From Sialis fuliginosa (taxonomy: Eukaryota; Arthropoda; Insecta; Megaloptera; Sialidae), in NCBI GenBank assembly GCA_961205875.1, contig OY540812.1, positions 24,189,098-24,253,097 on the forward strand: a DNA stretch of 64,000 bases, written 5' to 3'. The notes below the pieces were generated by a model. It saw only the letters and a list, made by a program, of their open reading frames with translations. It was not told the DNA's origin and did no database searches. Of this stretch, positions 1 to 64,000 are shown one piece after another. The position numbers were made by a program, and so were the translations under genes. Position 1 is the stretch's first letter, and every line of letters starts with the position of its first letter.

Positions 1-879
1 AACTAACCCCTACTTTAAGCCTTGGCTGTTTCCGGAGCAAATGACAGCACCACGAATACAGATAAGTGATGTGAGTAGTGTATTTTTAAAATAAAAAAGA
101 TTAAATAGTATCAAAAAATTCGGATGCCGTAGATTGGGAGCCCATAGAGATTACTCTAATCAAGGACAGTTGTATTAATATTGGTGCTTATATCAATAAT
201 TCCATAAATAATCACAAACTTTTTTGGTTGTTACTGATTTTTTTAAATTTTACACGTTTTAATAAACATATAAACAAATAAATTTAAATAACAGTATTGA
301 CAACACATACAAAAATATCGTTTGACCCAATTTCTGATTCTACCAAATCAAGCCGAACGTTGTAAAAGAGTGAAGTTAACAAGATTGCCATCTTGTCATA
401 TTATTATGTTTGTCATGAATGTCATTCATGCATAATTTTTTTATTAAAAATTAATTTCTAATGTTTAACCGCCCTACCTTTGAGTTATTATTCAAAAATT
501 TAAGTAGGTAAAAAATCCTCGTTTTTTTTTTTATTAGATTTCTCAATAACAATACTTGTTTACAAGTATGTAGGAACAATTTGACGTATCACAAACGTTT
601 TGTGGGTTGCGGGTATAGTTTTTTTGTACCTGAACGTACGGGATACGGCTTGTTGCGTTCGAGCAATAATGATAATATAGCAGCCATATCACGTACGTTC
701 GTATGGGTAAGGCGGTTAATAGTGTAACAATAACTCAAAAAATTATTTTTTTATTAATTTTTTCCTAATAATATCTATAAATATGTTTTATATAACCAAT
801 ATTATTAACAGTCAGTTTACCCCAACTGACAAAATTTAGGAAATGGTTTACTCAAACTGGCTAAATCAGACCACTGACA
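1..879. other. AT-rich upstream non-coding DNA
   Basis: No coding region, RNA gene or complete mobile element was recognised here. A short hairpin (GTCAGTT/AACTGAC arms, about 811-830) lies next to the foldback element that begins at 880. A slightly GC-richer patch at about 580-720 has no recognisable identity. Confidence 0.5.
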
Positions 880-1427
880 GTAACACTACCCAACTGTAAC
901 TCACCGATTTGAATGAAACTTAACATACTTATTAAACACCGAAAAATATTAAATACGTGTTTTTTTGTTTCGGCTAAATACGCTTTTTAGGGGTAGAAAT
1001 CACCCCTCAACCACTGGAGGTGGAAACAGTTATGGCTAATTATTTCTGAAACGATACATTTTCTGAAAAAAGTGCTTAGGACCAAAGTTGTAGAGTTCAA
1101 AGTGATGCTCTTGACGGCGACCTTGAGGTCGATTTTCAAGGTCATTTGAAAATCATTTCATGTTTCATCCACCTTGAAAATCGACCTCAAGGTCGTCATC
1201 AAGAGCATCACTTTGAACTCTACAACTTTGGTCCTAAGCACTTTTTTCAGAAAATGTATCGAAATAATTAGCCATAACTGTTTCCACCTCCAGTGGTTGA
1301 GGGGTGATTTCTACCCCTAAAAAGCGTATTTAGCCGAAACAAAAAAACAGGTATTTAATACTTTTTGGTGTTTAATAAGTATGTTAAGTTTCATTCAAAT
1401 CGGTGAGTTACAGTTGGGTAGTGTTAC
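880..1427. mobile_element. Long foldback MITE
   Basis: The two halves are near-perfect inverted copies of one another. The left arm runs from 880 to about 1144 and the right arm from about 1168 to 1427, leaving a spacer of about 25 bp. The outer ends read GTAACACTACCCAACTG and its complement, so the element can be read as flanked by TA, as for Tc1/mariner-type insertions. No coding capacity is seen. A transcript through it would fold into a hairpin of about 260 bp. Confidence 0.85.
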
Positions 1428-3135
1428 TTTGAGTGTAGTCATGACATACATTTATTCATCGGCAATTATCAAAAAGTTGAAGCACCACTTGCTTATTCAC
1501 TGGCGCTATAACTGATACACAATGATATAACTTGAATCATGTCATGAGTAAGGAAACTTTTATAAGGTTTATATTACACCTTATCTCATAATGATGCAGA
1601 TTTTTTCAATGTTAAAACTTTTATTGAAATAATTATATTTTAGGCCTAAGACAAAAATTATAGTCGACTGCTTAAGAAGTTTATTGTGATTTTTTCTTTA
1701 TTTAATTTAAATTAATGTTATAATAATAATTGTTATCAAATTACTTTTAATTTACCTTATTTGTGAAAAATATATTTATGACTCTTAGAAAATTTTTAAA
1801 CAATTGTGAAAAACAGATTTGACTCTTCTATCACAAAAGTTTACCAACCCCTGGTTATATTTTTATTATAAAAATGAACAAACTTTGTACTTAATTGCGG
1901 TGATATAAATGATTTTGTTTTCAGTGTATAGTAACAACAGCACACAAGTCATCGAATCTTTCACTTTGTGATGAATCTAACTTGGAGTACATCTCTGAAA
2001 ATGACTGATTTCTCATAATGTACAATCATAAAGATAATAATTTATAATTTTTCAAGTTATGGTATTTCTTATTTGCAAATCTACTTAAGATCTAATCATT
2101 ATAGGTATATTGATATTTTAATAGTTGATAAATATTATAAAAAAAATACTTATACTATATTATCCAAATGAGGGTTAACTTAAAAAAATACTTGAATATA
2201 AAATATAAATATATTTAAAAACACACAATGTGAAATTTTGATATTTAACTACATTTTTTTTAAATCTTCAATACAATTCATTGTTTTAAAAGCTACAAAT
2301 TTATTACATATTTGTATTTTATGAGAATTCTATCTATTGAAATAGGGGATTCTATATATCTAATTGCAAATGCCACAGTATGGAAAATAATTATAGGATC
2401 TTTGTATTAAGATTATTTATACATATAAATAATAGTATAAAAGTAATTTTTAGTAGTAATACTATTTATAGAATAGCAATATTAAAAATATATTATTGAA
2501 ATAATAACGAATTACTAAATGATAACATATCATTGTAAAATAGTGATTTATTATTAAATAATGTAGGTAAATATTCTATTAAAATTTGGATGTAATCTTA
2601 CCAACTTTAAATTACACACTTCAAATATTTTATATTCAAGTAATTATGGTTTTATTTTTTTATGAGTATGTATTTTATAATGACAAAAATGTAGAACCCC
2701 ATTTGCAAGACTTTCTTTAATATTTATGAAGAAGAATAAAAAGAATAAAAGTTATATGTTTTATATTTTATTTTCTCAAAATTTTTTTTTATCAAAAGTT
2801 ATTGTTGAAACGTTTAGAAAATGTTAGGCTTTTTTGGTTTTTAATACAATATTAGGAAAGTAAAATTTATAATTGTTTTCTTATGTTTCGTATTATATTT
2901 TGAAATACTAAAGACAATAATAACTTAAATAGTTATTAATAATTAGATCATTATTTTAATTATTTCATTAAGAATATAAGATACAATATTATGCACTGTT
3001 TGAATATAGATGATTGGAAACATTTCTGTTTTATTTTTCCAGTTTATTTAATACTTAATATTTTATATTAAAAGTTCCAGTTTTGGGAGTGTTTCAATAA
3101 TGTGAAAAATATTATATTTAATTAAGAACAGTATA
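1428..3135. other. AT-rich non-coding stretch
   Basis: I see no coding region, RNA gene or bounded repeat in this interval, which is mostly A/T with short homopolymer runs. Confidence 0.5.
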
Positions 3136-3729
3136 CAGTAAAGTATTTTTTATGCGGTAGATATGTTCCACTAAAAACTGCATATAAAAAAATTGCATAA
3201 AAAAAGACAACTTACATAGTAAAATAAGGGATACGTTCTGTAATTTTTTAAAACCGCATAAAACCATAACATTGGGTTAAAATAAACCAAGAATCATTTA
3301 AAAAAGTTTCTGAAAATTCAAGAAAATAGAAAGCCTAAAAAAATAAACATCTGGGAGAAATTGATTGATACAAAACATAAAATTAATTTGTTAATGTTAA
3401 TTTGACTTGTACCTAAAAACACACGATATAACAAAATTAATTGCAATTTGTTTTTTAAAATTTTTTTGACAAAAAAATACATAAGTGTTGATCATTTTCT
3501 CGTGACCTCGGCTTTATTACATATATTTTCTAATTTTTTTCAAATTTTTTCACTAAATTACTTTTGGAAATTTTTATGATTTTTTTTTTAATTTTAATAA
3601 TAAAACATCTAAATTCTTTGAACTACCACTTCTAATTTGATACACACTTGAATTCGGATATTTTATCCAATATTCAAGGATAACTTCATAACAGCATAAA
3701 AAAGATACGCATAAGAAAAGACTCGACTG
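3136..3729. mobile_element. pogo-like (Tc1/mariner) non-autonomous element
   Basis: Inverted termini start CAGTAAAGTATTTTTTATGCG on the left and CAGTCGAGTCTTTTCTTATG on the complement of the right end. Both are bordered by TA. The element is 594 bp and non-coding. The CAGT termini with TA target site are typical of pogo-type elements. The family name is inferred from ends alone. Confidence 0.7.
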
Positions 3730-3907
3730 TACTATATAACTTATACGTACTTATAAGTTTATGTTTAATAAAAACTGTTCCGGTATTTTATCTTTAGTTC
3801 TAACAGAGAATTATATGATACTTTTAGCAACTAATTATTTTTATTTTTTACTGATATTTTTAGTGGTTCACATCTTTTCTTATAAGATAAATGAGATGTT
3901 CTAGTGT

Positions 3908-3967
3908 AGATCTAGAAAGATTAACAGTTAAGATAGTTTTCTGTTATTAACTGTGCATTCTAGATCT
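3908..3967. other. 60-nt imperfect hairpin
   Basis: The outer arms AGATCTAGAA and TTCTAGATCT pair perfectly, followed inward by ACAGTTAA with TTAACTGT and a short apical stem, with one internal loop. No function is known. It is short for a pre-miRNA and may simply be a palindrome. Confidence 0.4.
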
Positions 3968-4246
3968 TAGTGGAAATATATAAGAGACTTCTATTCTATA
4001 TGATATACTTCAATTGGATATAAACTTAATATGTCATGTAAGAGTCGGTTCAAGAGGTCTGAAATAGAACTGAAAATAAAAAGAGTGGCTTAAATTTTGA
4101 TGTACACTCAATCCTATTTTACACGGTAGAGAAAACATTGTGTAAAAACATACACAGTGTAAGAAAAATGAGTGGATTAATTTTACAACTTTAAATGCTA
4201 TATAAAAATTGTGCTTTATTGATATAATTTATATATTATGTATATA

Positions 4247-4602
4247 CAGTAGAACTCGGTTATAACGCAGATTTGCGGGGTGGCGCATCTAATCAGCGTT
4301 ATATGATAAGTGTGGTATAAACGAATTGTTCAAAATTATGATAGTTTTCAATGAAAAATAACAAATTTTGAAATTTAAAATAAAATTAAGACATAAAAAT
4401 CACATTAAAAATATCAAAAATAAAATTCATCATCTAGTGCAAATTATTAATTTTTATGTTCAAGTGTAAACTACAAAATTTTTTGTGCAATGATTTAAAA
4501 AAAAGTGCATTTAAATACAAGCCAAATAAAAATGGCAAAAAAGAAACATGTGGTATATCCAAATGTGCATTGTAAAAGACACGTTATAACTGGTTTCTAC
4601 TG
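4247..4602. mobile_element. pogo-like MITE with TA target site
   Basis: The termini read CAGTAGAACTCGGTTATAAC and, on the complement of the right end, CAGTAGAAACCAGTTATAAC. TA lies on both sides. The element is 356 bp and non-coding. Its ends resemble those of the element at 3136-3729, so one pogo-type transposase could have mobilised both. Confidence 0.8.
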
Positions 4603-4690
4603 TATATATAAAAAATATAAAAGAAACAAATACTGTCATACATGTTAAATGACTTTTGTCAACAATGAATAGGAATCCCAGTGGTGGAGT

Positions 4691-4771
4691 GTCCTAGGTG
4701 CCAAGGTCAGAGGGACCTTGGCACTTAGGACTACCTCATTTTGGTACCAGAGAGGTGTCAAAATGAGGTAG
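4691..4771. repeat. Two adjacent hairpins
   Basis: Hairpin one pairs 4691-4708 with 4714-4731 (18 bp, one mismatch, 5-nt loop). Hairpin two pairs 4731-4743 with 4759-4771 (13 bp perfect). They share position 4731. The segment is GC-richer than its surroundings. Its origin is not recognised. Confidence 0.7.
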
Positions 4772-5241
4772 ACGTTCCTGAGGTTTGAAAAATGGCATGA
4801 GGACTAAAATAAATAATTAATATAATAATTATTTTTGTTTATTTTTATCAGCTGTTATTTCAAAACTTTGTTAAAACAGTATTAAATTTATAAATATTTA
4901 ATCAAGTATTGGTATTAAAACTAGGTATTCATGAGTTTCAAAAGTTCTAAGGCAAAAGTATCATTTTAGCCTAAATTTTTCGATATTATTTATTATTTTA
5001 TTTTTTATCAGTATATCTATGTTAATAAAAGTATACATTGTAAAATTGATTTTGAAGACTTATGCACTAAAAACTATAACAATAATAAATAATCAAAAAG
5101 AAAATTAAGTAAGATAATATTATTATAAATAGGTAATATTAATTTAGCAATGTTAATTAACAAGGATTTGATAATATTTTAATTTTGAATTTACTAAACC
5201 TTTAACGCTAGAACGATGGAAGCAGTTATTTTGATCATTTC
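4772..5241. other. AT-rich non-coding stretch
   Basis: Nothing beyond short A/T runs was found here. Confidence 0.4.
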
Positions 5242-6066
5242 GTAACTTACAAGGGGACATTACGATGCATGGATGAGAAATTTCAGTCAGCTTTTGGGAG
5301 GTGAAACTAGAGTAAAAATAAAAATACATGTGTCTGAGCATTGAATTTCATGGGCATTATTAATAAAGATATTTAATTTTGAAAATTGTTTTATTTTATG
5401 TATACTGTATTATATGGTCGTGCGGTTAATGTGTTAGCTAAGTAACACTGTGAACGCTGGTTCGAAACTCGGTTTGAGAATTTAACTTTTTATTTTTTAT
5501 TATTTTAATATACATATTTTGGCTATATCTCGTTTAAACGTTGATTTTTATATGTAGAAAATGTTATTATCGATAATGCATGTTTTTGGATTAAAATATA
5601 TTATCATGTTTAATGGTTTATTCATGAGGAATTGTTATAAAATAAATTTTATTAATGAAATTTACCTACATGATAATATATTTTAATCCAAAAACATGCA
5701 TTATCGATAATAACATTTTCTACCTATAAAAATCAACGTTTAAACGAGATATAGCCAAAATATGTATAATATTTAAAATAATAAAAAATAAAAAACAATC
5801 GCAAATAAAAATAAAAAATTAAATTCTCAAACCGAGTTTTGAACCAGCGTTCACCGCGTTACTTAGCTAACACATTAACCGCTCGACCATATAATACAGT
5901 ATACTGTATTACGTAAAATAAAATAATTTTCAAAATTTAATATCTTTATTAATAATGTTCATGAGATTCAATGCTCAGACATGTGTATTTTTATTTTTAC
6001 TCTAGTTTCACCTCCCAAAAGCAGACTGAAATCCCTCATCCACGCATCGTAATGTCCCCTTAGTCA
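5242..6066. mobile_element. Foldback element with tRNA-like arms
   Basis: This is a large inverted repeat. The left arm is about 5242-5610 and the right arm about 5666-6066. Each arm holds a tRNA-like pol III promoter. The left has box A TGGTCGTGCGG at 5415-5425 and box B GGTTCGAAACT at 5459-5469. The right, on the opposite strand, has box A TGGTCGAGCGG at 5879-5889 and box B GGTTCAAAACT at 5835-5845. The A-to-B spacing is 44 nt in both, as in real tRNAs. The arms look like two head-to-head copies of a tRNA-derived SINE, or one foldback element. A diverged third arm lies at about 32480-32700. Confidence 0.75.
5415..5469 (+). promoter_or_regulatory. tRNA-like pol III promoter (A and B boxes)
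   Basis: Box A and box B fit the consensus and are spaced as in tRNA genes. A run of T residues follows within about 20 nt of box B and would act as a pol III terminator. It is not a tRNA gene, because no acceptor-stem pairing is evident. Confidence 0.55.
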
Positions 6067-7084
6067 AGTTATTTACCTAGAACACAGTGGTTCACGGTTA
6101 TTTGGACTAGTGAAAGCAATACAAAGTAAAACTATTATGAGCAATTATATTCTAATATTTCTTTCTGTCATATTTTATATTAAAGATAAGTCACATAAGC
6201 GTCATATATTTTATCAAATTTTGTATTTTCAAAGATTTTGTCCGTTACTGAATATGTGTGTAGTATTTATTAGAATCTATTTGCTATGTGGGTAATATTA
6301 AACCGAATTATGTTTATATATTTTCTGAATAAAATGTTTAAATATGATAAGATTGGTTCGATCTTATAGTATCTGTGGTTGAATTGACTGCTGTTCTAGG
6401 TACATTTTAATTTCCACTTTTCTATTGTTCATGAAAACTATTTATATGTATATATAAATTCAAGGTATGTAAAGTACAAGGTAGGCTCAGTAGCTCGGCT
6501 CGAAAGAGGGAAATATGTCATCTGGGGTACCCAAATGTGGAAAGGGGGAATGATGTGCCCAATCATAACAATTAGAGTCTTGTAATTTGGCGTGAGAAGG
6601 GGAAAATGGGTCATCTGGGGTGCCCAAGCTGATTGGTCAAAAAGCTTTTGAGGCAACCTATGTATTTACTAACCTTGATATAAATTATAATACTAATCAT
6701 AAAGCAGTATCTATTGAAGAAATTAAGTAAAATAAATGTAATCAAATTTTGATTATTCGTGGTAACAAAAAAATATACATTGTGCTCAGAGTTGGCTCTA
6801 AATATTTTGTGTTTGAGTAAAAATTTTTGGTTTTTAAGTGATTATTTTACTACCAAGAAAATAATCATTTAACTTTTTATTTGTGACAATCGTAAACAAA
6901 TATTTGTATTCACTTGGCTCTATATGAGTGATTGCATGTTTTTTTAAATATTACTATTGTTCTACTTTTAAAATGATTCCCTGATAAACTGAAATCCTTT
7001 CTTTTCATATTTAAATTATATTTTCTCCAAAAAATTTTATTTGAGTTAGTTTGTTGTTACCAAGATATTTTAGGTATCTTTGGT
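6067..7084. other. Non-coding stretch with a short direct repeat
   Basis: A nearly identical block of about 20 bp containing TCATCTGGGGT occurs at about 6513 and 6609. No gene is recognised. Confidence 0.4.
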
Positions 7085-7190
7085 GATGATTCTTGGTTTC
7101 TGGGTACAATCACGTTTTCTTAGTAGTAGTTATATTGGCCAAAGTTTTGTCGCACATTTTAGTGGACATTTTCAGAACTAGTCGTTGATG
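7085..7190 (-). mobile_element. Penelope-like terminal fragment (diverged)
   Basis: On the minus strand it resembles the segment at 62680-62770: a GTCCAC...GTGCGAC stem followed by CAAAAC where a hammerhead would have GAAAC, with the same flanking phrases. It is a diverged copy of the same terminal repeat. Confidence 0.4.
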
Positions 7191-7842
7191 GTTATACCCA
7201 TAAACCAGGAATAGCATTGGATAGTATTTATTATAATACACAATGATTAGAAAATCTTAATATTATCTATACATATTCCATGGAAAATTTAAGCTTTGAA
7301 TATTAAAAAAAGATTTTCTGGTCAAGTGTATATAATTTTTGAAACAAATTATTGAATAAATTGTTGATTTTATTGTTCAAGTACATAATAAGGTTATTAG
7401 TAGGAGAAAAAATATACAAAATGTATATAAAAGTAATAATACACTGTGAGATCATTTATTATAATAAAATAATATAATATATTCAAATATACATATATAA
7501 ATGCACTGGTTATAAAGTTATTTTATGAATAAAGTATTGATAGTTCTTTGCGTTTTTTATTATTGTTTTCCCAGGTGGTACGTTATACACTAGGCACTTT
7601 AGGCAATTGCTTACGGCATCAAAGTGAATAAAGACCTTTTTACTAAATTTAAAAAAAATTGTGATACCCAAAAATTTCTTCTGCCTGAGACCCCTGACAG
7701 TCATAACGCCCCACTGGTTTTACCACATTTCAATTATTATTCAGAATGTATTTGTTTTAAATATTATCAGTTAATAATATCCAATGGGTTGTCAATGTTG
7801 CCATATTATTATTTAGGTACACTAAAAATGTTCATTCTTTCA

Positions 7843-8052
7843 TGCAAGGGTTATTTTAACGAAATTTGTTAGCTGCACAATTTAAAGTAAAGCATATAAT
7901 TATTTTTTGCTATTTGAGAAAAAAATAACTAACAATTGCCTTCTTTTTTTTGCATTATATTTTTACAATTTTTTGCACTGTACAAATTAGCTTTTACAAC
8001 TGCTTTCAATCTTAAAATTGCAAAAACATGTAATAACTGCACACTAACTACA
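7843..8052 (+). repeat. Dispersed repeat, copy 1
   Basis: It shares an opening block (GTTATTTTAA...CTGCACAATTTAA) and several CTGCACA-type motifs in the same order with 44388-44640. The family is not recognised. Confidence 0.5.
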
Positions 8053-8690
8053 TGGTCTTAAGAAGGTTGGCTACTGAAACCAAAATAGTCAATCGATCTC
8101 AAAATACAGGATTCAGAATCCTAATGAGATTCAAGGTGATAAAAAAGGTCTAACGCTGTTTGTCTCTATGATCTTGCATAAAAATATATTTTTTTAAAGG
8201 AAGCAAAAAAAAGAGATTTATAGCTTTAATTTCCTTTTTGAATTTCTTAGTAAACATTTTTACCAATGTAAGAGCTATTTGAATATTGTACAACGTTTTT
8301 AGAAAATAAAAATGCCTTTAATTTTCTTTAATAATAAAAACTGAGGGAGGAATCATACCGTTTCAAAAATAAAATTGATATTAGTAAACATCTGTTTCCG
8401 GTTGAAAGATCGTTTTCCAAAATAGGAAGTTTTCTTTAGAGACGAAAATTAATCTTAAATATAAAATTTCAACTTTCTACGATCTGTCGTATTTGAGTTG
8501 CAGCTTGCAGCATCTACAGATACACAGACATCATGGCGAAAATAGAATTAATTCAGGGAAGATCAAAATGGATAATTCCATCAAAATTCGGATTTCGAAG
8601 AAAATCAGCTTTACAATACTTATATTGTATGTATTATACATGGATATAAGAAATTTAAGAAAGTTAAAAGTATATTTTTTATGAAAAAAA
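8053..8690. other. AT-rich non-coding stretch
   Basis: I see no supported feature here. Confidence 0.4.
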
Positions 8691-8694
8691 TCAC

Positions 8695-8866
8695 ACGAGA
8701 TCGAGATTTGCCTCGGTCGCATGTACGAGACGAGTAGCCTTCAATCTTCACGAGACGAGACTATCAGTTGTATAACTCGAAACCGAGACGAGACTTCAGT
8801 TCCAATAACCGAGACGAAAGGAGATTTACCTAATTCTCGTCGTGTGTGCAACCCTATTTCAGTTAG
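8695..8866. repeat. CGAGACGAGA-rich element, copy 1
   Basis: Iterations of CGAGACGAGACT alternate with AT-rich spacers, ending in a TCTCGTCGTGTGTGCAACC-type terminus. A related copy lies at 18608-18827. The style resembles the hAT-type MITEs elsewhere in this window, but no target-site duplication was established. Confidence 0.5.
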
Positions 8867-8869
8867 ACT

Positions 8870-10090
8870 TTTCTGGATAAATATTGAATATGATGCTGGA
8901 TTTACTGGGTTAGTTATTTAACATGAATTTCTGCAATGCAAAATACTTATAAACTTAAAATTTCGAATTCATTCAAATGACTATAAACCTAAAATATACG
9001 ATATTTTTACAATTTTCTAGTTTTGATTTGGATTAAATACTTTATTTAGTGTGTGTAGGTATAACTTATAATAAAAAATATTCTTAATAAATTGTAGAGC
9101 TTCCAATAAACCAATTTTATCGAATATTTATCATGTGAAAATAATCACTTTGAACCGTATATGAATAGCTCGTACCCATAGTGATGGATAATAATACACT
9201 GGCTTAGGCATTACCGCACAGAGGGGGCACCACAAAAAGAGATTAATTTTTTTCTTAGTTAGAACTATTTCGGTTATAAGACTTTTGATTAAAAATTATA
9301 TGTATACAAACATATATGTTTGCACAGGACATATAGCATTTATGATCACTTCATTATGGTTTCAGCACTTTTTAATGATAAGAATTATAATCAAAACTTA
9401 TTGCAATATTTGCAAATCGATAATTTGCAAAACAATATTTTCTATTAAATTACCAATAATATTAATAAATAGTATATTATGTAAGCGTGAAATTTCGCCT
9501 CAAGTTCAAAGCAAAGGAACTTGACGTAGGCAGAAATGTTATATTATACATACTATCCATGTACCACATATTATTTTATATTATATCTTCTACGCAAAGT
9601 TCAAATTAATGCTGTATTTTATGGGAAAAGCAATAATTTTCTTTGAAAATTTAACAACATTGCACAAAGAGAAAAACTAGGGCACCGTTTATTATAAAAA
9701 CCTAGGGTACCAAAAAGTTAAATCTGGTGCTCTTTGTACATATACAAATCCATATTTTATAAAAATGCATGCACGAGAGTTAATCATTTGTATGATTTAT
9801 ATAACGATATAATTTACATTATCTTTCTCAAGTGTTTGCTGTTGTAATTTAACCTCATCCCTTTTATTTACGTGACTAATTACTTAAATAAACATATTCC
9901 ACCCACTCATATGGATGTATCAATCACCCGATCTTTACCAACAGGTAACACAATATATTATGCAATATGCATGTATGTATTTTAATATATTGTAATATAT
10001 TTTATCATATATTTCACTATAAATAAATTAATAAATTATATTATCTAGTTATACTATACTATAACTATACAAACAAATGTTGACATACAG
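8870..10090. other. AT-rich non-coding stretch
   Basis: Short repeat-like phrases occur (for example GGGCACC near 9224 and 9680), but no bounded element or gene was supported. Confidence 0.4.
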
Positions 10091-10119
10091 GTTAAGAAAA
10101 AAAAATATAAGCATGTGTC

Positions 10120-11145
10120 TGTATAATCGGTTTAGTATTAAACACTAAACCGATTATAAAATTTCGTTGACCTGAAACGGAAAAATCGAGCGAAAATTTT
10201 GAAATCGAAGAAAAATTATTTTCCTCTTTAAAAAACGATCGCAAAGCTTTTCGTATCTTCGATAATAAAATAACTCATAAAAAGTTACAATGCCTTTTAT
10301 TCATTATTGAATAAAAATCACAATTGCCATGAAAAACTAAAAATATTTGTTAGTCGAGGCGTTCAGCCAAAACTTTAGCAATCACTCGAGTGCAATATTA
10401 AATTCAAGTCAAGTAAGCTTTGGAAAAAAGAATGGTTGATGTTTGACATTTTTATATTTATTAAAGTTCGTTGCTAATTTTAATGTATAACAGCAATGCC
10501 GGCTTTAGGGAGGGAGACAATGAGACCGCCAGGGGTGCCAATTGAGAAGGGGCAGCGGACGACCACATGGAGAAAAACTTAGCTTAAATTCTAGTAGACT
10601 TTTTTTTCTCTTTAAAAAAAAAAACGATCACCAAGCTTCTAGTATCTTCGATATGACGAGGAAACAAAATTAATAATTTTGAATAAGTAAGTGGAGAATA
10701 TACCGGAGTAATTTGGGAGCAATAAATATCAAAAATATGAAAAGCTTTATGATCGTTTAGAAAAAAGTAGTTCTCCGATTTCAAAATTTTCACTTGACCT
10801 TCCGTTTCAGGTCATTTTTAATTTTTATTCCATATCTTCAGAACTTATTGTGATATAATTATGAAATTCGATAATCGGTTTAATATTAATACGTGTTATC
10901 GATTTCCAGTATCCACTAATGATTATTTAGACCAAGGAAGTGTGGGGCCTGTGTGATTTTGATTTTGATTTAGTATTTTTTCCTATGTTTTATGGCATAT
11001 GACTTATAAAAGTTTCAAACGTAGGGAAAATATTAAATAAAAACTAATTTTAAACAAAATATTTGAGAGTCTATAGCTCCCTCACGAAGAGTTTACGTTT
11101 ACATGTTCAATTTTGTTCCACCTGATATGACTCACTGTGTATAAC
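10120..11145. mobile_element. Long-TIR dispersed element, copy 1 (left end lost)
   Basis: It shares long blocks with 25073-26313 and 52915-53740, including the ACTAAACCGATTATAAAATT motif, the TGCCGGCTTT segment near 10497 and the terminal GTTCCACCTGATATGACTCA end near 11128. The left TIR is absent, so the copy is truncated. Confidence 0.65.
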
Positions 11146-11469
11146 GAATCTTTGTTATTTATTTTGATTGGTTGATTTTAAATATTAATATCGAATAGTA
11201 AATTTTTATTATGTTTATAGCTGCAACGACACAGGGGTTGGGGATTCATACGCATTAAAAAAAAAAAAAGAAAAAGAAAATCCGTAATTAAGCAAATTAT
11301 TACCTACCTATTTATTTTACAATATGAAAAACTACCTAATATTTTAATAAAATATTTAATTAAATATTAACTATAAATAATTTCTATCAAAAAACAAAAT
11401 TACGTTTCGGGTCCTAGGGCTAGCTATAACCTTATTAACCTATATAATTAAGGTGAGCTTACTTTCTAC

Positions 11470-12128
11470 TAGTGATGTAACGAATGTATGATTTTAAACA
11501 TTCGCGAATGCGAATGCGAATATTGACTTTTTTTTAAATAGTTTTATGCCCGGTATTATAAAGAAATTGCATGGGTGCAAATTTGCATGGTAGCAAATTT
11601 GCTTCCAGCTAACGCTATCTACTGGGTATTAAATGTAAATGACAACCACTCACAAGATGTAGCCAATGAAATCGTACATATAATGACTTTAAAGCATCTC
11701 AAGACAGATACTTAATTTTTGGGTTTTTAAAATAGAATATTATAAAAACTATTTATTGCTATGAAAATTTATATTAATTAAGAAACTGTCAACTATTGTC
11801 TGCTTAATACAGAAAAGAGTACTATTTTAGAAGAAATTAACGGTATGGAGAACCATACATGAGTTCCATGTTCCATATATTTTTTTTATATTTAAATTAT
11901 TTTTATTATAACTTTTCTTTTTCTTATTTTTTCGCTTTTAGGGGGGGGGGGCATGTAAAAATAAATGTTGACTGTTATTAAGTTTAAAAAATAATTATTT
12001 AATATAATACATAGATAAAAAAATATTTTTTTTATTACAAAAATAAGTAATATTCGCAAAAATATTCGCACTTTTTCTTGCGAATGCGAATGTTAAAAAA
12101 TGTGCGAATATTCGCGAATGCATCACTA
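11470..12128. mobile_element. hAT-type non-autonomous element
   Basis: The termini are TAGTGATG and CATCACTA. An exact 8-bp duplication CTTTCTAC lies at 11462-11469 and 12129-12136, diagnostic of hAT insertions. Both ends carry iterations of TTCGCGAATGCGAATGCG-type motifs. A PIF-like MITE end (TGCCCGGTATTATAAAG from 11547) is embedded inside. No transposase reading frame is seen. Confidence 0.9.
11547..11720 (+). mobile_element. PIF-like MITE fragment nested in hAT element
   Basis: It begins TGCCCGGTATTATAAAG after TTA and matches the left part of the full-length element at 52415-52747. The matching right end is missing, so the copy is truncated. The right boundary is approximate. Confidence 0.6.
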
Positions 12129-15100
12129 CTTTCTACAGTATCAATATATTTTTAAGCTTTTTCGGAATTAAACAATCCATATATCTTTAATATTAATAAA
12201 CAATCCCTACCTGCAGTCAGATTTTCGTATATAGAATCAGTAAGATCTTGAGATCAAAATAAATATTAGTGCAATTGCACGGTAATTGCAGGAACCCAAT
12301 TGGGCATGCGAATTTCTATCGCGCAATTATTTTGTTGCAAAAATAGAACCCACGCTCACGGTTTTAATATACATTAGCGCACATGCGACTAAATAATCGC
12401 AACATTTTAAGAGCTAGACTTAATAATCGCGCGACAAAAATCGAATGTGCGCGTTCGGCTCTAATATATGTCATTGTAAAATAATTATAAATGTTTTTAA
12501 TGATAAAATTTTTTTATTAAAACGACAAAAATGATACCTTTATTTTATTTGTTTTATTTAACTTTGTGTACCCACCTATTAACTTGGCTTTTTAAACTAT
12601 TTTTAAACTAGTTTATTTGTTTTAAAATTATAAGATACTCACTTTATCAACTATGTATACGAAAATATGTAAAACAATGCGTTTATTTCATTTTTGACTT
12701 CTGGATGCAGCCACATATAATAATATGATATTTATATTCGAAGTCAAAATAAATATCATAAAAATGGTAATTTTCTTAAATTCTATATAATAATATGTAA
12801 TCATTTTTGTCAGCGTTTACATAAGCATCTATTTAGGGTTTTGTAGAAAACTAAGAACTCTTATGGTTTTTCTATCTGTCCGTCCGTCCGTCTGTCTGTA
12901 TGTCACAGCCCTCCCATTATCTCATTTATGTACCTATTAAGATGAAATTTGGTATACGAACGTAGATTGATGACCCAAAAACATAAATGTTGAGATTTTT
13001 GATAACATATTTTTTGGACCTCTCTTCCACAGGCTGATAAGTGTATTCATTTTTTTTTCCACTAACCCCCATTAAGTGGGATGTCTTTAGATAGATCTAA
13101 CAATAGATGCAACAAATATATTTTAGGACTTTACATTTTAAAATTTCAAAATGTAGCTTTTAATTATTACTTTCAATGAAAACTATAACGAATATTATAG
13201 CCAAAATAGTTTAAGAAAAATTGAGAAATAGCTATTTTTTATAAACAGTTGTCACACGAATAGGTACTTTTATATATACGGAGAAAAATATTTCATAACA
13301 ATCTCTCAATTTTTAAAGAAATATTACTATTTGATTCAGTATTCTTAAATACGGAAGACAATTTTGTAATTCTATGATAATATAGATTGTAAAGGATCTG
13401 GTGAAATTTTACTATGCTGCATAGTAAAAATTAAACGTTGTATCGTATATAAAAAAAACATTTATTGAGACAAGTCTACCCATCTTTATTCAGCAATGGA
13501 CAATGGACATCTCTTCACACACACACCACACTCTCTCTTGACTGTTTTTTGTACATATAGTTGCACTGTATCTGAGGCGTATAGTTACAAAAATCGCCAA
13601 CTCCACTTTTTCAAAAAATAGCGGTTAAAAACTTTATTTGGCAAATTTTTCAATATGGAGTTCATCTCTTAACTGTGATATTAACTTTTCAACTTATTTG
13701 TTAATTTATCAATTTTAATTTGTTAATAATAGGAGAAGAGGGTCTCGACGGTCTTGGGGCATTTGATAGTCTTAAAGTTAATGGTGTAAGATATATTTAA
13801 AAAAAAAGTTGGAGTCTGTAGGATCGCGCCAAGCTGAGATATTAACTATTCAACTTATTTGTTAATTTATCAATTGGCCCAGGGCGCCAGACTTGCTAAG
13901 ACCGACTCTGTTAACGAATATAGTAAAACATGCGTATTATAAAAATTACAGTGAAGATTGTAAGAGTTACTGAATTGACAGTACATGTTAAAACTGATAC
14001 AAAAATGAAATTTTTAAATGACAACTGTAATTTTTAATAAAAAATCGACTCCATTTTTCTTCGTGTGGAAATTACATTATTCATCAACATGAAATAACTC
14101 TTGCTGTTCTTGATACCTATTATCAAGTAGAGAATGTTAGTGAGATTGGCTACGAAACCCTATCAAGTGCATCCTCAACACGCACTTGATCGGTTTTAGT
14201 TGATAGTGTTTCGCTAAAATTACCAAATCGACAAAAAATGTATTAAGCCACTTTGGCTTACATATACTATTGCACTTTGGTGCTAAAATGGGAAAAAATT
14301 GTCTTTATTGTCTGCAATCAATTATATTTATTATCCAATCTCTTAAAGTTTTGATAATGTACCTGCTTTTGTCCAACAAGTTTTAACAACAACAACAACT
14401 TATTGTATAAAAGGTAAACTTTTTGAATCTAGAAAAATAAATTACTCTATAACTATACTATAATATGTAATACGAAAAACAAAGGTAAGTTTTCATATTA
14501 GTTGTAGTACTTTTATTATAAGATTAAAGTGCAATGCATAATCTGATTGTCCTTGTTGAACTTGAACGTTAAAATTATGTTTAAGAAATAAAATAAAAAT
14601 AAAGTAATTTATTGAAAATTTGTTTCTTCAAAAGTTTTAATTAATATTTTTATTAAAGGTGATGGTCAAGAGCCGAGATTTAAATAAGTACTTCTTGGAG
14701 TATAAGTTGTATCTACTTGCACTTAAATCTTAAATATTTTTATTTAATAGAGTTTGAACTTGAAATTAATGAATACTTATTAATTATTTAATTAAGTAAG
14801 AATTATTTTGTATAAAGTACTTGTATCTGTACTTTTTAATTTATATTAAATAAATAAAGAAATATACTAAAATTATGTACTCGAATATTATTAACGAGAA
14901 AAATTATTATTATTATAATTTTTTTTAAATATCTTTCAAATAATAATACGGAAAAATCATTTTCTATATCAAGAAACTACAAAATCGGTCTCTTTAAGTA
15001 ATTATTTTTGCACAGTTTAAATAAAGACAAATGAAAATTTGACTCTTAAGTATTTCCTGTTTAAACATAACTAACATTTAGAGTGGTAAATTTGTTTAAC

Positions 15101-15967
15101 AAACTTATAAATTTGTATGCTGAATCACATAATATCTTGAATGAGTACATCCTCCCAAATAACATGTTACAATGTACTCGGTAAATATAATTGATATTAA
15201 GAAATAATATTTTTTCATTTAATTTCTACAGCAAACAAGAAGTGGGTTGATAAGAATTCAGCGACACCGTAAGGCCAAAATAATTTTCTTTCTGTTTAGC
15301 ATATAAGCCGTCCAGAAAGAATGCAACTAACTTCAAAAAATAATCGAGACAATTCATGTATTTATAATCTTTAACTTTTCATATTACTTTCGTATTGCAA
15401 ATAATAATAATTTCATTTATTATTACATACTTATTGTTAGTAAATATGTAATAATAATAAATTATTGATAAGTAGCATATAGTAGATAGTAGCAAAATTA
15501 AATATACCTACCTATATTATATACGAGTATATTATAGGTATTATGTTAACATATTTTTATCGACGAAATACAATTAAGTCCAATGTTGCACTCACAACTA
15601 ATTACAATAAGTTACAGTTCAATTTTAGCGATAGTTTAGGAAAAAAATCTATATATTTTTTAAAACAGACTTGGCTAACCTGCGGGCCGCATGTGGCCCG
15701 CCGCGCTCTTAAGTGCAACCCGTGGCCACATATAATCAAATTATGTTTAATAATGAGTTCGGGTGTATAAATATCTAGTTTTAATTTCTTGTTGTTTTCT
15801 TTAAAATAACATTTAAAATATTGTTTTGTAGAAACTATTTTTATAATACAAAATTAAGAATTTAAAGTATATTTGATCGAATGTGACAGTGAACGAAATA
15901 TTGAATTTTTTCGCTATTGTAGGTAAATATCTCGGATTCTATGCGAGGTAGGTGGTAATTATTTTTA
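12129..15967. other. Non-coding stretch with scattered repeats
   Basis: No gene was recognised. Visible items are a GC-richer patch at about 12260-12480, a TCCG/TCTG microsatellite near 12880-12903, a repeat at 13455-13520 that recurs inverted at 43029-43098, a hairpin ATCAAGTGC/GCACTTGAT at about 14162-14190, and a solitary hAT-like GCGGGCCGCATGTGGCCCGC end near 15683-15702. Confidence 0.5.
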
Positions 15968-16375
15968 GGCCGTTTTTCCACACACTGGCAAAACCGGTTA
16001 GTGCCATTGCCGGTGACGGCACTGGCACCTGTCATGGCTCTTTTTCCACACACCGGCATTCTCAGTGCCGCTGCAGTTGAGTTCTAGCTGTGGTGATAGA
16101 AACATGTCTGCAGTGTTCAATAAGCGTTACCTTCTTGTGTTATTATACCTCAGAAGGAAGTACATAAATCGCAAATATAAAAAGGCAGTATTGGGCACAT
16201 CCTCTGTTGACTGTAAGGTACTTATCCGGTTGTCGAGTTCAACGCCGGCAGCATTTGACGGTGCCGGTGTCATCACCGGCAAATTAGCGTCTAAAAAAGC
16301 TATGATTTGAATACATTGCAATCGGTGCTGTCAACGGCACCAGCACCGGTTTTGCCGGTGTGTGGAAAAACGCCC
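15968..16375. mobile_element. PIF/Harbinger-type MITE
   Basis: The termini GGCCGTTTTTCCACACAC and, on the complement, GGGCGTTTTTCCACACAC continue into CCGGCAAAACCGGT-like inner repeats. TTA flanks both sides, the 3-bp target site of PIF/Harbinger elements. The interior is GC-richer than the flanks. A short open frame from 16104 (MSAVFNKRYL...) could be a relic of a parental coding start, but it is not recognised. Confidence 0.85.
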
Positions 16376-18534
16376 TTACCCTTCACATTCATGATTTTTC
16401 CCGCCGAATTGAATGATATCAATGTGACGGGGTGAAATATTGAAAGTTAAAAATCCTATGAAAATTAGTTTAACTTTTTTATGTTAATTTAAGGGTTGCG
16501 GAATGGAATGTCAAAACTCTATTGGCGTTTTTATATATATTGCTTTACGATTATTAGCTCCGAGGATATTAGCCTTCAAAATCTGACATATTTTCTTTGC
16601 ATCCATGGTCTTGAGCTTTCCATCGAGATTATGAAAACTATTCGACGCAACTCATTTAAACATTCGATCTGTATGAGAATTTCTATTGATGCAAATAGAA
16701 ATTATTCAATGCCAATAACATAGTATCTTGGATCAACAAAATACAATTATTCGATACAATTACTCCAGAGCACACAAGTTACCTCTCGCTAGGGAATTAC
16801 ATTTCTGCTCCGTATATAGGTACGTATAAGACAACCATATTCTAATCGATTTGGTGAAAACCCAGTATAATAATATAAATAATATAATTTAGAGAGGATG
16901 AAGTGTGACACCCGCTTTTTAAAGCTTCAGTCAAATTCACTTGCTCGTAATGTTGGGCTCCTCTTCAAGATTTGAAATCCGCTGTGCGGTGAGTCAGACC
17001 CCATACCTTTAGAAAAGATAATTTAAAATATCCTCTCTCCCCCTCCTTTTCAAGAAATAAGTACGAATTATTATAGAACAATTATTGGGTTTAACGGAAA
17101 AAATATTTTTTTTAATGAAATAAAGGAAAACTTGGTTCAAACTGTTATTTATTTGAAGCATCGAATCAATTTATTAATTTGAATAATTTGTATTTCTTAT
17201 AAATAATTTTGAACTTGATCGTATTAAAGCAAATTATTCAAAGAAATATTTGTTTGGCCCTAATACGAAATTATTGGCTGCTGCACAAATACTTTATTTA
17301 CTTGAATCAATTAATAGTTATTTGTTCTCAGAATTTTTTTTCAGTGTATTTATTTCATTTATCAAAAACGTTCGTGGATCCAATGGACCTTCGCTTGTAA
17401 ACGGAGAGATTTTATAAACTACTATAATAACCTATGAATTTATTGATGAGGAATAAACAGTTGTTCGGCAAATTATTATAAAGGTACATAATATATGACA
17501 TACACACACTTGATAATAATTTTATCAATTCACACCTGTAAGCGAACTCTATTCTTTGTGTTATTTTAAGCTCGACTTTGTCGCTTACATTCACTGTAAT
17601 GTGAAGTATTAGTATGAATATTAAGTGCAGTAATAAATTATAATGTGTAATAAATGAGTTTTGGGTTTTTCTGTTTTGTAAGTATGTATATTTACATATA
17701 ATATAATTATATAATATAAATTAATTTCTTCAATTTTTATTAACTGTAAATCGGAACTGAACCCTTATTTTTTATTGTTTCGATCTATAACATTAATTGT
17801 TTTCTTCGAAGAGATTTAGTCGCTTTTGCTCAAAATGATGAAGATAAAAAGAGTTATCGTAAATTTTAATTGCTTGAGAAAATTATGATCATAAAATTAT
17901 TTAAAATTTTTCTTTCTATAATTACCGGTCACTTACATGAGAAAGTTAAAAACCCCAAGAAACTAATTTAATGTCTTACATAATTAATGAAGCACTTTGT
18001 AGAACACAAAATAAAACAAATAACAAAATGATTTATTTATTTTAAAATTATCTCACAGACATACATATTTACCTAACGTTTCTGACAGTTTTAACCCCTT
18101 TATATAACTCAACTCTTTTTGTAATATAATTTAATCGAAGAAACATCTCCAAAACTCATTTATAGCAAAAATGTCAATAAATTTACAAAAAAACGTAAGA
18201 AAACTTTTGAAAAATTTCGAGAAAATTTCGAGAAAATCTTTATTTTGACATTGTAGTCTTAATCAGCGACCCTGAAAACTCCCCAAGGTAAAATTTTCTC
18301 GTCGAAAATCAGACTTAATATATGAAATCAGTAAAACATACAAATTTTCAAAATTAAGGGGGGGGGGGGGTTAAGTCCGATGGCTGGAATATTTCTGATT
18401 TCAAATAGTATGGTATAACGAACATTAAAAAAATCATCAAAATAGGTGCAGTTTCTGAGGGTTCCGAAGTTTTGGCGATTTTCGAGCTTAATTGACTCTA
18501 ATAAGAATTATTGGATTTTTTTTTAAATTCACAT
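16376..18534. other. Non-coding stretch
   Basis: No gene or bounded element is supported. A run of 12 G residues lies near 18360-18370. Confidence 0.4.
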
Positions 18535-18542
18535 ATTTCTCG

Positions 18543-18607
18543 ACTGTAAATTTTGTTGTAACATTTTATAATATGTATAAAATTAATGTAGTTTTTTAAT
18601 TGTTGTA
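18543..18607 (+). repeat. Direct repeat, copy upstream of exon 1
   Basis: About 65 bp is almost identical to 21081-21149. Weaker similarity resumes beyond the CGAGACGAGA insertion (about 18828-18930 against 21150-21230). The two copies flank the first two coding exons. Confidence 0.65.
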
Positions 18608-18827
18608 ACCGAAGTTTTTTGCGGTATCGGCCACGTTTACGAAACGAGACCTGTTTATTTTTTTAGACGACACCGAGACAAAATAGCTTCAATTTTTACG
18701 AGACGAGACTGTAACTTGTTAAATTCGAGTTTGGGACAGGGCTTAAGTTCCTTAAACCGAGACAAAACGAGACTTAGCTGACTCTCGTCTCGTATGCAGC
18801 CTAATAATGTTCTGTTTCTGGGAAAAC
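18608..18827. repeat. CGAGACGAGA-rich element, copy 2
   Basis: It shares the ACGAGACGAGACT motifs and the TCTCGTCTCGTATGCAGCC-like end with 8695-8866. It interrupts the direct repeat that is continuous at 21081-21230, which suggests insertion after that duplication arose. The borders are approximate. Confidence 0.5.
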
Positions 18828-18955
18828 TTTCTAAAGTAAAATGTATATAATTTGTTCGCATTTATTTAAATTATGGTTATAAATTATATTATATACTACA
18901 ACTCATACACCAACGTCAACTACGTTGCATTTTCTAGATCTAACTGAACAGCTTT

Positions 18956-19222
18956 ATGTCTGAAGTAAAACCCAAAGGCCGTAAGAGACGGCTAGCGGCG
19001 TTCGGTGATTGCGTGTTCTCTTTAGTGGTGGTCGCTCCGTGCGTGGTGGGACACTGGCGAGGCTCATGGAGTATCATGGATATGCATCCGCACGTGTTCC
19101 CGGCTCTGGAACTGTTCATGTTTTGCGGCACCCTCCACAGCGCGTTCACGCTACTTAGGGAGCATTTCTTGAAGGCTTTACCGGGTAGTGACAGCGGCTG
19201 GTGGAAGAAACTGTTAGCAGGT
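18956..19222 (+). CDS. fusl: fuseless-like exon 1 (start codon)
   Basis: ATG at 18956 is preceded by an in-frame TAA at 18941, so this is a plausible true start. A TTTCTAG acceptor just upstream (ending 18937) suggests a separate 5' UTR exon. The N-terminus is basic (KPKGRKRR), then a hydrophobic segment at about residues 19-32, the HWRGSW motif at residues 33-38 and a second hydrophobic stretch at about 48-66. The donor GGT|GTTAGT at 19222/19223 keeps phase 0 with exon 2. CAG|GTGTTA, two bases earlier, looks plausible but breaks the frame. Together with exon 2 it forms module 1 of the three-module protein. Confidence 0.8.
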
Positions 19223-22200
19223 GTTAGTAGACTTTAATGTTATAAAAGTAAGACTTCGTTAATCTAGACTGGTTGGCGATGACATGTATTAATTGAATAC
19301 ATCAATCCTTCGTTTAACAACTTCAAGAATACGTTACCGAATTAAAAAATATGTAGATATTTATATAATTTATATTAATATCAAATACATTTGATTCTTA
19401 AGATTTTTTTGTACCATATATAAGTACGTTGACAGAGATTAAGATATAATCTTTCTATGATTAGTCTAAAGATTGTACCATATATTAATGTACTGTGTGA
19501 AACGGAAATTTTAATTTTAATGAGTTTTTTTTAAGATTTTCAGTATTTATCGTGTTATGAAAGGGGCACATGCAATTACTGCTTTGAGTCCCTTGCTGGT
19601 GATATTTGTTTTAAGTACAGATTAATTTATTTTTGTTTATTTACTATACGAAAGTTTCCACAACTCATTCAGAAAATGTCGCTTTTCTGGAAAAGGTAAC
19701 CGAGACAGGATTTTTGCCTTTGTCGATTCAAATACTGATGATGCCCGTTTTCACCAATCAACGTTACCAATCTGTTTGTGTTAACTGATCATTTTTGGCG
19801 ATATGAACTGTATACTTATAAATATTTTAAATTTTTACCTGCGACCTTAATTTGATTGTACAGTTAAAATATTTTTTGTTTTATTTTTTTGAAGTTTTAT
19901 ATTGAAATATTATAAAATATTTAAGCTCCCAACTAACTCATTGCGCCACTGAACAAATTACAACTTTATATCCTTACATATTATAAAACGCAATGTCTGT
20001 CTGTCCGTTAGTACGCTTATCACTTGAAACCCACTTATCTCATTTATGATTTTTTTTTTTTTTTTTAATTCTTGCCTATGTTTTAGTATATATTTTGTTA
20101 GGTTTGGTAATATAAGGAATAAGCAGTGATGATAATAGTAAATCAAATTCGAAAAAAGTTTGCCGTCAGCGCGCTCATTTGCGATACGCTGCCTAAACCG
20201 TTAATTATAAAAAATAAAAAGATCTAAAAGAAACTCCATGATACCATATATCTAACTTTTATATTTAAGCAAGCGAAGCCACGGGCACAGCTAGAAAAAA
20301 CTATATTAACTATAGTAAACTATACATTGTCGGGTTACTGCAAAACCCAGATAACTCCACTATTTACATTTTTTTAGTTAAGTACATTTCTAAACTTAAA
20401 AATTTTACCTACGTCTACTGTAAAAACATGATAAATCTCTTATAGATATAAAGGGTCGATACGCATGTGCAAAAATAAGGTAAAGTCCACTTTGACCAAA
20501 ATTTAACCAATTAGAACCAGATATCTGAGAAATTATAAAATGTGACTTATATATATTATATATTAATATTAAAATCAAAAATTCAAGAGGGAGAGAAAAT
20601 TTGTAGGCTCGTATCTTGATCAAGTCCTTTATTTTTGCAGATACTTAAACGGTTGTACACGTATCTTTTCGCTTGGTGTTGCGTGGGCCACTGGCGTGCT
20701 GGTTGGGAACTGCTGGATAGTGCCGGAACCAATAAAAGAGTTATCGGTGTTGCTGTGATGTGCTTCATCTTCCTGGTTTACTTCAATTGCATAAGGAATC
20801 TGTTGGCCGTGCCATTCCTCCTCTGTAGAGATGACAATGATGTACATTTTACTTATCCGACAAGATTTAGAACAGAGGTCAGTATTTACATTGTAACCAT
20901 TAATAATGTCGATACTCGGGTTCTTAATGCAAATAGCGTTGTTATGGTCGTCAGTTTGGTTAACAATGTGCGAAAAAGCGATTATAATAACATTGTAAAT
21001 TATAAAAGTACAAAATATAAATAGATTCTCACAAAAAATGCCAAATTTCTAGTAAAAAATATATTTTTTTGTTATTTCTCGTTTGTAAATTTTGTTGTAA
21101 CATTTTTTAATAATGTATAAAATTAATGTAGTTTTTTAATTGTTGTAAATTCACTAAAGAAAATATAAAAGCAAAATGTAAATAGTAATTTTCAAATACA
21201 CCAACCAACGTAGTTTAGTATAATTTATTTATGTATTAATTATTATATTATCATAGCAACTGCTTTACATTCTTTGAAATTTGACGATTCTTTCTTTTAT
21301 ATCTTTTGTGTCGTAGTACTTATCATTTTGTAATCATTAGCAAGTGTTCATCACGGCGTGATCATTACTGGTTTTACTTTATCCATTACTGGAGAAAAAA
21401 CATAAACAAAATAAGAAGCTATAATTTAAAAAATAAACAATATTTGCGGACTTTGGTAATTAAATTGATTAAATAAAGAGTTAGTTGTTTTATTAGTAAC
21501 ATGAGTTCATGAGAATTACAAAAAACAAGTCCATTAATCCAAAAAAAACGAAAACTTGTTCTTATAGCGGCTATAACTGGTGCCTTTACCTTATATACAT
21601 TTCCTTAAAAATTGGACGACAAGATGTCCTTGTTGTATCGTATTTGATGTTGATTTTTGACATTTCTATGCCAAAAGCTAGAAACAACGAGTTAATAATT
21701 TGCAGTGGCGAATTATCGTACAGGCGTAGGAGGCATTCACGTCGAACCCACAACCTCAGGGTTCTCCAAACCGACAAAAAGTTGATATTGTTTCATTTTA
21801 AAGCTATAATTCACATTACATAGTTTCGGGTTCTCGATTCAAAAATTTTGTGTTTTAATAAATTTTTTTAATGCATAATCTGCCACTTTTAGGACACATT
21901 ACCCTATTATAGATAACATACACATAAAACTATAAAATATATAAAGCAAAATATCATCACTAGAATATTGTCACCTACAAAGATTAAGAGCACATTTATT
22001 TATATTTATATCTACGTTATATGAACAAATGGTTTAGGAAAATTACTGAAATCTGTATCAAATTTTACCGACTTTGACGGAAGATAGTATACATAAGTAC
22101 CTAGTGTATGTTTGTACATAATAATATTTATTAAAGATACGGAGTTAATTGATATATTATATATTATTTATTTACTAAACATCTGTTCAGACCGATGTGA

Positions 22201-25200
22201 TAGAAAACGATATAGTTTATGTTTTTTTTTAGTCACTTTTATTTATTTTATGTAGGTATTTAGGATTGTTGCCAATATATTATTAAATATGTATAGGTAT
22301 ACATATATATGTATATATATATGTAAGTACAAGTTATTACATTTGTTAAGAGAATCAGCTGTTACATATCATCATTTATCATTATACATGTAGGGGTAGA
22401 GGGGGTCAGATGTGACGAGGGAGTAAGACTAGAATTTTTAATAATAATTTTAAACAGTTTTTTTCTCAGGAATTTTAGGAAATCAAAAAATAGTATACAT
22501 AACATTTAACTGCATTAGCATATGTATATATTATTTACTTTTAATTTAAATAAAGTTTATTTTTTACAATTGTTTGGTTATGCTAGCAAAAAAAATTAAA
22601 TGACAGAAAAAATTACCAAAAAAAGTTTGCTTCAATGGAACAAATTGAATCAGAATACAATACAGACATTGCAATTGAGATTGTTGGACTCGAAGAATTA
22701 GTAGCGCATCTAGAAAAATAACACTGGTCAACACTAGTCATGCCACACGAACTCTCATAGCTAATATTGTTTTAGTCACCTACCCTCATTAATAAATTGC
22801 AGTAGTTTTGTTTCGATTGGCCTCAAATTTTTTGTGATGTGTTGATAAGCATAATCTGTACTAGGGCAATAAACGTAAGTAAACGGACGCGAATAAATAG
22901 ACATAAAATTAATTATTTTTGTATTAATTCAAATTTAGTGCTTTATAAGTAATTGTTGAGATTGTGTAAATATGTCGAGAAAGTGTAATAACGATCCGGA
23001 TTCATTTTGTTATATTTGTGGTGATTTAACTTTCAAAAAACAAAGACGAAATTTTACTACACTTGTGTTAGAGAGTTATCGCCAGTATTTTGGTTTCTCT
23101 GTGGCTCATCAAGACAAATCTTGGGCCCCTCATATTTGTTGCATAACTTGTGTAAAGAATTTAACTGATTGGAAGAAAGGCCGCCGCCATATGCCGTTTG
23201 CGGTACCCATGATTTGGACCGAACCAAGAGATCACGTTTCGGATTGTTATTTCTGTCTTATAGATATAAAAGGTATTAATTTTAAGAAAAAACACATGGT
23301 CAGTTACCCTAATTTACAGTCAACTAAAAGACCAGTACTTCATAGTGACAATTTACCTATACCAGTTGTACCTGCGGCCGTTGAGATTCAAAATTCACAA
23401 CAGCCTTCCACTTCGAGCGAGTCGCGGAGCGGTGATGATGACGATGACTGTGAGTTTAAAGAAATTCCAGTCAAACCACATTTCATAACTCAAGAAGACT
23501 TAAACGACTTGGTTCGCGACTTGAATTTGTCAAAAAAGCAATCAGAACTCTTAGGATCTCGATTAAAACAATGGAAAGGTTCCATCAGGACATTTCACAG
23601 ATGGAAACACGTTATAAGGGCAAATGGAACCCAAGGATGTTGGCTGATTACTGCTGGACGATAAAAAGGGACCAACCAGAAGCTAAATATGCCAGAAAAT
23701 CTTAAATTGGACATTCATAATAGGACGTTTTTGCTTTTTTGTATCAGGAATTCACTATTTTTTTAAATATTGAAATTATATCAATAAATAAAATTCTTGG
23801 CCAATAGATTTTTTTTAATTACATATTTTCACTAACAGTCACCCAACAAAGTAAAAAATATAAGTGAAGTCCGTGTGGCGCGACAAAGTTCAATTGGCAA
23901 AAGTTATATACTTACTTAATTAATTCAAAGAGAAAAACAAAACCGATGCAATCAAATAACGTACATACTTACAACATTAAAAAGTGAATAAACTTGTAAG
24001 AAGCGATGTAATAACAATGAATTAAAAAAAACAGTAAAGCGTCATGAACGATCAGACATAGTAATTTATTTAATATTTTGTAAACATTTATTGCTGTGAT
24101 ATATGATGATTTTTATTTCATTTTTTTTCTAGAAATATGTCAATAAGAAGTACATTTTTTAACTACATAAAATTTATGTACATATTTCTTACACAAGCAT
24201 GTGTATCTCTTTTATAAATATTCCGTAAGTTTCCGTATATTTACCATTGATGTCCGGTATGATAAAGGACCTAACAAATTTGTTAGCTAACAAACACTTT
24301 CAACTGAGGTATCAAACATATATGACAGTTCTTTTGGAGTTTGTTGATGACTTTGACAAGTTTCGCGCACGCGTTGAAGGTAAATACAAACGGTATTAAA
24401 ACAGTGGTGATGTTATGAAAATTATTTTGTACGGTCAAAGATGCCAACTGTGTTACAATTAATTGAAGTGTCACTGCTCTAAATTCCATAACTAATCCAT
24501 AGATACTAGTACAGTATTAATACCCCATATGAATGTAATTGCTAGCTAACAAATTTTGTTAAGTCCTTTATAATACCGGGCATGAATATTATTGTCTATT
24601 ATCAACATCTATAAATAAAATGCAAATATGTGTAATACTAATGCAGTAATTGCAATATTTGCGTAGTATTAAAAAATAATTGTTTTATTAAGTTATCATA
24701 ATATATTCTCAATTGATTTAAATATATTAATTTAAATCTACTGCTTATTTTAACACAAATATCAAAGTGTTATAGATTATAGATTATAACCTAATTGATT
24801 TTCATTTCATTTAAAACTATCAAACATGGAAATCAATAATTTATTACCTTAAGAATAATACTGTGACGAAATATTATTTTGTATATAAAAATAAATAACT
24901 AAAATAATGTTTACATATGTATGTTTTTATTTCATATATTAACGTCACTATATTATATTTATTATGTGCATTTATTGCTGTAAATTCAGTGAACTTTAAT
25001 GGAAAATTTGTTAGAATACATTGCATTTGAATTTATATTAAAATATATTTTCAATGGAAAAATGGTATTTTATATACCGAATTAGTCATATCAGATGGAA
25101 CAAACTTGAACAGTCGATCGAGAAAAATATTTCAAGTTCATATAAATTAACATGTGTCCTGAAATTCTTCGTGAGCTAGAGATCCCCAAAGATTTAGCTT

Positions 25201-28200
25201 AAAATTAGTTTTTATTTAATATTTCGAGAACTAATTGTGACACAGTTATGAAAATTTAATACTCTCAATCGATTTAGTATTTAACACGTATTAATACTAA
25301 ACCGATTATAAAATTTTGAGTTTGTCTTGACAGGAAACGGAAAAATCAAGTGAAAATTTTGAAATCGCAGAACAATTATTTTTCTCTTTGAAAACCGATC
25401 GCAAAGCTTCTCGTCATAACAAAGATTGTGAATTTTATTCATTATTGAATAAAAATCACAATTGCCATGAAAAAGTAAAATATGTTTCTTAGTCGAGGCG
25501 TCAGCCAAAACTACAACAATCACTGAGTGCAATATTAAATTCATGTCAAGTAAGCTTTGGAAAAAAGAATGGTTGATGTTTGAAATTTTTATATTTATTA
25601 AAATGTATTACTTATTTTGTTAATGTATAACAGTAATGCCGGCTTTTGGGAGGGAGACTGGGTGACCGCCCGGGGTGCCAGTTCAAAAGGGGCGGCGGAC
25701 GGCCACATGGAGAAAAACTTAGATTAAATTCTAGTCGAATTTTTTTCTTTTTAAAAAACAGATACATTTTTGAAGGTATATAAACATTAGTAATTTATTT
25801 TTATGTTTAATTAGAACAAGAATTATATTTATTTTGTGCAATTTGAAGCATCCGTATTAAGTCTAATTCTGCAATATTATATTAACTATCATATTTTTCG
25901 TAAACTGTTGATGTATTAACAAAGTATATTTCTGTGTATTTTGTCATATGACCTTATATAAGTGCCAAACATAGGAAAAACTTTAAGAACAAAACAATAC
26001 TAGATAAAAATCAAAGGGCCCACTTATCCCGTACATTCCTGGCTTAAATTATCATTGGTTGATACAGAAAATTGATAATTCGTATTAATAATAAACCGAG
26101 TATCAAATTTAATTACTCTTTCACAATTGGTTTTCAAAATATATAGGTATTAAATAAAAAATAATTTTAGACAAAATCTTTGAGAGTCTGTAGCTCCCTC
26201 ACGAAGAGTTTCAGGACAAATGTTCATTTGAACTTTTTTGCTTTAAATATTTTTCTCAATCAACTGTCCAGTTCAAGTTTGTTCTACCAGATATAACTTA
26301 CTCTATATAACCGAAATACACGAACAAATAAGTAAATTACACATACCTTACGTAATGTAAGCTAACGTAATTGTAATGCGGTGTTCACACCAAAGAAAAC
26401 AAAACAGTAACACGGTGTTTGAAAACACGTCGTATTTAAAAATGCATAGGCTTTATTGCACTTTTGTCAAAAAGACACGATGTTGCTGTTTTGTTTTTTC
26501 GGTCTGAACACGGCATAACGTGTTGCCCTCTCTCGCTTGGGTTCTAATTGCACTTTTTTTCAAGTAAGACCTTTTTTGTTCTTATCATCGTAAAATGTGT
26601 AATAAGACGAAATATTGTATTTGTGAAGAACAAAAATGTTCTTATATTATTATGGTGATCGAACCTAATTTCATTGCGGTTTTTAACATGTTAGGTAATT
26701 TTATTTTTGTACATATTTGACCCTCCCTCCTTTCGGAGGATATTCTGCGGATGCCCCTGAAATACATAGGTATATTTGGTTTTAGTGCAATGAAATAGTT
26801 AATATTTTTGAATATTTTTAAATCAATTTGTGCCAGATAGTCCAATTTGATAGTAAACCAAGTTAGTTTCCAATGTTTATTTCCGAATTGAATATTTAAA
26901 ATCAATAGAATATGAATAGCAAAAATCATAAGAAACTCGTGTTTGGAAAATATACAAATCGGTATCTAATTACTATTTATCATTTCTCTACAATTCTGAA
27001 TTTTCAAAAAAAAAAATTCTTGAGAATTCTCAAGAAAGCTAGAGAAAAAATATTGATGATATGTATTTATACTATTCGCAGTAATATTTACATGATATTT
27101 TTATTGATAAAAATAAATGGCATAAAATAGTAAACATTATTAAGAAAACAACAACAAAATTGATAATAGTTCTTTTAAATGTTTCCGAAATCTCCTGAAT
27201 TAAGAGATAACTATTTTTTCAATTTTTGTATTAATATTGTCAAATAGATAAATAAATAATTAAAAAAAAAAAACCCCCGACGGTGGGAAAAAATTAAACT
27301 AAAATGAATTGAACAAGATTACTTATAAAGGCGTTATTGTGATTTAGTTATAATATAAAAATTAAGTAAATATAAAGATTTAGTGTTGAAAGACTGACAG
27401 TCGAAGGCCCACCAAATCATACAAAATTATGTATATATCCATTACTATCCATGATATTAGAACGTAATATAAACTAATCTATATATTATAATTACTTTAC
27501 TTACTACATATCTATATTCTTACTGATAAATAGATGGTTTTGTTTGAAAACCGGCGTGATAATTTTTTTTAATTATAATGTACACCAAATTACGTTCTAA
27601 TCTACATGATTTTGTATGATTTGGTGAGCTTCCGACCGCAGTCTTTCAACATTAAATCTTTATATTTACTTATAGTCCAGTAAAGGATGCATTTTGACAG
27701 GAAATTAAGAGGGCAAGCAATTTTATGATTGATTCTTATAGATTTTAAACCGGAGAATTCGAAAAAAATAACCCGGACTAGCGAAAAGTGGTGCAACACC
27801 CTTAAAAATGGGGTTTAAGGGTGAAAACCCCATTTCCAACCGTTTTTTCAATTTATCACAAAATTTAAAGCGATGATGGTATATTTTTATGGTTGATATA
27901 TGTTCAGGACACTCAGACGAATCGATTGTGACCACATATACTAAATTTGATTAAAAATTATCTCTTCCAGAGAGCTTAAAAGACTTAAAAATGCATTTTT
28001 TTGGGGAATATAGTTTAAAAATTAATAACTTTTGCTAAAATCATCCAAATGACTCGTAATTAGGCTCAAATTGTTCCTGAAGTTCCAAAGAATAATAATG
28101 AACTATAATTTAAAAAAATATTAATAGTTTAACCAATAAAAATCGTTAATGTTTAACGGTAAGTAACGTAAATTTTTGAAAAACTATCTTTTTACTAAAA

Positions 28201-31200
28201 TTTAAATAAAAACATCAGGGTTGAATATTTTTTAGTGAAACCAAGGTAGATACCTTCTATTTGTACATACAAACAAAATGAGACCCCCCAAAATAATATT
28301 CAATTATTAGAACGGGTGCAAGTGCGATTAGAAATACACTGAATTTTTGTTGTATACAATTTAAAAAAATTACATTTTTCCAAACAAAATAATAGATTCA
28401 GTCCAGTAAAGGAAGCATTTTGGCAGGAAATTAAGAGGGCAAGCAATTTTATGATTGATTCTTATAGATTTTGAACCGGAGAATTCGAAAAAAATAACCC
28501 GGACTAGCGAAAAGTGGTGCAACACCCTTAAAAATGGGGTTTAAGGGTGAAAACCCCATTTCCAACCGTTTTTTTCAATTTATCACAAAATCTGAAGAGA
28601 CGATGGTATATTTTTATCATTGACATATGTTCAGGACACTTAGATGAATCGATTGTGACCACATATACTAAATTTGGCCAAAAATTACCTCTTCCAAAGG
28701 GCTTAAAAGACGTAAAAATGCACTTACCCTTAAACATTAGCGATTTTCATTGGTTTAACTACTAATATTTTTTTAAATTATCATTGGCCATTATTCTTTG
28801 GAACTTCAGGAATAATTTGAGCCTAGTTACGAGTCATTTGGATGATTTTAACAAAAGTTATTAATTTTTAAACTATTTTTCCCGAAAAGATGCATTTTTA
28901 CGTCTTTTAAACCCTTTGAAAGACGTAATGTTTGGCCAAATTTAGTATATGTGGTCACAATCGATTCGTCTAAGTGTCCTGAATATATATCAATCATAAA
29001 AAGATACCATCGTTGCTTTAGATTTTGTGATAATTTGTAAAAACGGTTGGAAATGGGCTTTTCACCTTTAAACCCCATTTTAAGGGTGTTGCACCACTTT
29101 CCGCTAGTCCGGGTTATTTTTTTCGAATTCTTCGGTTCAAAATCTATAAGAATCAATTCGTTTCACTAAAAAATATTTAACCCTGGTGTTTTTATTTAAA
29201 ATTTAGTAAAAATGTAGTTTTTCAAAAAATTACGTTACTTACCCTTAAACAATGGCGATTTTTATTGATTAAACGATTAATATTTTTTTAAATTATGGTT
29301 GGTCATTATTCTTTGGAACTTCAGGAACAATTTGACGCTAATTACGAGTCATTTGGATGATTTTAACAAAAGTTATTAATTTTTAAACTATTTTCCCGAA
29401 AAGATACATTTTTCTGTCTTTTAAGCCCTCTGAAAGAGGTAATTTTTGGTCAAATTTAGTATATGTGGTCACAATCGATTCGTCTGAGTGTCTTGAACAT
29501 ATATCAACGATAAAAATATACCATCGTCGCTTTAGATTTTGTGATAAATTGAAAAAACTGTTGGAAATGGGGTTTTCACCCTTAAACCCCATTTTTAAGG
29601 GTGTTGCACCACTTTTCGCTTGTCCGGGTTATTTTTTTCGAATTCTCCGGTTTAAAATCTATAAGAATCAATCATAAAATTGCTTGCCCTCTAAATTTCC
29701 CTTTTTCTCACTTTTCACTGCTTCCTTGACTGGGCTATTAGCTTTTATATTATAACTGAATCACAATAATGTCTTTATAATGTAAGTTATCTTGTTCAAT
29801 TCATTTTAGTTCAATTTATTTTTTCATAGCCGAGTTTTTAATTTTTTTTAAATTTATTATTTTAATTTAATCTTTTTAGTGATTTGTTGCAACTATAGAG
29901 CTGGGCGCGTGAGTAATTTTTGCTCACGATCACGCACGCTCTCGAGAGAAAAAAATTTAGTCACGTCCGCTCACTCACGGTTACAAAAAAAGTATTCATG
30001 ATCACGCATGCTCACGAATTCTATTTTTTTACTCACGCCCGATCACGCACGGCGGGTCACGCTCGTGACCCGATTTAATCTTATTGTTGTAAATTAAATT
30101 TTGAAATGATGAAAATGAATATTTTTTACGTGCAATACATTGTGTATATTTTATATTCTTATTATTTTCTTCTAAATTGCATTCTAGTACAGTAATAGCA
30201 AACAAAACAATAAGAAAATAAAGCTACAATGCATTTAAAAATCTTTTTGTGGTATTCTGATATAGTTGGCAATACTAACCATGTGAAAGTGCTTCTAAAA
30301 ATAACATTTATTTTTTATACTATATTTTTTAATGTCAAAATTCGTTTTAAAACATTATTATATTTATGCATTATTAGTTCAGATATTAAAAAAAAGATCA
30401 TATAAGTTTATAAAAAAAATTATCTTCAAAATATACTCACGGAATCACGCACAAGAAAAATGTACTCACGCACGGTTGTTTTAATTTGACTCACGATCAC
30501 GCCCGCTCACGATTTGAAAATCGCTCACGCTCACGCGGGTCACGGCCGTCACCCGACGTGACCCGAAAAATTCACGGCCCGCGCCCAGCTCTAGTTGCAA
30601 CCCTCATCGACAAACGCACACTAAAAAACATATAATAACTTTAAAATAACTAAACGACACAAACACTTGAACACAGAAATTACATAATTTTATGACAAAT
30701 CATAATAATAAAATTGGATAATATTTTGAGCTTATACAAGGAAAGATAAAGGACAAATAACACACTACCTAGCGTTGTTACCATATCGCTCCACAAAAAA
30801 ATCGCTCCACGAGTCATTGGTGTATCATTTGGATTTTAAAATAAATACCTATCAATTGTTTTGAATTATAAAATTAATTAATAATACACGTTTTATATTG
30901 TCTAAAAGTATTTCAGTGATAATTGATTAATACGAACTATCATCTTTCATACATACTAAATTCAATTGTAATTTAAAGCATATTATAAATTTTCAATTTA
31001 CGCCTTTGGGATAATATGCATGGAAATGATGATTTTGACTTTTAATTAAGAAAAGATGGCCGCCATAAATATTGGTAACAGTTTCATATTTTATACGGAT
31101 TAGCATTGGTTGTTATGTATCCATAGTATTTCCTAATCTAAAGGCCTCTATACACCACCCAATCTGTAGGGCCGATTTGTCGGGAGATAGAGTGGGGGTA

Positions 31201-34200
31201 CTACAGATTGGGTCGTGTATAGAGGCCTTAAGATTCTGACCACTGATCTGGTATTATTTAACTGGATAGTGGATACCTATGGAATTACTATTAAACCGGA
31301 TGGCTAAATTTCATACATTTTCTAACAGTATCATTTCCATTTGCTCATGCGCGAGACGCAACACTGAACTCAATTTTAATATGATATAGAGGTATGTGAC
31401 GTGCTTCTATAGTTTCTTTATTCAATTGTTAATCAGATTTGACAGTTAGTATGCATCTATGGTTGTTTATTTAGTTATTATTTGATAATTAAAATAAATT
31501 ACAGGTATTCGCGTGTTAAATAAGTGTATTGTAGTTGATATACAATTGAACTTGTATGTATTTATTTATATATTTAACAAATCAATTTGAAAAATTTGAA
31601 TTTGGAACATCCGTTGACGCATGCGCATAATCAGTTTCGGTTGTTAGGAAATATTCAATTTCAGCCATCATGTCTGACTTATCATCAGTCCAGCCATGTC
31701 AATGATTCTGACAGTTTGAATTTGTATTTGTTTCTATGGTAACATGTATTAATAATGTCATTAATTTAGTATTTTATTATGCGCCCATTGTCCACCCATT
31801 TCGAGTTTCACGTTTTTATAGACCCTATAACACTCCTGGGATTAAAATAAATCGTTTGATATTTGTTTCATGAAAATCGGTTCAGCCGTTTATGCTGTAG
31901 TATGGCGCAAAGGAAGTCTCGTACATACATACACACATTAACATTTTGCTTTGAGCAGTCGGGTAAAAAAATGTCAGGTTCACAAACATTATTCAATTAC
32001 TCAAAATCGAGAATTAGTCCAAGTAAATTAGATATTTTAGAAGAACAAATTCATAAAGTTTTGATCGTTTGTCCACGAACTCTTAGTAGGGTTTGAAATA
32101 AGAGCCCGAAAAGTTCCCACCTAAATGGATGTTGGAACATCCCCTTTCACGTGAAAAATAACCCCCGTTGTGGAATTTATTCCAGTTTTTCCCATTTTTC
32201 ATCCGAACTGCCGTTCAGAGAAAAAAATATTACAGAAATTAAAGATTCTACATAAAATTCTACGTAAAAAATGTCATGTGCACTATTCGGTTAATTCCCA
32301 GCCTACTCTCGCAATCGTTGCTCAAAATGAAGGGTAGTTTTGGGAACGCAGCGAAAAATCGGCGTAACATGACTTTTTTACGTGAAAGGGGATGTTCCAT
32401 CCACGATTTAGGTGGGAACTTTTCGGGCTCTTATTCCGAACCTTACTGACAAGATGAAGCAACAGCACGGTCCATGAGAATTTCAATGAGCTTGTGGTAT
32501 GTCAAACTAGAGCAAAAATAAAAAGACACGTGTCAAAAAATTTGATCTCATAGGCCTTAATTACAAAGATAATTAACTTTGAAAATTTGTGTATTCAATA
32601 TAACCGTGTATTATGTTCGCTCGAAATATAAGTGTGTTGGCCCTACGGTCAACGCGCTGGCGTCTCGCCTGGTTTTAAGATTTTGATTTTAATTTTTATT
32701 TACAATTATTTTTTATTTTTTTGTACACATTACCTTGCGTAAAATTGATAAATTAGACATAAATAAAACATATTAATATTGTGAGAGTTCGTGGACAAAG
32801 TATCAAAACTTTATAATTTTTTTCTTCTATTTGGCGAATTTTAATCTAAATACTTAATTCTATATGAAAATATGAAATAAATTCCATTCATTTCTTATCA
32901 ATTTTTTCAAAAGATGACAAGTAAAAAATTGGATTTTTCTCGAGAAGAAACACTACACATAACCAATACAAATACCGGCACCAATACAATATAGATAAGA
33001 GGGGTTCTCACACATACACACATACATACACACATGACTATTATAAACAACAAAATGTTATTAACGATGTGCCGCGCTGTTTAGTGTAGTGCACGGTGTC
33101 ACATCCCGCGGTACGCGAATTAGCTCACATATGCACATCGGTCTCTTGTGCTGTACATATGTCTAGTACCTAAGTGTATACATGTATGTTTGTGCGAAAA
33201 CAAACCCAAACTCTGATTTCGGATTGTGAATGTATCGGTGTGTTTTTATTATTATATTATTTGGGTTCTTAATTAAATCACATTGTACTTATTGCTAGAT
33301 TTTTTTTTGATATGGGAGTAGTGTATTGTTATTAGAATTCGTTATTTTGTATCATATAATTTTAAGATAAATTAGTTTTTTAGAAGCCAAAGTGATTGTT
33401 ACATTTAAATCAAAGCTAAATACACATGTAGAACAAACGTAAGTTAATTTTGAAATGCAAGAATAGTAAATAAAAAAATCTTTTTACTAAAGAGTATTAC
33501 ATTAATTAATTACTTTGACAGTAATTGGAGTTAGTTCTTTCAGTTTCTGACCGAATATTCATTTATGTCTTTTTGAATAAAAATAAAATCTTAGACATAA
33601 AAAATAATAACAAATTTCTAGGAAAAACATCTGCCAAGTAAATGCACAATGCTTCCTCGTACTAAATTCACCAAAGGTAGTTAATTATTGAACAATTTAA
33701 ATAAAAACCGATAAAGTGTTTAGAGAAATTTCCTGGCATTGGTTAACCATTTAATTATTATACAATTTTACTAAAAAATATAAGTTGAAATATATTTCGA
33801 TATATATTTTTAATTTTTTGACAATTTCAATCTAAATCTAAAATGCAAACGTCAAAATGAAATTTAATATAAATAAAAAAAGATTCTATAAAATTTTCAC
33901 GTAACATGTATCGTTCTTGAGATATTTTGAAAAAAATAATATTTTGGGAAGTCACCCCTCCCCCTTACAAAGAATTTTGATGATTTTCAAATGGGACCGT
34001 CCTCTAGCCAGACCCAACCATCCGACCAAGTTTCAATAATATCGGTTCAGTGGTTCATGAGTTATGCATGTAACAAGGATTCACTCGACAGACAGACAGC
34101 CACGGAATGAAAAGTGCTTGTCTTGAGCTGAAATGGAATGATCAATTTAAAATTTTGATATCAGAAAATAATTTTTTTATCTCATTTTAAAACGATCACA

Positions 34201-37200
34201 AAGTTTCTTGTATCTTCGATATTGCGAGGAAGCAAAATAAAACCAAAGTTAACAATTGCATAGAATGAAGGTTATAAGTGCATTTACATCACCTAAAAAA
34301 TTGAAAACATATTTAAATATTTATAGAAGAATTACACTACTCCTAAATGCAAAAGTAAACGTAGGGCTTATTTTATTAAAATAATAATATATTATCTATA
34401 CAAGTAAACAGTTTCGCAATAAGGTGAAAAATAATAGTTCCACTGGCGCTATATGCTGTTGAAATTAACACATATAAAATATGAGGTTCTATTAAATAAT
34501 ATTTTTTTAAATATATAGGTACTTATAAAATACTTATCATATAGTTAATATATTTTTTCAATCGTTAAGAAATAAAATAGGGTTGTTATCATTTAATTAA
34601 AGTGTAAATAAATATTTACAATAAATGCTCGATAATTCGTATAAAATAATTTATAATATTACAATTTCTTAATGGTTATTTTTTTGTAACAATAGATGTT
34701 TTTTTTAATAATAATCAGTTATATATGTATTTGTATATGCATTATTTAGTTTTATTTCATTTTAGATTGGCTCAATGTTTTTCACACTGTAGTGATATTC
34801 ATGGGCGTAGCCAGGATTTTGTTCAGGGGGGGGGCAAAATTTTTTTTTTTGAAACCGATTGGTCGGCGTGTTTTGCCTAGGACCCCGAGGTAATGAGAAA
34901 GGGGTGAGCAAAAAAAGCTCTCACATTATTATGGTAACCTTACCTAAAAAGTTTTATAAAAAAATTTTTTAATAAAAATATTTTCAATGGGCCTCAAATT
35001 TTTGGCGTCTGGGACCTCGAAATGTGTAAGGACGGCTCTGATAAATGGCCATTAATGTAAACAAAATTTGGTAAATCCTTTTTTTCTTAAATTAAATTCT
35101 ATCGTTTCGTTGCAACTTGGAACTTTGGCTCGTGAAAATCCGTGATTTTCATTAACTTAATAAATACATTTTTTTGGTGTGTTTTTGATTATTATCGAGG
35201 AATTGTAAAAGCTATGAAAAAATTAACATTTTCATTATTTATTATATCTCTAGATAGGTGCGCAAAAAGTAACAATGAAAAGTAATTCTTTTTTTCATTT
35301 CTTCTTTTATTTTCGCCACATTTTTTTCAATCAATTAAATTTATATGTATGTGCATATCTTTTTGAAGACAAAATCCTCTACAAAAATGTACTCTACGTT
35401 GCTATTTTGGTGTTTTTTTTAATTTATAATTTTTTTATTTAATGTAAAAAATCGATCAAATTTGGATTGATAATATACATGTATAAATATCAAAAAAACT
35501 TCTTTTTTTTGTATAAAAAGGATAAAAAGACAATGACATGAATAGTTTACCCGCTATAACAAGAGATTGCAATAAAAAACAATGATATTTAAATTTTCGA
35601 ATCTAAAAATGTCAATATTTAGCCAATGAACTGATTCATTTGTTACTCTTAGTTCACGAGCTAGGGGGAGGGGCAAGCGTCCCCCCTTGCACATGCTTTT
35701 TTGGGTAGTTATTTTAACACAAAACACAGTTTTTATTGTTGCCAACACTGCGAGTCTGCGACCTTTGCCTTTAGGTGTTTTTATTTTATTTTTAATTTTC
35801 CCTGATATTTTAGTTTACATTTAAAAATAAAAGATTGTGATTAAAAAAAACTTTGATATTTGATTTTCTGGATCCAAAATATAAATTTACATTCAAAAAT
35901 CCAATGGACATCATAGAGGTCTAGAAATATCCCTGTTTGGACAATAATACTGATTTACTTATTACTTTTGTCGACAAGCTAGGGGGGGGCAAGCGCCCCC
36001 CCCTGCCCCACCCTGGCTACGCCCATGGTGATATTATATTTCATGAAAAGATATTTTTTTTTTTTTTAATTTATGAAAAGTTTCAATTCGGTGAAAAGTT
36101 CACATTGTAATGCTAAGTTAAATTATAATGTAATTTTTTTACAATTTTATTAGCTGGACTTATTTTTCTGTTTCGATCAAAACTTGTAACCAAATTTTTG
36201 TATACTTTTGTATTCTCGTTGACAATTTAAGTAGGTATCAATTAATTCCAAAACTAATTTACTTTTTAAAATTTGCGTATTGTTTTGTATTAGGTACTTT
36301 AGTTAAAGTAAGTAGTAGTAAGTACTACCAACAAAAAAAATGAAAATTTTCACAGGATAGTAAAAACTTTCGGTAAAATTGGAAAAACTTATGAAACTTT
36401 TCACTATTATCTAAAAAGATTATTTTTAATAGAATTATTTTTTATAATAGAATTTATTTATTAATAGAATTTATTATACTTTTACTTACTTAAAAAATGA
36501 ATAGCAATTATAACTATTAGTTTTATAAAACAAGCTATCATATATTTTAAACAGGGACTTGAACCTGAATTCGAACCCGAACTTGAAACCCGAAAAAACC
36601 CGTATTTATCATTAACTGAATCGAACCGCTATATTTCAAAGTCAACGAACCTGAATCTGAATCTGAACCTTTTCATGGATAACCGGTAACCATATATTTT
36701 TAAAAGGTTCAATAAATTATTTTTATTAATGTTTTGTCTTCTTTTGAAAATGTTTTATTTGTTCATTATATTTTTTTTTTTCGAACAAAATCATTTTCTT
36801 TCAATTACAAACTTGAATTTGAACCTGAACCCAAACCCGAACCCTGAAAAAATAACGGTTTTTGAACATAAATAGTTTGCACCATGCTGAACCCGAACTC
36901 GAACCAAAGTTTATTTTTGAACACGAACCAAACTCGAACCATAAATAAATTCCGGTTCAAGTCACTGATTTTAAATATATTATATAATATTCAGTTTTCT
37001 ATATAACACAATATATATTTTTTTATTATAACAAAATATATATTTATCACTATGACTTTCATAAGTAAACGTGATTTTAAAAAAATACAACATTAACGGT
37101 AATAAAATTTTTAAAACAAAAACTTCATGATTTATAATATTACATATATATTAGTTTTTTTCTAAATATATACAAGTTATCGAGGTTTTATCTGTAATAT

Positions 37201-40200
37201 GAATATAAAACACAATATGATGTCACCTAACATTTAAATTATTTTGTTTTTCAGAAAATAAAATCATTTAATAAATAAAGAAAAAAGTTTAACAAATGTA
37301 CATCAGTATTTAGAATCTAGAAACAGTTAATTCGCGTACAAAATATCATTAAATAAATAGTGAACTTATAAATTTTTATGTGCATGGATTAATAATAAAT
37401 ACCAATAATTTTATTACTGAAAATGCATAAGAAATCTACTTTCGGAAACACGAAGTTCATAATTAACTTATGAAGATACCAAAAATGCATCATCGTTTAA
37501 AAATTGGTTATATCGTAATAAAAGACAAAAGCTGATATTTTTTATTACAAAAACACTGCACATAATCTCAAATATTAATTTATCTGAACATTTATCAATA
37601 TCTTAAGTTCATCGAACTGTAAAAAAATCATAATCAGTCAAAATGCGTGGATCTACAGCTGGTTTAGACTCCGCTCTAAGGGTGGATTATCCATGCCAGT
37701 ATAGTATGCTGACAATCTTAGACATGATGTTCTCTATGTTTGTGGTCGCCCCGTGTGTAGTGGGCTACTGGAGAGGTACTTGGGAACTCATGTCTATCTA
37801 CGTGTACCCCGAGGATGCTGGTGCTAGTGCTGCGGTTTCGCTCATTATAGGATTCGGAGGACATTTCTGTTTCTCGATATTCCAGGTGCTGTTGGTATTG
37901 TTTAGGATTTTGGTATATTGTGTAGAATTATTGTTTACGTCATATAGGATTAAATTAAATTAAAATCATATATTCTATAGTAAACAGTCAGTGAAACAAC
38001 CTCTCGCTATTTATGCATATTTCCTAATCATTTGTAAAGCATCTATTGTCAGGGCAATCTTAAGACATTTTTGCACCCTGGGCTACTAAAATTAAAAACC
38101 ATTGTGAAAAATAAACAACCGCAAAAATGCGTTGCTATAATACGAAATATAATTTGTGACTCATTCGATACTGGATATTGGGTAGTATTTAAGCGCGCAA
38201 TATTTTATATACTTTGAGCATTAAATATTAAATATATTGTATTTGAGCAATAACATTTTAATTTCTGAGCAATATATGTACTAAGCATAAAGTGTGACAT
38301 TAAAAATAATTTTTCTGAGCGATAACATTTTCCGTTTTGATCATTAAGTTTTGCGCAGTCATATTTGCGTTCATTATTATTTTATAACTGAATTTGATAG
38401 TTTTGTTGGGGGAGGGGGGAGGATGTCCCTTTAATTTTATAACTTCCAGTTTGGAGGGGGGGATTTTCTTATTACCCCCCTCCCCAATGAAATAAAAATT
38501 ATTGTATTATTGAATTTGTTTTAATTTTTAATTTGGAGGGGGGGTAATCCATACGATCCTCCTTTGTTTTATTCGCTTTAATTATTTTGATGGGGAGGTG
38601 GGCATAACACAAAACAAATAAATCTTCGCCTTTTAACGAGACTTACATACCCCGGCCTCCCTTCAAAACGAATTAATCCTCGCTTTTGACTTTTTTAATT
38701 CTTATATAGGAAACAGATAGGTACGTAAAATTTTTGTAATAAATGACAGGCGAAGATTTCATCGTTTTAAAGGGAGCCGGGGTATGTAATTTATCGAACT
38801 TATTTTTATACTCGTATTAGTCAGAAAGAATTTAAATTGAATAATAAAAAATCCACCGCCTTTGGAATTTTCACCATCGTTTCGGCGCCTCCGGACGCTT
38901 CACGCTGTAGGTGGTTCTATCTATTGTTTATCAAATTATCAATTAAAAATAATCCAAAATAACATTAATATTGCATTGTAATTCCCAGTTGTATTCATAT
39001 CATTTTTGTAATCACTGACAATCAGTGACTTTTCGGATATATACAGAAAGTAGAATGATAATCATAAACAAATACATCACGAAATTAAATTGATTTATTT
39101 GATTACTAACGTTTTTTATAACAAATAATTTTTTATAGTAGATACATATAATATACATATTTATTTTACACTAAAAGAAAGGCTTATTGCTAGTTGAATT
39201 TTCTTATCATAGTTAAAAATATTTGGTCTAATTTGTGTAACCTGAAATTTGGTTAAATTGACCAAAACTACTTATAAAAAATATTTAGTAAATTGGAACA
39301 AATTAGATTTAGTAATTAGTTAACCCAATATATTTTCAAGTGAACCAATTATTATGTGTTCTTAAGTAAATTTTATGGGTCAATGATACACATTTGGTTA
39401 AAAGAACGAAATGATTTTGTCAAAAGAAAAAATTGTACTGTAAAATTTTGCAATTTGTGTGGAATCTTTGATAATTTAAATATTAGTGCGGGCTAGAACT
39501 ATTTATCAGCCTGGTTCAACTTTTACATAAGGATGTTTATTTATTACCATTGTTACCATTGAGTCAAGTTAATCATAGACCTAATATTAATCGAAATTAC
39601 ACTTCCCTATTCGTCCTATTCATAACTACAAGTACTAATAATAAACCAGCCATTTAGTTAAAATTTCAACAAATAAAATTACTATTCAGTATTTTTTAAA
39701 ACAAAAAATATATAAAAAACTAAGCTTACAATTACTTTTATTACTTTTTTTTATATTGTTTTGAAAAAATACTTTAAATATTTTAGGTGTTTTGAAGAGT
39801 TATAGAAATTCGATTGAGAAAGAAAATTGTTTTACAATTATTAGTAGATAATATTATAAATATCTACATGTCTATTAAAACTTTACTGGATTTTCCAAAT
39901 GTAAAAATAATTAATACGTAATTGCAAAACATTTTCATATAAAAAATGTAATAGTTTATAATTAGTCAAATACGTTTAATTTTCCTTGATTCATTGAATA
40001 TGTTACCAACGTAAACTGCGGTTAATTAAAATACACTATACATTAGGGTGTGCCAAAAAAATCAACAAATTTTTTTTTTCAAAAAGTTCTTGAAATTTCG
40101 TTAGAAGATATCAAAATAGAAATTCAGTCAAAATTTGAGCCCTTATTATCAATATTTAGAGGTCGCGAACTGAATTTTTCGATTTTTCATTTAATTAACA

Positions 40201-43200
40201 CGGAAAAAAAATTTCTAGAAAGTTTGGATTTTTATTTCTCTCGATTGAACGAACTCCATCCAACGAACAATCAATATTCTTACAGGAAATTGAACGCTGA
40301 ATAAAAAAGGTCTCTTATCATTTTTTGATAAATTCAATCCTCCGAAAGTTATTCAAGGTTGAAGTTGAGCTTATTGCAAATTTGTGGATTATTTCACTTT
40401 TACGGTAAATTTATTATTGTTTAGAGGAAAATTGTTATTGATTTTTAAAAAATATCCAATTCCGACAAAATAGAATATCGAAATTGATAATTAGTTTAAA
40501 AAATAAAAAAAATAATGGGACTTTCAAGTACATGAATCGTTAAAAGTTGTGCCTAAATTATCTAATTAACTTTCGGAGGATTGAATTTTTCAAAAAATGA
40601 TAAGAGACCTTTTTTATTCAGCGTTCAATTTCCTGTAAGAATATTGATTGTTCGTTCGATGGAGTTCGTTCAATCGAGAGAAATAAAAATCCAAACTTTC
40701 TAGAAATTTTTTTTCCGTGTTAATTAAATGAAAAATCGAAAAATTCAGTTCGCGACCTCTAAATATTGATATTAAGGGCTCAAATTTTGACTGAATTTTT
40801 ATTTTGATACCTTCTAACGAAATTTCAAGAACTTTTTGAAAAAAAAAATTTGTTGATTTTTTTGGCACACCCTACTATACATATACCATTATACATATAT
40901 GTCTACTAAAACATACATACCATTAAAATTATTATTTACAAGTGAACGTTATTTTATAATAATATAATAGCATTCAATAAAAATTCAATTTATAAAATTG
41001 CATTACACTTATATTAAATACACTGGCACCGACTTGGAACTTTTTAGGGAGAAAAATAATTCCTTCACCTTCAGTATTTTATAACATAAATAATACATAA
41101 AATATTATTCTAGAATATAATAAAAGATATATATATTTATTTATGTATTATTAGTCTATCTTATTGAAATAAATAATATATTTTTTAATACCTATCACGA
41201 CTCAAATAATATTATCTATTTTATCAAAACATACTATTATCTTGAAATGTATGACAAAAATAAACGTATTAATAAATGAAATGTAAATTAAATTTTCTAA
41301 TGAATAGTAGGTATTAATAACAAAATATAACTAAATCTCAAACAAAATAATATTAAATCTTCCGTATGAGATGTTGTTTAACACTTATGTTAGGTTTTGT
41401 TGTCTATAGTTTTCTAATGTGCTAATATTTATAGACAAAATGATACAACTGCCAAATCTGTAATTTATTTTGAGACTTGACTTAAATGTACTTTTTTTAT
41501 TCATAATAGCAGGAATTAATGATAACAATGATAAGGGGGAGGGGGAGCGGGGGGATAGGGACAATCGCACTCCTATGCTTGTCTTTAGTTTCTATTAAAT
41601 TAAACAAAACTCGTCAACAAAATTAAAGGATTTTTTTATTTTCCCAAAAAATTGTGCAATATTTAAATACCTTTAACTTTCGTAAAAATGGTCACAGTGA
41701 AAATTTTCCAATAGGAAATTGAAGTTTAAAGTATTTATCTATCTAACTTTATTTAGACACATCTTAAAATTTTATAGGCCATTTCAATTTTTTTTATAAT
41801 TTTGGTAGCGTGCGCCCTCAGCTTTAAAATACTATTTTGCTTTTTTTCATCGAGTTACTGAAGTTTTCAGCTAAAAACGTCGTTTTACAAATTGAATAAA
41901 CTATACAATTAAACAAATTTTTACGTGTATCCTTTTCAATTAATTTTGGCAATTGAAGATTGAACTATTTTTTAGCGAAGCTACATTACGATAAATTTAG
42001 AGTAATTTTTTGTTACTACTATAACGAATAAGTATTTTTTTACTACTACGAATAAGTACGTATTAAAAATCGTAGCTAAATTTCTTCTATACGAATTAAA
42101 AAACTTGAAGTGTAAGCCTACTTATTTATTTTTTTAAATGAAAAAAAATTGTGGTCGATTTTACGACGATTTAAACATAATAATATGTACTTCAATAACT
42201 TAAAAAAAAGTTTTTGGAAAAATTTATTTGCAATAATTTTTACCAATGTTACCCCCAACCCCTCTCTGGTTATGAAAATTCCACCCACATGCATAAAATG
42301 AAATGTCACCGCCTATGTTGTTTATATATTTTGATCTTTAATTCAAGTTGAATTATTTAACCGTAGCGGTCCCTTTACAGTTGTACCAAGCATGTCAATT
42401 TATTATGTATGCTAATTTAATTAAGATACAATTTTTGATAAAAAGCCCTCTCCCCTGAAAAAAATCGTTTAGCCACTTGTTTATTTAACACTTACAAGTA
42501 ACACTGCTCAATTGTCATTCGCCGATTTTCTTGAAACTGCACACACGTAGTACATCGAAAAACATTTAACATGTGTTTTTTATTTTGGTTAACAAGGCGT
42601 TTAGGTTAGAAAACGCTCTTACAGCTTTTACGACATTTCTCTATCATAATTTCATTAACTGCGTGTTTTTGAGATCGCTAATGACGATTTTGACATTAGT
42701 TTAACGAGATTCAGAATGGCAAATACAAAATGGTGGATTAAATCGCTTAATTATTTATTTATTTTCTATTTTATTTAACGCCATTTACGAAGTTTATTAG
42801 ATACATGATGACGATTTTGGCAACAGTTATATCAATCTAGAGGTGGCGGATGAAAAATTCAATATGACGCAATGTTTTTTGATGTACTACGTGTGTGCAA
42901 AGTTTAAAGAATAAAATCTTGGTTTGACGGTCTTAAGCATAAATTCCTTTGTTGTTGTTGTGCTTAAAAAGAAACCAAGTTTTAAAAAGTATAACATGTA
43001 AAAAGATAACTTATGCGTTATAATGATGATGTGTGTCCATTGCTGAATAAAGATGGGTAGAGTAGACTTGTCTCAACAAAAATGTTTTTTATAAATGTTT
43101 ATGCGATTTTACAATGTGTACGTTGAAACATAATTCAAGAAAACATACTTCACGGTAAACATGGTATAAGAGGACAAATCTATTGGTTTCTTTTAACATA

Positions 43201-45389
43201 CAAACTCCATTATTCCGAAAACAATTTTTAAAGTACAAAACTTCATTTATCGTGTAAACGTTAAGATCTGGTTTTATATTTCGACTCGGGTACATATTTA
43301 ATGGGGGCTTAGTAAAATAAATTTCTACACAATATACCAACTTCTTCTCTTCACGTGAAAACATCCAACATCAACAAAAAATCCATCCACAGACACATTT
43401 GGAACAGATGATCGTACCGGACAAGCAGCGCACGCTATACCTGGTGATGTCGAGGATATACACAGCTATGTATGGGTTCGCGTGTGTCAACTCGTGGCGG
43501 GGTGCGTGGCTGTTACTGGACGTGTACACGGAGCTGGACGTGGGAACCGTGACCGCGACCACTGCCGTCAGCGTCATTGCCTTAGCGGCCATGCGTAGCC
43601 TGAGGAACGTTTCCGCGCCGCCGTTTGTAGTCGTTATTGATATCGATCAAGGATACTTCGAGGTGCCGACTATGTTTAGAGTACCGGTAAGGATATGGAT
43701 GAGCATGTATTGGGTGAATAAAAATAATTGTGGTTTTAGTATATTTCCATAACTATAATTATATAAACTTGTATTTAAATGTTTATTAAAAATTGATAAT
43801 ATAGCAGGGCTTCGAACCGAAAACCGGAAAAACCGTTATTTTTGCCGGAACGAAAACCGGAACCGAACCGAAATATATTTTTTTACTCGAACCGGAACGA
43901 AAACCGAAACGAAAAAAATAACGGTTCGAAGCCCTGTAATATAGCATTCAAATAAATCAATTTTTAATCACAATTAATAAACTATTAAATTTTTAAACTT
44001 ATTATTTTTGAGTTTTGTCCCACTTTAATATCACTTGACGTTTCGACCAACATCTCGTGGTCTTCTCCAGAGGTAAAGTGTCGAGTCCAGAAGATGTAAC
44101 TGCTGGACTCGGCACTTCACATCTGAAGGAAACCACAATATGTTGGTAGAAACGTTAAGTGATATTAAAATAAGACGCGGGAATAAACCCAAAAATAATA
44201 AATTTAAAAAATACAACAATCGTGAAACTCTACGTTAAAAAAAATATAATTTTATTTATTTAAATATATTTTATATTTATATTATTAAATCTCTCTATCA
44301 ATATTGGGAAATCAAACTTATCAAATTCGTATTATTTACACTTTTTATGGAAAGTCTATTTAATATTTATACTAAAGTCTTAAATTCAGAGGTTATTTTA
44401 AGGAAATTTTAGAACTGCACAATTTAAGGCAAAGCAAATAAAACAAAAATTTCAATAATAAGAAAAGAGCTTTCGTAGATACAATTGAATGACCTTTTTT
44501 CGGTATTTCAATTTAAAACAAAATTTCAATTGCAAATTGTTGCACGTTTATCTTTGTGTACTGCACAAAATAAGTTTTAAAACTGCACATTTCAATTTTA
44601 GAGCTGCACAAACAATCTAAACTGCACACTTAAATTCATCCAAAAAAACAATAATCAAGTAGTTGAAAAATTTAAATAGTTGTTAAAATTTAAATAATTA
44701 CCAATTTTTTGCTTTACTTTACTGTTAGAGCTGTATAATACTACACTACAAAATAAACATTGTTTGAAGAAACTCTATCACTGAAAAGAAGACTTTATTT
44801 TTATTGAACTATATTTAATTCGTTTGACTAAAATAAAATGTAATACATACTGAACCTATACTTTACTATTGATCACTATCACTTTTTCATTTGAGCTACA
44901 GCTACACATGTGTATAGAAAAAGTTCACGTTGAAGATTAAACTATAGAAATAATGTAGATTTTATCATTTAAACGTTTTAAAAAAATAATTTTATGTGAT
45001 GTAGAAAAATGTTCACATGTAAAATTGATTCAAGTTTGTACAATGCTCATTTCGGCTACAAATTAAAGAACATTGTAGATACATGTGCAAACGTTAATGT
45101 TTAACAAATAAAGAGATGTAGGTACAAAGTACCTAACTAAAAAACAATTAACATTAAATATAATATAAATGATTGGAAACATTTATATTAGATACGAGTA
45201 GAACTAATAATTCTAGTGTAGTTATATTATATCATACTATTAGAAACTGGAAAGACTATGGTTTCTTAGTCACTTAAACTAAAATATAATTTAACCACTC
45301 GGCACGTGTTTCGATTTCACACGAATTCCTCATCAGGAGCCTAATATGTATGAACAGTATAATAGTTGATTATTATTTATATACTATAT

Positions 45390-45424
<35 letters not shown>

Positions 45425-48400
45425 TCTTTATTCGTAAACTCATTACATAGAGTATTGAACGTGTCATAGAAAAAAACAAAACATAATTACCTATATATAT
45501 GAAAAAACAAAAAACAATAAATAATAATAATATAAATAATATTAATAAAAGTAAAGAATAAGGCAAAACGGAAAAGAGAAGAGAAAAAAGAACAGAGAAA
45601 AAAAAAAGAACATTCATTCTACTAAACTAATATCTAACATATTATATATGTATCTAAGTTAAATTTCACTTACAAAATATTCTTGTATGCTGTAGTAGCA
45701 TCGATCCAACAAGAATGACTTCAATTCTTTAACAAATTTGTTAATAGGTAGCAGCTTCAGATCTTTTGGCAATTTATTATAAATTTTAATGGCATAATTC
45801 AAAGGCCCTTTGAATACTGTAGCCAAGGATGTAGCAGATTGGACATAATCATCTTTATTTCTTGTATTGTATTCATGAACGTGCACATTTTTATTGAATA
45901 AGTCTGATTCCTTCTTCACAAAAGTTGAACATTCTAATATATACAGCCCTGTTAACGTAAGTACTCCTAGTTGTTTGAAAAGTGGTCGACAAGGTTCATT
46001 AGGACTCTTTCCACAGATAATTCGTACACATCTTTTTATATAGGGTTGTATATACAGAGCAATTTCTTCGACATATTTAAAAATGTATTTCTACTAGATC
46101 GAGTCCTTTGTTGACAAGCAATTGATAAAAAAATAATATCTTTATAATACTTAATTGATATACAAAAAAATCAGCCAGCTAATATTTATTACTTAAATCA
46201 ATTAATATATTCCTATTTCTTGATACATTTAATCTAAATAATTACTTTGTATAATATCATTATTATTTATATTTAATAATAAATATGTTTAATAAATTGT
46301 ATTATATTTACCGACGATTTAATAATCCGGAAAACATTTTTCGTTGACCTAGATCTCAAAAGAAAAAAAGTATGAATAAGATCATGCAGAAACTTTAAAA
46401 ATAATAATGAAAAATATTGAAGTGAACTATGATTTACAAACAGACAAGATAAAGTTCTCCGAGGTCATTATTTCTTTCTTTATGCAATATTCAATATTGT
46501 CACTAACAAAGATAGTATTTTGTTTTGTATTTAAGTATACAGTCACGTGTAGTAAAGCAAATAATAATAGTTTAATAAAATATTTTATTGTAAAACTTAA
46601 GTATTCTTATCTAGTACGACTTAAGGGGGAGCCATTTTATTTATTTCCAGTTCGGGGCTAGCTTGTTTCTAACTTATCTGTTCATTCGGTTTCGTAAGAC
46701 CCACTTATAGTAAGTACGTATTTATTTTTTTGTTTGAGTAATATTAAATTAAATTAATAATAATTTAAATTAAACATTTTCTCGTGCTACTCCACAGGTT
46801 CAATGATTTTTAATGCCTCATAAATATACCCTATTTATTTTTCTTATTTTTACTATATACATACATATGTAAGTAACATACTTAATCTGGAAAAAGTTTA
46901 ATTTGGTAAATAATTGTTAGTTACTAAAATCCATACATAAATATGTTCTGTAGACCTGCTTGTAATACTTATATGATAAATTTTAATAAATAATATATTT
47001 TATATAACAAATACATAATGAAACAAGTATTTCAGCATTTCCCAAGGGGGTGGAAAAGTTTGTATGAGATTTTTTTTTTGTTTGTATTCACTCGAATGAA
47101 ACTTGGCACATATATTCTACAAGACAAATAGCAATTTAGAAAATTCAACCCTGAAGGGTTGGGTAGAGCGGGGGGATTAATTATAAACTTTTTAAATTTT
47201 GATATATTTATCTACATAACTGTTCATAATATCAATGTCAATTGGGACAAAATAATATTCAATTAAAATAAAAATTTCGACATTCAACCACAATAGTGTA
47301 AGAGGGGAACGAGGGTGGGTTTTTGATATGTTTATCTACATAATCACTTTAGTTATATAGGTAAATTCGGGCAAAATAGTTATCTATTAAAATAAATATT
47401 CCGACATTCAACCTCTAAGTCGCGGGTAGAATGGGGGTGGGTTTTTGTAATTTTTAACTAAGATCCGACATATTTACGATTTTTTATAGGTGATGAATAA
47501 TCAAAAAGAATAATTTAATATTTCATCCCCTGTCACGTATGGAGGTTTGTAATTACATTCATCGATCCGGCGGGAAAAAAACTTCAGGGGAGGGGGTTTT
47601 AGGGGGGAAACGCATTAAGGAGCCGAGATATTTACGATTGTGCATAATGAATGAAAAACAAAAAAATAATAATTTAATATTTCATCCCATGTCTTAAAAT
47701 ATTATGTGTGCTACCAACATAAAAAAAATATACAACGCGAGCGAAGCCGCGGGAAATTCCGTTGTACGAAAGTGCCCAACCAAAAAATTTAAAAATGGTG
47801 ACTAATTCGAAGTACTTTTTATTCTTTGAAAATTTTTCTAAAAGTAGACCCTTCAGGAGATAAAAATAAAAATAAATAAAAACATAAAATTATTTATTAA
47901 ACATAAAATGTTTCGATTCCCTCAGGAGCAGAAATTATTGATTGCGACCATTACAACTTTTGATCAGCAAAAAAAAAATTCACCAAAAGGTAAAATTCAT
48001 TGCATTTCTGTGGGATCATTTCGTTTGCTCTACTGTTAAACCGCCTCGCGGACATTGGTTTATTAACAAAAAATTATTGTTTTGATATACTCTACAACTT
48101 CTGAAAGTTTGTCGATATAATAAATTGTTTTGTTGAAGTTAGTCGCTGTTGCTTCTAATGAATCATACATTATTTATATAAATATGTATGCATGTATAAT
48201 ATTAATTAATTTATATGTTAATACGATGACGACTAATATTTTATGTTCTTCATAACGAAAAAATTAATTTCAAAACAGTTTTCACGTGACAAGTAAATAC
48301 ATGTGAATCTCATTACTTTACAATCATGTTGTCTTTGATAAACGGACAATCCAGCTTACGAGTGAATGTTATCAGTATATAAGTAAATAAATATAAAACA

Positions 48401-51400
48401 TAAATATTGCAATTCAATGACATTAACATTACGAGCATAAGTATTATAATCTTTATAAACAACACAGATGAAATTTATTTACACATTTAAAAAAAATGCG
48501 TGTTTCAATAGCAATGCTGTCCCCTTCAGAATTAATATATACAAATGTACATTATGTAGGTATGTATGTACAAATACATATATTATGTTACATTAATTGA
48601 AACTTGTAAATGCAGGTGCGTATTTAGGAAAGGCACTGGGGGTTCCCTATAAAAATTTTGATTGTTTTAATTTAAGAAATTATTCGGCTGAGGCTATATT
48701 GCGGTTTTGACTTCAACTTTTTTTTTGGCCTGCCATCTTCGATGATTTAGCCATGCTTCAATATTTTACTGTTAACAAAACATCATTATGTTTGCGACAT
48801 TTGTTGCGTTTGTTCTGTTCCCACCTGAAAATAGCGAGCAAATGATTTCTTTTGGTCAAATACAATTTACCGGCAAGCTTGGAGAATGTTTGGCGTGTTT
48901 GTTCTATTCGGAGAATAATTATAAAAAATGTATTGGATGAAGACAATCCTTGTTTAATATATATCAAAAACAATATTTTCTTAACGCATTAGAATATAAT
49001 TTTAATCCAACTACATATATTATTACTCTTCTTTAAAAAGAAAACAATAAATTCTCTGTTTTAAACAACAAAAGTTTTATGCGTGTAGCGGAATAATACT
49101 TTGTACACTCACGGTTCTTTTGGAGTAAAATATTCAAATCAAGACGCACCATAAAAATGAAACTATTACCACTAGAGCTTCTTAAACTTTTTTTTAACTG
49201 CCCACACCACTTAAATTATTAAAATGTGTTCTAGCATCCCCAGTACAAAAATCTAATTTTGTACCATTATCCATATTATGTGAAATAATGGAATCGTCGT
49301 TTATTTAATGAATATTAACATATATGTATTAACATATATGTATGTATATATGTACATACAATGAACATATGACACCAGAAACCAGTTTATTTTACTATGT
49401 GTTATTATAAATTTTAATAACAATAAAAATAGTATACATGCATTCATGCATACATATTTATATATATTTATTTATTTATTTATTGGTGGATTGATGGATT
49501 GAGTGATTGGTTGATTGAATGATTGATTGATTGATTTATTGATTTTTTTATTTACTCACTTATTTATTTATTTCCTATCAAATTGCATATTCATTAACAG
49601 AGTGATCTAATATAATCTAACTATTTGTAAGAACACTAATTAATAAACAAAATGAAGATTGAGTACCTACGTGTACATTTTAACATAAGGTAAATCAAAC
49701 AAGGTAATCTTAAAATAATTTTAAAACTACAATATAAATATTAATCACAAATTTTTAATTACGATCTTTGAATGTAATTTTTGTTGTAAACATTTTTTTA
49801 TAATATTTACAGTGTTATTTAGAATTATAATTACAATATGATAATTAATTTATATTTGTTATCATGTCTCCTAGCCTCCTGAGATTCTTCTTGCACCTCA
49901 AAATTACTGCACTAGAGCGTACTGATAAATACCGATTGACAATGTTTTATCATAATATTAAATGTTTGGTTAAAAATTTGGTCGGTGACTGCGATATGTA
50001 TAGTATGAATAAAAAGTAATTTTTTACCATCCGCTGATAGTTCGCTCTGTGTTGGTGATGGTTTGTAACAGAGGTGTTATCCGATTCTAAAATCTTATCA
50101 GAAATAATTTCATATCCGAATCTGAAATTGAATCCGAAACCGAAAAAAATATCCCTATCCGTAACTGATATTTATGTCAGTACCCTAAGAACTCTAGTAT
50201 TTATAGTTGTAATTAACTTTTAATTAACATTATCGAATTCAAATTTTGTATATAGTTAGAGGGGGTCATGGCTAGTAAGAAAAAAATATTTTAGCTGCGG
50301 TTAAACGGTTTAAGGGGGTGAAATATCCCTATAAAAATGTGCAAAATAATCGTATATTTAACTCTGAAACTAATGAAGATATAAAACAATTTATTTTCGA
50401 GGAAATCGTGTTTTTATAAACATACTAATAAATTTTTTTATATTTTATTGGTAAATACATAATAAAGTATCTATTTAATTTGTTTTGTTTTCTCAAGAGT
50501 TTTCCATTTAGCTTCATAACGGTTCACTAAAAATTGAAATTACCAGGTTTGAAAACTTCTGTTTGTTTCAGAGTACTCGACATAACACCGTGCTGTATCT
50601 ACTGGATTGCTTGTTCTCCGTTTTCATTATCGGCAGTCTCGTCGTGTTCGTATGGCGAGGATTCTGGGTAATGATTGACCTGTTCCTCTTCCCAGAAAAA
50701 GAAAATTATTCAGCTGTAGGGAGTCTTGTAAGTAATCCTGTAATATATATGCATTTTTATATTATACTATATATGCGAAGATATTTTTTTATGATTAACT
50801 GAAAAAGAAAGAAAATGTCTAACTGGAAAAATGTATAACAGTTATGTATTACATGCGTTATTACATGTATGTCGGTTTTGTATAAATCCTAATGTTTCCT
50901 ATCCATGAGTGTAGCCAGGTTGGGGCTGGTTAGGTTTTTGGGCAAAAAATAATAAGTAAATTAATCTATTGGCTAAACAAAAATATTTCTAGGTAAAATG
51001 TCCATTTGATTTTAAACGTAAATCTATATTTTGGATCCCGAAAGAACGTCATTTTTTTAATTGCAATTAATTTTGTCTTACATAAAACAAAAAATGTTAG
51101 TTTTTAGACATTTCAATAATATATTTTTCGAATTATCTTATAGACCAGTTAAATTATATCGATTTATTACCTAAAATAGAAAAAAATAGAATGAATGAAA
51201 TTCACCAAAATCGATAACTATAGTTGAAGAATTTTGTCTTCTATAAGTTACATAAAAATTTATTTCAAAGAAAAATGAATATGTGAACGATTTTTTCGTT
51301 GTTATTTTTTGCACGCCTGTAAAATAAACTAGGTTATCGAGTTGATAAAAAAAACGCGCATTTTCATGAACTTAAGTTACAACGTTATAACCGCGTAACA

Positions 51401-54400
51401 CAGAAACGATAGAATATTTAAGAAAAATTGAAAAATAACCCAATATTTTTTTACAATAATTAAGGCCCATTGAAAAGATTTTCTATTTTAAAAAAGTATT
51501 AATGTATTAGGTTAGGTTGTAAGAGCTTTTTCAACACCCAAAAAAACTACCAAATTGTCCTGAATGAATATTAAAATACAACAGAAAACAATAAAATTTT
51601 ATTTTGATTTCTTACAGCAACATATTATAGAGAATTAAATTTTCTACAAAAAATATCCCAAGTGCTCAATTCATAGATCCAGTATATTCGTTTAAATATT
51701 ATCATAAAAAGTAAAATCCAATTTTTATGATAATTTGTAAACAAACATATCTTTAAAATTACTATATTTATAATTGAACAGTTAATTCTCTACAAAATAT
51801 TCTTCTGAGAAATTTTCAAAATAATTTTTTTAACGAGCTATTCACGCGTAAGTGAAAAAATAATTTTTCCCATGTTAATTAAATAAGAAAAAGACTCGGT
51901 TTGCACCGTTCACAGGTTTGATTTACGAGTCTGAAATTTTGGTACAATTAACTTTTGACCCAAAGCTAAAACATAAGCCAATGGGACCGAAAAAATAAAA
52001 ATACATCCTAATATATATATTGTATATGTTGACAAATCCTACCGAAATATAAATATATCTACATACATGTATACTTAATCCTTCAAAGGCCTCCGCATAT
52101 AAACCCGGTTAAGATATGATGACCCTATTGTCGAGTGCGCATTATTACTTGAGGTTGACAATATTGTACAAAATGGCAGGCAGGAAATCTTATTCATGAA
52201 CAGCAAACTTAGACCAATTACTGCACAATACGTGACGAAGGTCAAACCTTTAGGTATAACACAAACATACTATACGAGTAATGTTCGCCGACAAAGATTG
52301 TCTACAGTCTACATTATGTTGTAAATAACCTGTACACTATACAACGTATTAATGTATTTGTTTATAAAAATAACTAAATATTAATTATTAAGAAAAAAAA
52401 TGCTGAAATATTAATGCCCGGTATTATAAAGAATTTGCTTGAATGCAAAAGCAAATTAGCTTTCAGCTGCTAGGCACTAAATATAAATGACAACATACTC
52501 ACAGATGTTGTGAATGAAATCGTACATATGATAACCTTGACGCATGCGAGATAAGTAAAAATCAGCGACTTAAAATAAGTGCTGCCAAGTGCACCTCATA
52601 AAATGCATATCATTTACATTACTATACATTTATTACCACTACTTTTAAATATCGAGCAATTTCATAATAATTTGACACCTAGCAGATAGCGTTAACTGGA
52701 AGCTAATTTGCGTTTGCACTCAAGCAAATTCTTTATAATACCGGACATAAGTTGTTTACATATTATGTTAATACAAATTATAATGTTTCATATACTCTTT
52801 ATACTTATGCCATAGAAACGACAATTACATTATTTTACATTTTATAGTGCATAGCATTAATGATTTGTTTTTGCACAAAATTAGTCTGAGCCTCCCCCTA
52901 TATTTATATCTACATACAGGATGAGTCATATCAAGTGGAACAAACTTCAATAGTTGATAGAGAAAAATATTTCAAGAAAAAAAGTTCATATAAATACGTG
53001 TCCAGAAATTCTTCGTGCGGGAGCTACAGATCCCCAAAGAGTTAGCCTAAAATTAGTTTTTATTTAATATTTTAAGAACCCATTGTGATACAGTTATGAA
53101 ATTTTATAATCAGCTTAGTATTAAACACGTATTAATACTAAACCGATTATAAAATTTGTGTTTTTCTTGACCTGAAATGGAAAGATCGAGTGAAAATTTT
53201 GAAATCGGAGAATATATATATATTTTTTTATAAACGATCACAAAGCTTCTCGTGTACCTTAGATAATAAAACAACTCATAACAAAGATACAGCGCATTTT
53301 ATTCATTATTGAATAAAAATCACAATTGCCATGAAAAACTGGTTTGAAGCGACAGCCAAAACTCGAGTGCAATACACATTCAAGTCAAGTAAGTTTTGGA
53401 AAAAAGAATGGTTAATGTTTGAAATTTTTATATTTATTAAAATTCGTTGCTTATTTTGTTAATGTATAACAGCAATGCCGGCTTTATGACCACATATAGA
53501 AAAACTTAGCTTAAATTCTAGTACAATTTTTTCTCTTAATAAAAACGATTTGACGAGGAAAAAAATTAATAATTTCGAATAAGTAAGTGGTGAATATATC
53601 GGAGAAATTTGGGAACAATAAATATCAAAGATATGAAAAGCTTTGTGATCATTTAAAAAAAGGTCTTTCTGTTTCAGGTCATTTTTATTTTTTATTCAAT
53701 TTCTTCAGAACTCAAACAAATATCAAATATGATACGTATTCTTAAATTAAAAATATTATTATTGAACTCAAAATCCTAATTTTAAATAATATGTATTTAA
53801 AAATGTTCACTATGGACCCTGAGGAGTCGCTATAGTTTCAGATTCATTGCATACAAATTTCATAAAACAAAAATAAACGCCTCGAAATGGAGTTTAACGA
53901 AAAAACGATGAAACGACTGATGCTTTAGTTTTTTTACATTTTATATACAGTTATTATTCAAAATTATTCCAATGAAAAAATAAATAATAATAATGTCTAA
54001 TTATATTCAAAAATTATTGTCCCTCGAGATTAAAACTAATATTTAAAAATTATTTTGATAAACAAAGATAGATGGGATACTGTCATCACGAGGCCTTCAG
54101 CAAGTTCCTCATGCGCCTGTCCATAAGTAAAAGATGTAGCTAAAATTCTTAATTAGAATTCAAGAATAACATTTATAGAACAGTTTCACGATTGCTTATA
54201 TTTGTAAATTTTGATGATTTTTTCCTAAAAGCTGCCAATTCAATTTAAAAATATTTATATATTCTTTATCGTTAAATAAGTAAGTTTTTACAATAGCCAG
54301 ATATTTATAAAATGTATCATGCTATAAAAGTAATATTCATTGGTTTAACAAGATGACATAAGTTTTCAAAGAACAAATTAGGCAACGCGTATATTTTAAA

Positions 54401-57400
54401 CAACCAATGACTGTGAGTTTCAATCATCTAGTCAACAAATTATAAGAAATGAAAGGATATTTGTCATATTTCAATAAGAATATAATACATATTCCACGGC
54501 ATTAACAATCGTAGCAATTTCAAAATTATTTAATCAACTTATTAAATTATTGTTAACTAAGGTACTGGAACTAATCTTTACCGCTTTAAGAAGGATTAAT
54601 GGGGTTCTTTTTGTAATTCTTATGAACTCATGTTACTAATAAAACAAGTACCTCTTTATTAAATCAATTTAGTTACCAAAATCCGCATATATAATTTGCT
54701 TTTTAAATTATAACCTTTTATTTTGTTTATGTTTGTTCTCCAGTTATAGAAAAAGTAAAACCAGACAGTGATGGACACTTGATAATGATTACAAAATGAG
54801 AAGTACTACGACTCAAAAGTTATAAAATAAAGAATCATAAAATTTGGAACAATGTAAAGCAGATATAATAATTAATAAATAGATTACACTAATAATTAAT
54901 TTGAATGTTCACCATTTTGGCACCCATTGACCGATTGTCACCAAATTACACTGATTTTCAGTTAAGTGTCTATAAATTATGATTCAGTAATAATATATCA
55001 ACAAATATTTCTAATTTAGTACATTTAATTAAACAAGATTCCAACACTATGATCCAATACTGGTGCCAGTACCAGTACCTTATACACGAATTATATATTG
55101 AGTAACGTAAATCTAGTGGTTTCTTCGTACTACAACGTATTTATAATCCTGCTTAAAGGTGGCTACACACTTAACTGCAAACTTGACAAGCATGCATGAT
55201 TCATTTTTTTGTACAAGCAGTCTGTAGCGTCTGTAGGATAATTTTGCGCAAGCATTTTAATTGTACAAGCCGCTTGAAGATTGATTGAATTTAAATCATG
55301 CAAGCTTGAACAAGCCGCGCTTGCACAAGCGAAATTAAATGTGTGTGCCAAAGTCGTGCAGATTTGTACAAACAAATGTCAGTCGTGAATGAGCTTGTAA
55401 GAATATTTGAATATTTCAGGTCTTCATAACTCCTTCCGGTCGCGATAAATCGCTATGTTGCTGTTTCGTAGGGATTATAGCTTCCCTCATGATCGTATCC
55501 TTTTTTTAAATTAAAGGTGTTACGAGTGACAAAAGGTTCAAATAAGTTTCTTCATCTATTCTGAGATAATTATGGCAACCACGCGAATATATCTTAAATT
55601 CACTCAGTAAATTAATGTGGGAATAGGTTTTTCAATTCATTAACCACTCTTTACACCACATACCACGTTTCCTCTTTCGCGTTTTCCTCTTGTGGACAAG
55701 GCAAAAAGCAGTCAGTGCGAACACATCGTCGTCCGAGCTTAACATAGTCCAAGCGCAAACTGGCGCTTGTTTAAGCATACTTGTACCATGTGGTGGTGTC
55801 AGGGAAATTTGCGTATCAAGAAAGATGTATATTTAAAAACTAGTGGGACCAACATTTGAATAATTTGCTGTTGTTTACAGTGTTTATGGTTTATTTGTTC
55901 TTTTTAACGTCCTTACATTTATTTTCATTGATGATTTGAATTTTCGAATAATTAACTACTTTTTAATCAGTTTTATACAACACTGAACTGAAATAATTGT
56001 TAAAAGGGAATTATTGTTTGTCAAACTTTAAATAAGATTAAATATAAATAAAATATCGCTGAACGCAAAAAAACGCCTTTGGTATCATATTTTCGTATGG
56101 CAACTCCCCCCCCCCCCAGGCTCCGGCGCTCCTGATGAAAACTATAATTTAGAGTGCATACTATAATAAAACAGAAAAAGGTAAAAAAAATAAAATATGT
56201 TAAAAAAATAATATTATATATATCACAAGTTACAATATTAACTGGCGTCTGGTAGGTCATGTCTTTATTATAATTAGTATTTCAATATTTATCTTAGAAT
56301 TTAGTACTTTCATAAATATTTTTGGATAGATTTTGTTATTGTGATTGTTTATAACTTTTTCTCAAATTATATTTATTAAAGACTTTGTTTTATTTATTTT
56401 TATAAGCCTATAACTTGCACTGTAGTAATAATGGAAAAATTAACGGATTTTTAAATAAACATAAAATTGCATAGCTCTTTTGTAAATAATATTATCTTAT
56501 TTATTTTTAGTTAGAAAATTTCCATTTTTGTATCCGCATATTGTTAAATATAACATTTATTTAAATTACAATGTTTTACTTTGTTATCTCTTAATAATTC
56601 TTGGGTTCTGGGGTAATTAGTGAATAAGTATAAAGAATTAGGTGGAAAATAGTCCAGGTTCGGTTTTAATTTTACGTGTAAGTAAAAATAAGCAAACAAT
56701 CGACTCTCATAAGGGGAGAGTATTTTACGTCCCCTTTAAGGCCGGGCGCACATTGAGACGCAAGGTAGGACAGTTTAGAGCAGAAAAAAACTGCGAGACT
56801 TAGGTAACCGCACATTGCAACGCAGTTTCTTGTCATCAATCAGTCGTAGAACGCAATGATGGCCGAACTAAACAAACTAGATCTAAGTTCTGAGTCTGAT
56901 TCAGACGAAGAAATGGATGAACTTTTACTTTTATATACATTATCAAAACGAAATAAGTCTATTTTAATTTTGCCTTCATATAATCATTATCGTATAACTC
57001 TTTGTGTGGACGAACGGCTTCAATTAATTTTTCTTCCATTGTAATATATCTTATATTATAAAATAAAATATGAATAATAAAAATGAATAGTAATAAAAAC
57101 TTCGTGACACGTTCGCAGTAAACTGTGTCACAAACACTGCGTGAAACAGGTTCACGCAGACACTGAACTGCTCTGCCTTGTAATGCCTCTCAACTAACGC
57201 TCGCAAGTTGAAACTTGTGATTCACAAAAAAATGTGCTGCGCTATGTCGCCTACGTCTCAATGTGCGCCCGGCCTAATACACTAATAAAATGATCTTATA
57301 ATGAAATTAATAAACAGGGCACGACATTATTATTTTATCTCTATAACTATCGATAATACATTTGCTAAGTAAATGCAGAGTGCTTCCTCGTGCTAAATCC

Positions 57401-60400
57401 ACCAAAGGTAGTTAATTATTGAACAATTTAAATTAATTTTTAAAGCACATTGAGATATATCTTTGTAAGGGAATATTTTACAACAAACGTTGTGTTGACT
57501 TATATTATAGAAAATTGAATGCTCTACAAATAAGATTCTATACAATTTTCACGTAACATGTGTCGTTCTTGATATATCTTGAAAAAATTAATATTTTGGA
57601 ATGTCACCCTCCTCTTTACACACGATTTTGATGATTTTAAAATGGGACCGTCCTCAAACCAGACCCAACCATCTAACCAAATTTCATTAATATCGGTTTA
57701 GTGGTTCATGAGTTATGAATGTGACAAGGATTCAGGGGATAGATAGACAATTAGACAGACGCACAGAACGAATAGTGTTTTTCTTTTTTGTCTTATTTCA
57801 AAACGATCACAAAGCTTCTCGTATCATCGATATTGCGAAGAAGCAAAATCGGATTAAATAAGAAATATTTCTGGTTTTTTCATGTGAAACGGATGGTATC
57901 CAAAGCGCTCGGTAGAAATTTTTTTTAATAAATGTTTTGCCTTAAAACAAAAAAACAACAACAGTGTATTAATTTTTTTTAATTATTACTTTTTTGGCAA
58001 AACATTGTTTGCTTTAAATTTTGCTACTTTCACTCTATTTTTGTTCTAAATTTAAAAACTTCATTAAGCAACATGATAATTTATTTCGATGCCCTAGACC
58101 CTAAAAACATTCCCCTTTAGAATGACAGGTCGTAGATCTCTGTAGCTCTCTTACCATTCTCGAGATATCCTAAACAGAAGCATTGAAAACAAAACAATAC
58201 TTACTAGAATGTTTGATTTCCTATAACTTCAATGGAGATTTTTTTTGAAAATATTTTGAATAAAGTTTGGAAGTTTATACATAAATTTAAATAATAACAA
58301 TAATATGTTATTAATATATAAATTCTGAAAAATACTTTAAAAGTAATCTCTTAACGTTTAGCGCAATAGATCAAATAAGATTCATATAATTGATTTTATC
58401 TACCATGTATACTTAATATTGCTTTCCTATATTTAAGTGAACACTTAAAGATAAATAATATTGCTGTTATAATGGGATTATGAGTGACACATAATTATGA
58501 CAGTGACAAGTAAAAAATTTAATATTATTAATCATATTTTCATTTATAGAATAACATAATCAAACGATGCATTGATTTTATTAATGAGGTAGGGTCGGTT
58601 AAATAATGGTTTTACATAACCGCTGCCTTGCGTGAATATTATTCTCGTATAATATAATACATACGAGTACTAGAGAGTAAAGATAAAAATATTTACTTTT
58701 GATAGCAAAAACTCGAAATTGTATTCATTTTGATAAAAATTCTAGTATTTGATCGTTTCAACAATCTATTGCTGAAATTTGATGATTCATTAATTTACAT
58801 ATTTTGACTATATTCAGTATTCACATAGCTTCATTTTTTTAAGGTTCCGAAGAAATCCTATTAATCTCATTTTGTCATCCGTTCGTCCGTCATTTTCAGT
58901 CAAAGCAAAATATCTCGTAAACTATATAAGCTATAAACTTTTACTGAGCATGTAAAATAATGTCTAGTAAATGATGTACAAATTTGCTGAAAAAATTATT
59001 TTTAGGAGGGGGAGGGGGGCTAAAACTAGGTAAAAAATATTTTTTTTATACCAAGGCATGTGGCACGTCTAAATATATAACCAAACCAGTAGAATTTGAC
59101 CCATTTTTTATTTTTTTCTATATCTAAAATGGCGCCTTAAAGCAAATCAAAAATTTTTTTGAAATATCCATATTGTCAAATTCTGCAATACTATCTTTAC
59201 TATCGTATTTCTCGTAAATGGTTGATCTTATGACAAATTAACAAGGTATATTTCTGTGTATTTTGTGTCATATGACCTTATAAAAGTGCCAAACAGGAAA
59301 AAATTTAAAAATAAAAAAATACTACTAGATAAAAATCAAAAAGCCCATCGGCCCCATACTGCCCTGGTGTAAATAATCATTGGTTGGTACTGAAAATCGA
59401 TAACACGTACTAATAATTAACCGGGTATCAAATTTCATTACTGTATCACAGCGGGTTCTTCAGATATAAAATAAATGCTTATTTTAACCAAAATTTTTAG
59501 GGGTCTGTAACTTTTGTTTGAAATATGTTTCTCAATCAACTATAACATATAAGTTTGTTCCACCTAATATAACTCATCATGTATATAGTATAACGTACTA
59601 AAATATATTAAACACTTTTTACAGTATTATATTACAGTATAATATTGCTAGACAATTTTTAGACAAAATCTCTTAATGTCATTTTTGAAGCGTACCTATA
59701 TAGTTTTTAGCTTCAAAATGCTTTTTTTAATCTCCGATTTTTTAGTTATTTGATACTAAACAAAATATGACGATTTGTGCTGAATTTCTAGTAAGTCTGT
59801 GGTGAAAAAATCAAGTTAAAAAAAAGCAATTTGAAATTCAAATTTTATGATTTTGAATAGTATTACCAGATTTTAACTCCATCACTCACATAAAGTTTAC
59901 AAAAATTGATTAATTTTTTGCTTATATTTTTTTACTTTACGTAAAATGAATCAAAATTCAATCTGTTAAATGAAGAAGAGATTTTAAATTGCAAAAAAAT
60001 ATTTTTTTAAATGTATTATGTAATATCATTTTTACCGTAATTACATAACTTTGAATTTTGTCCTTCATTTTTTACAGCAATTTTGACTATTTTATGGCTG
60101 TACTTCAACTCAGTACATACGTTTTATGAATGTTTATCGAACTGCAACAACAGATTTTTTCTAAATATTTTTTTTAACATTACCAAAATTTTTATTCGAT
60201 TCCTAACCCCCATAATTTTACGGAAAATGAATGAAAATTCAAGTAAAAAAATTAACATAATGGTGTAATATTTCTCAAAAACAGTGAGAGATATGCGGTG
60301 GCGTTTGAAATATATCTATCTCTTTTTCTAAGAAGAATGAAATAGATTCTCCTGTTTAAATAATGACAAGTATATCCCAATCCATTTTCTATCTCTTTCT

Positions 60401-63400
60401 TTTGACACGACTCTGTTTTCGAGTCAGATGCGCGGTCCATGCTCTATATCTATGATAATAATAAATGATTGTTTCATAAATACATATAAATTTACTAAGA
60501 ATTTATAGAGATAATACTTATAACCTCTTAAAGAAGGATTAATTCTTTAATTGTAAATAATTGATTGATAAAATCAAATAAATTTATAAATAAATATAAT
60601 TACATGTTATTGTTGATATCATGTATATAAAACTTGATATAAAACATTTTAAATGAGTAATTAAAAAGTCAAAGTACTAAAATGTTTGAATGTGACTCTA
60701 GATATGATTTTACGTAGTAATTTTCTTTGGAAATCTGTATACAATGAAACATATTATATAAAGTACATATATTTATATACATGCACTTTATTTTATATGC
60801 GAAGATTAATTATTAATTACTTTTGTAAATACCCTTACTGAGTGACTATTTATTTTATTAAATACATCATTTTTATCTGTCTTCATTTATATTTTCTAAT
60901 TTTAGTAGGTTACTAAAAATACCAAAATTACAAAAAGTAAATAAAGTAATAAAATTTATATTTTTAGAAATAAGCTTATTATATTAAAAGGAGTTTGAAC
61001 CGGAACTGAACCGAAAACCGGAAAAATCGTTATTTTTGTAGGAACGAAAACCGGAACCTAACCGACATGTATTGTTTAACTTGAATGAAATGATAATTTT
61101 TAGTAAAAATCTAAAATTCGAAAAAATACTAGGTATCTACTTAAAAAAATATAAAACTATTTTGTATTAATAAATTCATACATATACGAACCAAACCGCA
61201 AACCGATAATCAAAAATCACAAATTTAACCGAACCGAAGTATTGGAAATGGTTCGAAATTCATTATTAAAAATATTAAAATTGTGTACATTAGTTATATT
61301 TATATTTACTGTTACTAATTTTCTACATAGTTTTATTCAAACCCCGTTAAAAAATCCCAAATTGTAGTAAAAGTTAACCCGCTAGAACTATATGGACTGC
61401 GAACCAAAAGTGAACTGAAATTTTCAGCGGGCAGCTTCTCCTATCAACTAAAATAATAGGTAATAAAAACTTTTTTTAAATGTTCTTATTTTAACCCACC
61501 GCAACATTAAATTATATTATTAGCTTTGTTCAGGACCGGCACTAGGGATTCAGATAGTGTATGAAAAATTCAAATTGCCGCTTTTTTTCCATACTTTTGC
61601 GCCCCTGATATTTTTTTGTTGTCATTACGATTAAATAAATTTACTTTTGCGCTCTCTTTCTTTTATTTTATTCCTCATATCACTTTTTACTTAATCCTGA
61701 TAATGCTATTCTCATGCATTTTATATAAATTTCGCCGCCTTCGGTAATTGGCACCTGCGTAAAAATCACTCATCGTACCCGGCTTCCTCCGGCCCTGAGT
61801 TTATGTAAATTAAAGATATATGAATGTTGATAAAATTAAAAAATCATTTTTTCAAAAAAATTTTAAATATGTAAATTTCTGCAATAATAGGTACATAACA
61901 ATTATAATTTAACTAAGTATAATAAATAAAAATATTACTTATATTATTTTTTAAGTAGTTTTTATTCAAGTTTTTTAAACATTTTCTTTCTTTTTAAAAT
62001 GTGTTCGCAAAGACTGAAATTTTAAAGTTGGAGCCCAATTAAAAAACTCCGGCTCCAAAGCCCTACTGTATGAAAAATATAATTAACATATATTCTTTTG
62101 TAGATTATAGGATATGCAATAACAATATTAGCGTTTACGGTACAGCCGAGGGTTCGGAAATTATGCGACCGTATAACCGGTTTCTGGAGAGTCTTCGTCG
62201 CTGATATCTTTTTACTCTTCTCCTTTGTGGGAACAATCAACGTCTGGAGAGGGATCTGGAACGTACTGAATGTTTTCTATTTACCAAGTAAGTGAACAAT
62301 TAAGTTTTTACTCCATTCATTGCTTGCTTGAATTAGGACACGGGCTCTTCTAAAAATGTTAGCAGCACATTCTCGTCGGCAGTGATAATAGATTTAATTA
62401 TTACATCATCACAACTACCGTCGATTTTTTTATTTTTACATTTACATTATTATTGTAAAAAACAAAACAATTGTAATATTTATAATTATTCAATATATAT
62501 ATATTTTTTATATTTCTTATAATGTTTTTATTGAAAAGTATCAAATGTAAATTTTCCATAATGCAGGCCTGTGAAATAAATTATCTCTTTATGAAAGGAA
62601 ATTTTATTCTTCTACCTGTTCACGCTAATCTCAAAATCTACTAAACCAATTTTAATGCGATTTTAAGATCAAATTCTTGGCTTCTGGGTGTAAGTCGCGT
62701 CGATTTGGTAATGTTTTCGGCCAACGTTTCGTCACACATTGCAGTGGACATCTTCAAGGCTCTTCTAAAAGTGCAACTTTAGTGCACTTTTAGAATTGCA
62801 ATCGTGCGTTTCCATATAATTGCATGTTATTTAATTAACACCCAATACGTAATCACTAGGAGCTACGTGGTCGTTGTGCAGTGGTTCGTCTGAGTTAGGC
62901 CTTAGTCCCATCAAAATTGGTGTAGCAGATATCGTGTCAAGTCGAAAGAAGCAGACAGATACAATTTATAAAAATACTATCAAAAAAATCTTTTTACAGA
63001 AAGAGCCTATATATTTTATATATTAGTATTGATATTTTCTCTTTGTAAAAATTAACGACCTATTGTAAAGCGATTCAATATACTTATGGAAAATTCAAGT
63101 AACATCCACTTAATCATACATATTATATTCAACTCGTTCATCGTTTCAGACGACCCTGAATTGAGCTGCTGGTCAACTCACATCGTGTTCCTGATCATTC
63201 TCTTTCTGCTCAAGTGCGCCAACAGTGTCCTGGTCCGGGGCGTTTATATCGACGCTGAGGAACCGGCTGGTAAGTGCGTAGTCTTCCCCATCTACTACTT
63301 ACGATCGTACTTCCAACACACTAAGATCAAAAGTAGCAGTCATGTGGCGACCATCAAGTTGTCTCCAATACCGGAGGCTGGTCCTATGGTTACCGGGGAA

Positions 63401-63505
63401 GCTAATCACGTTATCGTGCCTTTGATACCGCAAAGTGAAATGAACTTAGAAGACGGAGTTACGAATAAATGTGATGCGAGTGAAAAGAGACTAGAAGAAG
63501 TATAA
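18956..63505 (+). CDS. fusl: fuseless-like multi-pass membrane protein, seven joined exons
   Basis: Joining 18956-19222, 20641-20877, 37700-37885, 43393-43686, 50572-50727, 62104-62287 and 63150-63505 gives one open frame of 559 codons and a TAA stop. All junctions have GT/AG borders. The first five introns are phase 0 and the last is phase 1. The product carries six WR[G/A]xW motifs at residues 34, 107, 192, 265, 356 and 428, each between hydrophobic stretches. This pattern is what I recognise as the Fuseless family. Drosophila Fuseless is a presynaptic multi-pass protein required for calcium-channel localisation and transmitter release. Function here is inferred from family membership. The weakest points are the 5' border of exon 3, the exon 1 donor, and whether a 5' UTR exon precedes exon 1. 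Confidence 0.75.
19223..20640 (+). other. Intron 1
   Basis: This 1.4 kb intron ends in a strong TTTATTTTTGCAG acceptor. It contains a dispersed repeat at about 19969-20297 that starts with TGTCTGTCTGTCCGT and ends with AGCGAAGCCACGGGCACAGC, phrases common to many arthropod repeats. Confidence 0.7.
19969..20297 (+). repeat. Dispersed repeat with GCGAAGCC...GCACAGCTAG end
   Basis: The 5' part carries a TCTG/TCCG run and the 3' part the GCGAAGCCACGGGCACAGC phrase. A similar 3' phrase recurs at about 47738-47760. The class is not certain, and a Helitron-type CTAG end is possible. Confidence 0.4.
20641..20877 (+). CDS. fusl: fuseless-like exon 2
   Basis: The exon encodes residues 90-168. It carries HWRAGW (106-111), the only copy with A in place of the G of WRG, then a hydrophobic helix (about 117-140), the IRNLLAVPF segment and the ending PTRFRTE. 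The equivalent exon 4 has LRNVSAPPF and PTMFRVP at the same places and ends at the homologous codon. The acceptor is TTTTTGCAG and the donor GAG|GTCAGT, both phase 0. The open frame runs past the donor into the intron to 21024, but that tail looks unlike the family and is not counted. Confidence 0.85.
21081..21149 (+). repeat. Direct repeat, copy downstream of exon 2
   Basis: This is the partner of 18543-18607. The shared block runs from TGTAAATTTTGTTGTAACAT to TTTTTTAATTGTTGTAA. Confidence 0.65.
22972..23705 (+). pseudogene. Internally deleted arthropod multicopy zinc-binding protein gene
   Basis: The open frame 22972-23664 begins [17 protein letters not shown] and carries paired cysteines C13/C16 and C57/C60, a second pair C92/C95, an acidic Ser-rich region and the [19 protein letters not shown] block. 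I recognise this as the N-terminal part of an uncharacterised protein family present in many copies in arthropod genomes. At about 23578 the frame runs straight into the family's C-terminal tail, read in another frame: [16 protein letters not shown], then ending EAKYARKS with TAA at 23705. The whole central region is therefore missing and the junction is frameshifted. The gene is intronless here. An AATAAA lies about 80 bp after the stop. It is probably a transposon-derived or transposon-carried copy. Confidence 0.75.
24251..24582. mobile_element. PIF-like MITE with TGTCCGG ends
   Basis: The termini TGTCCGGTATGATAAAGG and, on the complement, TGCCCGGTATTATAAAGG extend into inner repeats containing TTTGTTAGCTA. 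An exact 3-bp duplication TGA flanks both sides. Its length of 332 bp is almost the same as the related element at 52415-52747. Confidence 0.85.
25073..26313. mobile_element. Long-TIR DNA transposon derivative, full-length copy
   Basis: About 200 bp at each end are inverted copies. The left begins near AGTCATATCAGATGGAACAA and the right is its complement near 26295. Both arms contain the GAGCTACAGATCC-like and TTTTTATTTAATATTT blocks. No transposase frame is visible. Partial copies are at 10120-11145, 52915-53740 and 59150-59585. Confidence 0.75.
26377..26515. mobile_element. Short PIF/Harbinger-type MITE
   Basis: The element is 139 bp. Termini TGCGGTGTTCACACC and, on the complement, TGCCGTGTTCAGACC continue through AAAACAAAACAG. 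TAA lies on both sides. Confidence 0.85.
27270..29855. mobile_element. Nested palindromic repeat block with outer TIRs
   Basis: The outer inverted repeats (about 27270-27370 and 29740-29855) share ACTAAAATGAATTGAACAAG. Inside lie two direct copies of a unit of about 330-520 bp (from about 27673 and 28400) and then two inverted copies (about 28720-29210 and 29210-29735). A smaller inverted pair lies at about 27365-27440 and 27590-27665. Several open frames of about 70 codons recur only because the unit recurs. They have no ATG-to-stop conservation that suggests coding. Confidence 0.75.
29894..30593. mobile_element. hAT-type element with CACG-rich ends
   Basis: The termini TATAGAGCTGGGCGCG and, on the complement, TAGAGCTGGGCGCGGGC are flanked by an exact 8-bp duplication GTTGCAAC (29886-29893 and 30594-30601). 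Both ends are filled with variants of CTCACGATCACGC. The 700 bp centre is AT-rich and non-coding. Confidence 0.9.
31142..31228. mobile_element. 87-bp PIF-type MITE
   Basis: Almost the whole element is inverted repeat: AGGCCTCTATACAC at the left and its complement at the right, then CCCAATCTGTAG in both arms. TAA flanks both ends. It is an extreme miniature form. Confidence 0.85.
32015..32880. mobile_element. Inverted-repeat element carrying a tRNA-like arm
   Basis: The outer segments 32015-32083 and about 32786-32880 are inverted copies (GTCCACGAACTCT core). Between them lies an inserted MITE (32088-32443) and a diverged copy of the tRNA-like arm of 5242-6066 (about 32480-32700), with degenerate A and B boxes. 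Confidence 0.55.
32088..32443. mobile_element. TA-flanked MITE nested in a larger element
   Basis: The inverted ends share AATAAGAGCCCGAAAAGTTC and continue into CATCCCCTTTCACGT. TA lies on both sides (32086-32087 and 32444-32445), as for Tc1/mariner insertions. The element is 356 bp and non-coding. Confidence 0.8.
33060..33240. other. GC-richer patch of unknown role
   Basis: This segment stands out from its AT-rich surroundings, is not part of any repeat I could match within the window, and follows a CA-rich tract (33010-33037). It could be a regulatory element or an unseen exon. Confidence 0.35.
33610..34250 (+). repeat. Dispersed repeat C, copy 1
   Basis: It is colinear with 57360-57850: blocks such as CCAAAGGTAGTTAATTATTG, CACGTAACATGT and TGGGACCGTCCTC occur in the same order. 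The 3' end shares the AAACGATCACAAAG motif with the long-TIR family. Confidence 0.7.
34800..36027. mobile_element. hAT-type element, TGGGCGTAGCCAGG ends
   Basis: The termini CATGGGCGTAGCCAGG are inverted at the two ends, followed by G-rich and C-rich runs. The exact 8-bp duplication GTGATATT lies at 34792-34799 and 36028-36035. The 1228 bp interior has no intact transposase. A related fragment is at 50903-51080. Confidence 0.9.
36552..36967. mobile_element. hAT-type MITE rich in GAACC motifs
   Basis: The ends CAGGGACTTGAACC and, on the complement, CAGTGACTTGAACC are flanked by the exact 8-bp duplication ATTTTAAA (36544-36551, 36968-36975). Much of the outer sequence is built from GAACCCGAA/GAACCTGAA variants, echoing the terminal repeat. 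Confidence 0.9.
37643..37699 (+). other. Possible alternative 5' coding segment of exon 3
   Basis: An ATG at 37643 in a good insect start context (CAAAATG) is in frame with exon 3 and would add [19 protein letters not shown]. It could be the start of a shorter isoform from an internal promoter, or part of the exon under a different splice. Phase 0 with exon 2 instead requires the acceptor CAG|TAT at 37699/37700. Confidence 0.4.
37700..37885 (+). CDS. fusl: fuseless-like exon 3
   Basis: The exon encodes about residues 169-230. A hydrophobic helix (174-190) leads into YWRGTW (191-196), then YVYPED and a second hydrophobic stretch [15 protein letters not shown]. It is the first half of module 2 and is very close to exon 1 (VVAPCVVG shared). 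In module 3 the equivalent sequence is split between exons 5 and 6 exactly at SL|IIG, which supports all three calls. The donor is CAG|GTGCTG, phase 0. The acceptor has a poor pyrimidine tract, so the 5' edge is the least certain border of the gene. The open frame continues to 37963, past the donor. Confidence 0.75.
38647..38790. repeat. Small inverted repeat around a 90-bp loop
   Basis: ACATACCCCGGCCTCCCTTC...AACGA at the left pairs with its complement at about 38762-38787. The ends GCGAAGAT/ATCTTCGC lie just outside or inside the arms. It is probably a remnant MITE. Confidence 0.55.
40046..40872. mobile_element. Near-perfect foldback element, TA target site
   Basis: Two arms of about 305 bp (40046-40350 and 40566-40872) are almost identical in inverted orientation. 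They begin GGGTGTGCCAAAAAAATC and are flanked by TA on both sides. Because of the palindrome, the same 84-codon open frame appears on both strands. It starts with GTG and has no independent support as a gene. The low divergence between the arms suggests a young insertion or ongoing conversion. Confidence 0.9.
42496..42930. mobile_element. Diverged foldback related to 880-1427
   Basis: The left end AGTAACACTGCTCAATTGTC resembles AGTAACACTACCCAACTGTA of the element at 880. Inner arms with GATGTACTACGTGTGTGC are inverted at about 42535-42570 and 42870-42905. The outer right arm is too diverged to define the end. Confidence 0.6.
43029..43098 (-). repeat. Short dispersed repeat, inverted copy of 13455-13520
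   Basis: GTCCATTGCTGAATAAAGAT and the following GGGTAGAGTAGACTTGTCTC match the 13455-13520 sequence on the opposite strand. The family is unknown. Confidence 0.6.
43393..43686 (+). CDS. fusl: fuseless-like exon 4
   Basis: The exon encodes residues 231-328. It opens [12 protein letters not shown], then a helix, the SWRGAW motif (264-269), [11 protein letters not shown], another hydrophobic helix and LRNVSAPPF. It ends PTMFRVP. It is the second half of module 2 and aligns along its whole length with exon 2. The acceptor CATCCACAG and donor CCG|GTAAGG are both good and phase 0. The exon is strikingly GC-rich beside the introns. Confidence 0.9.
43805..43936. mobile_element. 132-bp hAT MITE
   Basis: CAGGGCTTCGAACCG at the left and its perfect complement at the right are flanked by an exact 8-bp duplication TAATATAG (43797-43804, 43937-43944). 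The interior is mainly AACCGGAA and AACCGAAA variants. The clean duplication suggests a recent insertion. Confidence 0.95.
44020..44172. mobile_element. Palindromic element with hammerhead-like arms
   Basis: The outer arms TTTAATATCACTTGACGTTTC and their complement (44150-44170) enclose a second inner hairpin (GTGTCGAGTCCAG with CTGGACTCGGCAC). On the minus strand, a GACCA/TGGTC stem (44045-44062) is followed by GAAACGTC. On the plus strand, CTGAAGGA and an ACCA/TGGT stem are followed by GAAACGTT. These are the stem II and GAAAC parts of hammerhead ribozymes found in termini of Penelope-like elements. The CUGAUGA box is imperfect on both strands. Confidence 0.5.
44388..44640 (+). repeat. Dispersed repeat, copy 2
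   Basis: This is the partner of 7843-8052. It contains repeated AACTGCACA motifs. Confidence 0.5.
45301..45336 (-). ncRNA. Hammerhead ribozyme-like motif (Penelope-type terminus)
   Basis: On the minus strand the segment has CTGATGA (45330-45336), a GAATTC-GTGT-GAAATC stem-loop with one mismatch, then GAAAC, followed by ACGTGCC. This gives the conserved CUGAUGA and GAAA boxes around stem II. The expected GUH cleavage triplet reads GCC, so self-cleavage is doubtful. It is likely a relic from the end of a Penelope-like retroelement. Confidence 0.55.
45395..45424. repeat. (TAA)n microsatellite, LINE tail
   Basis: About ten AAT/TAA units directly follow the AATAAAGAATTATT phrase read on the minus strand. 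This is consistent with the 3' tail of the adjoining LINE. Confidence 0.75.
45425..46100 (-). pseudogene. 5'-truncated non-LTR retrotransposon, reverse transcriptase C-terminus
   Basis: Reading the minus strand from about 46100, an open frame encodes [20 protein letters not shown], then [27 protein letters not shown] and [10 protein letters not shown], ending at a stop near 45659. These are the typical closing motifs of LINE (jockey/CR1-type) reverse transcriptases. The 3' UTR follows to the (TAA)n tail. Everything upstream of the thumb region is missing, the usual result of 5'-truncated target-primed insertion. Confidence 0.85.
47050..47770 (+). repeat. Repeat with internal tandem units of about 120-145 bp
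   Basis: Similar blocks, each ending CGACATTCAACC-like, recur at about 47136, 47281 and 47404, with TATTTATCTACATAA inside. The 3' border carries GCGAGCGAAGCCGCGGG, the same phrase type as the repeat ending near 20297. Confidence 0.55.
49455..49572. repeat. TTTA/TTGA tetranucleotide microsatellite
   Basis: TTTA units shade into TTGA units and back to TTTA over about 115 bp, with substitutions. Confidence 0.9.
50572..50727 (+). CDS. fusl: fuseless-like exon 5
   Basis: The exon encodes residues 329-380: [13 protein letters not shown], a hydrophobic helix ([13 protein letters not shown]), VWRGFW (355-360), [11 protein letters not shown] and SAVGSL. It is the first part of module 3 and aligns with the beginning of exon 3. 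The acceptor is TTTGTTTCAG and the donor CTT|GTAAGT, both strong and phase 0. The apparent open frame continues past the donor to 50802, but that tail is intronic. Confidence 0.9.
50903..51080. mobile_element. Fragment of the 34800-36027 hAT family
   Basis: CATGAGTGTAGCCAGG starts the fragment. The following ATTTTGGATCC-containing sequence matches the complement of the right end of the full-length copy. The other end is missing. Confidence 0.6.
52415..52747. mobile_element. PIF-like MITE, full length
   Basis: The termini TGCCCGGTATTATAAAGAAT and, on the complement, TGTCCGGTATTATAAAGAAT are extended by inner inverted repeats of about 60 bp. TAA flanks both sides. It is 333 bp, close to the 332 bp of the relative at 24251-24582. 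A truncated relative lies at 11547. Confidence 0.9.
52915..53740. mobile_element. Long-TIR dispersed element, copy with left end
   Basis: It starts GGATGAGTCATATCAAGTGG and follows the order of 25073-26313 through the TGCCGGCTTT block. The right TIR is not found. Confidence 0.65.
55157..55808 (-). pseudogene. PIF/Harbinger transposase remnant
   Basis: On the minus strand, ATG at 55745 opens [14 protein letters not shown] and runs through a basic stretch to MWCKEWLMN. After a frameshift the sequence reads [12 protein letters not shown], then [20 protein letters not shown], an in-frame stop and TIMREAI. Another frameshift follows to [17 protein letters not shown]. These are the N-terminal landmarks of PIF/Harbinger DDE transposases. 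The catalytic region is absent. Element ends are suggested by GGTGGCTACACAC near 55158 and the complement of GACACCACCACATGG near 55800, but no target duplication was established. Confidence 0.8.
56095..56145. repeat. C-run and transposon-like remnant
   Basis: A run of about 14 C residues is followed by CAGGCTCCGGCGCTCCTGATG, a phrase resembling degraded hAT ends. No boundaries were found. Confidence 0.3.
56740..57274. mobile_element. PIF/Harbinger element with N-terminal coding relic
   Basis: GGCCGGGCGCACATTGAGAC ends are inverted and flanked by TAA (56737-56739 and 57275-57277). The 535 bp interior has an open frame from 56856 ([20 protein letters not shown] then [13 protein letters not shown]) with the acidic-plus-Leu start seen in PIF/Harbinger transposases. 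It soon loses resemblance. The element was probably derived by deletion from an autonomous copy. Confidence 0.85.
57360..57850 (+). repeat. Dispersed repeat C, copy 2
   Basis: This is the partner of 33610-34250. It shares colinear blocks and lacks some internal sequence. Confidence 0.7.
59150..59585. mobile_element. Long-TIR dispersed element, right-half copy
   Basis: It matches the right half of 25073-26313, ending with GTTCCACCTAATATAACTCA. The left half is missing. Confidence 0.65.
60990..61262. mobile_element. Degraded GAACCGAA-rich hAT-like element
   Basis: It is composed of AACCGGAA and AACCGAA variants at both ends, like 43805-43936 and 36552-36967, with an AT-rich centre. The terminal sequence is eroded and no target duplication was identified. 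Confidence 0.5.
61532..61798. mobile_element. hAT-like remnant with CAGGACCGGC ends
   Basis: CAGGACCGGCACTAGGG at the left and the complement of CAGGGCCGGAGGAAGC at the right form short inverted ends. The flanks do not give a clean 8-bp duplication. Confidence 0.5.
62104..62287 (+). CDS. fusl: fuseless-like exon 6
   Basis: The exon encodes residues 381-441: a hydrophobic helix starting IIGYAITIL, a basic loop (RVRKLCDR), a second helix ([13 protein letters not shown]), VWRGIW (427-432) and [11 protein letters not shown] continues the SL of exon 5 just as SLIIG is continuous in exon 3. The acceptor is TTCTTTTGTAG and the donor CCAA|GTAAGT, phase 1. An in-frame TGA lies just past the donor. 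It was not long enough to stand out as an open frame alone. Confidence 0.9.
62288..63149 (+). other. Intron 6
   Basis: The intron is 862 bp. It includes a Penelope-type terminal fragment at about 62680-62770 and a short CTAAAAGTGCA/TGCACTTTTAG hairpin just beyond it (about 62764-62795). Confidence 0.75.
62721..62760 (-). ncRNA. Hammerhead-like motif of a Penelope-type terminus
   Basis: On the minus strand CTTGAAGA is followed by a GTCCAC...GTGTGAC stem with one bulge, then GAAACGTT. This fits stem II and the GAAAC box. The CUGAUGA box is changed to TTGAAGA. A diverged copy is at 7085-7190. It is likely an inactive relic. Confidence 0.4.
63150..63505 (+). CDS. fusl: fuseless-like exon 7 (C-terminus and stop)
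   Basis: The acceptor CGTTTCAG gives phase 1 entry and residue 442 (Asn) is split across the intron. The exon encodes [11 protein letters not shown], a hydrophobic helix (about 453-462), [17 protein letters not shown] and a hydrophilic tail of about 75 residues to TAA at 63503-63505. The [14 protein letters not shown] segment corresponds to the [15 protein letters not shown] and [14 protein letters not shown] segments that close modules 1 and 2. A GTAAGT inside codons AGK (about 63270) could act as an alternative donor, but the frame remains open and family-like beyond it. Confidence 0.9.
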
Positions 63506-63524
63506 CTTGACTGTTTTTTAGTGA

Positions 63525-63742
63525 ATTAAAGATTCAAAGTATTTATAGTAAACGTGAATTTGAAGCAGTGCTTGAATTTAGGAAGAAGTCTACATTAGTT
63601 ATTTGTTGTTTAAATATCAGATTTTTGTAAGTTAAGTAGCTAATTGGGTTTTTTAAATACACACACACACGTAACGATAAATCGTAGCGATATATTTGTA
63701 CAGTCTCAACTGCGCAAATTAATCGAACGCAAGGATAATAAA
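63525..63742 (+). promoter_or_regulatory. 3' UTR with candidate poly(A) signals
   Basis: ATTAAA at 63525-63530 and AATAAA at 63737-63742 are candidate polyadenylation signals after the stop codon. The second touches the start of a transposon-like sequence. A short CA repeat lies at 63660-63669. Confidence 0.45.
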
Positions 63743-64000
63743 CAGTGTCGTATCTAGGGGTTGGTGAAATCGGCCCCCGCTGGGGGGAGCAATGTGTAGG
63801 GAGGCAGAAAATCAGCGAGAAGAAGAATACTGTCAGCTGCTTGATGACAAATTGAGCAACAGAAGGTACCGACAGCGAGTTAATGAGAAAATAGGGGGGC
63901 GCTTTTTTAGTTTCCGCCGGGTGGGGAGAGGAGGCAGCAACCTCGTTACAGATATTTGGTTTGCACAGTTCATCGATATAGTTTTTTTCTTCTAATGCAC
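63743..64000 (+). mobile_element. Start of a transposon-like sequence running off the window
   Basis: CAGTGTCGTATCTAGGGG resembles a hAT terminal sequence and is followed by GC-rich DNA. The other end lies outside the window. Confidence 0.4.

Follow-up and report, generated by a model that had tools for sequence, protein, structure and literature searches.

The window analyzed here is a stretch of 64,000 nucleotides from Sialis fuliginosa (assembly GCA_961205875.1, contig OY540812.1, positions 24,189,098 to 24,253,097 of the forward strand), and its plus strand carries seven exons whose frames all match the Fuseless family of Pfam, PF15993. Taken singly, six of these frames exceed the family cut-off (25 bits), and exon 7 stays just under it with 22.7 bits. 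A scan of the window located six W-R-[GA]-x-W sites on the plus strand (19055, 20692, 37769, 43495, 50653 and 62245), all in open frames. When the window was simulated 200 times with a first-order Markov model and read in six frames, such sites averaged 0.035 per simulation and never exceeded one. In the list below, R1 to R6 are the hairpins in their order along the strand and M1 to M3 the modules (exons 1-2, 3-4 and 5-7), and each PF15993 score is that of the exon frame alone, followed by the profile positions covered.

18956 to 19222, plus strand: exon 1, hairpin R1 with WRGSW at 19055-19069, first half of the extra module M1; 31.1 bits, positions 5-36
20641 to 20877, plus strand: exon 2, hairpin R2 with WRAGW at 20692-20706, second half of M1; 69 bits, positions 74-163
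37643 to 37885, plus strand: exon 3, hairpin R3 with WRGTW at 37769-37783; 74.7 bits, positions 2-62
37643 to 37699, plus strand: the 57 nt from the ATG of exon 3 to the acceptor of the earlier model, exon-like in base composition
43393 to 43686, plus strand: exon 4, hairpin R4 with WRGAW at 43495-43509, and a predicted beta-hairpin; 122.1 bits, positions 60-169
50572 to 50727, plus strand: exon 5, hairpin R5 with WRGFW at 50653-50667, start of module M3; 71.9 bits, positions 149-221
62104 to 62287, plus strand: exon 6, remainder of helix 2 of R5 and helix 1 of R6 with WRGIW at 62245-62259; 79.3 bits, positions 210-271
63150 to 63505, plus strand: exon 7, helix 2 of R6 and the C-terminal tail, stop codon at 63503-63505; 22.7 bits, positions 263-298

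Exon 1 and exon 3 each open with an ATG lying three or four codons downstream of an in-frame stop. The GC content rises at the ATG of exon 3, which is likely the first coding exon of a two-module Fuseless. The 57 nt that follow this ATG have a GC content of 0.51 versus 0.25 in the 60 nt upstream, and only 2.1% of 2279 non-exonic 57-mers reach 0.51. An earlier gene model of 559 residues contained two uncertain joins, namely the donor of exon 1 (GGT/GTTAGT, with the slash at the junction) and the acceptor inside exon 3 (CCATGCCAG/TAT). Exon 2 ends with PTRFRTE/GTCAGT and exon 4 with PTMFRVP/GTAAGG; both donors are in phase 0 and fall at the same aligned residue, and the acceptor of exon 5, also in phase 0, is compatible with either exon upstream. 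The acceptor of exon 4 has an alternative candidate at 43408. The three modules differ in where an intron separates the odd from the even hairpin (19222/20641, 37885/43393 and 50727/62104). Two introns hold open frames with no Pfam match: one of 234 residues with a cysteine-rich start, mobile-element-like by eye, between exons 2 and 3 (22960-23664, plus strand), and, between exons 4 and 5, one of 143 residues that by eye looks like the end of a reverse transcriptase of the non-LTR type (45659-46090, minus strand).

Modules and internal repeats

Spliced exons 3-7 (M2M3) encode a core protein of 410 residues with two modules, four motifs and eight hydropathy peaks, which matches PF15993 with 399.9 bits (cut-off 25) in a single stretch covering positions 2-298 of 298. 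Because the match runs from end to end, the known family corresponds to two modules and the window contains its first half twice; compared with PF15993, the window gene adds a diverged copy of that half, exons 1-2. The Pfam line on the family makes no mention of four hairpins. The first-pass annotation had described Fuseless as made up of three tandem modules, a description that this match does not support. M1 by itself scores 100.4 bits over positions 5-157, and M3 alone 189.4 bits. Joining exons 1-2 to exons 5-7 (M1M3) gives one complete domain of 293.8 bits over positions 5-298, and the whole three-module protein of 559 residues reaches 490.3 bits in two stretches. A PF15993 search of the 392-Mb genome, with only the best candidates scored, found no further Fuseless locus above the cut-off and no second M3. 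The one further match in the genome, C8:15285566-15285706, scored 18 bits, below the cut-off of 25, and was taken as a chance match; the surrounding 60 kb contain no W-R-G-x-W.

The repetition within the gene is well supported. In the rebuilt model (559 residues plus stop), the first tryptophans of the six W-R-[G/A]-x-W motifs stand at residues 34, 107, 192, 265, 356 and 428, and their spacings of 73, 85, 73, 91 and 72 alternate as had been claimed. The module alignments beat all of 1000 shuffles within 8 residues for every pair (M1/M2 scored 213 versus 84 for the best shuffle, M2/M3 147 versus 71, M1/M3 100 versus 61), which bears out internal repetition and conserved module spacing within this gene, and the suggested shared structural element centered on W-R-G-x-W is likewise supported. 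A segment of 12 residues in exon 7, said to match exons 2 and 4, is recovered in a MAFFT alignment, but the best local alignments end before it. The proposed triplication of a two-repeat unit fared worse. Identity is 36% between M1 and M2, 26% between M2 and M3 and 23% between M1 and M3. M1 is therefore closer to M2 than to M3, and the history points to an old two-fold duplication (M2/M3) and a later copy of the first half (M1) rather than one triplication. The repeats are real, but the two-repeat unit is too coarse, as the elementary unit is a single hairpin that occurs free-standing in prokaryotes.

The predicted hairpin and its prokaryote relatives

Sequence and structure prediction together indicate that the repeat unit is a two-helix membrane hairpin, in which helix 1 ends with W-R-G-x-W-x(3)-D and is followed by a short acidic loop and helix 2. 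The core runs in the order odd hairpin, even hairpin with a small beta-hairpin, odd, even, giving four hairpins. At a threshold of our own choosing (19-residue mean >1.1), each two-module form shows eight hydropathy peaks, one before and one after each motif, a hydropathy count and not a measured topology. The fly Fuseless protein has reportedly been described with eight membrane passes. AF2 models of single exons, each from five rows, place helices at residues 17-53 and 59-80 of exon 3 (pLDDT 72) and at residues 10-43 and 50-74 of exon 4, with strands at 78-83 and 87-92 (pLDDT 69); as folds of single exons, these models carry modest confidence. The predicted beta-hairpin after the even hairpin lies at the end of exon 4 (43615-43686, plus strand) and is alignable in exon 2 too. 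The motif reads W-R-G-x-W in five of the six repeats and WRAGW in R2. The residue at +8 from the first Trp is Asp in R1, R2, R4 and R5, Ser in R3 and Asn in R6.

With the alignment of the three window modules alone as query, 2 of 51 pattern matches in genome_contigs (84,980 prokaryote species) were confirmed. The first, in a Woesearchaeota MAG (L020:5016-5213), is a free-standing hairpin of 66 residues scoring 39.1 bits with PF15993, and the second, in a Gracilibacteria MAG (L021:4944-5174), has 77 residues with TGA read as Gly and scores 44.0 bits, both against the cut-off of 25. We take their groups to be DPANN-type archaea and CPR-type bacteria. These two founder hairpins have prokaryote genes as neighbors, for OTCase and a Cdc6-type AAA ATPase at one locus and for an MFS transporter and an ABC ATPase at the other. 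PF15993 scores above its cut-off in 22 of 279 genomes from the phylum of the Woesearchaeota MAG and in 14 of 286 from that of the Gracilibacteria MAG, and at E<=0.01 in 30 and 23 genomes of the same two sets; none of 14 control genomes has a match. A profile designated A6, an alignment of 17 plus-strand loci drawn from these same genome samples, matches 35/279 and 33/286 genomes at E<=1e-4, the weaker ones including variants with other C-terminal parts. In A6 the residues W, R, G, D, S and G do not vary, and each of the 17 members has a PF15993 match at E<=0.01. The InterPro species list of PF15993 may already contain prokaryote members.

The prokaryote proteins share with Fuseless the W-R-G-x-W-x(3)-D pattern, the short acidic loop and a helix 2 with S and G; unlike Fuseless, they consist of one hairpin of about 70 residues and have no long tail. 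Two full hairpins in one prokaryote ORF were not found among the ORFs listed. The small W-R-G-x-W protein (L020, L021 and L022-L065) is scattered across the two phyla, mostly with one match per genome and with neighbors that are not conserved. Among ORFs of at least 80 residues in loci of mostly 3 kb, the largest group of shared neighbors beyond the hairpin covers 4 of 41 loci, and some groups are duplicate loci, so the neighborhoods provide no operon clue. A variant of the hairpin, LFWRGVWMVAD or similar (YRGIW in L067), is present at L066:1483, L067:1492 and L070:1456; its C-terminal part is longer and coiled-coil-like by eye, and it matches both profiles weakly. At L051:1318 and in L052, open frames of 193 and 159 residues contain the hairpin and then a more polar stretch.

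For the two prokaryote hairpins that were scanned, neither NCBIfam nor PHROGs has a dedicated curated family, and the best PHROGs match of two prokaryote and two window proteins had an E value of 0.26. Two scans of viral_contigs, with 6 and 25 pattern matches, yielded none that was confirmed, and a tblastn search of plasmids and phages with one archaeal protein gave no match. A likeness is seen to SLATT_5 (PF18160, NF033631), a family of two-helix membrane effectors: L020 matches it with E values of 0.0011 in Pfam and 0.0033 in NCBIfam, and L021 with 0.017 in NCBIfam, all below the cut-offs (18.8 versus 29.5 bits for L020 in Pfam, 17 versus 60 in NCBIfam, and 14.6 versus 60 for L021). In PADLOC, RTasSLATT, a defence family with a SLATT part, was the only match, in 2 of 17 members with a best E value of 0.00021. 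A sequence search of the PDB gave a best E value of 1.3 for the module profile and no match for the prokaryote profile. A fold search with the predicted hairpin of exon 3 returned 15 matches, all with E values of 5.9 or worse, a lone helix pair being too simple to tell more.

The relation between the animal and the prokaryote hairpins was evaluated with an HMM built from prokaryote sequences only. It contains 39 rows, one per locus, each matching a seed built from 22 sequences with the motif at E<=1e-12; weaker matches were left out, as were L020 and L021, whose genes are already represented by L023 and L022. Of the 494 window ORFs of at least 40 residues, the six motif exons occupy ranks 1-6, with R3 at 40.6 bits, R5 at 36.1, R4 at 26.0, R6 at 23.2, R1 at 19.6 and R2 at 7.1; the next ORF has 6.7 bits. 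The best of 1206 controls (6 reversed sequences and 1200 shuffled within 8 residues) scored 16.7 bits. R1, R3, R4, R5 and R6 lie above this value and R2 alone lies below it, so that R2 rests on its likeness to R4. On the spliced M2M3 protein, the same HMM identifies four hairpin domains with 120.7 bits in all. When the archaeal protein L024 was compared with the 392-Mb genome, the best four matches were R3 (2.8e-5), R4 (0.008), R1 (0.06) and R5 (0.07); the fifth and last lay elsewhere with E=2, and the R2 and R6 exons were not returned.

That the prokaryote hairpins are unrelated look-alikes, a helix ending in W-R-G-x-W having arisen more than once, has to be weighed against these results. Much of the score sits in the motif, and after masking it only three of the six repeats match; R1, R2 and R4 no longer do. 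Membrane segments with two helices are of simple build, and weak matches to other families occur as well (SLATT_5 with L020, as above, and TssN with L021 at 0.00094, both below cut-offs). Apart from the two founders, every prokaryote gene was collected by means of the animal Pfam profile, a procedure that favors look-alikes. However, R5 and R3 still match motif-free at 3e-5 and 3e-4 (R6 at 0.006), and beyond the motif R3 and R5 share the spaced residues P, S, S and G with the prokaryote proteins, as well as D in R5. Both founders pass the curated Pfam cut-off, and the top matches of one archaeal protein in the entire genome are four Fuseless exons. We consider independent origin very unlikely. 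In a tree of the hairpins (45 rows), for which 70 columns are too few to be decisive, R1, R3 and R5 group weakly, R2 joins R4 well, and R6 stands apart on a long branch. The six repeats are united in 1% of 200 bootstrap trees, and a single origin is neither shown nor contradicted by well-supported branches. Since the same hairpin exists as a separate prokaryote protein of about 70 residues, the sequences support the view that Fuseless is an old, small membrane protein fused in tandem. This single-hairpin relative is a more telling result than the confirmation of the repeats.

The charges of the hairpins allow a prediction of their orientation, the positive-inside rule being used to read topology from charges. 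In 38 of the 39 prokaryote rows (L046, which begins inside the motif, was omitted), the mean number of K+R is 2.05 in the N segment versus 0.21 in the loop; the N segment exceeds the loop in 33 of the 38 rows, equals it in 3 and falls below it in 2. At +8, counted from the first Trp, 36 of the 38 rows have Asp. In the Fuseless core, the four loops contain 0, 0, 1 and 0 K+R and 3, 3, 3 and 2 D+E, and the segments preceding the hairpins contain 2, 2, 2 and 4 K+R. Under the rule, this bias predicts an N-terminus inside the cell and every W-R-G-x-W end outside it. The predicted topology is precise and checkable, with all W-R-G-x-W ends on one face.

Use of exons 1 and 2

Rather than a third module in series, exons 1-2 are probably an alternative 5' half that is joined to exon 5. 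With an alternative promoter, and with exon 2 spliced to exon 5, exons 1-2 would replace exons 3-4, which would yield a second eight-helix form; the matching phase and position of the exon 2 and exon 4 donors and the phase-0 acceptor of exon 5 are consistent with such an exchange. The ATG of exon 3, with its GC step, and the failure to find a second M3 in the genome also speak for it. Both frames of M1 are open. At residues identical in M1 and M2, 18 of 28 fourfold sites differ, suggesting that the M1 protein was kept while silent sites changed, and M1 does not appear to be simply dead. Counting against an alternative half, both candidate acceptors of exon 4 are as pyrimidine-poor (7/16) as the acceptor inside exon 3 that a serial model needs, and the positions of the odd-even intron differ between M1 and M2.

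Two other arrangements were weighed. Exon 2 could be spliced into the acceptor inside exon 3, giving one protein of 559 residues with six hairpins and about twelve helices. The frame is kept at all joins of this model, every module is open and alignable, the Trp-Trp spacing at the M1/M2 join (85) is similar to that at the M2/M3 join (91), and the whole protein collects its 490.3 bits in two stretches of PF15993. However, the family is already complete with two modules, exon 3 starts with an ATG of its own downstream of a stop in the same frame, and the 57 nt that would be discarded look like exon in their composition. The acceptor is a weak point, with 7 of 16 pyrimidines, a content that 74% of the AG sites in the window attain; the pyrimidine argument is itself weak, because both candidate acceptors of exon 4 also have 7/16. 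We regard the serial arrangement as rather unlikely. In the other arrangement, exons 1-2 would form a half-gene of their own, or else a decaying tandem copy of Fuseless without its second half, and would be unjoined to exons 3-7. This would agree with the failure to find a second M3 in the genome and with the change of the R2 motif to WRAGW. It would also agree with the score of M1, whose 100.4 bits, compared with 399.9 for M2M3 and 189.4 for M3, indicate that M1 is more diverged than M2. Against decay stand the open frames and a protein conserved across the 18 of 28 differing fourfold sites, and exon 2 retains a good phase-0 donor at the homologous residue. A half-gene or fading copy seems doubtful to us on this evidence.

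Proposed assembly and possible function

With exons 1-2 taken as an alternative half, we lean, with some confidence, toward a joint reading in which the window holds one Fuseless gene, its product is a four-hairpin fusion of the prokaryote unit, and it works as a single-chain oligomer. In the proposed mechanism, the small prokaryote protein would self-assemble, and Fuseless would be the single-chain version of that assembly, a four-hairpin bundle. The hairpins would pack side by side, all their W-R-G-x-W ends and acidic loops facing outward, and the linkers and the tail would lie in the cytoplasm. The rim of Arg and Asp could then be the functional surface, either the mouth of a pore or a docking site for a membrane partner. 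The idea resembles that of the four-domain calcium and sodium channels, where several subunit copies are fused within a single chain: in both cases, a eukaryote chain would fuse copies of a unit that is single in prokaryotes. The likeness is one of concept only, and unlike those channels, the Fuseless hairpin has two helices per unit and no known pore. Fuseless would illustrate how a multi-pass protein of a eukaryote can be built when a two-helix unit is fused in tandem.

A pore formed by the Fuseless bundle is possible. The more specific proposal, that Fuseless is a pseudo-tetramer ring in the membrane whose four W-R-G-x-W/Asp ends form an outer mouth for the passage or gating of an ion or small solute, with the swap of the first half tuning it, is unlikely in our judgment. 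If it were true, a synaptic regulator would be a repurposed membrane oligomer of archaeal or CPR type. A serious possibility, which we nevertheless rate below probable, is that the conserved element serves as a partner-binding scaffold with no pore, the hairpins acting only as anchors that display the outer acidic loops to a channel or an adhesion protein. The fly protein is reported to be needed for the localization of presynaptic calcium channels, which would suit a scaffold. The hairpin is, however, present in cells without synapses, and its basic role would therefore predate a synaptic partner. The scaffold is also in line with PMC4413985, where Fuseless is cited as acting in synaptic vesicle exocytosis and as concentrated at presynaptic sites of neuromuscular junctions.

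Reduction of Fuseless to a prokaryote hairpin of about 70 residues would make the basic activity testable in vitro on a small protein, and the result could then be read back to the animal protein. In the literature passages that mention 'fuseless', no biochemical activity is given for the protein, and its repeats or prokaryote relatives are not treated. Elsewhere in such passages, 'fuseless' appears in the reference lists of PMC4685582 and PMC10690453, the Fuseless Pfam family is entered in a table of the differential expression section of PMC10484617, and fusl is among the cockroach genes changed in infection in the passage from PMC12752085.
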